Part shown: piece after piece, positions 1 to 64,000 of the stretch
Numbering within the stretch: position 1 is the stretch's first letter
How the letters are laid out: each line of letters starts with the position of its first letter
DNA from: Oidiodendron maius Zn
Lineage: Eukaryota; Ascomycota; Leotiomycetes; Myxotrichaceae
Direction of reading: 5' to 3'
Length of the DNA: 64,000 bases
Assembly (NCBI GenBank): GCA_000827325.1
Contig: KN832870.1
Location: forward strand, 1,550,001-1,614,000
The notes under the pieces: model-generated
Seen by the model: only the letters and a program-made list of their open reading frames with translations
Database searches by the model: none
Told to the model about the DNA's origin: nothing
Position numbers and translations under genes: made by a program

Positions 1-225
1 TGTCGAGATATTCCTAGCTCTCCACCACAGTCGCGCAGTAGCACAAAAATTCAGCCCACGCGAGAAGTGCCTGGCATCCCAGGTGTCAACGGATTATCTA
101 ATTTCCGCATTCCGAATAGCCTCATCGCGTCTATCCGAGACAAACTGAGGGAAACATCTCCTCGTCTTTGACAACACTGAATAATTGATCATTGCAGCTC
201 TCAACCGTCCAACTAGTTCTGCATA

Positions 226-1575
226 ATGGCACCTCCATCTGGTGAGTTGATTTTTCTGCTTCCCAAATCGCGATATCCTCAATCGAACAGCGAAGTTTCC
301 CTTTGTGTCAGTCTCTGTTGCTCTTCCCATTTGCGCTCAACTTTATGCTCTGAAAGCCTGTATCTTGCTCATCTTGGGCTGTCTTGCTCCCCAACACCGT
401 TGAACCACATTTCAAGAGGCAAATTTGTATCAGGCCGGGGATGAATACTTTCAATCCTGAATGCTTTCCTGAAGGCTTTCAACCATTCCTAAATACATTC
501 ACCACTACAAGTGATTATGCCGTCGGCGGTGGACAGAGCTATCCAGAAAGCCACCTAGTCGGCCGTGTCTCCAATTCGGCACATCCTTGCTATTTCTCTA
601 ATAATTCTCACCATGGGAATGATATGGCGATACTATTCAATGTCCCGCGACTAATGAGAAACCTAGGGGCAGTCCCGCCGTCGCTTCCACCATCCGTTGA
701 AGAAGCCTATCGTCGGAAATGTATCCAACTTAAGCAACGCATGAACGAAGTGGAGGATGCGAATGATGCCTCTCGGCAGCGGATTGTGCGTATGGAACGG
801 TCTATCCAAAAGATGCGGCTTGAGCGTGCTTTTCTACTCGAGCAGCTCTCCAAACGAACAAGTACCAATGTGGAAGATTCCGAGGGCAGTCCCAGTCCCC
901 CACCTACTGTATGTCATTCTCCTGCCATTGCAAAAACTATTGCACAAAGAGAGTACTAACCTGACCTAGCCTAAGGAGAAACCCCTCCGAACCAAGCGAG
1001 GTCACCGCAAGCCTTCGTTTTTGACGAATCTCGCCGATGCTCGATCCGGCACTACGTTCATTCCACAAGGGCCTGTTGCGATTTCCCCAAGTTCCGACGC
1101 TTTCTCCCATTCCAATATGGAATCGACGATTCATGCGTCTGTGCCACCAGTTGCTGCGAAGTCGGCCACCTCTAAGCGTCACCTCGCTGCGAACGGACGC
1201 GCCAATCCAAGCAGCAGAACAGCCAGCCCAAAGCGGGTGAGAAACGCTTTTGAAGTATACTGTAGCGACATGAGGCCGATACTCACGGTCGACAACCGAA
1301 AGGCAATAGCGGATGGATCGTTTGATGTTGAAAAGGCCTTGGCAGTTGGGTGGCAGGATATTGATGAGGATCAACGTGCTGCATTCCAGCGAAGATATGA
1401 AGAATCAAAGAAGCTCGCAGAGCCAGAGAAGGGGTCTGAAGCATCAAAAACTGCCGCAGGCATAGACGGCGAGAGTAAACCTGCAGAAGAAGGAGACGAG
1501 GATGTGGAGATGGCAGACGATGGTGAATCTGCTGCTGGAGATGCCGGTGGGTTTACCGCCGTTAATAGAGGATAA
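226..1575 (+). CDS. HMG-box protein, INO80-complex NHT1/NHP10-like
   Basis: Three exons: 226-241, 667-908 and 970-1575, giving 287 residues. The first exon encodes only MAPPS plus one base; joining it to 667 restores the frame, and that intron (425 nt) has a CTAAT branch 12 nt before its AG. The second intron (61 nt) ends ACTAACCTGACCTAG. Residues about 17-66 form a charged coiled coil (EEAYRRKC...LERAFLLEQL), followed by a conserved basic segment (EKPLRTKRGHRK). Residues about 174-236 are an HMG box (VRNAFEVYCSDMRPIL...WQDIDEDQRAAFQRRYEE). The tail is acidic. This layout is known from the fungal HMG subunit of the INO80 chromatin remodeller (S. pombe Nht1, yeast Nhp10), which acts in the nucleus on nucleosomal DNA. 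The family is clear; assignment to INO80 is inference from the layout. Confidence 0.8.
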
Positions 1576-2044
1576 GATTCCGTGTTTCATTAGAGTTTTT
1601 GGTCGCGCAAGGTAGCTGGCGTTCTGGGCACATCATGGGATGGAGGCAGGTCAAAGTAGCTAACTGGGGGACGCAACGGAAGTATGGCAACGGAGGTATT
1701 GTATACTTATAAGTTTATCTTGACCCATCGCATGGCATTGAAGTATATGACATCTTATATTTGTAGTTCAGGAGCTTCTGGAGGCCTAGACACGGCGATA
1801 TTTCACGGTATCTGCGTTGCGATGTGACCCACACATGCCTCAACTTGCTCCCTAGTAACGTCATCCCTAGCTCTTGGGCGTCCAAATTCCGGCTAGCTAG
1901 AGAACATCTCGAACTACATCAAAATTTGGATGCAAACACTCAATTAGCCAACTCCGATGTCGTTGCCCGCAGAAGTGGAAAATATAGACGTCTAGTCTGA
2001 TATTGCATGTGCTTCGTGCATTACGATCTGCGTAACCACTCGCC
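1576..2044. other. Intergenic, no gene seen
   Basis: Region between two genes transcribed in the same direction. It should hold the 3' UTR of the HMG gene and the promoter of the RMD8-like gene. I see no convincing frame, RNA gene or repeat. Confidence 0.5.
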
Positions 2045-3746
2045 ATGTCTTCCACAAGCCGGCCCAGTGAAACTACACCTCTCATCCAGCCTCCAGCCTC
2101 CACCGAACCGCAGAGGAGGCCAAGTCGAAACGTTACCTTCAATCCTAATCCCTCAATCATATCTGCGAATCCTGCAACCCTCTCTCCTGATGGCGCGACT
2201 GCGTCTCGTTCAGTGCAACAGCCGCCCTCCGATGCCCCCCCACCAAGCAGCCCACAGACAGGCTTGTCGACGCTGAATAGCAAGCTCCGACGACGAAATA
2301 GCTACGGCTCTCCTTACCTCCCCATAACTTCGAGTGTACCAGCTACCAAGATTGGCCCTCAAAGAACAAGCAAGAATGCGCAGAAGCTCAAGCTGCTTCC
2401 CAACCCAGAGGTTGGCGATGAAGGCTCAGACGAGGAGAGCGGGAGGGACGTCTACTCGCAGTATACGCGCATCAAGGATCCCACTGCACGCCGTGATGCT
2501 GCGCGGCTAGGCAAAGCGGATCGCGATCGATTACCTCGAGTAACCGCATATTGCACTTCAAATAAATACCAAATGGATCACCTAATGCGCTTCTTAAAGG
2601 GGCGCGGGAAGACAAGGGGAGCAAATCCGAAGCTCTTCGACGAATGTATATACACCCCCTACCATTATGGGCCCCCGACCTCAAATAGAGTATCAGAGGT
2701 TCGATCGGCGCCTGTACACCTACGGGAGAGGAGACATTCGGATAGCGCCATTGAGGTGGAAGACAACACGAAGCAGCGACGAGAGGATCTCATAGACCTG
2801 CATTCTGATAACGGTGACACAAGCCTCGCTATTGGAGATCGTATGGACTCGAGTCGCATGTATTCTGATATAGACGAGCTGGATGGACGTCATAACCATG
2901 AGACGAATCCAGATTTCGATACGCGAGTGCACACACCAGAAATCTTTATATTTGACTATGGTGTTGTAGTCATCTGGGGCATGTCTGTGCAACATGAGCA
3001 ACGATTTCTGAAAGAGGTTGCTAAATTCGAGAGCGAGAAGCTGGCCCCTGACGACATGGAGACGGAATGTTTCAATTTCTACTATACCAAAGAATACCAG
3101 GCGCGGATATACAATGATTTCATCACCTTGAGGGAGAAGACGAATTATATGTCGAAGTTGGCCATCTCCCATGCATTGGCCCAGAGCGTGAAAGTATGAA
3201 CCCCTTTACCCACTCTTTTAATGCCAATTCTGACCAGCGGTAAAGACATCCCTCTTCGAAGGCTTGGTCGCGAATACCATAGAGCGTTGCCAGGAGGTGC
3301 CGGATCAGCTCGCGAATACTGGAAAGATCCACCTCAGCCGTCAGGAAACCAACATGCAAGTCGGCGAGCTATTCATCCTGCGCATAAGCATCCATCTCAA
3401 CGGCTCGGTACTCGATACACCTGAGTTATTCTGGGTTGAGCCTCAGCTCGAACCTGTGTACCAGGCTGTCAGGAGCTACCTGGAGATAGAGCAGAGAGTG
3501 GGTGTGTTAACGCAGCGCCTCGATGTCATCAAAGACTTTTTATCCGCTCTGCAGCAGCACTTGAGCCATGGACATGGAGAAAAATTAGAGTGGATCGGTA
3601 CGTGCAAATTCCAGTCCTTTCACTTCATCATAGCGTGGAATACCTAATCCTTTGCTAATATCTACATAGTGATCGTACTTATCGCGGCAGAGATCGTTGT
3701 CGCGGCTATCAACATCGTCGTGGATCTGTACGCTGGTGTAGACTAA
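2045..3746 (+). CDS. RMD8-like DUF155 protein
   Basis: Three exons: 2045-3193, 3246-3597 and 3670-3746, 525 residues. Both introns (52 and 72 nt) are GT-AG, and the joins keep the frame (AQSVK/TSLFEGLV and LEWI/VIVLIAAE). The N-terminal 150 residues are Ser/Pro-rich and low complexity. The DUF155 domain starts near VTAYCTSNKYQMDHLMRFL and continues through the PEIFIFDYGVVVIWG and FNFYYTKEYQARIYNDF blocks. The last 25 residues are a hydrophobic segment with acidic residues (VIVLIAAEIVVAAINIVVDLY), probably a tail anchor. Yeast Rmd8 and Rmd1 and human RMND1 carry the same domain; Rmd8 is linked to meiosis and sporulation, but its molecular function is not established. Confidence 0.88.
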
Positions 3747-4291
3747 GGGGAAAACATTAACTTGACATGCACGGCGTTCGGTCACTGAAAGTATCAAAAT
3801 GCATATTGCCCTGCTACTAGACGCAAGACAGGCTCATCATCGGGACAGGAGTGCTTTGTTGTCTTGAGTTGATGTTTTCTCGGGATAGGCAATACCCTCA
3901 TAGCTTTCCATAATCAGGTTGTTCATTTATGTCACTTGCGTACATACTAAATTTACCAAAGCCAATGTCGTCGAGCGATAACTTGGTAAATAAAAAGGTT
4001 TGACGTGATGCTAATTCACCGCAAGGCTACGTGAATTTGTTGGTGGGGTTGCTCAGCCTTGCAGATGTCAAAATCCCTGAAAGGGGCAACTTCAAGACGA
4101 TCTGGTGCCTTGAGCGAGATTTTGAAATATTTTAATTCGTTTAATGCGCCTGAAATTCTAGGACAGTGCCTCAGTCTAGCATATTGGTGTATAATTATAC
4201 CCAATCCTCATATATATCCCAAAAACACCTCTAACTACCACCCAACAAAAGTTCCCAAGAGTCCACCGTCCTAGATCCTAAAATCCCGTCT
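3747..4291. other. Intergenic between convergent genes
   Basis: Lies between the 3' ends of two converging genes and should contain both 3' UTRs. It is fairly AT-rich (for example around 4120-4220). No gene, RNA or repeat was recognised. Confidence 0.5.
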
Positions 4292-5317
4292 CTACTTCTC
4301 CTCCCTCCACAACCACCTCTCAAGCTTCCCTCTCTCCACCCTCTTAGGCACATCCTCCACCCTCGACATCCATTCCCTCGTCTTCCCCCAACTCGCAAAC
4401 CTCTCCGGCCTCTCCACATACAAACCCACCTCACTAGCCGCCGTGCTCATTGGCCCTTCACTCGCCCTCTTCAGCGCGCAGTACTCCTCCGCAAAGGCAC
4501 TCGCACGCGCCGCGTCACTGTGCATAGCGCACACTTGGAAGAGATCATAATACACATTCGGCACTCGATCGTCTATCACATCCTCTTCTCTATACAATTC
4601 AAGAAGCCTCCTCGCGTCAGCCAGGACTCGCATGGGTGATGATCGACAGGCGTCATAATCCCCGATAGCATCATTCAGGTTTTGCGCATGTTGGATGCGC
4701 GAATCGCTCGCTGCTCGCTCGGTAAGGGGCTTAGAGCATAGGTCACACGTGCAGGTGAAGCCGAAGAAGGATTGCAGTTCCTGTTGGCGCTGACCGTATG
4801 TCCCGCCTTGGAGATATGAGAGCGTGAGTTCATGGCCCGCGGCAATGGGCCGGATTGCGTACACAGTTTTCTGCTTGAGGGATGCGTTCCACGTGTGCTT
4901 CGCGTTTGGTCTGCAGCTGTGGTTGATCCGGGAGACGTTGGCGAAGACGCCGCCGACGTTGGAGCCGGGGCCGAGGGGGTATCCATTTGAGCGGACGATG
5001 TTGCTGAGGGGGTTCTTGCCGGGGTAGTTGTTATGTAGAGATAGATACGCTCGCTGTGAGTCCTTGGGAAGGGCTTTCAGGGCTTGGGCGAGGTCCTTCT
5101 CGGTGGTCTCGACGGACTTAATCACGTCGGTGGTGATTAGGGGTGAGTCGCTTAGGATGAGAGTGCCCGGGGAGATGTCTCTGGTAGCGACGAGACCTTT
5201 TCCTTTGCCCGGAATGGGTTCTAATTTCCATAGTATGTCCTCTGAGTTGGAGGCCGCGGTACTGTTGGGTGAGGTCTTGGCCGGGGAGCTGGAGAGAGAG
5301 GTGGTTCCGGGCGCCAT
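4292..5317 (-). CDS. SET-domain protein (putative lysine methyltransferase)
   Basis: Single exon of 341 residues. The split SET domain starts near residue 31 (WKLEPIPGKGKGLVATRDI), has the NHSCRPN motif at 132-138 and the ELTLSY motif at 163-168, and ends in a post-SET cysteine cluster, CTCDLC, at 189-194. NHSCRPN and the following ELTLSY build the cofactor and substrate-lysine pocket in SET enzymes, so catalytic activity is likely. There is no MYND finger in the insert, which separates it from classical SMYD proteins. Residues after 200 are helical and TPR-like, as is common in this fungal family. The substrate cannot be told from sequence; proteins of this type methylate histone or non-histone targets. 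Confidence 0.88.
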   Translation of the reverse strand: MAPGTTSLSSSPAKTSPNSTAASNSEDILWKLEPIPGKGKGLVATRDISPGTLILSDSPLITTDVIKSVETTEKDLAQALKALPKDSQRAYLSLHNNYPGKNPLSNIVRSNGYPLGPGSNVGGVFANVSRINHSCRPNAKHTWNASLKQKTVYAIRPIAAGHELTLSYLQGGTYGQRQQELQSFFGFTCTCDLCSKPLTERAASDSRIQHAQNLNDAIGDYDACRSSPMRVLADARRLLELYREEDVIDDRVPNVYYDLFQVCAMHSDAARASAFAEEYCALKRASEGPMSTAASEVGLYVERPERFASWGKTREWMSRVEDVPKRVERGKLERWLWREEK

Positions 5318-8000
5318 TTGCCCTGGAGGTTTAGATCTGAGAACAGTCTAAGAAACGAGGATTGTGAGAAATAGGCAAATAGCCAATTAGTACATTTGGC
5401 CTCAATCCTTCTATATTACATAGAGACTTGACAGAACAGCAGAGATCCACAGTGCGAATTATTTCAGACATCTTACCACTTCAGGTAAAATAGTCGAGAG
5501 AGGGTGATATCATAGGCTCCACCTCAAGGGATTCTCTGGGACCAAGGTTAGAATCTCAACTAGAAAAGCAGGAAAGCTCACATAGACATTAAAATTACAA
5601 AACTAGTTGTAACATAGATATATCTCCAACCTGGGGTTGATGTATGGGGATCAAAAGCGACCGAGAGACCAGCCCTGCAAAGTCCCGTCATAAATATCAT
5701 GAACATTCCAGAAGTAAAATTGGAGCTTGAGCAGGCTTCAACTGGTGGATTGCCATGGTATATGCAACCAAAGGATTGTTACAGATCATTCAACTAAGCA
5801 TCCGGTGTCACCTACCTGTAATACCAACCACGTCGGAGCGTAAAGATATCTGGGCAAACAGTCAAATATCCTGTACCTCCACGAAGATCGACAGTTAAGA
5901 AAATAAAACCAAGACATTATACTACTTGTCTATACATTATACCTAAGAGACCGGCCTTTAGGCGCAATTTAACCTGCAAGTGACGAGCTGAGCACGATGG
6001 TAGGGGCATTGTGGCCAGATGTCCAGTGTTCAGAGTTAGTGTGCAACGTTCTATTCGTAAATGTCTCTATAGCACCCAGAAGGTCCCTATATTCCTCCTC
6101 GATAACATCACCCAACAACATGTTGTCTCAAGGCCATGAGATCAGAGGTGATCTTGGGATGTCACGTGGAAGAATTGAAAAATGGAAAATGGTTTGATGC
6201 GTCCGGAAATTCTCCAGGACAATGCCCATTTTTTTAAGACGTGCAACAAAGCGTGAGATAGAAATGCCGGGTTACCGCAAGTGGTAAGGAAGGCGGGATT
6301 ATTCTGGTTCAGTGATCCGGTGGCGGCTTTAGTTGCGAGATCCCGCTCTGCAAACTTTTAATGCCGAGCCGTACGGCTTCGGACATGTGGCGAAGAGATA
6401 ATGGGACGCAGCAGGGAAATGGAGAGAAGGACGGGTGGTGTAAAGTGAAATACTGCTCTGTTTGTTCGAATAAAATAGAAATCAAGAGTAAGACTAGGTA
6501 ACAGCAAAGATGGCGAAGACCGAGTGCAGAGTTAAGAGACTGGCTAGTGTGCATTAGATACAACAGAAGCCCTTATCAAGCATGATATCTTATTATAATT
6601 TGAATTCCAGAACCGTAAAGAATTCCAGAATACATGCATGAAGGTATCAGTGGTATTCGGATCGCCTGGTTGGCTGGCTAAATGCACCGGAGATGTGGGA
6701 GCCGCTGCGGATTGTAGGTCGACATCACCCAAATGGGATCAACCATGACAAACGGGAGGGCTGAGCTGCACAGTTTCGGCACCAGCAACCAGCAATGATC
6801 TCTACCCCTCAGAATCCCCGAAACGACAGAAACGACGTGTTAACAAAGTTTTACCAGTGCAAGCGGAGCAGTCGTGGATACGCGACTCTCGAGACGGCCA
6901 AGACATCGCGTCTTAGACATGCATGCGGCTCTATCGACGCGTCTGCCTGCAGAATGCAAATGCGATCGAAAAGCCTACGAAGCCGCACCTCGCCGTGTGC
7001 GAGGCTAGATGTTGTCAGATTAGATCAAGTTCGCTCCTTCATCTGATCGCGCTGCCCGAGTAGAAACCACTGCGCGGGGCAAGGCTTCGGCCTCGAACAG
7101 GAGCGTGACGCTGCATGCGATCTCGGGGAAGCTCTTTGCTATCATCATCCAACGAATGCGGAGCTAATAAGAAGATGTGGATCGACTTAGGAAATGTGAG
7201 AATGGATATCGAGATTAAGCAGCAGCCGCGCAACGCAGCGGAGCGGCAAGACTGGAGCGAGGATCCATCGCCATATTGGGACGGGAAAGTTGGCAATGAC
7301 GGAACAGAGGGCACGTCAGCCCGTATGAGCGACGCCCTCGCGCAAGGGGAATCTCATCATGCCATCACTAGATAGGCGGATAGGGAGAAGCGGACGAAGG
7401 GATGGAATCGCGTCCTTTTCGCAGGTCTTCTCTGGTTTGGGGAGGGGGGCTCGATATAAAATTTACGGGCAACCCATCTATCTGCCTGGCAGAAACCACC
7501 GGGAGCTCCACCATTTCAGCCTCGAAGCGAGGATCGTCTGCCGCGGAGCAAAAATGTATATTAACGAGCGTTTCGCTCCCCGAGGAAAATGCAAAATGGA
7601 AGACCCGGGGCGGGAAAGATGCGCTCCTTACTTAATCTCTGACTAATTAATCCGTCATTCACCGCCCACGGCCACACTAATCCCTTCTGGGCGACATCAA
7701 CACCCCACCACCCAGCAGCGACTCGAGCATCATCATCGCCCGTCAGCCCCTCCCAGCGTGCGATCACCCTCGCGGTCCTCAGCGCCCCTCGTGTGCGTGC
7801 TGCATTGCTGCCCCCGTCCGGGCTGGGGGAACCGTCCTCTGCACCCGACGCCGCCTGCTGCACCGCCTAGGTCGCGTTCTACGGGCGGCCCTTCCCAGCA
7901 TCGGTGCATTAGCCCTGCATAACACCGTGTCCACCGCCTTCACCTTCCCCCCCCCCGAACGGCTTAACGACCCCTCGCGAAAAAAATAAGAGGCTTGAGG
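5318..8000. other. Long intergenic region upstream of BUR6
   Basis: About 2.7 kb between two divergently transcribed genes. The part at 5,340-6,000 is AT-rich and shows no coding pattern. The part at 6,800-7,900 is GC-richer with short overlapping frames on both strands, none with a recognisable domain or a convincing intron. It probably contains promoters and 5' leaders; a non-coding transcript is possible but not demonstrable from sequence. Confidence 0.4.
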
Positions 8001-8957
8001 ATGGACAGTACTTATGCCCCTCAATCCCCCGATCTCTCGTCCTTCCTCTCGCCCAAACCAGCACCAGCACCACCACCCCCATCGTCTCAAGATCAATCCT
8101 ACCGTCCACAGCAGACGCGCGAGGATTCATTCCGGCGACCATCATCGCCAGCAGCCGCCCCATTCCAGCCCTCCTCCTACGCCCCACGATCTCCCACGCT
8201 GCCCTTCACCCAACACCCCGCTCAGTCTCAGGGTCAGCCTCACGACCATCACCCGGACGAGCAACACCGATCATACTCCCTCGGCGAGCGCGGCTTCTCC
8301 AATTCTTCAACGCAGTATATGCCCCCCATACCCGCGCTCCCCCCCGTTTACGCGCCGTCATACTCCAGCGCGCCTACCAGCGCCCCCTACTACGCACATC
8401 CTATAAAGGCGGAAGCTCCCCTCTCTTACCACCCCTACGACAACCATCCCTACGACCCCACGACCGCCAGCAGCATGTCTCGTGCCCCCCGCGGCTCGCG
8501 CGTCAAGGATGAGCAACTCCCCCCCTCCAGCCTCCACGTCTCCGCGCCCCCGGCCACCGGCAAGGCCCCCCCACCCAGCGTGGACATCCGCACGAAGTTC
8601 CCCGTCGCGCGCATCAAGCGCATCATGCAGGCCGATGAGGAGGTCGGGAAGGTGGCGCAGGTGACGCCGGTCGCGGTCAACAAGGCGCTGGAGCTGTTCA
8701 TGACGGCGCTGGTACTCGGCGCGGCCGAGAAGGCGCGCGAGAAGGGCGGGAAGCGGATCACGGCCGTCCACCTGAAGAGCGTGGTGGAGGCCGACGAGCA
8801 GTTTGATTTCCTGACGGAGATTGTAGGCCGAGTACAGGAGTCGGCAGAGGGGGAGAAGAAGCGGAAGGGCGCAGGCAAGGATAGTGATAGTGATGATGAT
8901 AGTGGTGAGAGGAAGGTCAAGAAGGGAAAGGGGAGGAGGAAGAAGGGCGATGAATAA
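8001..8957 (+). CDS. bur6: NC2-alpha / DRAP1-type histone-fold transcription repressor
   Basis: Single exon, 318 residues from the ATG at 8001. The first ~195 residues are Pro/Ser/Tyr-rich and disordered. Residues about 199-280 form an H2A-like histone fold (KFPVARIKRIMQADEEVGK, then VTPVAVNKALELF and KRITAVHLKSVVEADEQFDFL) that matches the Bur6/DRAP1 pattern, including the closing QFDFL block. NC2-alpha pairs with NC2-beta, binds the TBP-DNA complex and blocks or redistributes TFIIA/TFIIB. The C-terminus is acidic (DSDSDDDSGE) and then lysine-rich. The long N-terminal extension is much larger than in yeast Bur6. A Dpb3/CHRAC-type subunit is the main alternative, but the histone-fold motifs fit NC2-alpha better. 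Confidence 0.85.
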   Translation: MDSTYAPQSPDLSSFLSPKPAPAPPPPSSQDQSYRPQQTREDSFRRPSSPAAAPFQPSSYAPRSPTLPFTQHPAQSQGQPHDHHPDEQHRSYSLGERGFSNSSTQYMPPIPALPPVYAPSYSSAPTSAPYYAHPIKAEAPLSYHPYDNHPYDPTTASSMSRAPRGSRVKDEQLPPSSLHVSAPPATGKAPPPSVDIRTKFPVARIKRIMQADEEVGKVAQVTPVAVNKALELFMTALVLGAAEKAREKGGKRITAVHLKSVVEADEQFDFLTEIVGRVQESAEGEKKRKGAGKDSDSDDDSGERKVKKGKGRRKKGDE

Positions 8958-10389
8958 ATGTGCTTTGGGCTTATACGTTTTACGTTTCAGGAAGGACAGG
9001 TTCTACTTGCTATACTTAATGAGGGATGCGGTGGCTCTGGAGGGTGGCGGGCGGGGGGATTAGGTTAGATGGCGTTAAATGGCTTGCATGCACATGGCAA
9101 GTGCTGGCATCTCCGAATAGCGGATTCAATGGAACTAGACTCCGCGCAGAGACTGTTGCTCTTCTCTTTTTGTGTCTCAACCATCCTCCTATTCACTCTG
9201 TGATACTCTATGTGCATATAAAAGAATGTAAGCTCCCTTTTACAGACTGACAACACTTGTGAGTTGTCGTTATAGCAAAGCGCAGCAAACCCACTACCAC
9301 AGGGGTTAATTTATTCCTACGTCAACTAAGAGAGGAGCGATGCTGTGACCTGCGTTACTCATATCTATATATCTCAAGGTCGGAGAGCAACTCAGCGAAG
9401 TTGCGTGCCTTCAACTCGAACACGACTGCCGCGAACAAGTGGACGACGCAGATCGAGCCGCCGCAGACGTTATGTTCATGAAGCTAGAAAGGCCAGGAGC
9501 TAAACCGGCCGTAATTTTTCCCTTGTTTTAAAAAATGGCCCAAGGTGTTGGGCACGGGTATATGTGCAAGCTGCGAAAAGCAACTAGAGCAGTACTGCTG
9601 GCGAGATGAATCCGCAGCATGGGGCAGTTACTATCGAAATGCGCGTGCGATTTTACTAGTATTGAAAGCGTCTGCCCTTTGTTGTAACGATCTGCCAGGA
9701 CCAGGTCGACCACCAGAATTCAGAACTGGCGGCGTTCGAATCTCGTCGCTGACAGATGCCAGTCTTGGGATAATCGGCAACGACTGTCGGAAACTCTGTT
9801 AGTTGATAAGACTACTTCAGGAGAACATATGTAAGAATTGCTTTTGACTGGAAAGTAAACAACGGCACTCCATTGCCGACCAGCATAGAACTGGCTACTC
9901 ACCAGACACTACCGCAGGATTGAATCCACAACCACAGGAGAAGTTCGGAAAGAGTGTTTTGCATTGAGTTCATCAACCACAATTGGGGAGTCGGCATCCT
10001 TAATTCTGATCCTGGATGAAAATGTATAGATCGATATAAACTGTAAGTCAACTCACAGGCTGCTGCCACTTATTGCACATATGACGGCACGTTTTGGTCC
10101 AAAAATCAGCTCGCTTTCGTAGGATCTCAAGAAAGGTCAGCGTTGGGAGATCAGAGATCGGTTTCTTAGACTACAGACCAGGCAAGAATAATAGGGCGCT
10201 CACGGCCATGGCCACTACCGGGAGCGGCACTTGCGCCAGATAGTTTGGGACTTGCTGTTGAGTAGCCACCTTGATGTAATATTAGCGATGGTGATGTTGC
10301 GGAGGTGCTGGATCTTGACTTTAGGGGGTCACGGTTGGTGATGTATATCCTGAAGTCTTTTCCTGCCCGCCGAAGATCACCGAACGACA
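8958..10389. other. Intergenic, no gene supported
   Basis: About 1.4 kb holding the 3' UTRs of BUR6 and of the converging Sel1-like gene. Short frames occur around 9,545-9,900 but show no domain, no matching splice sites and no cross-frame bias. A tRNA-like TTCGAAT loop near 9,735 is not flanked by a pairing stem. Confidence 0.4.
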
Positions 10390-11603
10390 TCATGCTCCCA
10401 GCCTTTCCCATTTGTCTTCCATTTCCAATGCCTGCTGCCTCACATCTTCCAATTTCTTTGCCTTATTCAACCACTGCAATCCCTCGTCCAGTTCCCCGCA
10501 TTCTCTGCAGATTTGCGCCATACTCAACATGCTCGGACCATACTCGCCAGCCGCCGCAAGATGGAACCATTCGCGCGCCATTCCATGATTTGGGGAAGAA
10601 TTGCTGGCTGACGATTCTTTCGCCTTCAATAGTTCCACTGAGCCAAGCTTGTGTGCTGCCTCGACAATACCAGAGGAAGCAGCTTTCATTAAGTAGACCG
10701 CTTGGTTTAAAGAGCTTTCTTCTTGCAGCTCCGATAGGTAGTAATAGGCAGACGGGTCATCTAATTCAAAAGCGGCCTTGCGAAATATTGTTTCGGCCTC
10801 CTTCGCATTCTGTTCCATAAGAAGTTGTCCCTCGCAAACAAGAGCTTCTCCAGCACCTTCAAAACCCAACCCCGCGGGTCCACGAGTCGCCTTGCGAAAC
10901 AACTCTAATGCCTCTCCGTCCCTTCCTTGGTTTGCCAGGATCCTGCCAAGTAGCGTCATAGCTGTTGGATTATTCTCTTTAGCCATGATTTGAAGTCTTT
11001 TCAGGGGCTGCTCATAATCTTTGAAGCTGCCACTGCGAATGCCGGATACTATGAGACGAAAAGTAGCCTCCTGATTACCGAGTTTAGAAGCAGATAGCAT
11101 GACTCGTCTCGCCAAGTGCCTTTGGGCAACGTGAGGGCATCTATTAAGCACCATGGATAGAAGGACCAGAGTTGGTGGTTTGATATCGAATTCTAAAACT
11201 TGTCAGTCTGAATGGAAATTTGAGTGGGATATTGCTGACCCATGCATAGCTGTTCTTCCCACACTTTATCCCTCTGCTTCTCAAGTTCTTGATACCGCCG
11301 GAGTAAGTCTAAAGCTTTTTCGGGGCTTATATTTATTACCCCAGACTTCCTAGCCGCTTCAAGTATGACGATCGGTGGAAGGGCCTCTTCAGATTTATAT
11401 AAATGGCTCCTAAATACTGACGCTTCCGAATTCGATGGTTCAGGAATTTCTTTAATACGCCTTACTTTCAATTCGCGCAATTCCCGCTGGCGTTCCCCAC
11501 GTGCTACTACCAGCTTTCGCATTCCTGATGTGCCAAATAATCTCCGACCATTTCTGGTGATCAGTAAGGGCGGTCGTAAGTTCAGCATCATTACAGTAGC
11601 CAA
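10390..11603 (-). CDS. Mitochondrial Sel1/TPR-like repeat protein
   Basis: Two exons, 11603-11240 and 11192-10390, 388 residues. The 47-nt intron has a weak GTCAGC donor but a good ACTGAC branch and TTTTAG acceptor, and the join keeps the frame (EEQLCM/EFDIKPPTLVLL). The N-terminus (NLRPPLLITRNGRRLFG) is basic, hydrophobic and free of acidic residues, suggesting mitochondrial import. From about residue 190 there are helical repeats of Sel1 type (AMTLLGRILANQGRDGEALELFRKA, ETIFRKAAFELDDPSAYYYLSEL, AREWFHLAAAGEYGPSMLSMAQI). Sel1 repeats usually scaffold protein assemblies. I recognise the family type but no specific named orthologue. Confidence 0.72.
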
Positions 11604-11947
11604 AACGCCAGAAGATGACTTGGAGGATGCTGAGATCGAGCTGCCTTAACTTGCACGCGCGGGTACCGTTACTGCTATCAACAATCGAAATGTCATAAGG
11701 ACGCAGGGAGGGTCAATGTCACCGAAGCTTACGTATCAACGCAAAAGAAAGATATGAAATTGACAATAGATTGTGAAACTTGCTAGCTAAGAGGTGTTTA
11801 TCAAGGGACCTTATGATGTCCAAGGCGGTGTAAAACACCCAAGCAGCACGATTCATACTGCCAACCGAAGTTATCCCGACACAAGCAAAATTTCGTTCTT
11901 TTACTCCCACAATCTCAGACCAGATTAACCGCTCCATAGCATATCTA
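11604..11947. other. Bidirectional promoter region
   Basis: 344 bp between the divergent Sel1-like gene and the UTP16-like gene. It should hold both promoters. No element could be assigned with confidence. Confidence 0.45.
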
Positions 11948-13334
11948 ATGTTATCCAAACTCTTCACCACCGCGAGAACTCTCCTAAATCGCTCCTCACA
12001 AGCCCAGGACCGGGAACTTCAGCAAAAAGATAGCAATTCGGAACCTGTGGACAACATGGTTACGACAAGACTCCAAGGAGCGCAAACTGCTATTGACGAC
12101 AGAGATGCAAAAGGGACTAAACAAACAAAGAACTCTAGCAGCTCAAGGAAACGCCAAATGCTGTCTAGTGGCTATGGCGATTCAGGCCCAGCAGACGACG
12201 GGGAGGCTGATATTCCAGCAAACAAGAAACAAAAGGTTCTTCCATTACGAGCAAAGGACGACGAGCTGCCAAAAAGAAACACAAGACCTGTTGTGGAGAT
12301 TCCAGTCAATAGAATTAGTTTGGAACACCCTTCAAACATAATTGCCGGCCCAAAAACCCCCCGGAAGGATAGTCCCACACTTTTGGTCCCCAGAGATGCC
12401 GAGAGGAGTACTTCTAATGAGTCTAGAATGGAGGTTCCTAATTCAGATTCAGAGAGTGAAAACTCCGATTTGGAAAAAGCTGTGACAAAACCGAACAATT
12501 CAAAGGATAGACAGAAATTTAGCGGTGAGGATGTGGTTAAACCGACCTCTGCCAATACAAGTAAAGCAGTACCGAGCGCGTCCAAAGCAAGGCACAAGCG
12601 GTTTGATAGCGAGGAATCGGAGGTGATGGTAGTTTCTAATACAGTGGCGAAGTCAGATTCAGAAGATGAAAGTAGCGACGACGATGCTCCTGAGGTTGTT
12701 GGGGCACAGGAAGCACTGGAGCAGGCAAAGATGAAGGAACGGGAAGCTGCCAAGGCAGTTGAAGAGTGAGTCTTCACAAATATTGTCTATTTTATTCCAT
12801 ATTAATTGCTTCAGGCGGGAATCTGCAATTCGAAGGAAACGGAAAGAGCGGGACGCTATCTTGAAACAACAAGCTAGCAGTAAACGAAAGCGTGAAGGAG
12901 AATTACAACGCAAGAAAGCCACTCCACTCGATATGTCGCCCAATCGCGCCAGAGGGGCAGTTAACGAGGAACACAACAAGCAGACGGCAACCACTGCAGA
13001 ATCTGCCTCACCCATGAAACTTGCACCTGGCTCATCCCTGCCAGAATTTCTCCCTGAGGAATACTTGGAGGACAGCGAAAGCGAAGATGACATGGCGTTG
13101 GAACTTGTCAATCCTGCAAAGAGAGCCAAGAAGACAAAGTTTGTCGAGCTCGTTGAGAAAAGGCCAAAAGATATCCGCTTGGGTTCCACGACTTATCGAG
13201 TTGCCGAGGTTCGTAGCACAAAATTGGCCCCGAAATCGTCATTCAATGCACGGGCGGTGAAGGAGTCGTGGCTCCAAGGACGAGGCAATGCGAGTCGGAA
13301 ATCATTTTCAAGCGGATTCTTTAAGTCGAGATAG
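11948..13334 (+). CDS. UTP16-like U3 snoRNA-associated protein
   Basis: Two exons, 11948-12765 and 12815-13334, 445 residues. The 49-nt intron (GTGAGT...TTCAG) joins KAVEE to RESAIRRKRKERD in frame. The first 270 residues are low complexity with several acidic Ser/Asp/Glu clusters (NSDSESENSD, SDSEDESSDDD). The middle is a charged helix. The C-terminus has the conserved block LPEFLPEEYLEDSESEDD followed by RPKDIRLGSTTYRVAEV, typical of the U3_snoRNA_assoc (Utp16/Bud22-like) family. Such proteins work in the nucleolar small-subunit processome during 18S rRNA maturation. An alternative start at the internal MVTTRLQG (about 12,057) is possible; the longer form is used because it is open and begins at an ATG. 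Confidence 0.78.
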
Positions 13335-13480
13335 CACATGGCGAGGGTCTGGCCACCTCTGAGAAATGCAGTTACATTTCACTCCAACTGGGAAGCGGTA
13401 GCAAATTGCTAGAAACAGTTCATACCTAGCCAAACCAAAAATTCATGGAATTTTCTTGCCTATTTATTTTCAGAAGCCAG

Positions 13481-15001
13481 CTATTTACTACACATGTGAT
13501 CTCTAATTGCACTCACAAGATTTCTAATCCCTTCTTGTCTCCCTTTTATCGTACCTAATAATGGATCATCAGCATCGCGCAGTCCGCAACCAAGTACAAA
13601 TTGCAAAAAGAGAGTATACATACGATTGAGGAATGTCCTGGCAATTGGCCAGGCATGGATTCCATCTTTCTCTTCGCAACATTCCACAGCAATCCCTGAT
13701 TGCTTCCAGAATAATACCAAGTCTCTAATCTCAGGAGCGAGAACCTCCTCAGAGCCATAAGATAAAAAGAGACCTTTCGATGGGCTTGCATTCTGCCACC
13801 AGGATGCATCTTTACAGTGCCCTGGGGAGATGCGAGGGTCGTGAAGGGAGATCTTATTGTTGCAATATTGATGTGCATACAGCTGTAGAGAAGCCGCGTT
13901 TAGGTAGTCCCTCGACGTATCTCGATATCTAGTGGAGAGCAACTTTACCCAGGGGGAGATGAGAATCGCCATTCCAGGTACTTTGAAATTATTTTTAATG
14001 GGTATAGAACCATTCGACATAGTTTCAGACTTGTTTTGTCCAAGATGTAGGAGCAGGCTAAGGACCAGAGTAGCACCGGCCGAATCGCCAGCCATGCAGA
14101 TATCCGATGGATTCCGGACGCGAGAACACACGTAGTAATATCCTGCAAGAGCCTGATGCAACTGTACTGGATAGGATTCATCTGGCACAAGGGAGTAGTC
14201 CAATACGAATATGGCAGGGTTCTTGAAACCAGCGGACTTAAGGAGAGAAAACCATATCTGAAGCGCCTCCAGATAGAAATAGCTTGAACCAATTGCAAAT
14301 CCTCCGCCTGAATATTTTAGCAGACTATCAGTAGGTGTATACTACGGGGTAGCTACCGTGAACATAGTATAGGACAATATCTGGGTCTTCTGCATGGTCC
14401 CCGGCTGTCCAGAGGCCTTGGAAGGTATCCTGTGGCCCGTTAGCATAAATATCAAGTAGCTTGGCTAAAAATGCACTTGTTTAACCTGACGCCACTGTAT
14501 CGGCGAGCGTATATACCCGTGCCGAAGCATGCGAAATCTCAGAAGCGGCAATGCAACTTGTTTCGAAAAGAATATTCTCGCGATTTTAGGAGGAATACGA
14601 GCAAATCCATATCGCATACATTGGATAGCAGCATCCTCAAACCAACTTGCTGGTTGGGCGGACGAATGCCGATTTCGATATACAATCTGTAAGAATAATC
14701 GGCGATAGAGCAAATTCAAAGGCAAGCTAACAACTGCTCTTGATGTCAGAGATGAGGCCCCCGGCTGCCATTATGCAATGGCAGCGAAATAGAGGTAGAA
14801 GAATATTGATTCCAATTATGTATAAGTGGATTTAATATATCAATATTCCAGACTGTGCGAATATATAAACGTACGTAGGAATGGCAGGCCCTGCAAACCG
14901 CATATCAAAGTGGGTAAGAAGCCAGCATGAAGGATCAATTGGGGTGCCAAGAGAAGCAGGAAGACAATACAGTCAAGCCCGGAGATTGGTCCTAGTATCA
15001 T
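13481..15001 (-). CDS. Alpha/beta-hydrolase (HSL/esterase family), membrane-anchored
   Basis: Four exons: 15001-14875, 14736-14517, 14475-14357 and 14307-13481, 430 residues. Introns are 138, 41 and 49 nt; the 41-nt one is at the lower size limit but phase-compatible and restores RMLRHG/AFLAKLLDIY. The N-terminus has a hydrophobic segment (CIVFLLLLAPQLILHAGFL), so the enzyme is likely membrane-tethered. The oxyanion-hole motif HGGGFA starts at residue 155 and is split by the third intron. The nucleophile motif GDSAG puts the catalytic Ser near residue 231; the candidate catalytic His is in DGIHAWP. This arrangement is that of the hormone-sensitive-lipase-like esterase family. The substrate is unknown. 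The start ATG at 15001 begins MILGPISGLD; a longer frame upstream also contains an ATG at 15115. Confidence 0.8.
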
Positions 15002-16885
15002 GACATAAATGGAGTATTTTACGAGGAGGCAGTCCACGAGGAGGGAATTAGATCTGTTAGTAACTGTCGAGAGATTCGCGGATGTAGGGAACAATAGTGG
15101 TGTGTCAATTAGCATTTGTCGGCAAACACTCTGTGGCACCCCGCATACCCGGATCTTTATTCGGCAATGATTCTACAAGCCTTCTCTAACATATCTCTTG
15201 ACAAGATTTAGCATGCAACAACGATATATAATGACATATTATTCTCAAGTATAGCAGTGTTTAGCACCCGCAAACTAGAAACCTAATCTAATTCTATGCC
15301 CGAAGAAACTCTCACAATAGATTAGGGCGATTTGACTTCATTGAAGCGGCCCGCTCACTCCTCAACATCCCTATCTGCTTTGTATAATGAGCTTAAAACG
15401 CTTATTCACTGCACCACTTAAGGTTCGTTCCTTCAAGAGACTCGGACCATGAAATTTCGTTTGCTGGACTCGCATTCGCTCTTCTGTGCCTATTGCTTCT
15501 TGAGGCACTGCCATTCTCACTGTCAGCCCCTTCGCGGTAAAGAATTCTGCATTTCAGCGCTCAAGAACGTCTGTCGCTGATTCGTCCAGGACTTTCTTCT
15601 CTTGAACCCTTCTCTTCACCGCTTGGCCAGCGAAATATGCTGGAACAGCTCCTAGTATGAAGAACATGCTACCTGCAACAATCCCAACACCAACTTCTGT
15701 GCCCCAGTACAAGGACTTTTCACCAATAGATAAATAAGTGACGGACAAAATTTGACTTATGAAAAGATTCCAGTCTGCGGGTGATATGTTAGCACTGTGA
15801 AGGTCTTGGCAGTAAGGGAACCCTGAAGAGAGCTGCGCTGCCTCTGTTGGTATTATTATTGGCAGAGGTCTCGAGACGACAGAAACGAAGAAAGTCAGAA
15901 TACCTTAAGCGTTAAGGCACTTACATAGATAAACCAATTATGTGTTTGACCATCGATAGGATGTCTATATTGTCACCCTTCGCTTGGACTCTCCACGTGT
16001 TCCTGTTCCATCTTCATGCTTTCAAGATCGGAATACCTTTCCTCTCTGTTGTGAATAATATGATTGTATGCGGGAGGATCTTCGTTATGTGGCAAATCCA
16101 GACTTTCTATCTCAGCTGGGTGAGACATAGAGGATCGTAGCATTTCATCTGAAGAATTCGGGGAACTCGCTGGTCCATTGTTTCTATAGCTTGTCCGACG
16201 GTCGGCGACAGGATATATCACGGCCGAGAGACATTTTCGATAATACAGGAAACAATGTACGGCGGATTTGCTTTAGATTTATGATAGATAGCGAACAATG
16301 ATCTCAATTGGTTAAGTTATCTTCTCATCGTATCCGTTTCGGAATGTTGTTTAGAAGCAATGATCCTCTGGAAGTGACTATATACTCAGCCTCCACGAAC
16401 ATGCCAGGCTCGCTGCGTCATCTCCTTCTCTTGTATCACATCTGTAGTTACTTTGCTATATCTCTGTCTCAATGGGTATCCTGGTGGCTTCTCCTCGGAG
16501 GGTTGTAAGTCCCGATCATGTGACTTGAGGTCCCGAGGTCCCCGTCTTGTAGAGGAGCAAGCCAAAGCTCTTGGGTGTCAATTATGATGACGAATGCAAA
16601 TGATGCCTATCAAGCCGCTCTAATTTTATTGGATGCTGCCCTTCTATGTTACTTAAATCCGGTGGAATAGTAAGAAGGGTTAACATAACCTCCGATTCAT
16701 ACATAGAAAGAGTGGGAAACTTTCTCTTAAAGTCAAAAACCATCTAAGACATTAAATTCCAGTTCATCAATAATGAAATCGGGATCAAAATCATTTACAA
16801 GTCTAATTATCATCTAATTTGTATTTTATTGAGTTCCATATACCGCACAACTTCATTTCGGCGGTCCAATTCTCGAACCCTCAAT
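15002..16885. other. Region without a confident gene; two unexplained minus-strand frames
   Basis: Two minus-strand frames stand out. The first is open from about 15,905 to 15,554 and encodes two hydrophobic stretches (GILTFFVSVVS and GVGIVAGSMFFILGAVPAYF) followed by a basic tail. The second is open from about 16,255 to 15,973 and encodes a hydrophilic, PPAY-containing stretch. Neither has a clear start, and I could not join them in phase. They may be exons of an unrecognised membrane protein or the remains of one. The remainder (16,260-16,880) is AT-rich and should include the promoter of the hemerythrin-like gene. Confidence 0.3.
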
Positions 16886-17864
16886 ATGACAGAAACGACA
16901 AAAGGAAACGGCATTGCTAATTCTCCTTTCAAATTTATAGAGACTCCTGCCCATGCACAAAATGCCAAGGTAAGACTTACTGTGCTGATAGCAGCCTATA
17001 AATCCTAACAATCAATTTTTTGCATGTTTTAGAAAGAGCCAAGGGATCAATTTGTTCGGGTTGCCAGCCTCATGGTTCTTGCACACAACATGATCATCAG
17101 AGGATTGAATAGCATCTATTTACAAGGACCGCTTGTAAGGCCAGAAGACAACAATGACTTCATCCACTACGCACTGTGCTGGTACCAGGCCCTAGATGGT
17201 AAGTAAGAAACACTACTTGTCTTGAATGTTATCAAGCTAAGGTTCTGTAATCCAGCCCATCACCAGACAGAAGAGGAGCTATTTTTCCCTCAGATAGAAG
17301 CTCGAACAGGTGAGAAGGGCATAATGGACAAGAATATTGAACAGCACAGTAAGTAATGGCTGGTCTATAATAATATTACACTCCTAGGAATTTATGAGAT
17401 TAACCATTTGTTGGCCTAAATATTTAGATTCTTTCCTCGCTCCTCTTGAAGCCTATAAGTCTTATCTTATATCCATCTCCGCGACGCCTCAGAAGTTCTC
17501 CGGCAAGCACCTAAACACTCTTATCGACAATTTTGCCCCCCCTCTCTTCGTACATCTTGGAGAGGAGATTTCATCTCTGCTCGAGCTCTCTCGATTTGGT
17601 GCTGACAAACTTCCTCTCGCTGATATATGGGAGCCTATAGCTCGAAAGTCCGGAAGTGGCCTATCAAAGACAGGCGCTTTTGTATTCTTCTTCCTCAATA
17701 CGGACCATGATTTTGAGGATGGCTTGTGGAGCCGCTGGCCGCCAATTCCAGTACCTGTCAGAGCTGTTTTGATCAGAGTTCTGGGTCGATGGAACAAGGG
17801 ATGGTGGCGATTTGCAAGTTGTGGATATAACGGGAAAATGAAAAGGCTCCATGTATACAACTAG
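16886..17864 (+). CDS. Hemerythrin-like domain protein
   Basis: Four exons: 16886-16969, 17033-17198, 17256-17348 and 17428-17864, 259 residues. All three introns (63, 57 and 79 nt) have GTAAG donors and in-phase joins. The four-helix hemerythrin-type iron-binding pattern is visible: a His in VLAHNMI (residue 46), HHQTEEE (85-91) giving His and Glu ligands, and HLGEEI later. Hemerythrin-like proteins bind a di-iron centre and may sense or handle oxygen or iron. In fungi this family is largely uncharacterised and often found in accessory regions. The C-terminal 60 residues contain FFFLNTDHDFEDGLW, a further possible His/Asp contribution. The specific role is unknown. Confidence 0.82.
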
Positions 17865-18059
17865 GAAAGGAACTAGATGTGCCAAATGGCCTTGACGATC
17901 TAACAATGTCAGAAAGAAGATCATATCTTATATTTTGGTAATTGAACTTTTGCTGCTGATTTACAAGCCTGTATATTTGGCATTCTATGAGATCATGCTC
18001 CCATACTCACGATACATATCCTCCTTCTCGTCTCCCCTACCCCATTTTCGATGCAATTT

Positions 18060-19016
18060 CTAAGGTTCTCCTTGTTTAGGAGTTTTTATTGTCCCTTCCT
18101 CTCTAGGGGGGTCCATGGACTCCAGTCCTGTCTTAATCTGCTCATGAATGCGGCTAAGCTCCTTCACTCTAATAAATAAGGTGAGCACCAATCCAGCGCC
18201 AGCGAATGCCACAGCCAGAAACCAAACAGCCCTTATTGATGTGTAATACGCATTCCTCACAACCGCCTTTTGTGCGTCAGGAAGAGCGTCAGCGATATGG
18301 ACACTAGCCTCGGCAGAGCCTCCGTAAAACAGCTCAGCCATTTGTGGTCCCAGGGTTTTCGTAAGTATTGCACTCTGTTTAAGCATCCTGTTCTGGAAAA
18401 TAACATTCCCTATCACCAGACCAATGCTTGTGGCCAGGTTTCGCATGAAGCCAAAGGCAGCTGTTGCGGTCGCATAATCCTGTGGCTTAACCTGGTTCTG
18501 CAGAGCAATAAGTAGAGCTTGGAAATTCGGGCCAATGCCGACGCCGCATATAATCTGAAAGATGATAATTTTGGGCCATGATTTCTGAGAAGTGAGGTCT
18601 ATCAAAAGTCCAAAACCGAAGACTGACAAAGCGAATGCGAGACGAACGCCGTCGATGTATCGACCCGTGGCCGAGATGTACCAGCCGGTAAAGCCGGCAG
18701 AAAAAGACATGGAAAGCGCAAATGGAAGAAGCCAAACTCCGGAGAGCAGGGCCGTTGCCCCAAGGGTAGCTTGAAAATACAGAGGTAAAAAAAATGCCCC
18801 CAGGACCAGGATTGAGCCATGGCAAAAGCAGCCTGCTAAAGAAGCCATGTTGGAAGCGTTGCGATATAACCGGAGAGGCATGAGGGGGTATTTCGCGACT
18901 TTCCACTCGATCAGGATAAATATTATAAAGAGAGCAGCCCCAAATATCAGGAGGCAAAGAACCACAGCACTCGACCACGGATGTGTAACGCCGCCGAATG
19001 TGAGTCCAAGAAGGAA
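18060..19016 (-). pseudogene. C-terminal half of a DHA2-type MFS transporter, interrupted
   Basis: An open frame of 318 residues with no start codon at its natural 5' end. It begins FLLGLTFGGVTHPWSS and runs through the later transmembrane helices of a 14-TM drug:H+ antiporter (LMPLRLYRNASN, GWYISATGRY, GPNFQALLIALQNQVKPQDYATA, NLATSIGLVIGN) to a cytoplasmic tail. The fragment starts just where the fragment at 46,880-47,794 ends, on the same strand, so the two look like halves of one gene split by the 27.85-kb element. The remaining frame is intact, which suggests a recent insertion or slow decay. An internal GTG at 18,965 could in principle be used, but a truncated transporter is unlikely to work. 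Confidence 0.85.
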
Positions 19017-19024
19017 CTCATGGT

Positions 19025-19089
19025 ATTTCGAGCAGTAAAAAGGGATTGTTTTAGGAGCAGAGAGGAGGCGGGGGAGGCGCGAGACATGA
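19025..19089 (+). repeat. Left terminal inverted repeat
   Basis: 65 bp starting ATTTCGAGCA and ending GAGACATGA. It aligns without gaps to the reverse complement of 46,806-46,870, with 51 of 65 positions identical by hand count. The outer 10 bp are identical, and the inner 35 bp differ at only four positions; the most divergent part is positions 11-30. A GC-rich GGAGGCG-N-GGGAGGCG motif sits in the inner half and may be a protein-binding site. Confidence 0.82.
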
Positions 19090-19090
19090 T

Positions 19091-19512
19091 TTGGGAGCCG
19101 ATGAAGTTATTTATGTAGAACTATAAGTATAGTATCGTAGGTTGGCTCGAGCTATCTAAAACAATACCCATGCTGTGAGGTAGAAGCTTCTTTCAAATAG
19201 ATCAAACATTATAAAGGAAGAGAATGCTCGTCTGCCAATGGAGAAGATATATCGAGTGCGAGTATCGCAGATTGGCTCAAGTCATCCAAAACAACACTAA
19301 CGCTGGTGTTAGTATTATAAAGGGTGAGGAGAAACATCCGCTAGACAGATGACACCGTAAAAGAGAAGCTTCTAGCAGGGAGAGTTGCTGGCGGATGAAG
19401 ACATGGGCTAGCCCAAGGATTGAAGAGACCGTGTATTTAAAGGATACTGTATAGAGCTGGACCGATCACTTAGGCTTCTTAGTATGGCAAATAAGTTTAC
19501 TCGTGACTCTCT
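19091..19512. repeat. Left subterminal region with a 130-bp-spaced direct repeat
   Basis: Two copies of a 45-bp sequence lie at 19,131-19,175 and 19,261-19,305, about 35/45 identical, and most differences are transitions. Both contain TTGGCTC and CAAAACAA-like cores. Subterminal repeats of this kind are common transposase-binding sites in DNA transposons; the transition bias also fits RIP. The remainder should hold the promoter of the first element gene. Confidence 0.5.
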
Positions 19513-21263
19513 ATGGAGCAGCTAGCGCTCCAAGACGAGGCCCCTCAGCCCTGGAGGTGCATGAAGATCCATCCTAAAACGCATATGCCGTGCAACCGTA
19601 GCTATGCGACGCAATACAATCTCGAAAGGCATCATAACAATATCCATAAGTCGAAGCTGGCGATTATAGCGGGAAATGTGGGGGCGGCGGGGGCTCTTGG
19701 TGGGGTGAGTTGTGGCTCATGTGTTATGGCTTGGAGCTAACGCACGCCACAGTCCAGCTACTCTCTGACTTTACAAGCACAGCAGCAGCCTCTGTCCCTA
19801 CAAGTTCAAAGCAGACATGTAAACCAGGAGCTGCATCAACAGCTACGCAACAATGGCCCAAGTCAAGTCTTCTCGCCGGCCCATCAAGAGAGGTCACTAC
19901 CCACCCCCCTCTGCACCAGACAATACTAACTCTCCGGTGCATTTAGTCATTGGCCTCAGCAAGCCGACTTCCCCCCAGTCCTCCCACACGACAGCCCTTG
20001 TGTACAGCAACTGCCGTCGCCATTCCACACCTACCTACACCCAGTCCTGTCGAAGTATCCCGGGCCATCGAATGGCCCCCTGCTGGTAAAGCGGCCGCGG
20101 CTCGAGGGCTCGCGAGAGAAGCAGCACGTTCCTATGTATACGCCTGAGCTGTCGAAGAAGAACGGCAAGATCGCCGAGCCTAGACAGATGAAGGGGGTTG
20201 GGTGGGTTGCTGCAAAGGCCAAGGCTCGGTTTGAGGAGCGGCATAGGGAGCTCCTGGCTCGCTGGGGACGGACTCCTGGAGACGGGGATGCGTGTCTCCT
20301 CTTGCCAGCCGACTGGACCTCCTTGGAGCCTACGGAGATCATCGAGCTGATGAAGACCAAGAAGTTCCCTAACGGGTCGGAGTCGCGTGTCGTACGTCGC
20401 CCACCTCCCGAATCACACCATACTAAGTCCATCCCTGCAGAAATTCAGTCACCAAGACTATGACACGCAGCATTCTCGCGCCCTGGCCTGGTTCAGCGAG
20501 TGGCCCCGCAGCGGTGCGCAGCTCGACAACCTCGTGGGCTGCAGAGAATATAAGCCCATGGATGGCTCGCACCCGTGCCACCATGCAAACTGCATCATCC
20601 ACTGCCTCTATGAGACCGCAGAGGAGAACGAGGATCGGAAGCTGTGCTGCAGCTGGGCCAAGCAGCAGCGGAAGGAGGGCAAGGATGTCCCGACGAGTTG
20701 CCTACGGCACAAGAGGCCATGTCTGCTAGTGGTATGTAATGTCCGCGGGTATGGAGCCGAGAATAACGCGGCGTGTCTAGAATGCCTCCCTATCGACAGA
20801 GGAGGCCTACCGCGTACAGTTCTGGATCTACTGCCGGGCAGCAGGCCTCACAGCGGTTAACCCTCCCCGCCGCCCGCCCTGGCACGCCGCCGTGGCCTCC
20901 ACGTTCGAGTGGAAATTGCCGCTCCTATTCTCCCCGGACAGTCTGACCTTCGACGCCCCGGCCCGGCGCCCGCCATCAAAGCCGGCCCGAAACCCTCACC
21001 AGCCCTCCCTAGTGTGTGAGTTCTGCGAGAAGATTGTGAGCTATAGTACGATCAGTCATCTATGGTCTCACTTTATCCATTTCCATAGGGGCATAGACCA
21101 ATCGAAGATCCTTCAAGAGATTACCCGCACCGGGTCTAAGTGGAAGGTATACTTGCAGTCGCGTAAGCTCTACGGCCAGGATGGACGGACCTTGGAAAGG
21201 ATCAAGCAGACGCAGCAGGGTGATTTTGATTGGGACATAGTGCTTGGCTGGGGCCTTCGGTAG
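19513..21263 (+). CDS. C2H2 zinc-finger protein with I-PpoI-like His-Me-finger zinc-loop domain
   Basis: Five exons: 19513-19704, 19753-19892, 19947-20391, 20441-20731 and 20781-21263, 516 residues, all joins in phase with short introns. An N-terminal C2H2-like finger uses C16, C27, H40 and H45. Residues 293-353 match the zinc-loop region of I-PpoI-type homing endonucleases (zf-His_Me_endon): C293, then GSHPCHHANC with H303, C305, C310 and H313, then EENEDR with N322, then C328/C329, C346, H349 and C353. In I-PpoI the His of the SH-C-H motif and the Asn of DDN-GR are the catalytic residues; both equivalents are present. A final finger has C435, C438, H449 and H453. As the first gene inside the left TIR, it is a candidate nuclease for element mobility, but many fungal proteins with this domain have no known activity. 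Confidence 0.75.
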
Positions 21264-21613
21264 GTCGGGATCGTTTGAGAAATTTAAGCAAGGTTCGTCA
21301 GATGGTTTAGGCAGGAGATATCTTTAGTATGAATTGATAGAGGCTTCGGGGTCTATCGGCCTTCTCTCCCCATCCTTCCTTACCGCCCTCACTCCCAAGC
21401 TGCACCTAATGTCCCACACTAAAAAAACTCCAAAACATCTCAATACTACTCTTTGTTTCCCGTTCCTGACGACTCCCCTCCGCCTCTCGCATGTCTCTAC
21501 CCTCTAAAATGGCACCCTCAACACCTTTGTCCTCATCTTCGTCGGCAAGTGTAAGCGCAGGAGGTTATTGTAGGAATCCGGGAGAAATGAGACGAGCAGG
21601 GTGCTCATCTCCC

Positions 21614-24600
21614 TCATCTTCGTCTTCCCATGCCGCAAGTATGTCGGGAGGCTTGTTGCTCAAGAAGACGCTTCGCCGCCTCTGTCAACTCATCATCCAT
21701 CTCCTCGTTATCGATGTCCCCGCTTTCCGCACTCTCCGTCTCCGCGCCCTCTGCCTCCTCGCCATCTTCCTCCTCACTATCCGCCTCCTCGCCATCCTCC
21801 TCACCATCTGCCTCACCATCTGCCCCCTCACCATCCGCCTCCTCATCTTTATTTTTCAAATTTTTCTCTCGTCGACTAGAACGCGCGGTGCCAGTACAGC
21901 CCCAAGGCTCAGCCCTCCAACGAGTCCTCTGGCTCCATTTCAAAATAATCTCTTGCCCGTCGTCCCGACCCTGTAGATCCTTACGATCAGGCAACTTGTA
22001 GAAACGCTTCATTTCTTCGTCGGGAGGAAGATGGTCCAGATGCTGAATCGCGGCCCGTTTTAGATCCTCCCCCGGTGATATAGACAACCAAGCTCGGTTC
22101 CAACCCCAGCTTGTCCGCTCTATATTTGATCTCGTAGCCGGAACATCTACATTTGTTGGATACGGGTCGTCTGGATCGAACCGTGTGGTCATCCCCTGGC
22201 CGTGAATAATCTTGCCAAAGGAGGAGCCGAAGATGCACCAGTATGGCATCATCTCTAGCCCATCTGGGGACCGACCGACCCAAAATCCAGGGCTGACCTC
22301 TTGAATACGATCGAGGTAGTTGATAAAGTCCTCCAGGATTAGGGCCTCGATGTGGGGGGTTGTATGTCGAAATTGTCGATTGCATCGGAGATACATCATC
22401 TCAGCGCGATTCTCTATAATGGCCTGGTAGTCGGCGTTGTCATAGTCTTCGGGAATTCCCCACGACCGTTCAGAGAAGGGGAAGACCACCCCATTCCTAA
22501 ATACCATCTCGTGCGGGATCTCTCGGTACTTCTCCTGGCGAAGGATTTCCTCGAACGTCTTGTATCGCCGAGGTAGATTCGCCTCCCAATCGTAATTTGC
22601 CGTGCGAATCCAGGGGATTGAGTCCGCCTCGTCAGGACTGCGCTTGAGAATGTGGTTTCGAGCAAGCCGGTGGCGCGCATTCTCCCGTATGGAATCAGGA
22701 CGGTGGCGATTGCGTACCTTGAGCGGCTGGCCGGTTCGCAAGGACTCGTTAATTTCGTTGACTCGTTCTTGAGGCAGTTGCAGCTGCTGGCGGAGTTCAC
22801 GGCGAACTGGAAACTCGTTCATTGTATCTTCGAGATTGCGGCCCACTTTGGTAATATACTCAAAGTCCTCCCTCGTCTTTCCGTTCCGTGACTCCCTTGC
22901 CAAGGCGAGGACGATCTTTGGCCTACGTCCTAGGAAACGGTTCTTGAATGCTGAGGTGACTATAATATTCGCTACATCCTCGTACCTGATCTTCTTTTCG
23001 TCAGGGTCAAAGTAAATCATAGTGCACCCATCAAGGCTCGCCGTTATAAAGTCGTGGTTCTGGCCGTGGTGTGTTAGGGGGTTATTGGCTGTATTTTATT
23101 AGTTGCTTGTGCTTTAAAAGAGAGGGGGATAGTACCTACCCCTTGGGGCAACAGGACAATACCCAGTTCCTAATTCGTCCTTAAATCCATATGGGTACTC
23201 ATATTTTGAGATAAGTATCGCCTTTAACTTTTCCCTCTCTTTAGCCCGTCGCTCTAGGTTGTGACGGCCCGGCCACTCACGCCGTATACATGCGTGTAGA
23301 ATTCGACGCATCTCTAGTGGAAGGAATGTCGCTTTGGGAGGTGGTTCTAAAAACTCTCTTGCATCAAAGAGTCCTGTCTTTGGGTTATAATAATGGTTTC
23401 TTTCCTGATGCAGGGTAAGTGAGAAGTAAGGAAAGCCCATCCCGCTATTATTATCGCACGATTCGCACCAGCATTCCCACCGTATTTTTTGATGAACGAG
23501 CTGGAGATGCATCTTAAGGCCTGCCGCCATAGAGAAGCCTTTCCCCTTAACATCATCGCAACCGTTATGTCCAATTTGGGGGCAATGGCAGCGTTCTGGC
23601 CTGCAATGATTCCGTTGAATATGCTGGGCAAAGTCGACCAGGCGAATCCAGCCACGCCCAGCATTATTACTGCAATGATCGTCTCCGGTTTGCGAGCAAT
23701 TATAGTGTTGCTGACCGCTGGTATAATGGCACTGTTGAATATGCTGGACAAAGTCGGTCAGGTGAGTCCAGCCACGTCTAGCATTATAATTGCAATTATC
23801 GTCTCCGGTTTGCGAGCAATCATAGCGTTGCTGGTCGTTGCTATAATGGCACTGTTGAATATGTGCTCCAAAGTTAACTAGGTGAGTCCAGCCGCGCCTA
23901 GCATTATTCCTGCAATGATCGTCTCCGACTTGCGAGCAGTCATAGCGCTGCTCATCATCACTGTAATGGCACCGTTGAATATGCTGGGCAAAGTCGACCA
24001 GGCGAATCCAGCCACGCCTAGCATTATTACTGCAGTCGTCTCCAACTTGAGAGCAATCATAGCGTTGCTGGCTGCTGACACTGTAATGGCACTCTCGAAT
24101 ATGCCGGACAAATTCGACCAGGCGAGTCCAGCCACGCCTAGCATTATTACTGCAATGATCGCCTCCGGCTTGCGAGCAATCATAGCATTGCTCATCATCA
24201 CTGTAATGACACTGTTGAATATGCCGGACAAATTCGACCAGGCGAGTCCAGCCACGCCTAGCATTATTGCTGCAACCGTCTCTAGCTTGCGAGCAATCGT
24301 AGCGTTGCTCATCATCACTGTAATGACACTGTTGGATATGCCGGACAAAGTAGAACAGGCGAGTGAAGCCACGTCCAATATTATTACTGCAATCGTCTCC
24401 AGCTTGCGAGCAATCGTAGCGTTGCTCATCATCACTATAATGGCACTGTTGGATATGCCGGACAAAGTAGAATAGGCGAGTGAAGCCACGCCCAGCATTA
24501 TTACTGCAATTATCGTCTCCAGTCTGCGAGCAATTATAGCGTTGCTTATCGTCACTATAATGACACCGTCGAATATGTCCCCTAAAGTCATCTAGGCGAG

Positions 24601-25447
24601 TCCAGCCACACCCAGTATTATCACTGCAATTATCGTCTCCGGTTTGCGAGCAATTATAGCGCTGCTGGTCATCACTGTAATGGTACTCTCGGATATGTTG
24701 AGAAACGCGGTCTAGCGTAATCCAGCCACGCCCGCAGTTACTGTTGCACCGTCTCTCCCCTTTATACGGGCAACGGTATCTTATAACTTTGTAGTGAGTT
24801 TTAAGATGTTTTCTGGCAGTCCCTTGTGTAGCGAATCCATTACCCCAGTTGTTGTTACAACTAATGTATGGGCAGCTAAACCTGCCGCCGGCCATTTTTT
24901 GTATTTGTGAATAAAGGGAGCGGGCTGCTGCAAATTGACCTTGAGTATGTATATGGCCAATATGACGTGAAACACTATCTTTTGTATTAAAGCCTTTGCC
25001 TTCCTTGTTATTGCAACCGTCATGACCGTTCATTGGGCAGACAAACTTGCCGCTCGGCATTTGATCGATCCTAGGAGGGTCAATAAGCTGGAATTCGCTC
25101 TTGTTATTGGCAGGTGCCCCAGGTCCACTAGATCCGCCTGGGAAGACGCCCACTAGATTATCTCCTGTCTCCTTATTATCCTTCTTCTTGCCATTCCTCA
25201 GGCCCTTCTGATCCTTCTCCTTGCCCACCTTCTCTCGTGGCTTATACTCATCCGAGCCCGGCAATGCCTGTTGGCCAGGGAGAGGATCGTAGGGTGTACT
25301 TGTTTCTAGGAGAGATGCTTCAGAAACATCGGGTGGGCCGTTTGACCGCGGTGAGAGGGCAGGTGTCTTGGTAGATCGCCGCTTAGTTGGGCGGTACTCG
25401 TCGTCCGAGGCAGAGTCTATTTGCGTTTTGTATTTGCGTTTGTGCAT
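21614..25447 (-). CDS. 1,260-residue protein with 14 tandem zinc fingers and an unknown C-terminal region
   Basis: Two exons, 25447-23140 and 23088-21614. A 51-nt intron (GTAGGT...ACTAATAAAATACAG) fuses two long frames that would otherwise look like separate genes; the join is in phase (VAPR/ANNPLTHHGQ). The N-terminus is basic. Residues about 137-685 hold 14 variant C2H2 fingers of about 40 residues, consensus C-x6-8-C-x16-H-x4-H (for example CSQTGDDNC...FRGHIRRCH). Fingers 4-12 are very similar, and their residues just before the first His vary. The C-terminal ~480 residues contain conserved-looking blocks (RYEDVANIIVTSAF, SPGFWVGRSPDGLEMM, RTSWGWNRAWLSISPGED) that I do not recognise, then an acidic low-complexity tract. 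It is probably a nuclear DNA-binding protein of the element; whether it is a transposase is open. Confidence 0.75.
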
Positions 25448-26503
25448 TGTGCTAAGAGTTGCTAATTCCCTTGATATTGTTGCTCTTTAACAAGCAGCTT
25501 CTTCTAGCAAGGGTTAGAGGCAGTCTTTAATAGCAAGAATCAATAGAGGTTCTTGATAAGAAAGTAGAGGGTTTCTAAAGTTGGCTTCGTTTAGTAGGAA
25601 GGTCTAGTAATTGATAGGAGTTAATAAGCTGCTAGAGTAGGCTTTATGCTTTATACTTTAGAGGGGTTCTAATAGGGGTTCTTAATGGAATTATACTAAC
25701 GGAGGTTTTTGATAAAATTATCAACAGGTTTTGGTACAGGATTTGTGCTTTGGTAGAAGGCCTAGTAGTAATAGAAGGTAGATAAAGTTTAAGGGTTTAG
25801 GAAAAGAAGCTAAGTTTATATTAGTTAACAAGCGGAAACGGATCAAGTAAATTGTATCTAAGTTTTGAGTTTTATACTCTATTAATGCCTTGATAGAATA
25901 AGGAAATTCGTCTAAATTTCAAGCTCTATACTATAGATTAATAAAGCTTATTATTCTAAAATCATTATTACTTACTTAGATAATTATTTAAGCTTAAAAG
26001 GAGAGAAATAGCCTAAAATATTATTAATTATTAGAAGTGGCTTTTATAGGTCTACTTTCCTATCCTTTAGCTTAAGGTACTACAACTAGTTAGTAGGATT
26101 ATATAGGGAGACAAGGACAATATTACTGCTGTATAGAGGTGTCTGGAAACCTTTCTAGGGTGTATAAAAGCAAGGTAAGAAATGCAAGCAGGTTCCCTTT
26201 CTGCTTGAATCCTAGGAGGCATATAATAGATAGTAAGTTAACAAGTTGGATAATTACTGCAAAAGCTTTTCATTACCAAAGACAGTAGTCCCTCTAGAAT
26301 CTTCATTGGCTTCCTATCCCTCAAGTAGGGTAGTAGACGCTCTCCCGCCTGATTAGCTTTTCTAGGGGTCAGAGGAAAGCTCCTCCCTCAGAAGCCAAAG
26401 ACCACGAAACCACATATCCGCCGACACCAAATTCCTATCCAAATCTCTACAAATAAAAATGGAAAGCATGTTCCACTTTAAAAGAACAGTCGTGTACTTG
26501 CTA
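25448..26503. other. AT-rich gap inside the element
   Basis: About 1 kb, strongly AT-rich from 25,500 to 26,280, with no coding pattern on either strand. It lies upstream of the 1,260-residue protein gene and should include its promoter. The composition contrasts with the GC-richer genes on both sides, as expected for RIP-affected non-coding DNA. Confidence 0.5.
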
Positions 26504-27716
26504 TCATGGCCGGTCCTGGAATGGCATCTTCATTTCGGCCTTGACCATCCTGGCAACTCGCGCCTTGTGCTCCTCATCAGACTCGTTCTGGACGCGTCGG
26601 AAGCGGGGCTTTTGCTCGATGCTAGAGAACCAGATGTTCTTGCGCTGACTCTTGGGAATGACATTCAGACCAGATGGAAGGACAAGACTGCGGCCATTGC
26701 AATCAATGTTCTCTAGGTATGCGCGGAGATTGGACAGGTCGCTGGCATCGCCATTCTCGAACTCGTACCAGACTTGGTTGGTGTAGAGCCTGCCGCGAGG
26801 TTTGCCGTCATCCCGGTAGTAACCACCAAGGATTCGTGCATTCCCAACCTTGTTCGGGTCTGGGATGATTTGAACCTCGTCGTCGCTGTCATCAATGGTC
26901 ACTGCACGTCCTCGCCCTCCAACAGCACCACCGAAACCACCACGTCCAGAGGATGCACCGTCATGCATGCGACCTCGGAAGGCGGTACTACCGCCAGAGG
27001 CTATGTGAGAGCCAGCAGGAGTGTTCTCGCGACTGTTTCCAATTAATACCTTTCATATGACTGGGATCGGACGTAACATACGAATCAAGGATTTCAATAC
27101 ACTCGACTGGAGAGGTACTGTTCCTTGTTAGCTGATGTGCCCAAGATCCAAGAATCCAAACAATAAATATGCCATGAACTGGGACCTGCCTACAGCCTAT
27201 TGGCCACAGGTTGTTTTATAGACAGAAAAGGAACAAGTCCCTACCTACTTTTGGCCTTCCTGCCGTCCACCTGATCTTGGACTCGTGGACTGCTCTGGAG
27301 GCGCTGCAGATCCTGGGCTAGATCTGGCAGCACCGTTGTTGGATTGCTGTCGCTGCGGAGGAGGGCTGCGCAAGGTAAGATGCAGATCAGAAAACTCAGG
27401 AGATAACTTACGTCTTAGGGCCGAGACTGAGTAGCTTAACTTTAGCATCCCACCTTTAAAGGTTAGAGAAGGAGAGCAAGACTTACAGAGCAGAGTTGAA
27501 GGATCTGACATCAGCGACAAGGCCTTGTTGGAAGGTCGGCCTAGCAAAGATGAGGAGATAATGGCAGAGAGAAGGCAGGAGGGTTCTTACGGCAACGAGG
27601 AAGCTCGATCGTCCTGTCTCTGTACGCCGCTGTAGGGATGTTAACTGACGTTTGTTTGAAGTGAAAATAGGGGGTTTATACGGCAGATTGTTGCTATTGG
27701 AAGGCTGATTAGACAT
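26504..27716 (-). CDS. Seven-exon protein with SUMO-interaction-like motifs, function unknown
   Basis: Exons: 27716-27682, 27629-27591, 27540-27487, 27453-27412, 27365-27249, 27117-27082 and 27032-26504, 283 residues. All six introns are GT-AG and all joins are in phase, which strongly supports a real, intact gene. The N-terminus includes a short helical block (LVADVRSFNSALWDAKVKLL). Two or three hydrophobic-then-acidic stretches resemble SUMO-interacting motifs: VECIEILDS (100-108), VTIDDSDDE (152-160) and VQIIPD (161-166). A Gly/Arg-rich stretch (130-150) precedes them. The C-terminal half (ARILGGYYRDDGKPRGRLYT...YEFENGD...) looks like a folded domain I do not recognise. The SUMO link is inference from motif shape only. 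Confidence 0.72.
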
Positions 27717-28323
27717 CTTGATAACAACAGAGCAGCAGAATGGCGAGTGCTGGAAGGCGAGTTAGCGGCCGGAATGAGCAACGATGTTGAGAATCAAAGA
27801 TCAGAGAAGAGATGTAAAAGCCTTTGGAAAGGGCGGAAGTGAGAAGCTTGAAGACGCACGACTGGTTGAGGGTAGTTGTCACTAATGGTTGAAAGCGGAC
27901 GGTGGGAGGTAGAGGCTGAGGAGATTTTATACTGGCGAGGCCAGGCTTGCGGTCTCTCGATACGGCTCTATGGTATTCCCAGGGAGCCTGTGATGACTGT
28001 AGCTAGTGGCTTCTGCCTGGCTCTTCTCTTGCTTATTAAAGGAAGACGAGGCTCGTCAATGGGCCTTATTGTGGTTGAGATTATCAAGAGTCAGCTCGGC
28101 GCTTCTTTTGCTTCTATTACCGTCTATAACTAAGTGTGCGCCCTATTAACCCCTCTAGATTCTTCTCGCCTTTCAGGGGCTAGGGGCTAGACTTACATGC
28201 TAACATCCTATCCCCAGAATCTCCCTCCTCATTGCCGATGACCCAACACCACGGCTCCACAGGCACTTGACTGATCTAACGCCTCCAACACCTCACCACG
28301 TCTTGCTATTTCCCAACTTGCAG
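27717..28323. other. Intergenic inside the element
   Basis: Contains the promoter of the seven-exon gene and, at its right end (28,301-28,323), a pyrimidine-rich acceptor-like sequence leading into the relic frame that follows. No first exon for that relic could be identified. Confidence 0.4.
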
Positions 28324-28732
28324 TCTGGTCTGCGCCCACCACAACTCGCAAGATGTCGTCTTCATACCAGGAGATTGTGCGAGACCCTGCTTTGTCACCG
28401 ATCATCACTGTAGCACTTGGTACAACGATCGATTCTCCGGGCAGAAGTTTAAGCCGCCGCCGCCTCCTCATACCCGCGTACACTACGCCTGCTTCCAATG
28501 TAGCACCCGCCGCTCTTCCAGCTCTGCTATCACCTGAGATGCCAAGTTCGGCGAAGACATACGAAGCCTCAAGACAATCTGACAGATGAAACGAGATCTC
28601 GTCTTCCGAGAGATTGAGGAAAGCGGCGACTAGAGCGCGGAAAGACTCGACTCCGAAAAATCACGGTTGCTTGGGCCGCCAAGGAGGAGGAGCTGGAGGC
28701 TGCGATCGATCAGGGAAGACGAGCAATCCTAA
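28324..28732 (+). pseudogene. Relic of a Cys-rich protein with three in-frame stops
   Basis: After a good acceptor (CCCAACTTGCAG) one plus-strand frame encodes LVCAHHNSQDVVFIPGDCA, HHCSTWYNDRFSG, a proline run and HYACFQCSTRR, then DAKFGEDIRSLKTI and QMKRDLVFREIEESGD, broken by TGA, TGA and TAG. Each stop could derive from CGA or CAG by a single C-to-T change, as RIP produces. The Cys/His pattern suggests a former zinc-binding protein. The minus strand is also open here and gives a plausible peptide, so strand assignment is uncertain. Confidence 0.4.
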
Positions 28733-29410
28733 GCGTACGTTGGGAGAAGAAGAAATTGAAGAATATGGCCCGAGGAATATGGTTTAGGACTGGGTGACGG
28801 AAGATTATGGGAATCCAATGCGTTAATGCAGGATGAGTCGTAGTCCCACAAAGGGCCTGCCGCTATAGTGAGCACCGGACACGATCTGTGTATTCTGCTA
28901 AGATCCGGAAACTAACTCACCTGAAATTGTTGCCCTTCCGAATTGGTTTGTCACGAAATCTCCTCCTTCCTCTTCCTCTTCCTCTTCAACAGCATCCTCT
29001 AAGCCCGTCCCCTTTCTGTTTGCCTCTGCCACCACCTTCTCTGTACTTGCACGACCCCTTAAGGGTTCTTGTCGCTCCGGCGGTTATGGTTTGGCTAAAG
29101 AGGACTTGGGCTTCGCCGGATCGTTCAGTCGTGCATTTAAATGATAGAATATACATCCAGATCTCTTATTGCTGTGTTTGCGGCACCGGCGTCATCGAAT
29201 TCTCCTTTGACTTGAACGTATTCGGAAAAAGGCCTCGAGGACGCAGAGGTTTATAATTCTCACATGGTTTATCAGCTTTAAAACACGAGTATAGCTTAAA
29301 GCTGCCTTTACATTTTCACATCGTCGCTCCAGTTAATGTAACTCCCTTCCCAGCCAAAACTCAATAGCCTTCGATCATCGGTATTATATATTCGCCGTGC
29401 TACATGCATG

Positions 29411-29620
29411 GTATTGGCTCAGAGGAGGTTGAGGTTGCAGTACATTGCGCGGACTGGATAAGAGGAAGAGGAAGCTGTTGAGCGGCGAGCTTTTGATTTC
29501 GGCGGTGCTTTCCATGATGAAGATAAGGATGCTATAGTAGGTGCCGTGACTTTAGACGCTAATCGTCCTCAAAGTGGAGCACAAGAAGCAGAGCAATTGG
29601 CATGTGACCTATTCAAGCCA
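29411..29620 (+). pseudogene. Probable exon relic
   Basis: A plus-strand frame (VLAQRRLRLQYIARTG, stop, EEEEAVERRAFDFGGAFHDE, VGAVTLDANRPQSGAQEAEQ) ends at a perfect GTAAGT donor at 29,621. One in-frame TAA interrupts it. No upstream start or confident downstream exon was found. It may belong to the same decayed gene as the relic at 28.3-28.7 kb. Confidence 0.3.
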
Positions 29621-29979
29621 GTAAGTCAAGGATCAATACAGTGAAAAGCAGTTGGAGGGTGGTTGAGTGATGATATTAGGTCCTGCGGCGGCACTAACAC
29701 TATGGGAAAGCCTCTTCAGGAGAATAGGCGAGGTCTGCACGTCTTAGCCTTACAGCTCGACCGGCTGAGTTTCCATGGTAAAAATGTCGGCGACAGCGAC
29801 CAATGCGAGCGAGAATTGCGCGCGTGCCAATGTGCATCAATCCCTACACGATAGTACTGTATGTGCAAAGTGAAGCATGGTAATAAAGGCATGAGCTAAC
29901 CGTCTTATAGCAGTAGGGAAGAGTTTCTAGAACCTAGCTAAATCTCCACTTTGAGCATACCAAACGAGACTCTTTGAAT

Positions 29980-31308
29980 ATGATTCGACGGCTTGGGGCA
30001 GCCACGCGGGGGGCGCCACATCTCCACATCCACGGCTTCACGATCGATATTTCTGCCCTTACGCCAGAGAAGTACAAGGCATATCCGTACACGGAGGATG
30101 ATTTGGCACGTGTACACGCCATAGTCTCGAGCCTGAAGTTCAAAGACTGGGCTAGCCAACAATCGGGTAGCATTACAACTGCGCAAATTCGAAATTCGCC
30201 TCTATGGAGTCCTACGGCTCTTTGCAAGAGCATGAACTGGGAGTTAAACCTGCTCGACTCGGAATGTGGGTTAGGATTGACCGTTGCAGATATTGTTCTG
30301 CCAAGGTTGCTTGAAAGGATGGTCTCTATATGGGAGAAGAGAATAGAAGTTTCCCATAACCAAAGACGCCCTTCGCTCCCCCATCGAAGAGAAGCACCCC
30401 AAGAGCCAGGAAACGCACATCTTACTATCCGCCACTATCATATTATCGACGATCGACTCGATAGACTTGAAGACTTCGCGCCTGGCGTACAGAATCACCA
30501 GCCGAGCCTTCCTACGAATCCTCTTTTTCGGCTTCTGCATAAGGCGTGGGATAAATGGCTATATAATAGTACCTGGAGAGCAAGAACTGCATTTAGTCTT
30601 TTCCTCCTTCCATGTCTACTTTTACATTTTGACTGGTACTCGAAAACATTTGCCTTTCTTTGGTGGGCCTTTTTATCAAGACTTTTCCCATTGCTTTTGG
30701 GCTTCTTATCATGGATTTGGAAACATCGATCCACATGGATCGAATCTCCAACTATCATCCCTTTGCACGCTACCTCTCCACACTTTATCTCTTCACATAC
30801 TACCTCTTCGGCCGTCTCTCCAACCGTCTCTACTGCAACCGTGACTTCTTCAACCTTCACTCCTTCGACTTCTGCAGCCATTCCTTTGCTCATACTCACG
30901 TCATTGCCAACCTCACTACCACCAAGTTCGGTTCCGCCACATTCATTTTCGCCGCTGCCCTTGAATGACAACTTACCAGTCAAAATCCGCCCTCCTGTAC
31001 AACTCCTATTCTTCTTGGGGCTCCTCATTACTCTGCTTACCCCTGCTGTTCTATTCTGGGGACATATTCAGCGCTGGTCTCGAGGTAAGTGCCTCTATCT
31101 TAATACCTAGCTTGGCAAGCCGATCTTAACATGTCAAATCATAGGGGCTGCTCAGGGAACTAAATGGCGGAATGAGGACGTCAAGATCAATCCAGAAACA
31201 GGAACCAAGATTCAGCCTACGGAAACCCCGGCCTTACAGGAAACGATGATGTTTATGCGGGAGATAGAGCGCATTGATAAGCTGGTCGATAAGGGACCTA
31301 GGTGTTGA
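29980..31308 (+). CDS. Membrane protein, paralogue of the gene at 38.1-38.8 kb
   Basis: Two exons, 29980-31084 and 31145-31308, 422 residues; the 60-nt intron (GTAAGT...CATAG) joins RWSRG to GAAQGTKW in phase. The N-terminal ~110 residues (IDISALTPEKYKAYPYTEDD, FKDWASQQSGSITTAQ, LTVADIVLPRLLERM) align with the N-terminus of the minus-strand gene at 38,051-38,822. Two hydrophobic regions follow: a long one (FSLFLLPCLLLHF...FLWWAFLSRLFPLLLGF, probably two spans) and QLLFFLGLLITLLTPAVLF near the end. Between them is a Ser/Thr/Pro-rich linker. I do not recognise the family. Both paralogues lie in the element and face each other. Confidence 0.62.
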
Positions 31309-31488
31309 ATATTAGGAAGTGTAACAGAAGGAAACAGATAAGTCAAATGCATAATTCCCAGGTTCTCTACCCAAAGGCCACAATGCAAATTATATTAGCC
31401 TGCCCCTAAACCCCTCGAGTATAGGCGCCAGACATCTTACTACCTGACTCAACTTTCAGGAGTACAGAAGACAGCTCCTCCATTCAGA

Positions 31489-33225
31489 CTATTCTCTTGC
31501 TCTTATATCTTCCGCTTTAGCATCAGCATAACTAGCATTCTCTCCACCCCAACCGCCTAACGCGGCCTTTTCCTCTCGAAGCACCAAAAGCCCCCTCTGC
31601 CGCTTCTCTGCGTCTTGCTCGCTCAGAGTTTGGAGGAGCTTTATAGCATAGTCCCGCACCGAGTGCCACCAGTCCCGTGTAGCCACTACAGTTTCCCTTG
31701 ATTCTGCTTTTGCCTTGGCGACGTCTCTCTTGGCATCTTTAAGCCTCAAACATGCATTACTGAGCTCTGCTTGCATCTCCTTAAGATTCAGGGATATGCT
31801 ACCAAGCTCTTCTTGCGTCTCGTTGAGTTTTAGGAATACGCTATTGAGCTCTGCCTGTGTCTCCTTGAGCTTTAGGGATATGCTGTTGAGCTCTGCTTGC
31901 GCCTTAATCGCCTTTTCCTCTGTATCTATAAGTCTCCTGGATGCATTTTCGAGCTGTGCTTTCGCCTGGGTAGCGTTTTTCTTCACTTCGTCGAGCTCCC
32001 CAGCTTGGGCAGCCAGCGCGTCGTATTTAGCCTGGACTTCGGCAAGATCCTGCTTTGACTCCGCCAGCTTTTCCTTCAACTTGCTTTCTTGCTTTACTTG
32101 CTCGAGACACTGCTGGTCGTGTTTACTGCGAGCTTCTTCAAGTTCCCAGTACCGCTTGTGCTTTTGCTCACCCTCTAGCCTTTCTTCTTGGGATTGAAGC
32201 TCTCTCCGGTGAGTAGCATTGAGCGTGGCCCGCTCGGTTTTGAGTGCATCATGGTGCTTCTGTTCAATATGGGCTAGTTTTTCGTTGAGGAACCCTTCCC
32301 ACTTCGCATTTAAGTCTTTTACCTTCTTCTCGTGGACGAACTCTTGTCGTCGAAGGCCTGCCTCGAGTTTTGCCTGGCACTCGCCTTCATATTCGCTTTT
32401 TTGCCGTCTGAACTCCTCCCAATTGGCATTTCGTTCCTCGAGATAACGGCTGTCAAGCCCCTCGAACTTTTCGCGTCCGATTTTCAGCTCGTTCTTCAGC
32501 TGCATTAACGCGATATTGCGTTCGTCCGTTAGCTTCTTCGCTTGAGCTTCTAGGTTTTGGCCGTACTCCAAGTCTCGCCGCTGGAGTGCCTCGTGCACCC
32601 TCTGGGCCAATAATTCCTCAAGCTGAAGTTCGCTATCAGGTTGCCGCACCCAATGTTGAGGGTCCTCATCGGCCCCCTGCTCTACAGTTGGCATGTCGAC
32701 AACTTGCAGAGGCAATTGCAAGTTACCCTTCCGGATCCTCTTTTTGTTCTCCTGGTTCGGGGAAGTCGATTCCAAGCGGGTCTTCCTATGCCCGAGGTAG
32801 ACGCTTGATGGTTGTAGTTTCCGTGATTCTCCTGAGACTTCGTCTCCGGCAATCTCAATGCGATGCTGAGGAGATCGACTGCGGCCCCGCTGGGTATTTA
32901 GCTGATCGCTGCAACTCCTGCTGCTTAATATCGTGTCGTCCCTTTGTTCAGCCTCTCGAGCGGGCCCCTCGTCGCAAGACACGGGCGCACTGTCTTTTCT
33001 TACCCGGCGGACCTCAAGCTGTCTATCCAGTCCGCCTTCTCGGCCCACTTCTTCGCTCTCTTCTGGCATATCCGCCAGTTCATCCTGCTTCTCCTGTATC
33101 TGTCCCTCTATCTGCGTATCCGTCTTTTTAGGACCGTGCCAGCGACAGTAGGAGCGCCCTCGTTCGCAGTAGCTGCAGCACGGCGTGCCATCTGCCTTTC
33201 GACCTCCGCAGAGAGGGGAACCCAT
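31489..33225 (-). CDS. Coiled-coil protein with N-terminal Cys/His motif
   Basis: Single exon, 578 residues from the ATG at 33225. The N-terminus has a compact CGGRKADGTPC...C-x2-C...YCRWHG cluster that could bind one zinc. Residues about 60-190 are disordered and charged. From about 200 to 520 the protein is an almost continuous coiled coil, ending in four tandem 14-residue units (AELNSISLKLKETQ and variants, DNA about 31,740-31,890). It is most likely a structural or tethering protein. No motor, kinase or nuclease domain is present. The frame is intact. Confidence 0.65.
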   Translation of the reverse strand: MGSPLCGGRKADGTPCCSYCERGRSYCRWHGPKKTDTQIEGQIQEKQDELADMPEESEEVGREGGLDRQLEVRRVRKDSAPVSCDEGPAREAEQRDDTILSSRSCSDQLNTQRGRSRSPQHRIEIAGDEVSGESRKLQPSSVYLGHRKTRLESTSPNQENKKRIRKGNLQLPLQVVDMPTVEQGADEDPQHWVRQPDSELQLEELLAQRVHEALQRRDLEYGQNLEAQAKKLTDERNIALMQLKNELKIGREKFEGLDSRYLEERNANWEEFRRQKSEYEGECQAKLEAGLRRQEFVHEKKVKDLNAKWEGFLNEKLAHIEQKHHDALKTERATLNATHRRELQSQEERLEGEQKHKRYWELEEARSKHDQQCLEQVKQESKLKEKLAESKQDLAEVQAKYDALAAQAGELDEVKKNATQAKAQLENASRRLIDTEEKAIKAQAELNSISLKLKETQAELNSVFLKLNETQEELGSISLNLKEMQAELSNACLRLKDAKRDVAKAKAESRETVVATRDWWHSVRDYAIKLLQTLSEQDAEKRQRGLLVLREEKAALGGWGGENASYADAKAEDIRARE

Positions 33226-34202
33226 ATTAAGATAATATGGCAAAGGATAGATGCGGAAGATAAACTTGGCAATGAAATTTCCCTGTCACTAACCGAGGGG
33301 TATCCTGATTCGAGTGCAGACGGACGATGACGATCTTGGAAGTCGATCCTGACGGCGGCCTAGCGATGGGAGAGAGATTTGACCTAGAGCATATGTAGTG
33401 CTGTACTTGTGCTGGGCTGCAGCGATGAAAGTGCTTGTATTCTTGGCTAGCTGTCTAAATCTCCTATGCTTTTCGTCTCTATATGCTTGTACAGTCTTGC
33501 TCTCTTCGTTTGCTTTTTCTATACTTCTAGTCAGATATCGACAAGTGCGAAAGAACAAGTGTATGGGATAAAGAAGCCTAAAACCCAAATTAAAAATGCT
33601 ATAGGAGCAAGGCTTCGATGCTATAACCGCCTTTGTATAACGCAACCCTCACCTTATAGATACGCTACTTTATATGTTTCTTTTACAGCCCCTAAATTTA
33701 CTAAGGACCAAGTTAATATACGCCTATTTACCAAGGATTGGATTAAGGTATCTAGAATCTGTAGGACTTTAACAAATTGTAAGTAGAAAGTTCTTGTCTA
33801 AGAAGCATTATAGGGTTCATTAAAAGATTGTATAGAATTATCTACAGGGGTTTAATAGACCTAAATTTAGGAATCTATATATCGCGATAAAATTTTCCAA
33901 ACGTCTTACTGTTCTAGATTATATACATCTCACGAAATGAAATTCTTAACCGACTTAGGCAACTAGCTTCCGCCATGCCATTTTCCTTAGAGAGGATTCC
34001 GTCTATCATTAAGATCTCTATTAACCCGTCCTTACAATAAAGTCGATCCTGGTTTAGTTTCTTATCTACCTCGGAACCCTTATGCCCCGTCTGCTAAAAG
34101 ACCGGACCGAATCAGCAGCAAAGTACTGGAGATGGGTAAAGCGACCTTTGCCCACGAAATCAGAACCGGTGAGCCTTGCACCCTGGGTTAATTCTCTTCT
34201 AT
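33226..34202. other. AT-rich gap inside the element
   Basis: From about 33,420 to 34,060 the sequence is AT-rich and lacks coding signal. It separates the coiled-coil gene's 5' end from the 3' end of the SAP-domain gene. Confidence 0.45.
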
Positions 34203-35114
34203 TTAATAGCCTCTTAGCTCCCGTAATTGACCGCGGATCTCGGTCAGTTGTCCCTGGAGAACGGTCTGCCAATTTTCTAGCTCTTCAATCCTCTCTACTT
34301 TCTTAGCATCGTGCATCCAATCCTCATCCGGCGTTTCATCGACCGTGCTTGCGTCGACCTCGGTGTCCGGCTGTCCGCTACGTGTGCCTTGCGGCTCCCG
34401 CTGAGCCCACACAGCCGGGTCGTCGACATCTGACTCAAAGTCTTCAGAATCTGACTGTTGAAGGACGCTGACCTGGTCCTTGGAGTGGCTATGCAAAGAC
34501 CAGTCTAGGCCTTGAAGCCCACCTCCTATGGTAGCAGGTGCTGTTTTAGAGGGCCGTATCTTAACGTTCGCCTTCTTCCCTCCCCCGTCCCTCTTCTTTC
34601 CCCCATTATCATCCTCCTCGCCTTGCTCACTCTCCCCCGTTCCGTCATCCCCTTCCTCGCCGCCTTCCTTGCTGCCTTTGGCCCTTATGATGTTCCGCTC
34701 CTTGCAATTAACACCGCTCAAAGCTAGGTGACAACCCGTTAGTATACTAGGGACCCAGGACTTCTGCAACATAGGTTATAGCATACACTTTCTCATCTGG
34801 AGTATCGTTAGAACCCTCCTCAGGTCCTCAACCTTATGGTCCTGCTGCCCTTTAAGGCCCCTAGCCTCTAACTCCTTCAAAAGCCTCGGCTTCGTCATTT
34901 CCTTGGTGAAGAAGCCACGAACAACCCTCACATCCTCGGCACTAGCATTTTGCCAGTCCAAATATCTCCGTTGAAGACGACCTCGTAAGTCTGGTTGATT
35001 ACCGCTGATTGGAAGCGAATGTGACTTGAGCAGAGACCGGAGATGTTCGTTCGTGAGCTTGTCAGGCACGGTATTAGAGTAGTAAGGTAGGAAGCCGGCG
35101 CCAATATTCGACAT
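34203..35114 (-). CDS. SAP-domain protein
   Basis: Two exons, 35114-34787 and 34723-34203, 282 residues. The 63-nt intron (GTATGC...ACTAACGGG...CACCTAG) joins QMRKS to LSGVNCKERN in phase. The N-terminal SAP motif (DKLTNEHLRSLLKSHSLPISG followed by LRGRLQRRYLDW) is followed by a second SAP-like motif (KPRLLKELEARGLKG...VEDLRRVL). SAP motifs bind AT-rich or scaffold DNA and are common in chromatin, repair and SUMO-ligase proteins. The rest is acidic and disordered (VSVLQQSDSEDFESDVDD) and ends in a short coiled coil. An in-frame ATG at 35228 would add 38 basic residues. The same two-SAP layout occurs in the plus-strand gene at 36,076. Confidence 0.65.
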
Positions 35115-36075
35115 GGCTGAGAATCTTATAGCCTCTTTTGCAAGAAGCGTAGGATATATCGCCTTTGTAAGCAAGAGTGCGAACTGTGATGGCCTTCTGG
35201 TGTCGAAATGTCGGCCTCTTCTTGTCATCTGTATACAATTCCAGGCAAGTACACCTTCTAGACCTTATATACAACCTTGTTTATACCAATACCAAACTTG
35301 TCTTGTACTTTCTAGATTAGACTAAGAGAATCTATACAAAACTACTGTATTATAAATCTAGAAATCAAGGGAGCAAAATCCCGTTGGTAATATATATAAA
35401 AGAAAACAGTGCTTAGTCTAAGTTAGTCAGAACATTAGTGTTGAAAGAAAATGTTATGTCTAAGCTAGTCGTGCTGTAATTGCTCTTTCAAGCAGGATAA
35501 GTCAAATGACGTGGCAGTATTCTCAATTGTATAACTTGGCGGAAAGCTAGAATAAAGGCGTAATATAGCTTAGGAGTTTGGGCTTAATATATACCAAGAC
35601 AGAGGGCCGGTGCTTACGATACATAGTTTGAAAGGGGACGGCACTAGCGCTAAGTCAGTCTTGAAATTTGAAGCAAGACAATTCAGGTAAGGTTATGACT
35701 ATTTCAACGGTATATATTAGAGAAAACAGAGAACAAAGATATAAGCCCAAGGTGTTAGGACGTCGTGTTTTATATGGCTGGTTTTGCAACCCGCTATAGT
35801 GAGTACGAAAAGTGCAAAGCCCTTAAGACGCCCTAAACCTCCTTTGCCTTTGTCCTAAACCAAATGGCTAGTAGAAGTTCCTCTAACAAGGCAGATATTA
35901 GAATCAAAATCCTGACAAGGTTAGGGGCCGTTCCCTATATATTAGTTGTATTTGCAGGAAGTTCTACATCTACTTTACTACTCAATGCTATCGATACTTA
36001 CAGATTCGCGAACTGTAATGAAAAGCTCGGCATACCCAACACCATCAAGCATCTTTGGCTCCGAAACTGCTCAAT
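35115..36075. other. Intergenic between divergent SAP genes
   Basis: Shared upstream region of the two SAP-domain genes; AT-rich between about 35,270 and 35,860. It is the approximate centre of the nested inverted paralogue arrangement. No gene supported. Confidence 0.45.
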
Positions 36076-36939
36076 ATGCCGGAGTTTCCTCCATCTTCGA
36101 TAATCCCGGAGACTATAGGCAAACCGGCGCTTCAGAAGCGCCTTCATGCCTTTGGAGTCAACTCGGATGGGGAGAAAAAGCTCTTGCAAGTCCGCCTTAC
36201 ACTCGCGGAGCTAGGCCTTTGGCAAACCGACCAGGAGACAGAGGACCTACTCACCCAGTGGTTCTACTACCAGAAATCCGAACTCAAGGCTGTATGTCAG
36301 GAGAGAGGGGTGGCTAATGATGGCACAATAGCACAAATGCGCCGTGCGCTTGTTTGGGACATGGTAGGACGGGGACTTTTGTATAGGAAGACAGCTGATC
36401 AAAACGCCCACTCTGAAGATTCTGGTGAGGAGGCACCCTCACCGATGGTCCTAAAAATGCCAGCGAAGAATGCCATCAAAAAAGTTATCCTTCTCGACGT
36501 CGAAGACTCGACCAGGGACAAGCCACCCAAACCTCTCAAGAAGCCAACAAAAATGGCCACTAGAAAAGTCGTTCTTGCCGACTCTGAAGATTCCACTGAA
36601 GAGAAGCCCCTCGCCAGAGCCAAGCCACCGAAGCCAACAGACAAAGTCATCCAAAAAGCCATTATTCTTGACGCCGAAGATTCAACCGAGGAGCCTTTCC
36701 CTATAGCCAAGCTACCTAAACCTCTTAAGAAACCAGCGAAAATTGCCACTAGAAAAGTCACTATTGATGAGTCTGATGATGCCACTAGAGAGGGGGCCTC
36801 TACCAAATCCAAGACCGGCCGAAAATTATCCCCTAAAATGCCTAAGGTTTGGACGAAGGCTAAAACAGTTAGTGATAGCCGTGAGATATCCCTTAGTGCA
36901 ATCCAAAAGGAGCTTGATATGCTAGTAAAGAAGAAGTAG
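36076..36939 (+). CDS. SAP-domain protein with four tandem SUMO-interaction-like modules
   Basis: Single exon, 287 residues from the ATG at 36076. Residues about 10-95 contain two SAP-like motifs (GKPALQKRLHAFGVNSDG...LQVRL and KSELKAVCQERGVANDG...MRRALVW). The second half is built of imperfect ~30-residue repeats, each with a basic/proline linker and a hydrophobic-acidic core: VILLDVEDS (137-145), VVLADSEDS (165-173), AIILDAEDS (195-203) and VTIDESDD (228-235). These cores match the usual shape of SUMO-interacting motifs with adjacent acidic/Ser residues. SAP plus SIM combinations occur in PIAS/Siz-type SUMO factors, but there is no SP-RING here. A role in binding SUMOylated chromatin is inference. 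Confidence 0.65.
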   Translation: MPEFPPSSIIPETIGKPALQKRLHAFGVNSDGEKKLLQVRLTLAELGLWQTDQETEDLLTQWFYYQKSELKAVCQERGVANDGTIAQMRRALVWDMVGRGLLYRKTADQNAHSEDSGEEAPSPMVLKMPAKNAIKKVILLDVEDSTRDKPPKPLKKPTKMATRKVVLADSEDSTEEKPLARAKPPKPTDKVIQKAIILDAEDSTEEPFPIAKLPKPLKKPAKIATRKVTIDESDDATREGASTKSKTGRKLSPKMPKVWTKAKTVSDSREISLSAIQKELDMLVKKK

Positions 36940-38050
36940 GAGGACTGGAGCGTGATTGAAGGTTAGCAGCTGAAAATGGGTAAAGTTTATATGGTACAGA
37001 AGATTTAGAGTAGCGATATAGACTTATACTATTGACAGTTTTAATATAGCAATATTTTAATAGATACTTGTTTAGGGCTTAAATTAAGGATATTATTTTA
37101 TTTTTGCTTTTAGTTTAATATAAATATAGGATAGTATATATAATAGTCGCTAGAGAATGTCCTACTATTATATCCTATAGTATATAGATATAGGTATTTA
37201 GCTTCCTATTGCTTCTCCTCTAATAGCCTAAGAGATTATATTGATCAGGGCCTCAATCATGCATGATATATCCTTCAGGATCTAGGATTCAGAGGATTCA
37301 TATAAGTTAATAAGAGGCTGAATAGGTCCATATAAAGGGGCCTTTACTCCAGTATAGCTGTGCTTAATTAGTTGTCTCTGTATCACTCATTTTACCCTAC
37401 TGCTTTCCGTATATCAGCTATGCCGAAAGCCTATAGTCAATATAACTGAGTTTCACCTTGATCCGACTATAACCTGCATATTAACCTGAACCTCCGCTCA
37501 AGAGATTATTAGAAGCCTTTTTAGCCCTTTAAGTATATTAGGTTAATATAAGTCTATTGTTTATATTTGTATACTTATCTGTTTTATCCTCTATATACTA
37601 TCTTTAATACCTACTTGCTTCTTAGATAGAGGAATATAATAATAGGTCTAATATAGAAGTTACTACAAGTAATATACTTTCCTTTAATAGTTAATATCTA
37701 TATAAGATCTTGCCTTATATAAAATTCTATAAAATATACTATATAGCTTGACCTCCTATAACTAAATAAGGGTATTTAGAAATAGACTGTTTCTATATTG
37801 AACTTTTAAGATCACTCTCTTATAAAATCTATAAAAGATAGACTAACTCTAAGCTAAAATTTTAGGCAAGAAAATTAAGCTCAAGAATACCTCCTCTTGT
37901 ATACCTATATCCTTGCTCTTGACTATACTCCTCTTACTTTCTCCTAGCCACCAGTCTAACTATCGCCCCCTTTAAGCAAGATCCATGTACACTACAAACT
38001 CTTTGCTCCTCTAAAGACTGCTCCTCTATAGATCCATTGTCTTCCAATAC
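36940..38050. other. Strongly AT-rich gap inside the element
   Basis: About 1.1 kb, very AT-rich (especially 37,020-37,900) with many TATA-type runs and stop codons in all frames. No coding signal. The composition is that expected of RIP-mutated DNA. Confidence 0.55.
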
Positions 38051-38822
38051 CTACAGGGTCGGTAGGAAAAGGATCGATGTGGGTGCATTCTCTGAAGTTG
38101 ATGGACTAGCTATTAAGATTGTAGCAACAGAGTCGCTTGGCCTGACGAATGATGTTGGCAAAGGAGCACCGGTAGGCTGCCTCTCTAACGATCGAGCGTC
38201 CTGGGCGTGGCCATTCACAATACGGGTCAAGAGCTGAGAGGTCGTGTTGGCTACACCCTCTAGGATCCAGGGATGAGAATCATTGAGCCATGTAATAAAC
38301 ATCGCTATCCCGACAACAAGTAGTAACATTGAGACTCGGTGCTTTCCTAGTAGCCAGTGCAAACTACTAACTTCGCTTTCCTGTATATTATCATCCATCG
38401 GTGTGCCCCTCGTTTTATTAACTACCCGGGCTACCTTTACCAACAGCTTCGGGAGTACGATGTCCTCGAGGGTTGTTTCGTTATCGAATGAGGGAAGTCG
38501 AAGGGCCAATATATCCCGCGGCCAACCAAGATAATCGAATACATCCCCAGTCATTATACCCTGACATTGGCTCAAGAGCTCAACGGTTATCCGGTTATTC
38601 TTGCTATACTCGCTAGCCCACGCTTGAAATTCGGGCAGTTTGATGTAAATGCGAATTCGGTCTACTTCTTCGCGGGAGAGGTGCAGGTTGTAATTAGACA
38701 GCCTAGCGAGGTCGATCTTGGCATTGCGGAAAACTACCTATAAAATGGTCATCTAAAGTTGAGTTATAGGAGAGAAATTAACCTACAGTAAGCTCTGCTG
38801 TATTGTTGGATCGTCTAGGCAT
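38051..38822 (-). CDS. Membrane protein, paralogue of the gene at 30.0-31.3 kb
   Basis: Two exons, 38822-38787 and 38737-38051, 240 residues. The 49-nt intron (GTAGGT...TTTTATAG) joins NNTAELT to VVFRNAKIDLARL in phase. The N-terminal ~110 residues align with the gene at 29,980: IDLARLSNYNLHLSREEVDRI with IDISALTPEKYKAYPYTEDDLARV, FQAWASEY with FKDWASQQ, and TLEDIVLPKLL with TVADIVLPRLL. A single clear transmembrane segment follows (VSMLLLVVGIAMFITWL). The protein is shorter than its paralogue and lacks the second hydrophobic region. Function unknown. Confidence 0.6.
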
Positions 38823-40249
38823 AGTTAGAGGAGTCGCTTCCAAACGTCGGCAAACAGCGGTGGCAGATAACAAGTTTTGAGTGGCGGCAGGCTAGATGGG
38901 AGGTGGTGTCAACGGCCAGGATCTTATAGAAGCTGTTGTATCTGCTCCCAGACGTTGTCTAGAAACCGGTGCAGGGCTCGAAAGTCCAGTTCTGTTGCTA
39001 GCAGTGGCTGAGGGATTGAGTAATTTGCAATGGTAATAAATGGACTTTGGGACATTTGGTGAAAGTATTATGGCTTTTAACGAACAGCTAGGTTAGAGGA
39101 AGACTTTTAAGAGGAGCTTGGGTCGTAAGACGCGGAGGGAGTAGGATCGGGGCCACTGTGAACCCAGACAATTCGTTTGCAGCTCTATAGCATATTGTCT
39201 TGGCCCTTATATATACCTTACCGTTTTCACTGGATCTACTACAGATTTGAAAAATCTAATCCTTTCAGATATCTTATTATCGCCAACGATGAATAGCATT
39301 AAGCCTACTTGGCACAACAGAACTTGGGTGCCATACAGCAGCCTTGTTGTTTTTGGACAATAACACTCCAGCTTGGCCATTATCGGCTTGATGATACCCG
39401 TCAGGAACAAAAGGTTCTCGACCAACGTGTATGTCCTAGAAACCCCAATTCCCTAGCTGCTAGCTCAATTGACTAGGAGGAATGGAAGGGGGAAGCAAGC
39501 CAGCCTACTTTGCGCTTTGCTTCTTATAAAGCTTAGCCGGCACCGGAAGAACTGCATGTCGAGGCGAACGTGGCCCAGGTCTATACTGCAACCTTGTTCA
39601 TTCATTCGGACCCAGGCAGAGCGATAGACGCTTTTGATGGGATACTAGGTACTATTATAGGGAACAACTAACCTGTCAAAAGGTTACATGATTGAAGGAT
39701 TCATCAGTATGTTATATGGAATCTTATTGATGTATTGTCTAAAGTCCTAGGTTTATATAACTGCACAATATAAATACAATATATACTGCCTCTCGCTTCG
39801 TTACAGATATACTGCCCATCCGTTTGGATCCAAGCATCTGTATATGCTTCACAAAACCCATTTTAAGGTGCATATATTATAATTAATAGCAAAACTATTA
39901 CCCCTAAGTATCTACCATTACAATTAAAGCCCAACGTTAAAATGCTCCTAAACTGTAAATGCGAAAACTATACATGTAAGGGATGTAAATGAATCAAAAT
40001 CAGGCCTTATTCGCAAGATCCAATCGATTAGGCTAGTTTAAACTTGGCTGATCTGAGACTTACAGCCCTATAGACAGGAAATGGACGTGCGTGAAAGATA
40101 AAGAAAAGACAAGAAAGTCCTAGGCAAAGGAGGCCTAAGGGATAAGTATCAAGCACCGCTCTCTACTCCTATGAAATTCTACCCAAGTTCCGCCTAAATC
40201 AAGCCTTCATCGATCAAGCACCCGTGACAGACATGAAGGACACTCTTAA
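38823..40249. other. Gap inside the element
   Basis: About 1.4 kb. AT-rich and without coding signal at 39,620-40,060; 38,830-39,600 has mixed composition and no frame I can support. Confidence 0.4.
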
Positions 40250-40834
40250 GAAGATAGCGACGAAGGGTTATCAAGGTATTGGAACCCCGCCCCGGCACTC
40301 CAGTGGCCTAGCAGCGCTAACCCCAACGTTCCAGAGTCGCATCTAGACCCGTTTTCTACTCCACCTCCATCTCCAACTGTGAAGAAGCCAGCACCGTCTG
40401 CCGCTACCCCTCCACCACAACCCCCGTACACGTGGGCTCAGGCCACCGAGACCGCAAAGAGAATGCAGGAGCTGTTAACTTCAATGGGCTACTACCAAAC
40501 GAGGTTAGCTGCTATGCAAGTCGAGCCGAACATGTTTACGAAGGGTGTTCCGGGCTTGTACAATAATCAACACCAATATTGGGATAGTGACCTTGAGAGC
40601 GAGGTTCAAGTAATGCACTGCCACTTAGCTGCTCTTGGAGAGATATGCAGCCAATTCCAGAGAGAACTTCCTTGTCTTCAGCAGATGCAGAAGTACATTG
40701 CTTCTGAGAACAAGGAGGCAAAGGCACGTAGCACCCTTGACATGGGCCCAATGGCGAGCGAGATTGGTCCAGGCAAGGCGAAGCTCAAGGACATGCAGGC
40801 GCGGGGGGAATTTCCTAAGCCGGGCGAAGCTTAG
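40250..40834 (+). CDS. Hypothetical protein, start uncertain
   Basis: A frame open from 40,250 to the stop at 40,834 reads as protein: a Pro/Ser-rich segment (FSTPPPSPT, TPPPQPPYTWAQA), then helical KRMQELLTSMGYYQTRLAAMQ, then HCHLAALGEICSQFQRELPCLQQMQ. There is no ATG near the 5' end; an acceptor-like TCTTAAG at 40,244-40,250 suggests an upstream exon I could not identify, and a GTG at 40,379 is the first alternative start. No domain recognised. Confidence 0.4.
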   Translation, partial: EDSDEGLSRYWNPAPALQWPSSANPNVPESHLDPFSTPPPSPTVKKPAPSAATPPPQPPYTWAQATETAKRMQELLTSMGYYQTRLAAMQVEPNMFTKGVPGLYNNQHQYWDSDLESEVQVMHCHLAALGEICSQFQRELPCLQQMQKYIASENKEAKARSTLDMGPMASEIGPGKAKLKDMQARGEFPKPGEA

Positions 40835-41600
40835 GTTGTATGGGCGTTTGTATTTTATATGGGATTTGCACCTCTTGGGTTTGAGGTTTTCTAGGCAGCT
40901 GGACCTCAATAGGAGGCGGACCTCGATTGTAGCCGCCGTGAGATAGTAGAAAACAATGAAGAAATACGACTCTTTATACTATACCCAAAATTATACCCTG
41001 AGCTAGGTAACCTCCCCTGTAATGCTCACGACTATATGGCAAGTTGGATTTTGGAGGCCCCTGTTTCTACAGTAAACTCCATTCTTTAATTTAGAATCGA
41101 TTTATTTCACCCTGCCCTCGCTATCACAAATCTTGACGCTTTGTCTCTTGTTTGGGAAGTGCCCTATAACGCGGAGCAAAAGACTTAAGTTGATGTTAGA
41201 TAGCAGAACAAATAGAGGCAGGACGCTTTCTATACATATATAAAGGGGAAACGACGCTATGCAATGTTTATCTACCCAAACTTGGGTATTTGGGAAGTTG
41301 GCCATATAAACGTTACAAGTACAGCTCTATCGCTACTCTATGCATAATATAGTGCAATCAAATAAGCGCCAGCGTAATGTGAATCATCTTCTCCAACTTC
41401 AGCATGTATGTATTGTACCCCATTCCATCGTCTAAATGCGCCCCAAGTGTCGGCATCCCTGAAAACCCCCACTCCGTCAGCACCGCGGCCCGCCGTCCGA
41501 CGAAGCATGCTTCGATTATATTGCCTAAGGAGGCCCTGGGTTTTGGGAAAATCGAGGTACTAACGAGTTGGACGAACAAGAGACGGAAGCGTAGTAACGG
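40835..41600. other. Gap inside the element, no gene seen
   Basis: Short frames on both strands around 41,350-41,620 have no recognisable domain or matching splice sites. Confidence 0.35.
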
Positions 41601-42068
41601 CACCCTCCCAAAGTCCTGACAATTCCTTGGGCTCCATTTGGCAAGGACAATTTCGAGGCTATGGTATACGGCCTCTTAGAATTGCCTAAGTTGACGCTTT
41701 ACCAGCTCAGGGCTTAGACCATGAAGAAGCTTGCGGCGTTGAATGAGCCATCTTGTATCGCAAAGACGGGGAATACGAGGACGGCGCTAGAGGGAGGGGA
41801 GCGAATGGCGGCTGAAACGGCGGAGATATGGACGGCAGATGTGCAGAGAGTGGCTGGATTTTGGAATCGCAGAGGAGTAGTGGGGTGTTGTAATAGAAGA
41901 CTGTTGATGTTGGGTCTATCATCACTTGGAGTCTGCACTTTTGGTCTTAGCGGTTGCCATATCGTAGACATCGATTTCATACCCTTTATCGCCAAAGGAA
42001 AGCAGAAACTCATTCCAATGCTCTCATTCAGATCTCAAATATGGCATATGTCTACAGTTACAGACTAA
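41601..42068 (+). pseudogene. Relic of an element protein with an in-frame TAG
   Basis: One plus-strand frame reads VLTIPWAPFGKDNFEAMVYG, LLELPKLTLYQLRA, stop (TAG), TMKKLAALNEPSCIAKTGNT, then an Arg/Ala-rich stretch up to the stop at 42,068. The TAG could come from CAG. The helix-rich LLELPKLTLYQLRA-TMKKLAALNE block recalls the SAP-like segments of the other element proteins, but this is weak. Two further stops lie just upstream at about 41,592-41,597. Confidence 0.3.
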
Positions 42069-42388
42069 GTACTATAGTAGGATTGAATTAGTATTCTATT
42101 CTCTATACATAACAACTTCCTCAGGCTACTGCTAGTGTCCAGTTTCTATTAGCCTTGCCTTGGATCTATCGTTGCTACTTAAGCCCTTTGCTTTTCGTCA
42201 TTCCTTCTTTCATCCAAGTGTTGAAGGTTGCAGTCACTTGTACCTCTTTTCATCCGCTCAAAGAGGGATCGGGGGCCTGCCTGGCAAGGCTGTCTTTGCG
42301 GATCAGAGAGCAGTGAAGTATTAAATGCTCGGCTCAGAAGGCTCAGTAGCTACTCCTTGTAGATCTGTGACACAACGATCCCGTCAAG
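42069..42388. other. Upstream region of the aprataxin-like gene
   Basis: 320 bp of mixed composition that should contain the promoter and 5' leader of the following gene. Nothing else recognised. Confidence 0.4.
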
Positions 42389-43144
42389 ATGTACCAGTAT
42401 GCTTGCCAGTCCTATCATGCCGATGCTAACAGCCCTTGCGGCTTCAAGTCAGACCGCAAGTGGAATCTCGATCGCCATCTTGCCACGTTTGAGGAGAGGG
42501 AGAAAGAGAACTACGGAAAGTACGAGGCAGATCTTTTAAAGCCCCTTCCGCTTCATATCTTTGCCAACCAGGATGCTATTGCTGTCCGAAACCGGTACTC
42601 CAAATCCAGCTTTCACGCACTCCTCCTCCCAATGGCCCATCAGAGCCAACTGCCTCCGTTCGAGGCGCTCCGCGACCCCGCCTTCCGCACGCTCGTCCGC
42701 CGGGAGGCCCAGAAGTTGAAGCATATTGTTGCCTCAGAGCTATGCAGGATGTTTGGGAAGTTCTCCGCCCAAGAGGGGGCGCGGCAGGCTGTCCTCAATG
42801 GCCAGGTCGAAGATGTGGAGGTGCTGCCGGCCGGTCGGGACTGGGAGAAGGATGTGCTGGTCGGGGTCCATGCCAGCCCCTGGATGCACCGGCTGCATAT
42901 TCACGTCCTCTCCAGAGACCTGGTCTCTAGAGGCATCGAGTATAAGAGGCACTACAACAGTTTCGCCACCGCATTCCTGATTGATCTAGACGATTTCCCC
43001 CTTACCGATGGCCAGATCCAAGAGCGGGAGCGGGCCCTACAAGCAAGCTTAAAGTGTTGGAGATGCGGACAGGACTTCGGCGATCAGTTCATATCGTTGA
43101 AGGCTCACCTAGCCGAGGAGTTTGAGAGGTGGAAGGCAGAATGA
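42389..43144 (+). CDS. Aprataxin-like HIT-domain protein
   Basis: Single exon, 251 residues. The HIT core runs from about KPLPLHIFANQDAIAVRNRY through SSFHALLLPM to the active-site block VGVHASPWMHRLHIHVLSRD, followed by IEYKRHYNSFATAFLIDLDDFPL and a C-terminal zinc finger (KCWRCGQDF...KAHLAEEFERW, C2HE-like). That order is typical of fungal aprataxin/Hnt3, which removes AMP from abortive DNA-ligation intermediates. The HIT triad reads H-R-L-H-I-H, so the first His is shifted one place compared with H-x-H-x-H. An extra N-terminal C...C...H segment (YACQSYHADANSPCGF...DRHL) is unusual for the family. Its position inside the element suggests a cargo gene copied from a host gene. Confidence 0.8.
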   Translation: MYQYACQSYHADANSPCGFKSDRKWNLDRHLATFEEREKENYGKYEADLLKPLPLHIFANQDAIAVRNRYSKSSFHALLLPMAHQSQLPPFEALRDPAFRTLVRREAQKLKHIVASELCRMFGKFSAQEGARQAVLNGQVEDVEVLPAGRDWEKDVLVGVHASPWMHRLHIHVLSRDLVSRGIEYKRHYNSFATAFLIDLDDFPLTDGQIQERERALQASLKCWRCGQDFGDQFISLKAHLAEEFERWKAE

Positions 43145-43630
43145 TGCTGGTCCGGCTGTGGTGTTGACCACCGAACCATTTGCTTGTTGTGGAGGTGTAT
43201 TGTAGGCTAGCTTCGCAGCATCCGGTGGAACTTTCGCTGCCCGCATCGCGTGCGGACCTGGCCAATTCCTACACCTGGGACAATCTCATGCAGACTTTGG
43301 GTGTTTCCAGATGAACAGTTTCGTCATTTCTCATAGCGTTTTCAATATTGGCAGATTCAGGGTAGAAGCAAATGACATCGCCTCTTCTCCGTCTTGATTG
43401 ATCAAGCAGCAACTACATTGTGGACTCTTCACACCCCTTTGATGTTTGGGCGTCCCAACCCCGGGCCAGTGCTCTCGCTCCACCCGGCCCGATTCGGGCA
43501 GCGTGTTACTCTCAGGGCGGGCCGTTGGAGCCGTCAGAATCCTCGCCGTCAAACCCAACCTTCCCCTTCCACCCCTGCTCGAGCTTGCTATTGCCTTTGG
43601 CAATAGTCAGCTTCACCTCTACCACATGAC
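43145..43630. other. Gap inside the element
   Basis: 486 bp downstream of the aprataxin-like gene. Several overlapping frames on both strands but no domain or splice pattern. Confidence 0.35.
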
Positions 43631-44374
43631 ATGCCTCGCCGTGTGTCTAATAATGCCGGCCATCTTCAGTTCGCCCGAGATCTAGGAGCAAGCGCCCAAA
43701 CATTTTGGTGGTTGATTTACAAGATGTGGGAGGGATGCGAGGGCTTTCTTGCTAGAAACCGAGCCCACCCGCTGTCCGTGGGAGTTCATCACCGCAATAG
43801 CTTGCCCAGGAGCGTGCCCTTCTGGTATTCCTATAGTTGCTTCCTTGTCGGAACCCCCCCTCGAGTGGGAGCCAAACTTACACTACCTGATAATTGGCTT
43901 TGTCCATCGCTAACTTTGCCATTGTGGTACTTGATGACGACGATATTGATCCTACTAAGAGCGCCTGTAATGAACTCATCGGTCGTTTTGAGGGACGAGG
44001 TTTGTGTAGGGACCGGGTGGCAAAGTAGGAGGGTGGTGAGATTGGAGCTTGATACGGATGAGTGTACAAGGGCCTGCAACCAGAACCCAGGGACGATGTC
44101 AGAAGGCCAGCTGCCAGTAAATGGCCTCTGCTTGATGACTTCCCTCCTTCTGAAAACAGCACAAGGCCAATGGAGACGCCAAGCGGCAGTATCCGGGAAG
44201 CGTCTTTACGACGTAAGGAGAGCTGCACTCCACGCAAGATTCAGGTTGATCGCTGCAGGGCTGGGAGGCGACGTACCTACCCGAGCGTGCCAAAACACAG
44301 TCGAGTGCAGAGCGCTGGAGCTTGATGTTGATGAGTGGAGAAGAGCCCGCAGTCGGGAAACAGCACAAGGATGA
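43631..44374 (+). CDS. Hypothetical open frame, possibly decayed
   Basis: An ATG-initiated 247-residue frame. Its first ~50 residues (MPRRVSNNAGHLQFARDLGA, FWWLIYKMWEGCEGFLARN) look protein-like. The later part overlaps another frame that encodes IVVLDDDDID (about 43,920-43,950) and so may be out of frame with the original gene. A decayed repeat is visible in this frame (LELDTDECTRAC at about 44,045 and LELDVDEWRRAR at about 44,319). No domain recognised. Confidence 0.3.
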   Translation: MPRRVSNNAGHLQFARDLGASAQTFWWLIYKMWEGCEGFLARNRAHPLSVGVHHRNSLPRSVPFWYSYSCFLVGTPPRVGAKLTLPDNWLCPSLTLPLWYLMTTILILLRAPVMNSSVVLRDEVCVGTGWQSRRVVRLELDTDECTRACNQNPGTMSEGQLPVNGLCLMTSLLLKTAQGQWRRQAAVSGKRLYDVRRAALHARFRLIAAGLGGDVPTRACQNTVECRALELDVDEWRRARSRETAQG

Positions 44375-44899
44375 GGACTTTGCCAAGCGGTATGTTGACG
44401 CAGCCCTCCCAAGTGCTGTACATCATAAGGATGGCAGCATTCATTAGATGAAAGGGCCGGGTTGATTACGGTAGGTCGGAAGACGACGTAGCTACCCGCG
44501 TACAGACACAGAATATGTATAGAGAGCATCACCGGCCTTGCCGAATCGCTGCCTTTGTACACAGTACCTGGTATACGCAATACTCAGCACAAGGTAATCG
44601 AGAGGAGGAAGGCTGGAAAGAGTCTCACCTGTCGCATGAGATGTGTAGGCAGCCTGGCTTTTGTGGAAACGATCAAGGAAATGCAAGAGGGAAGGTCGCG
44701 TCTCCTTGTCGCGACGGATGTGTGGGCAGCTTGTCATTGTCCTGCTCTTCCCTCCGACCTTCACTCTGCTTCTACATGGCAAGGGCTGGCCTATTTAGCC
44801 CGGCCGTCATCCTCTTCTCCATTCAGGCCCCGGCTCGAGCGCACACTCTCACCACACACACGGCTTCACTTTACAACCTGTCGCCCGACCACTGCCAAG
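44375..44899. other. Upstream region of the HIRAN-like gene
   Basis: 525 bp without a supported gene. The ATG at 44,900 is preceded by a C-rich leader (44,730-44,890) typical of fungal promoters. Confidence 0.4.
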
Positions 44900-45411
44900 A
44901 TGGATGACACGTGGGTTATTGGTACACTGGGTATGTGTTGTTTCTGGCAGTGCAGTTAGGCAAACCGCTTATGTTGTAGGGACCCAAATGGAGCGTCAGA
45001 GCAACGAGATGCTTGATATCGAGAAGGGCGGTACTGTTAGCTACCGGGTCGATGTAAGTATGGTCTTGGCCCTTTACAGAAGGCTCTTTTAATAGGGGTA
45101 ATAGGATGATGAATCAGATAAAGGTCAAATCATTACAATGCTCAACTTGGAAGGAGAGAAGATTGGCAGGGTGTACCCGCGATTGGCCCGGGTCCTTCTC
45201 CCCCATATGGTGAGCCGATTACCCGTATTTAACTGGCTAAGCACGTACTAATAATCTGTAGCTTTCTGGCGAGCTAAGAATGACCGGCACAGTCCAGGGC
45301 GTCTATCAGCAATTCTTGATAGTTATACTAAAGCTCGAGATTAAGGAGGGCAATACAGAGTTAAAGCAGACTTTGCAGAGGCATAATGTAAAGTTTAGCG
45401 ATTCCGAATAG
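44900..45411 (+). CDS. Small HIRAN-like domain protein
   Basis: Four exons: 44900-44930, 44980-45053, 45105-45209 and 45262-45411, 119 residues, with introns of 49-52 nt and perfect phase. The protein begins MDDTWVIGTLGTQMERQSNE and contains MLNLEGEKIGRVYPRLARVL followed by LLPHMLSGELRMTGTVQGVY, which matches the core of HIRAN domains (Rad5/HLTF type: G-x-x-I-G-x-[LI]-P-R-x-x-A...L..ML..G.). HIRAN domains bind 3' ends of single-stranded DNA at stalled forks. Here the domain stands alone, without the helicase and RING found in Rad5. The intact four-exon frame argues for a functional gene. The family call is by pattern, without a search. Confidence 0.6.
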
Positions 45412-46805
45412 GACTAGGGAGGGATTAGGAGTTGGACTTATCAATACAACCTTTCCGCCTGGCTGAACGGGAAGCATGTGTCTAGTAAGGAAGACGGCAA
45501 AGGAGAGAGACGGCAAAGGAGGCTCTTTAGACACTTATTATCAAAATATTACCCTCTCTTGAATTACACTCTATCGCGCACGCCCTTTCTCCTACCCGAA
45601 CCAGCTCAAAACCAGGCTTTAACTCGTCATTAGGCTGATCAGACCCTCAGAGACCCGTTTGCGTTTCGAGGCATGTCTATAATAGTATCCTCTCAAAACT
45701 TGTCCAACACGCTGCCTACACTCCCATCTTCCTATCTTTCCTGTATTCCACCTTCCGCCTTCCACCTTCTTTAACCCTCCTTTCTTCCTGCTATACTTAT
45801 CCACCCTCCCACCCCTTTCCATAATGTTTCTCCTCTACAATACCTGAGATACTGGCGTAAATGCATTGTCGTGTTGCAAATGAAGAGATCGCTACAGACT
45901 TGCTTGTAGACTCGGTCATAGCCTGGATGCCCCAGTTTATTGTATGCATCTTCGAATATGGTTGCTGTAACGCCTTAGGGATGGCCGGTCTACAATGCTG
46001 GCGTAGGTATCTGGGTTGGAATATAAGAGTCCCCGCTTGACTTCGAATGGCGGCTTTGCGTGGTTCCTCTAACTCATCGTTCTCCTCCACGATTTCAAGG
46101 AGCTCTAATGCTCGGCCGTGAGCTTCGGCAGGAGTGCTTGGTTGATTTGACAATGGCGACTAGGCATGCCAACTCGGTGGTGGGCTCCTCTGAAGGATTC
46201 GAGCCGGTTGATTCTGTTATGGCGCCGCGAGATATATCCTTATAGGGCTGGGTTTGGAGGATGGAACTGTAGGTTTAGAAGATGGGTATTTCTACCATCT
46301 CCTCATCAGTTGGTTTGGGCCGCTAGATGCCTGGATGGCTTGAAGTAACTGGCACTAGAGTGCAATCCGCGTCGAGATGATGAGTCTCATGACGTTGGAT
46401 AGAACCTGGTATTGGCTAGCTAGCTAGCAGGGCCAACAGACCCTTCCCACCACAGTTGGTTGTTTTTGCCTAGCTTAAGGGCCGCTAGCATTGTTTGGAT
46501 TTGTTGTATTACAACTGGGTTTGACTATAATACTCCTGGTATAAGATTTCAATTCTTGACTTGCGATATATCTGATCTGGAGGATTTGACTAATATCAGG
46601 AGGTTATTAATGATTGTATAGGACAGCAGATACTATACTAGGACTTATATAATGCATCAAAACGCCTAACAGGTATATAGAAAGTTTTATAAGATAGAGC
46701 ATGCAAGAATTTCTTAGTGCTTCTTAGCTCCCTAAACAAAGGATTTCAAGGTTAGTGTATACAAAGCGTCTTACTTACGATGGCTAGATTAGAGTCACCT
46801 TCAGG
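45412..46805. other. Right subterminal region of the element
   Basis: A minus-strand frame open from about 46,170 to 45,797 encodes LSNQPSTPAEAHGRALELLE and further plausible peptide, preceded by an acceptor-like GCATGCCTAG, but no start or upstream exon is certain. From about 46,480 to 46,750 the sequence is AT-rich and non-coding. The 130-bp-spaced repeat of the left end was not found here. Confidence 0.3.
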
Positions 46806-46870
46806 TCATGTCTCTCGCCTCCCTCGCCTCCTCTTGGCTCCTGCCTCAGGAACTTTTCAGTGCTCGAAAT
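46806..46870 (-). repeat. Right terminal inverted repeat
   Basis: 65 bp whose reverse complement aligns without gaps to 19,025-19,089 (51/65). It carries GGAGGCGAGGGAGGCG on the minus strand. Nine further bases separate it from the last codon of the transporter fragment. Confidence 0.82.
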
Positions 46871-46879
46871 TGTTGGGCA

Positions 46880-47794
46880 CATGAGAGTTGCACCAGCTAC
46901 CGAGAAACTGCCGAGCCAGTCTACTGCAAGAAGACCTGCAATCATTGGCGTTTTCAGGGTTTGGATATTTAAAGTAAAGAGAATAATAAGAAACGCTGAG
47001 CCAGTGATCGGCACTATATCGATGTTAGCAGTGCTGAGGAATTGAGGGCCATCCACGACATACAATTAATGTAGAAACACCATCTCCAGGACACCCTTTG
47101 AGTAAGAACACCACCTATAACCGGTCCGCAAGCACTAGCAAGAGCCCAAGCCATGCCAATGATGCCATAGTACTTTGCACGGTCTCTGGAATTGAGGAGT
47201 CAGTACTTAGTTTTGTATCACAAAAGTGCACACAGACCTCATGGAGAACATATCTGAAATGCAGATGTTGACCAAAGTTAACAGCCCGCCACCAGCGAAT
47301 CCCTGCACTGCTCGTCCAGCAATAAGCATATCAATATTGACTGCTGCACCGCTGAGAGCGCTACCAAGGAAAAATATTGCTGTTGCGACAAGGAGAAGTG
47401 GTTTTCGGCCCCAGATATCGCTGAGCTTTCCCCATATGGGCGTGCCGGCAGCATCAGCAAGCATATATGTTGATCCCACCCAGGTGTACGCCGCAGATGA
47501 GTGAAAATACTCTGATATTGTAGCTAGGGGGGTACTGATAATGGTAATATCCAGGGCGGCGAGGAAGACCGACGCCTGAAGACGAATATTAGACAAAACT
47601 CTAATACGAAAACCAAATGTACGTACGCAAAGAGCGCCCATGAGAATGGCTGTCTGAAAGGAATTCTGTGATGATTCGGGTTCTGCATCCTGACCCTTAT
47701 CTGGCGAGGCAATTCTTGGTGGTGTGATATTATTCTCCACAGAAGGGTTTTCGGGAGATTCACTATTTTGTTCGACCGCGGTAACGTTCTCCAT
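46880..47794 (-). pseudogene. N-terminal half of a DHA2-type MFS transporter, interrupted
   Basis: Four exons: 47794-47627, 47575-47238, 47185-47064 and 47013-46880, 254 codons up to the break. Introns are 50-52 nt and all joins are in phase. A hydrophilic N-terminus precedes ASVFLAALDITIISTPLATI (TM1, with the D of DHA motif D1), GKLSDIWGRKPLLL (motif A), LIAGRAVQGFAGGGLL (motif B), [20 protein letters not shown] (motif C) and [14 protein letters not shown]. It stops after DWLGSFSVAGATLM, exactly where the fragment at 18,060-19,016 begins (FLLGLTFGGV). The promoter and start of the gene lie here, so any transcript would enter the element. Confidence 0.85.
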
Positions 47795-48412
47795 ATTTGA
47801 AAATATATTTTAAAACTCGTTTGAATTAAGTATTGAATGGAAAGATAAATTATTATTTTCGCAATGAACAATAAAATCCACTACCAAGTCGAGAGTCAAA
47901 GCCGACAAAAGCTCACGAGACAGTCCAGCAGAAAAACATTCAATACTTATATAATGAGTAGAATCTATAGGCTTTCGGGGGTTGATTTTTCGATAATAGC
48001 TTGCATGTTTCTGGCTCCGGCGACTCGGGCTACATTCTTCCCCGAACCCATAAAAGCGAGCGATGTAACCCCCCTTCCTCTTTTTGATCTTGATATTTTG
48101 ATACGCCGGACACTCTGTAGTTGCCTAGATTTAGAAGCTGAGCCACTTAGCTTTGCATTCATGAAATCAGGCCAGGGGGGCAATCCTCTGACGGCTCAAG
48201 TAGCATCTAAGGAAAGATAGATTTGCATCGACGCAGGCGGAGTATCGCGGAGAGTAACTGTCTCCGCGCTGAGACGCTCGAAATGCCCGAGTACTTATAT
48301 ATACCCTCGGATAACGTAATTGCACGTCCATATCAAACCAGCAGAATCTTGTTAAAATACTTTCCTATCAGAAATACCTCCAAGGTCGATTTCGGGACTT
48401 ACGATACGTAAT
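47795..48412. other. Divergent promoter region
   Basis: 618 bp between the transporter start and the RTA1-like gene. It should hold promoters for both. Short frames here have no domain. Confidence 0.45.
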
Positions 48413-49363
48413 ATGAACACAACAGAATTACCACCTGTATCTGGGTACATCGACCCCAATTGGCCGAATCCTCACGGGCCGCATGATGCTAGTATAATTA
48501 TATATGGGTAAACCTCATGGCGATCTGCTTTCAGAAATTGTGAACTTAACAAAAAGCATAGTTACGTTCCTAACATTACCCTTTGCGTTCTCGGGATCGT
48601 CCTCTTCGCTCTGGCGGCCATCGTCCACGGCACAAAAGCCCTCATCAACCGCACATGGTATTTCTTGCCGCTTACCTTTGCCTGCATGATGGAAGTCATT
48701 GGGTATATCTTCCGTGCTCTATCGTCACGCGATGACCCCTACAACATTATCTATTTTGTCGTCGCTTACTCCTTCATCGTTGTCGCCCCCGTCTTCATCT
48801 CAGCAAGCATATATGTCTGCCTGACCAAGCTTATTGCATGGGCTCTAAATGAAGGAGTACGACTCAATAGCCGCGTCTTGAAGGGGAAATTAATACTTTG
48901 GACCTTTATAACTGCCGATACGATCTGCACAGTGGTCCAAATTGCTGGTTCGGCCCTCATTGGCAGCAGAGAATCCAAACACAAGAACCCCAAAGTCGGA
49001 AACGGTATCCTTCTAGCTGGGCTCGCTATCCAGAGCTTCTTCTTCCTCGTATACCTCGGGATTCTCGCAGTTTTCATGCTTGATATTTATCGCGACCCCA
49101 GGTTCTCAACAGCTTTCCGCAAAACCAGCTCATTTATTGGCGCTTTGGTAGTTTCCAGTCTATTGGTATTCCTCAGGACAATCTTCAGGCTCGCAGAGAG
49201 CAGTCAGGGTGTATTCGGATACTTAAGTTCCCATGAGGCGCTCTTTGGGGCACTAGAGTTCGCGCCGATAGTACTCGCCATGGCCATTCTGGGGATCTGG
49301 CATCCTGGAAGGAAAATTCCAGCGCCTTTGCCCAAGACTGTAACCCGGAATAGCATTGTCTAA
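48413..49363 (+). CDS. RTA1-like seven-transmembrane protein
   Basis: Two exons, 48413-48507 and 48562-49363, 298 residues. The 54-nt intron (GTAAAC...ACTTAAC...CATAG) joins DASIIIYG to YVPNITLCVLGIVLF, a junction typical of the RTA1 family. Seven hydrophobic spans follow (ITLCVLGIVLFALAAIVHG, TFACMMEVIGYIFRALSS, IIYFVVAYSFIVVAPVFISA and others), with the conserved ESSQGVFGYLSSHE-type loop before the last span. RTA1-like proteins are fungal lipid-translocating-exporter-type membrane proteins linked to resistance to 7-aminocholesterol and other toxicants. Its divergent placement next to a drug-transporter gene is suggestive of a small resistance locus, but that is inference. Confidence 0.85.
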
Positions 49364-50070
49364 ACCCGAGTCTCAAACATGAGGTATGGAGTTGCAAGCC
49401 TGAAGTGCCCTATTTTGTACTGCCTAGGCAGTTTGTGGGTAGCTGATTAATAGACGATTGATATTTGTCGCATGGAAACCATACAGGCGCATACGGATAG
49501 TGTTAGAGGTGTTTAGATGTTAGTACAAATGTATAGACATTTTTTTGGAGAAACACTCACGACTTCATCACATACCAGCCTCCAAGTCCATAAGCGCCCA
49601 AATTATATTAGCGGTGTTCCTAGATCAGTACAGCTATTGGCAGTAGTCATCGGAATTTTGCCAAAGTTACACGCATACCAAAGGCCCTAATTCCCGCCAC
49701 TATTTCGAGGAAATAGGGGAGCGTGTTGATCACGTGATCGGAGACAAATCTTCCCCGACCGCCGAGCCGGCGCGGCATAAAACCTGCCACGAAATAGAGT
49801 AAGCAGTAACTAAGGTACCAAGTTGGTAAGAATGCTCTCCGGGATTGGCTCTTCTAGGCCATCTCGTTGCGGGGATATATCGGGCAAAATGTACGTTGAC
49901 TAGGTTACACCTAGCTTGAGCAAACACTTGTCGAAGCCGGCCAATGCACATTTATATAAAATGGCCGTTCAGTGAAGGCAATATAAAACCGTAGCAGTTG
50001 ACAGACATCTGAAGAGAATTAAATAGTCATCAACTTGAATCAGAAACGATATCATTATATATTTTCCACC
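49364..50070. other. Intergenic, no gene seen
   Basis: About 0.7 kb with no supported frame; it should hold the RTA1-like 3' UTR and the promoter of the next small gene. Confidence 0.45.
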
Positions 50071-50364
50071 ATGTTGAGGCCAGACAAGCGGGCCAAATAC
50101 GTAGACACTCCCGAAGCCTTCGATGATCCAGATACCGAGACGTCGAACGAACGCATGCCTCCCGTCCGAACCTTGGCCTTGCAAGCCTTAGCTGTCTTGG
50201 TCGCAATATTACTTCATGTCCTGAGAAGGCAGAAGATACTGGTATTCGGACATTCGCTTGGGAACTGGACAGTAATGCCACCAGAATGTCTAGTCTTTAC
50301 CGGAGTGACAATATTCATGGGAGGGCCAATTATGATCCAAGACTTCAAGATAATTCGGAAATGA
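50071..50364 (+). CDS. Small hypothetical membrane protein
   Basis: A 97-residue single-exon frame from an ATG in good context (TTCCACCATG). It has a charged N-terminus (DTPEAFDDPDTETSNE) and two hydrophobic segments (ALQALAVLVAILLHVL and CLVFTGVTIFMGGPIMI). No family recognised. It converges on the Zn(II)2Cys6 gene. It could be a chance frame, but the composition is protein-like. Confidence 0.4.
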   Translation: MLRPDKRAKYVDTPEAFDDPDTETSNERMPPVRTLALQALAVLVAILLHVLRRQKILVFGHSLGNWTVMPPECLVFTGVTIFMGGPIMIQDFKIIRK

Positions 50365-50628
50365 CTAGGCCGGGGAGTTTAGAAGAACTCATGGCTCAAT
50401 TTGGACTCTGTGTACAACAGATTGAAGATGTACGTGAGAGTACTAAATGGCGTTTGCGGTTTCGGACGTAGAAAGGCGTGCCCATAGAGAATAAATGACC
50501 GTTGGAGGTCAATTAAGTTCACACCTTTTCCGTTTATAACTTGCTTGTCAAGGAATTTTGATTCGGCTTGTGCATCCGGAATATCGCCGGTTATTTTATA
50601 CTGTCCCTTGTGTTCAAAGTTCATCGGA

Positions 50629-53049
50629 TCAGGTCTGTGGGTGGCTGTCGTAGCCCCAGTATTGTAAGTCAAGCATTTGTTCATCCACTGTGTGACCAGT
50701 GACTGAAGCTGGAGGGATCCAATTATATAGCTCTTCTGTGAAAGATTCATCTTCAGGCAAGCCAGAGAAAACAGAAGGACCCATATTCAGCTCATAGCTA
50801 ATTCCTGGGGCCGGGACCTGTGTTGACTTCGAGGTAAGTTGCGCAGGACTTTGTTCCTGCGCATACTGAAAAGTGTATTCTGAATTATTAGGAGTGGAAT
50901 TGTTGTTTTGATCAACGGAATGTATCTGGGTGTACGTTGTGGTTGCATCATCGTGTGAGGATATATGCATATTCGGTGGTATTGGTCCATTTGATTTCCT
51001 TGCATAGCCTCCACTGCCAAAAGCCGGAGATCTCGCATCTAGGGGTCGACAGTGTGCGTGCGAATTGGCGGGTTCTTCTAAGGTCAAATGCAGTAACGGA
51101 CGCATTACATCGCTGTCTGCAATGCCCTGCGTTGGATGGAAACATTGACCACGGCGAAAACCTCGAATGCAATTAAGAACAAAAAGAAATTTGCTTGGCA
51201 CTCTGAATTCCTCAATGCCTGTCGCTTTTGTAAACTGGGTTATAGCTCTATCAGTGTACGAATCGAGCGCAATGCTACTATGATCCAATATTTTTCCAAT
51301 CTCACTAGTAGGATTTTCGACAGACTGACTGAGCTTTGTGAGGATAAGGATAGAGTAGCAAACCATGACGAATTTATAGACCGGCAAGGCTCTCGTGGTG
51401 CTCACATCCAGACTCATGAATGTGTCAAGTAGATCATGACTAAACGTCACGCATTGCATGATCGCGTCAATCGTAGGAGCCGTTAATTTCTCCTTCACTC
51501 TCGATTCTGGGCGGAACCTGTCGACAAAATATGGTGGCTTAAAATCGGTAGCTGGGTGATCATCACGAAGTGCTATTTCATGAAGCAAAATATTGATATG
51601 ATAATATAACATCAACGTAGAGGCTGCCGTATTTAGTTTCATCCATACCATTCGAGTTCCGCGTTTTGTAATTACTTACCATTCATGACCTCTGGATCCT
51701 GACTTTCCTTCCATACTCTCAATCTCCGCTCAAAAGCTTTCAGTGTCAATTGTGTACGGGAATCCAGTGTGATGCTAGTATCATCGGGGTCTTCTAGTGA
51801 CAATAATGATGCGAACTCTTCTGCAATATTCTGAAGTCTGACCCTGGCTACGAGGCGCCTATCAAATACTGTAGCCGTTGGGAGATTTTCGAGGAAGCTA
51901 GTACACTGCTTCATCCAGCTATTGAAGCGCAACATATTCGGCCGACGCAGACTTATTGCCACGCTATTATTTATTAGCGCATGTTATTTTTCAATTATTT
52001 GCATCAAAGTTATACCCTGAACAGATGAGATAGCACACCAAGATAGTCCTCTTTGCATCAACCATAGCATCATCAGATTCTTCTTCAGTCGACTGCGGCG
52101 AAGTATCCTGACTACTCTGCCCCGCAATCCCCGAAGATACTGTCGTGGAGTTACATGGCCCTTGATATTTGATACTGCTCGATGCTGGCTTTGATCCAAG
52201 GCCAATATCAAGCGCTATAGTAGCAGCCATGTGTATGTACTGATAAAACTTCAACTGGTAAAACTTGTCTTTGGGATAGTACCACACTGCAGTAATGATC
52301 ATTGACTGTACTAACTCCAAAGATTTTTCGCCTGTGATCACGGCTCGGGAGGCATAAATCTGCAACAGCTCTGCATTCAGAACACTATACAGATTTGGGT
52401 CTGTCCTTCCCGAGGCTGCTGCCATAACTGCTAAGAAAAGAGTAGGTCTGCGACGGCGTAGCTCGTCAGCTGTGTGGTGGGATGGGAATGTAACCGTTGG
52501 ATAATGAGGAGTCAATTCATTGATGAAAATGTTGTAGAGCTCTGTTGCCGAAGCCATGGTGAGCAATCCACGATCAACACTGTCTCGTTCTTCTCGATCA
52601 GCTATCTGAGGAGGAGATACGTCCATGGTTACCTGTGAGTTTGGCGTTGTGTTTTGGTCATTTAGTTCTTGTGATAAAATGATGTGATCGGGAAACGAAT
52701 CTTGACCGTATCTTAAATTCTTCTCAGTTTGCTGCGCTTGTTCCATTGCTCGATTCCCGTCAACGGTATCAAGTCTAAGAAGTGATCGCATGGCTTTCAT
52801 CTCCTTCTCCAACTCTGCAACTCTAGCATCCGTTCGTTTCCGCTGCTTTCTTCTCTGAGGTGCAGCATATGTACATGCTCGATTTGACCTTGCACAGCGT
52901 TGGCATGTTGAAGAAGATGACCCTGGATCCGGAAAGCATCGTACTTTGAGCCCACGGCAATAATCGCATGCCCTGTTTAGAGTTGCCTCTTTGACGGTAT
53001 GGTTTCGTTCCTCAACGGGCATGCCGTCTGCGGGATTGGGTTCAGACAT
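50629..53049 (-). CDS. Zn(II)2Cys6 transcription factor
   Basis: Three exons, 53049-52016, 51963-51680 and 51623-50629, 770 residues; introns of 52 and 56 nt, in phase. The binuclear cluster is complete: C28, C31, C38, C49, C52 and C59 (CDYCRGLKVRCFP...CQRCARSNRAC), followed by a basic linker (RRKQRKR) and a short coiled coil for dimerisation. The middle region (ELTPHYPTVTFPSHH, YHINILLHEIALRD) is the fungal-specific regulatory domain. The C-terminus is Gln/Asn/Ser-rich and ends in a likely acidic-hydrophobic activation segment. Family members bind CGG half-sites. Targets are unknown; the nearby RTA1-like and MFS genes are possible candidates by position only. Confidence 0.87.
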
Positions 53050-53741
53050 TGTTGAAGTAACTGCTGAAGTGCTTTCAGATAGAGGTCCCGAATGGTTCCA
53101 CCTGGAGTAAGGTGTATTTGAGAGTAATTTGTATCAATATTAGTCGCAGTGGCTGAGTGACATCTCGGAACTGTATATACTGATGTCGGCAGGAATCAGG
53201 CTGCCGCTCAATTCGCAAGGCCAAAGATGACCCGTCTCTTACAGTCGTCAGCACCATGCCAGTATCCCGCCCTTGAGCAGTAGTGGCGAATAGTGCTGCA
53301 CCTTAAAATTGATCTTCCTGATCATTTAGGCTGGTTTATCCTTGAGCTGACTTGTTTACTTGATCACATGGGCTAAGATAGAGAAGTAGTTAAGTCAACC
53401 CCTTTTTGGGGTAAGATTACACCTAGATCTTCAGAATATTGTTAAAGATGGGGATATTATGGTCATGTGACAATGTACCATTTTCGCTTAGTCATATGCG
53501 ATTCACCCTGAAGTTTTGCCGGCCGACCTCAAAGTTAGCCACCGCGCGACAATCACAAAATTATCACCAAACCAAAGGTGAATCACCGGTGGATTCCCTT
53601 CCACATACATATACATTTCGCTGCGCCTCCAGGGGATCCTCTAGACTCTCATTCGTCTGCGACCACTCGCATATTAAGAATGTCGTAAGCCGCAGGACAA
53701 TTTACATCTACTCTGTGAGAAGCTGCAGGCGCAATCTCAAG
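53050..53741. other. Divergent promoter region
   Basis: 692 bp between the Zn(II)2Cys6 gene and the RING-protein gene. No CGG-N-CCG site pair stood out on reading. Leader frames near 53,440-53,700 overlap the RING gene's 5' region and are not convincing. Confidence 0.4.
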
Positions 53742-56700
53742 ATGGCAGCATCTGCAACAACAGATGCTTATGCCGAACTCATAAAGTAAGTCCTTCAAGT
53801 ATGGCCCCCCCGGAAGCCTCATGTTCTAATTACACGATAGCTCTCTCTCCCAAGATGAGATTCCTATTAAGCTTCGCTGCGCGATCTGTAGTAGACTTGC
53901 TATGAACGCGTTCCGCCTCCCATGCTGCGAGCAAGCTATATGCGAGACATGTAGGTTTTATTTATATGTGAAGATATGCTGCTTAATGTGGCTGATGTCT
54001 GTTATAGGCCAATCGACCCTTCCGTCATCCTGCCCTGTCTGCGAACATACCCCAGTAGCTGCAGAGGATTGCAAGCCAAATAAAGCTCTTCGGACAACGA
54101 TCAAAGTCTTCTTGCGTACTGAGGAGAAGAAACGGGAAGCCCTCCGTTCAAAGGAAGGCAAAAACAGTCACCCACCCACGCCAATAGATGCTGCCGCAAC
54201 GCCTGTCGAGGCGCCAACGGTAGTTGATACTGTTGGATCTAATGCAGAATCTACCCCTGCACCTGCCACAGATCAGGTTGGAGAGGTTCCAGAAAATGCT
54301 GCTGAAGCGCCTCAGCAAGATGTCCCTCAGCCGTCCATCGAGGTACGAGTCTCTCTGTGCATCTTTAATTAGTTTCCAAGAGCTAACCTTATAGCAGGAG
54401 ATAGCGCCAGGACAAGAGCCTAACGGGGAGATTTCAGAGAAGGAAAACGGCGAAATGGAAGACAAGGCGACCAACAATGAGGAGACTCAGACGACAGAGA
54501 AGGATGCTAATGTGGAAGATCTATCTGCTCCAAACATGTCACAGACGCCAGCAATGGGCGCGGTGTTTGGATTTGATGCAAGTACTGCTGGCCCTTTTCC
54601 AGGCATGGGATTTGGGGGCGACTTCAATCAGATGCAAATGATGATGGCGATGCAAAATGGTGGCATGGGACCTAATGGATTTGGTAATTTCCCAATGATG
54701 GGTAAGTTTACACCACAATTGGGCCTGCAAATTTCTCTAATATGTTTTTAAGGTATGCCTGGCATGGGTATGGATCCAATGGCCATGCAGAGCATGTTTA
54801 TAAATGGAGGTTTTGGCGCAGGAATGAACGGCATGAACATGAGCATGGGTGCGGGAATGGGAGGCTTCGATGGCGGAGTTGGTGCAGGATTCAATAATGA
54901 ATGGAACGGTCAACAGTCATGGAATGTCGGACCAGATAATTTCAATCATCCAAATGCAGCTGGCATGGGAACTGGTGATTATGGTTCCAATAACTCCGGA
55001 TACAATCCCCATTCTTCCCGATTTAACCAAGGTAATTATGGACACGGAAATCATTATAATGACTACAGTCATGGCTACCAATCTCGTGGCCGAGGTAGAG
55101 GACGAGGCGGCTACGGCCGCGGTGGATATTCACATCAATTTCCCCAGCAATTTAACTCTGGCGAGGGGTTCAATAATGGTCCCATTGGTGAGGCAGCATC
55201 CATACCCACAGGACCAAAGGCAGATGCGGATCCAGGAGCCGCTAGTAATGTCGATGAGTTTGGCAGGGAGATACGTCAAACTTCTGAGGTCAAAGATATA
55301 ACTTTGACAGACCATACTTCTAAGGATGACAACAATACTAGTCCTGCCCAAGCCCAGGAAGGAACTGATATAAATCAGGAGGGTACTCACAAGGATGAAT
55401 CAACTCATGCCGATAACCATACTCCCAAGCCGATACAGACTCTGGATGAAGCTCAAGGTTTCGCTCAAACCGGATACAATGGAACGTACAATCAAGGGAT
55501 ATCTCGAGGATATGGGCTAGGTTTTGCTGGGCGTGGCGGCTATAACCCTACCATCCAACCTGTAAAACCTGCTGATGTGCCCATCAATGCTCCTACCGGG
55601 CCAAAAGCTATGCGTGATGGCTTGCCTAATACAGGAATCTCTGGCTTGAGAGTTCGTGGGTATCAAGCCCCTGGTATCCCCAACTCGAGGACCACTGAAA
55701 GTGTAAGTGCGCCGCCTGAACCTGAGCCGGCAAGTGCCAAAACCGAGAAGGGAGACCGGAGGACAAGGTCGCCAACAAGAGAAAGATCAAAGGATAAGTC
55801 CAGATCAAGATCAAGATCTAGGTCACGAGATAGAAGAAGAAGCAGGAGTCGAAACAGACGACACCGCAGACATAGACATCGATCAGCATCGGCCACAGAC
55901 GATGGGAAGGGTGAGAAGGATGAGAAGGATGAGAAGGATGAAAAGGATGATGAGGAGTCTGATCGGCGACGGGAACGCAGAAGAGAGCGCCATCGGCGGC
56001 GAGAGGAAGAAGACGACGATCGCGAGGATGCTGGGTCCAGAGAGAGATACGTTGATGACGAAGGTAGAGGTGTCGAAGACGAGAGGTCTAGATCTGCCTC
56101 CCCTTCTGACTCCAGGCGTTCAGCCCACAGAAGCCGTCGTGACAGAGATAAGTACAGAGAGCGGGACAAGGAAAGTGATAGAGAGCACAAATTTTCTTCA
56201 TATAAGCACCGCTCTAGCAACCGTCACCGTGATGATAGATCCAGAAGTCGGGATCGGGATCGCGAGCATCGACACCGCCATAGCCGCCGAGGCACCGAAG
56301 ACCTTGAAGACAGACCCGAGAAAACCGACAGGTCCATCCCGCCTACTCCAATCGAAGCAGAAGATGCCTCTAGGAGACCTTCAACTACCAATGGCGCCAT
56401 CGAAATCAAAGGTGCGAGCACCCGTCGCAAGCCAACTCTAGACGAGATCATCATCCCCACTGGCCCTCGCCAGGACCGGATCTCATCAGCTCGAGCGCGC
56501 GAGAAGGACTATGACAGAGGTAAAGAGAATCGTGAAGGCAGGAGGCACCGCGACGAAGAGGATCCCCGGTACCGCTCGTCCAGACACCGCGACTCGGATC
56601 GCGAGCGGGAAAAGGAGCGCGAGAGGGCCAAGGAGAAAGAGAGAGAAAAGGATAGAGCTCGAGCTCCTCCCACAGGGCCAGCCGCTGCACAAGACCCCCA

Positions 56701-56911
56701 TACCCTCGAACGTGAAGCGCGGAATCGTGAACGGCTCCTCAAGGAAGCGCAGCGTATTGCGGGCTTGACCGGCATGGGCGGTGCAAAGAGAGGTCGTGAC
56801 GATGGAGACGACCTGCGCAAGGGTAGGAAGAAAGGACGCAGGGGCGATGAGGGCGACGAGGCTCGTCTTGCGAGGCTCGAGGCTGAGAGGGAGAGCGCAA
56901 GGTGGAATTAA
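53742..56911 (+). CDS. RBBP6/Mpe1-type RING protein with RGG and RS-rich regions
   Basis: Five exons: 53742-53785, 53841-53950, 54008-54342, 54395-54701 and 54753-56911, 984 residues, all in phase (the fourth exon could also start three bases later). A C4C4-like RING lies at residues 28-63 (C28, C31, C43, C44, C49, C52, C60, C63; PCCEQAICETC), close to the RBBP6/Mpe1 RING. There is no N-terminal DWNN domain and no zinc knuckle, so it is not a full Mpe1. Next come Met/Gly-rich repeats (GMGMDPMAMQSM), an RGG-like stretch (GRGRGRGGYGRGGY), and a long Arg/Ser/Asp/Glu-rich region (RSRSRSRSRDRRRSRSR). A conserved block LDEIIIPTGPRQDR follows. It is likely a nuclear E3-ligase-like protein of mRNA processing. 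Confidence 0.78.
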
Positions 56912-58182
56912 AGATGCCCATTGGTGTCGATGTGTATTTTGATGATCTCAAGAAAGGAGGGCGGCATATCTGAGATCATGATCATTGATTGATTGGATCC
57001 CTCGTAAATAGAGAGAGACATTGTGTACATTATCAAAAGCGAGGAATAGCATAGGAACTACTTTCTTGTCGCTTTCCTAGTAGACATGCAATTCATCAAG
57101 AGTATTCTTTGTCTGCCTTACGTGAGTGATCGACTAAGTTTCTTGATCCATTTGTTAATGCGAGCTGCCTCACCATAGGCTTTGATCCTTGGTGACTGAA
57201 AAGTGTAAGCAGATGCATAGCGACCACTGTTCAACAATGCACCTGCAATGACTGATAGCCCTCGTCTGGCCTGCTTCTAACAGAGCCTCTAACGGCGTTC
57301 GGGACGAAGTCCAAGGTAGGACCAAGCACTTGCTATACATCGCCCAAAGCCTAAATGCAATGAAGGGACTGCTAGGCACAACTAGGTAAACCGGCACATT
57401 TGAGACAAACAAACCAGCAAGTCAACGGGACGAGGCGGCAGGGCGGCAAGGCTGCAGCTACTGTCCTTGAGGGATGGAAGCCACAGAATGATATCGAAGT
57501 ATCTTTTGAGGCCTTAGGCATGAGGGGATCTTCAGGCGATCTTTGGTAGGCCGAAAACATATGATGATCGATCCATCATCTTTCATGCCACCCGCTCAAA
57601 CAAAACGAGGAATTTACCTTGAAGCGGGGGAAGTAACCAGAAATCCCGCTGCCAAGGGACGAGCCATTCCGGTCTCCGAACCCTAAAGATAGAAGGTCGC
57701 TACCCAAGATAAGCAAGTGAACACCGCTCCAGCATATTCCATGGCGGCCTCCGCACCCCATTCTTCCGACTCTTCACCTTCTGCATATGTACGGCGGTGT
57801 GGCATGGGGCTGCATTTGGTGACAGGACCGGACAGGAAGCTGATTCCCTGGTGATGAGGTGCTTCTGCGGTGCTATTATAAAGCTCGTGTGTCCCTCTGT
57901 CGAACGGTTTAGAAATGTTTGCGCAACTCTTCCAGGCGTCACGGAGGCTCGAGATTATAATCTATCCCTGAATTGGTCGGAGCGACAGCTACCGAGGTGA
58001 GTTTGATCCGGAGACAGATAAGGTAGAGCAAGTGGGTTTGCAATATCAACCCTAGCTTGGTCCCCGCCCGATGTCACCCCTAACACTGGCAGACGAAGGA
58101 ATCGTAAATAAGCTTGCTGACGCCTTGCCAATATGTAGAAATCCCAATTGAGTTTCCCTGAGCTTCAAGACACCTCTCAGTC
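56912..58182. other. Intergenic, no gene seen
   Basis: About 1.3 kb between two genes in the same direction. Short frames on both strands (57,170-57,990) lack domains and splice support. It should contain a 3' UTR and the promoter of the peptidase gene. Confidence 0.45.
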
Positions 58183-60016
58183 ATGGTCAACAAGCTTGGC
58201 GCGTGGTGCGCTCTCCTCAGCTTGGCCACAGCGGCTTTCGCAGCAACGCCTTTCACTGGAATTGAGCGGAAAGTGCGCGTAAGTTCAATTCCTGCTGCAA
58301 TCTAGCTTAGAGCATCTTGAGGAGTAACCCGCGTAAACAGAGGAACACAATCAGCAAGGGCATGTTCAGCAAGAGAGACACGGACCCAACTCTCTTGTAC
58401 CCGGCGTACAACCTCTCGGTGCCAATTGACCACTTTCACAATGAGTCCAAGTACGAACCCCACACGGACGGCACGTTCAACTTGCGGTACTGGTTCGACG
58501 CCACTTACTACAAGCCGGGTGGACCCGTTATAGTGTTGCAATCTGGGGAAACGGACGCAACAGGTCGCCTCATATTCTTGCAGAAGGGTATCCTCCACGA
58601 GTTGGCCGAAGCTACCAGCGGTCTTGGTGTAGTCTTGGAGCATCGATATTATGGCACCAGTATGCCAACTCCGGACTTGTCAACACCGAATTTGAGATTC
58701 TTGACAACCGAGCAGGCCCTGGCAGATGAGGCATATTTTGCACAGCATGTTGTATTTGAAGGTCTTGAGCATTTGGATCTGACGGCGCCCAACGTGCCAT
58801 ACATTGGATACGGTGGGAGTTACGCCGGCGGCTTCAATGCATTCCTCAGGAAGTTGTATCCAGATGTCTTCTGGGGTGAGTTACGTGCAACTGTCCGCAT
58901 GTGTGCACAAAATTAATGGGAAATAGGAACCATCGCATCAAGCGGCGTGATTGAAGCTATATGGGATTACTGGAACTACTTCGAGCCAATCCGGGTCTAT
59001 GCTGATCAAGAATGCGTATCAAACACGCAAAAAATTACGCACATGGTTGATAATATCCTAATTGGCCTAAACAACAGTAAGACCACAGCAAGCCTCAAGA
59101 GTGTCTTTGGCCTTCCCAATGTTACATACGACGACGACTTTGCCACTGTGGTTGGTTATGGTATTGATTCATGGCAAGGAAAGGTCTGGGATCCTGCGGA
59201 GAACGATCCTTCTTTCGATGAATTCTGTGGCAATATTACAGCCAAGTCTCTACTTTACCCCGAGATTAGCAGCCGCAAGGCTGCAGTGCAAACCCTTCTC
59301 AAGGAGGGCGGCTATGGAAGCGAGATCTCGGTCTTAACTACACCCCTCCTGAACTGGATCGGCTGGCTAGGAGTGTACACGGTCAATAGTTGCCAGGATC
59401 AAGATTCTTGCTACGGTACTCACGACCCCGCGTCTTACGTCCAAGATGATATTACTCAGACTTGGAGATCATGGCCGTACCAAGTAAATAGGCCCCCTAA
59501 GTCCCTTAAATATACCGCTGACTGCGAACAAAGTACTGTACGGAATGGGGTTACCTCCAAACTGGGTCCGGTGCTCCGAAAGACCAACTCCCACTGATAT
59601 CTCGTACGAACACCCTTGAGTACGAGAGCATAATCTGCGTCGACGCCTTCAACATCACCACCCCGCCCGACACCGACGCCATTAACAAATGGGGCGGCTT
59701 CGACATCTCTTACCCGCGCCTCGCCTTCATCGACGGAGAGCAGGACCCGTGGCGTCCAGCGACGGCGCATGCGTCCCCATTCAACACCACTGCACACAAC
59801 CGCACCAACACCGCCAGCCAGCCGTTCATGCTGATCTCCGGTGCCGTTCACCACTGGGACGAGTACGGCTTGTTCCCTAACGAGACGGTGAACGTGCCGC
59901 CGAACTTCCTACCGCCGCTTCCTGTCAGGGACACACAGTCCCAGGAGATCCAGTTCGTTCTGGAGTGGATGTTAGAGTGGTCGGAATATAAGCTAGCTCA
60001 TAAACAGGAGATTTAA
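58183..60016 (+). CDS. Secreted S28-family serine peptidase
   Basis: Four exons: 58183-58278, 58341-58875, 58927-59483 and 59534-60016, 556 residues; introns of 50-62 nt, all in phase. A signal peptide is clear (MVNKLGAWCALLSLATAAFA). The S28 pattern follows: PIDHFHNESKYEPHTDGTFN, GPVIVLQSGETDATG, LEHRYYGTSMP, and the nucleophile motif GYGGSYAG with Ser192. Asp467 lies in DGEQDPWRP and the His in GAVHHWDEYG (about 502-503), completing the triad. The YCTEWGYLQTGS block restored by the third splice is typical of the family. Enzymes of this group (Pro-X carboxypeptidase / dipeptidyl-peptidase type) cleave after proline, usually at acid pH. Many N-glycosylation sequons fit a secreted enzyme. Confidence 0.9.
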
Positions 60017-60784
60017 TTTCGAGATGTGAGATAGATCACTATATACTTGCATGATGAAATGTATAAATTTTTCAGTCAGGAAGTAGTGGTGGGTCCCGTT
60101 GAATGAAGAGATAATTGTAATAGACAACTATTAATATCCATTACATTATTGGACCGAATTGCTTTTGCGGTACACATTGCTGAGCTTGTGAGGGTATTGG
60201 GAACATTCAAGAGCCATGGAGCAGATTTTGAGGAGTACGGCTAGCATTAATGATTCCCATGTATAGCTAGTCACTTTGGCCCACGGTCATGCACGAGAAT
60301 AAGATCTCAACTCATTCGCAGACTGATATGTATTTGCGAGGGTATTTATTTCCGTAGTTCTATGGTAGAACCAAAAATTCACTAACCCCAGGACACACCA
60401 ATATGCATTGCCATTATCCATGCGTGCAGTTGGTCATGCAATCCAACCATGCACAAGACAGGGTCACTCAGGACATACACGAGTACCCAGACAGACCAGC
60501 ACAACTCATTCGACGAAAAAGCCAAGCTTCCTATTTAAACGCCTCCCAATGCAGATGTACTACATGCCTTACGTACTTCGTTCTCTATCGTATCATCGTG
60601 GCGTCAGCTGCAGCCGCTGTTCCCATATAAGATCTCGTGGATCTGCTGGGGAAGTGGCCGGGGCGCGAATTAATTGATATTTTGGTAGGAGCATTGGACG
60701 ACCCAGACACGCCAACGTCTGCTTATCTCTGAACGACAGTGCAACAGCTGTCTGGAGAGCAGAACCATCCCTATAATTATATGC
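60017..60784. other. Intergenic between convergent genes
   Basis: Holds the 3' UTRs of the peptidase and APC3 genes. Nothing else supported. Confidence 0.5.
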
Positions 60785-63333
60785 TTACGCCATCATGCTT
60801 CCATCGTCATCCTCTTCTTCATCTTCGAGGCTCTCAATCGCTTCCTTGATCTGCTGACTCGCCTTGGGAATTCGTTAGCATAGGAGGTTTTGCAAGCAGG
60901 CAAGGACTACAGTACCTTTGGATCTAAATTAAGGGCAATTGTAAAATGCCGAACCGCCAATCCCTTCTCTCGCAGGCCCTTATACAGTCTTCCGAGCAAG
61001 AAATGTACCATAGCCTCATCAGGTGCCAAGTCTTTCAGGATCATTAATTCTTTCAAAGCGGATCCCAGATCTCCCAGTGACATAAGAGCTCTAGCTTTCT
61101 TGAACCTCGTCAAAGCGGATCTAGGTGCCAATTCAGTAGCTTGGCTGAAGTATGAAAGAGCTTGGCGGGTTTGCTTCTGTTTCTCGTACGCAGTTCCAAT
61201 ACAGCATATCAGTACTGCGTTAGTAGGATTGATCTTAGACGCTTTAGTGAAGTGGTCAAGAGCAAGCTCGTAATTTCCCAGCTTTTCGTAAACCCGTCCA
61301 ACGCCATACCATGCATTGTAATGTCGAGGATCTGCTACTATACCAAGTCTATAAGAAGTAAGCGCCTTGTCATATTCTTCATTTGCGACGTGTTCATGCC
61401 CCTGGAGCGTGAAAGCATATGCAAAACTAGGGTTGAGCTGTGTTGCACGCTTGAAACAGCGAAGTGCTTGCTCATGGTCTCGGGCGAGGGACCAGGAGTT
61501 GCCAAGGGCACACCAAGCCTGGGGAGATTTCCATGAAGCATCAATCAGCTCATGAGCCAGGAAAGCAAGATCAGTCTCACGTTTGAGATGCCAGAGGATG
61601 GTGGAATAGATCTCCATATCTTGGCATCTCGTTGGTGCTACCTGGCGGATCCGCTTATAGTATACCTCAGCCTCAGCATAAGCAGCTTGTTCATAATGTG
61701 CACGCCCCATTTGAGCCATCACCCAAGGAGTATCTTGCTGTGCCCGAGGAAGAGCATTATATATTTGCAGTGCTTCTGAAGAGCGGAACTGAGAGAGGGC
61801 GAAATAACCACTTCCAAATCTCTTGAATAAATCAAGAAGAACGCGGAGTGCCTCTTCCTGCTTTAAAGGTTCTGGTTCTGATGTTCTCTGTTGTGGAAGG
61901 CTGATCGTCGGCTGGCTCCAGGTTTTCACAGCCAGTTCCTTTTGGTCTATATCCATGCTATCCTCCATGGGTTTTCTATTCCCACTGACTTGTCGACCGA
62001 CGGTTGCGGTACTTGAACCGGGTCGCATGATCCGGGAGATTGGCGGTCTTGCCTTTTTCAACTCCCGTCCTGGGTTCGCTCCCACTGAGGGCAGATTGCT
62101 CACCGGTCTGCTGCTCGTTGGCCGGAATTGGTTGATTAACCTCACGCTCCTCCTCTGAGGAGCTCCCGGCTCTTCGGATGTCTGTCTTGGTATAACTTGC
62201 CCCGAAATCGTTCTCTTCTTATCACCGCCTCCAGCTGTTAGGTTATGACTCCGTACAGCTTGCGCCGCGGCCGATTCCTCAGCAGGCTCGGGTACTTTCT
62301 GCACCCGTTTCGTCGACATTGCCCGGCTCATTTTAGGCGCATCGACATTGAAGTCCATACTCAGTCCTGGAATAGCCCGGGGCTTTCGAGCTGGTGCTTG
62401 AGGGGGTTCAATGGGGTATGCTGAAACCACCCCAGGCTCTTTGCGATTAGCAGCTACAGAAATATCTATCGGAGCACTTGGTCCAGGAGGTGTTTCCATT
62501 CCCTCGGGGCCAGTTCCTCCACCTCCTGTCGCGGGGAGGTTGGTTAAACTCGGGTTGCTCTCACTGAGCTTTTGCTGCGTTCCAAAATTGGAAAATATGC
62601 CTCCCGTGAAGCTCCGTGAAGACGTGTTGTTGAAAGGATCACTTGGGTCCACGGTGGCTGCTGGTCTCGCTCCTGGTCTATTCTGTGCATGGTCGAGCAT
62701 TGCTGCTAGAGTGGCGTCTTTCATTGGTAGTTGGCTGTCCCACTGCTCTGGTGCATTCGTCTTCAGAATTGCCTCCATCTCAGCACTCAGTTTAAAGATG
62801 TTCGAAACGTTAAGCTTCACGCCCATGTCACAAAGGCTTGTAAAGGCATCCCACATAAAGGGGTTCAGTTTCAGGGCCTCCTCAAAATTACTGATGGCCT
62901 TTCTCTTATCATTATGCCCAGCGTAGAGCTTTCCCAACAAGCAGTACACGGCGGCAGCATCCGGATAGGCATTCCGGGTTGATTGCGTATGTTTGCCAAA
63001 GCTGTTCTTCCCTCCCCAGAGACCTCTACTCTTTTCTAAGGCTGTTATCCCTTCCTTGTATTTCTCCAGGACTAACGATGCCTGTGCGAAGACGTATGCA
63101 CAACCAAGGTGTGTTCCTCTGAATCCAGCGGTTCTGCTGTACTCGGAAGCGGATGCATGATCACCCAGTCGCAGATAGCAGAGTGCGAGAAGGTATGCAG
63201 ATTCGGCCGATCTATGGTCGTAGGCAGCTAAGCGCTCTGCAAAGAAGAGGGCATTCTTGGCAAGATTGTTGTCAAGGTGGTAACAGATCAGCTGTCGCAG
63301 CTGGCTTGTCACGCACGTATTTGCTGGTGCCAT
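60785..63333 (-). CDS. Anaphase-promoting complex subunit 3 (Cdc27/Nuc2/BimA)
   Basis: Two exons, 63333-60916 and 60862-60785, 831 residues. The 53-nt intron (GTACTG...TATGCTAACG...CCCAAG) joins NLDPK to ASQQIKEAIESLEDEEE in phase. N-terminal TPRs (residues about 1-175, starting LRQLICYHLDNNLAKNALFFAERLA) mediate dimerisation in this family. A long Ser/Pro-rich linker (about 240-520) has many potential phosphosites. C-terminal TPRs (about 530-810) include KSPQAWCALGNSWSLARDHE, AYAFTLQGHEHVANEEYDKA and NAWYGVGRVYEKLGNYELAL, diagnostic of APC3. APC3 binds the IR tails of the coactivators Cdc20/Cdh1 and APC10 within this nuclear ubiquitin ligase. The acidic C-terminus on the second exon is typical. 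Confidence 0.93.
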
Positions 63334-64000
63334 TATGGGGATGAATGAAGGAGTGAACTCAGGTGAACCAGGTGTACAGGACGCTATAAAGGCCTAGCCA
63401 TGTAGCCAGTGAAGATTATAGACCAGGTAAAATGCTTGGGTCGTCCTTTGTCGACAATGACTTGGCACGTCCGCTGTTTGCGCCCCAGATCCTATCGTGG
63501 ACTCTTGGCTCTGTAATCTGCAGTCTAGCAACAGTCTCTATGATGCTTCTTCCAACATTAGACTTGGGTCAGAGTCCTTGTCGGGGAGAATATCGAGCTC
63601 GTGTGCGCCGAGTGTCCAGGAATAACAACGTTGGAAAGGGAATGGTCGTGAAGCCGGGCTGCACCTGCACACAAAAGGATAAAGGCCAAAATTCCCGGCG
63701 CGATGATGTCTGTGGATCAAGGGAACGGCAACGTTGGAGAGGTTGGGATGTCTCACAACCTCGCAACTAAGAGATGTCGAGCTGTGTTTATGGTTCGTGG
63801 CGGGTAACAGATCGATTGGTCGCGAGAGCTGAACTTCACCTAGCAACAATCACTTCGCTTACTCAGCACGCGCCCAGCGCTTCAGCCTCGTGTCAATTTG
63901 GACAGTGGGACAAATCGAAGAGCAAACTCGTCGAGACCTGGATTTTCGATACTCGGAAGACTGGCTTGTGTGGGATTGGGCTTTGTCTCCAGCAAGCCGC
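63334..64000. other. Upstream region of APC3 to window end
   Basis: Probably contains the APC3 promoter. Frames present here have no recognisable domain; a gene running off the right edge cannot be excluded. Confidence 0.4.

Follow-up and report, generated by a model that had tools for sequence, protein, structure and literature searches.

The 64,000-nucleotide stretch of Oidiodendron maius Zn DNA that we analyzed (hereafter the window) contains two parts of an MFS transporter gene, both on the reverse strand. The N-terminal half (46880–47794) consists of four exons (47794–47627, 47575–47238, 47185–47064, and 47013–46880), which sum to 762 nt or 254 codons without a stop; the C-terminal half (18060–19016) supplies another 318 codons, begins with FLLGLTFGGV, and has no internal stop. 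The Pfam family matched by the transporter is MFS_1 (PF07690), and we presume that it belongs to DHA2. Codons 254 and 255 are separated by 27,863 bp (19017–46879). We examined six relatives of the transporter, and in four of them (P0002, P0003, P0005, and P0008) both halves were matched at directly adjacent residues. P0002 is identical to the transporter at 358 of 377 residues (53/59 at the end of the N-terminal half plus 305/318 in the C-terminal half), with the end of the one half and the start of the other aligned at consecutive residues. Because P0002 starts within an intron, its DNA is a single open frame at the junction, and it represents a protein-level empty site. The remaining two relatives were P0004, which reads through the insertion site from a start just 7 residues upstream, and P0017, in which ∼7 residues are absent exactly at that site. 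An earlier, sequence-only reading of this DNA had proposed that the two MFS fragments fit end to end, and the stop-free codons together with the continuity of relatives over the junction bear this out.

The intervening DNA ends in inverted repeats, as had also been claimed. The terminal inverted repeat (TIR) arms, each of 65 bp and each present as a single copy, lie at 19025–19089 (forward strand) and 46806–46870 (reverse strand), 8 and 9 bp from the broken codons, and are identical at 51 of 65 positions in an ungapped alignment (BLAST E 8.7e-8). Their local alignment score was 74, and none of about 3,000 placements made at random in the window exceeded 33; a repeat search at seed 12 and length 20 missed the pair. 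The protein-level empty site in relatives and the inverted repeats at the ends also uphold the proposal that the 28-kb block is a large insertion: positions 19025–46870 form one TIR-bounded unit of ∼27.85 kb, inserted between codons 254 and 255 of an otherwise intact MFS gene. Since both transporter halves remain stop-free, the insertion is probably recent. There was no clean target-site duplication at the element ends, where the longest direct word common to both flanks was the 4-bp CATG, which is at chance level (P 0.60). Inspection by eye showed no 8- or 9-bp duplication, TTAA was absent from the 40 bp on either side of the element, and the element has no terminal direct repeats. A 6-bp inverted match, CTCATG/CATGAG, lies outside the TIR arms (P 0.038).

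Searches of the 45.9-Mb genome for a second copy, with 501 bp from each end, the inner block of the TIRs, and four ORFs of the element as queries, found none. Other copies bounded by the same TIRs, for which the earlier reading had suggested looking, were thus not found in this genome with these queries, and because there is a single copy only, mobility rests on one event. The inner TIR block (up to 3 mismatches) occurred at two genome sites, both in this element (control, 0). The outer TIR 18-mer (up to 2 mismatches) occurred at 13 sites, comprising two exact ones, both in the element, and 11 with 2 mismatches (control, 5); the inner block was present at none of these 11 further sites. In a limited literature search, we came upon no account of this element, nor of any transposon that carries an aprataxin.

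Gene 1 (19513–21263, forward strand; five exons and 516 aa in our own splice model) is the first gene at the left end and is directed inward. It codes for a candidate nuclease, in which Pfam and our splice model place a C2H2 finger, a His-Me (I-PpoI-like) nuclease region, and a BED finger; the His-Me and C2H2 matches fell below the Pfam cut-off, and BED was above it in the exon and below it in the spliced protein. All eight I-PpoI residues that we chose for comparison (S97, H98, C100, C105, H110, E114, N119, and C125) are kept in the nuclease exon, in an alignment that stops at C125, short of the second zinc site; PMC9587614 lists five of them as conserved, in the passages available to us. The score of 58 was reached or passed by one of 5,000 shuffles, and the next best score among 491 window ORFs was 42. 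Genome-wide, PF05551 gave 19.2 bits for the element exon versus 18.0 bits at an unrelated, stop-containing place. When the nuclease exon was compared with the PDB by phmmer, no chain was returned at E ≤10, I-PpoI included, and no PDB match was found for gene 1. No homologue of gene 1 was found among the 7,999 candidates listed, whose lengths of about 284–903 aa excluded exon-sized metagenome fragments. KolobokP of animals is likewise a TIR element coding for an I-PpoI-like His-Me nuclease, as set out in part of PMC9587614. The His-Me residues of the KolobokP type (H98, H110, and N119) are kept in gene 1, where the Pfam match is below the cut-off and no PDB chain was found. In those passages KolobokP, unlike the element described here, has a recognized DDE transposase and carries long direct repeats at its termini, and it belongs to a TTAA-duplicating superfamily; we saw none of these features.

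Gene 2 (21614–25447, reverse strand; two exons, 1260 aa) is the largest gene modeled in the element and codes for a C2H2-like finger array, carried on 120-bp DNA repeats; behind the array lies a 493-aa ORF with no recognized fold. The sole homologue found for this 493-aa domain was P0001 (86%), whose reading frame differs from that of gene 2 at the gene end. The domain had no match in Pfam (best E 0.17), NCBIfam, or PHROGs and nothing convincing in the PDB (best E 0.61 alone; with a profile, best E 0.042, to a polyribonucleotide nucleotidyltransferase). It could be an unrecognized transposase. The insert would then be an ordinary cut-and-paste TIR transposon whose DDE transposase, most likely this domain, is too diverged to recognize, with the nuclease and repair genes as accessories. 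The size of gene 2 and the conservation of its domain in P0001 favor such an explanation, and long TIRs are typical of DDE elements. KolobokP, which has both a His-Me nuclease and a DDE transposase according to the available part of PMC9587614, points the same way. The domain, however, lacks any Pfam, NCBIfam, PHROGs, or convincing PDB match, and there is no target-site duplication despite the recent look of the insertion; we regard a diverged DDE transposon as possible but rather unlikely.

The remaining genes include several with apparent links to DNA processing. An aprataxin-like protein with HIT and zf-C2HE domains, and possibly with a C2H2-like finger at its N terminus, is encoded at 42371–43144 (forward strand). 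Its zf-C2HE, HIT, and DcpS_C matches were above the Pfam cut-off, while the putative finger reached only zf-H2C2_5 at E 0.062 and was missed by a finger-pattern scan. This protein gave the only clear PDB match among the element proteins compared (3spd, E 1.3e-21) and is 51% identical to the host copy over 192 aligned positions. Aprataxin takes AMP off failed DNA ligations. A HIRAN-like protein of 119 aa (44900–45411, forward strand; four exons in our own splice model) matched PF08797 at E 4.7e-4, below the cut-off, and had no PDB match. A SAP-domain ORF lies at 34776–35264 (reverse strand; PF02037, 26.9 bits against a cut-off of 23.9), and a second, SAP-like ORF of 305 aa lies at 36022–36939 (forward strand; PF18953, E 0.0043, below the cut-off). 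A 390-aa ORF with hydrophobic stretches (29938–31110, forward strand) and a 228-aa ORF (38051–38737, reverse strand) weakly resemble each other (BLASTP E 0.10). A 598-aa ORF (31489–33285, reverse strand) looks coiled-coil-like by eye and has an N-terminal Cys/His cluster, with an HGGxSTG domain match at E 0.085 only; a 182-aa ORF (26504–27052, reverse strand) matched no family. For the element proteins, nothing informative came from NCBIfam, PHROGs, or PADLOC.

We looked for a transposition enzyme in 75 of the 211 insert ORFs of at least 55 aa, a set that included all 27 of at least 150 aa, and in two spliced proteins. Among these 75 ORFs, no transposase, recombinase, Rep/helicase, DNA polymerase, or capsid family was recognized. 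The scan of the same 75 gave no Pfam match to a KDZ transposase or to the protein-primed DNA polymerase B and integrase of Polintons/Mavericks, no match to a Helitron Rep/helicase (the presence of TIRs is also unlike a Helitron), and, of hAT, a BED finger without the hAT domain. One phage tail match, on an antisense frame, was far below the cut-off (E 0.017) and at chance level. DUF3435, the domain of the tyrosine recombinase that is the captain and first gene of Starships, had 22 exon-level matches genome-wide. With no DUF3435 inside the element and no such family in the 75 of 211 ORFs, the gene set fits none of Starships, Polintons, Helitrons, and KDZ elements in these tests, in agreement with the sequence-only reading. 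The element resembles fungal DNA transposons with TET/JBP genes, KDZ elements among them, in carrying extra DNA-acting genes, and two KDZ families show duplications of 7 and 8 bp (both from portions of PMC12730594); in contrast to those transposons, neither a KDZ transposase nor a TET/JBP gene was recognized among the 75 of 211 ORFs scanned.

A Starship whose captain is lost or unrecognizable would be compatible with the size of the insert and with its inward-directed first gene. Starships of Pezizomycotina share with it a length of tens of kb, many genes, and, as the first gene at one end, one that acts on DNA (for the captain position, see the relevant part of PMC11623301). The genome also has DUF3435 genes or relics, and the CATG common to the flanks could be taken as a direct repeat of the Starship kind: in one study, as excerpted from PMC12153272, TIRs were present in 18 of 20 Starships and direct repeats of 2–12 bp in 19 of 20. 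Against this, none of the 22 DUF3435 matches falls in the element, and the CATG match is at chance, leaving the insert without a convincing direct repeat; we consider such a Starship improbable. Fungi also have TIR-ended linear plasmids, but such a plasmid or a virus that became integrated, or an artifact of assembly or rearrangement, is a very improbable source of this structure, given that the TIRs are located at the break of one gene, that neither a DNA polymerase nor a capsid family was recognized in the 75 of 211 ORFs, and that five scans of viral contigs found no relatives of the element.

The failure to recognize a transposase inside (75 of 211 ORFs) would fit a nonautonomous or composite unit, in which a TIR pair surrounds captured genes and is mobilized in trans by a transposase from outside the unit. 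A fungal precedent for long TIRs around several genes is ToxhAT, a 14.3-kb unit with several genes within 74-bp TIRs of about 92% identity (from the accessible part of PMC6737239). ToxhAT differs in having a hAT-like transposase gene, is about half the size of the element, and shares with it no gene described in that part of PMC6737239. The inner TIR block, however, is at no other genome site, so that we see neither an autonomous partner nor a short relative, and in our judgment the cargo resembles one DNA-processing set and not random host genes. We therefore think a composite unit unlikely.

The insert is most likely a giant element that moves itself and belongs to none of the families tested. 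Taken as a whole, this reading seems to us quite likely, and the insertion itself almost certain; that the element moves by its own genes is, as a separate point, probable, whereas the nuclease-led mechanism in particular is less likely than not and is offered tentatively. The gene 1 protein, with its C2H2, His-Me nuclease, and BED regions, would bind the GGAGGCG repeats conserved in the arms and would cut DNA, from what would be the place of the captain in a Starship. The gene 2 finger-array protein may hold the element ends. Joining to the target would proceed via break repair and not by staggered DDE strand transfer, a route that would leave no clean target-site duplication, and the aprataxin, HIRAN, and SAP proteins could process and join the ends. 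We know of no case in which a TIR element is excised by a homing nuclease alone. The only precedent, KolobokP, additionally carries a DDE transposase, according to the available passages of PMC9587614.

More speculatively, and with considerable doubt, the element might represent a new superfamily of giant eukaryotic TIR elements without a DDE transposase or tyrosine recombinase, in which a zinc-finger-guided His-Me nuclease opens the target and the element's own aprataxin/HIRAN/SAP end-processing kit supports joining by break repair with no target duplication. Of the giant elements that carry cargo in ascomycetes, Starships are the best known. If true, a second, unrelated route for moving 28 kb would alter how horizontally moved gene blocks are sought, because captain-based searches would miss such elements. 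The presence of a putative homing-type nuclease and an aprataxin-like protein in one element would open transposition driven by break repair to a direct test in a eukaryote.

The sequence-only reading took the two MFS transporter fragments that border the 27.85-kb element (19025–46870) for one split gene, and this was borne out. The N-terminal half (47794 to 46880, minus strand) is a stop-free set of four exons giving exactly 254 codons, and the C-terminal half (19016 to 18060, minus strand) contributes 318 codons without an internal stop. A search with the C-terminal half scored 7999 candidates and matched at least 410 proteins, the 120 best of which were examined as a list; the closest named proteins among the matches listed were from Pseudogymnoascus (58–63% identical) and Xylogone (62%), which makes a leotiomycete host probable. 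Six relatives were aligned to each half separately. In four of the six (P0002, P0003, P0005, and P0008), the N-terminal alignment runs to ...ATLM and the C-terminal alignment (FLLGL) begins at the next residue; in P0004, reading across the insertion site starts just 7 residues upstream, and P0017 lacks ∼7 residues exactly at the site. P0002 matches the transporter at 53/59 positions of the N-terminal part and 305/318 of the C-terminal half, and its first residues match the third transporter intron in the window; the P0002 frame is therefore unspliced, and in this relative the DNA runs without a break across the site. As judged from these alignments, P0002 and the three other proteins with directly adjoining alignments show an empty site at the protein level, which supports the insertion reading. 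We conclude that one TIR-bounded unit inserted into an otherwise intact transporter gene, and we consider it highly improbable that the unit is a plasmid, a virus, or an artefact. An RTA1-like gene (48512–49363) adjoins the transporter and is followed by an ORF with a Zn2Cys6 match (51991–53133).

The inverted repeats seen at the insert ends also held up: the 65-bp arms (19025–19089 and, inverted, 46870–46806) are identical at 51/65 positions, with an alignment score of 74 versus a maximum of 33 in ∼3000 random placements. Their outer conserved block is ATTTCGAGCA-x-T-x-AAAAG, and their inner block is GAGGAGGCGNGGGAGGCGNGAGACATGA, with two GGAGGCG units. The check for other TIR-bounded copies in this genome (45.9 Mb, 58 contigs, the window being C1:1550001–1614000) yielded none; the 501-bp ends of the element are single copy, and the inner block has no further genome site at up to three mismatches. 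Another 11 sites match the outer block with two mismatches, versus 5 for the control. On the gene strand, 9 bp (TGCCCAACA) separate one arm from the broken codon, and 8 bp (ACCATGAG) separate the other. In the search for a target-site duplication, the flanks had only CATG in common, a length reached by 60% of shuffles. The still-open frames of both transporter halves point to a probably recent insertion, at which a target duplication should not have decayed; its absence is therefore informative, if not proof. The inverted flank pair CTCATG/CATGAG (P 0.038) lies directly outside the arms, at 19017–19022 and 46880–46885, and CATGAG is transporter coding sequence; at that right-flank residue, the window encodes L (CTC), and the five relatives having a residue there encode V or I. 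Just inside the left TIR is a 45-bp direct repeat (19131–19175 and 19261–19305; 78% identical, BLAST E 0.023), with no right-end counterpart among the BLAST matches listed.

We infer that the element is mobile through its own genes. The insert contains 211 stop-to-stop ORFs of at least 55 aa, and 75 of these (27/27 of at least 150 aa; 52/59 of at least 100 aa) plus two spliced proteins were scanned with Pfam, at E limits of 1 in the earlier half of runs and 0.05 in the later half. This set yielded no match to a transposase, integrase, tyrosine recombinase, Rep, helicase, or DNA polymerase; a short exon in the other 136 ORFs could have escaped notice. We regard movement in trans, without an engine of the element's own, as improbable.

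Gene 1 (19513–21263, plus strand; five exons, 516 aa) occupies the first-gene position, which belongs to the captain in Starships, according to the excerpts of PMC11623301. However, a captain is always present in the Starships covered by the excerpts of that paper and of PMC12153272 (one study, with TIRs in 18/20 and direct repeats in 19/20), and none of 22 exon-level genome-wide matches to DUF3435 falls in the element, leaving a captainless Starship very unlikely. The 22 matches, mostly stop-interrupted, lie on C1, C3, C6, C9, C11, C20, C25, C28, C29, C37, and C44 and are Starship captain genes or relics.

One gene 1 exon matched PF05551, the zinc-binding loop of His-Me homing nucleases, at E 2.9e-5 (24.7 bits, cut-off 27); in a genome-wide search, it scored 19.2 bits versus 18.0 for a stop-containing place on C14. 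Gene 1 keeps S97, H98, C100, C105, H110, E114, N119, and C125 of I-PpoI, eight residues of our own choice in an alignment that ends before the second zinc site; S97, H98, H110, E114, and N119 are listed as conserved in the excerpted text of PMC9587614. The alignment score of 58 was equaled or exceeded by 1 of 5000 shuffles (highest 64); when 491 window ORFs were compared, the runner-up reached 42. Three things speak against the nuclease assignment: the C14 score, the early end of the alignment, and the outcome of phmmer, in which the exon matched no PDB chain with an E value of 10 or lower. A BED finger scored 21.2 bits in the exon (cut-off 20.6) and 19.6, under the cut-off, in the spliced protein, and a C2H2 finger match was also under its cut-off.

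We tentatively propose, at less than an even chance, that gene 1 leads the movement, its DNA-binding fingers being joined with a conserved nuclease motif. Accessory genes of end-processing type would assist, and insertion would occur at a cut, by break repair, which fits the lack of a target duplication. Against this, we know of no case of homing nucleases excising TIR elements alone. The closest precedent for a His-Me nuclease in an element, KolobokP, has a DDE transposase beside it, as described in PMC9587614.

Such a transposase could be disguised in gene 2 (25447–21614, minus strand; two exons, 1260 aa), in which at least six C2H2-like fingers by pattern, with 120-bp repeats in the DNA, precede a 493-aa ORF. 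We consider a DDE identity for this domain possible but rather unlikely; its sole homologue among 7343 candidates, P0001, is 86% identical and lies on a 29,202-bp contig. At the end of gene 2 (∼21560–21680), the frame differs from P0001, and a P0001-like ending runs on in the neighbouring frame.

Among the remaining genes, the aprataxin-like gene (42371–43144) matched aprataxin-like structures of S. pombe at a best E of 1.3e-21, and its protein is 51% identical to the host's own copy over 192 aligned positions. A C2H2-like finger may stand at its start, as suggested by a zf-H2C2_5 match in Pfam (E 0.062) and by 27 residues that align with gene 1 in BLASTP (E 0.10); the finger pattern did not match it, and no such finger was seen in the open frame of the host copy. 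Two SAP proteins scored one over and one under the Pfam cut-off, a HIRAN-like protein had a Pfam match under the cut-off and no PDB match, and several ORFs had no family match. The ORFs at 29938–31110 and 38051–38737 both have hydrophobic stretches by eye and, with a BLASTP E of 0.10 between them, are possible distant paralogues. AT-rich kilobases at 25–26, 35–36, and 37–38 kb are RIP-like (TA/AT 1.31–1.35; (CA+TG)/(AC+GT) 0.79–1.01), and these ratios are weaker or absent in the rest of the insert.

The earlier claim that this gene set is unlike known giant fungal elements stood when ToxhAT, Starships, and KDZ were compared. ToxhAT is likewise a fungal long-TIR cargo unit (14.3 kb, 74-bp TIRs ∼92% identical) but has a hAT-like transposase gene (PMC6737239, in part), and two KDZ families have 7 and 8 bp duplications (excerpts of PMC12730594), whereas our flanks share only CATG. 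Among the listed titles and abstract openings of a literature search, there was no description of the element, and there is a real but unproven chance that it represents a new superfamily.
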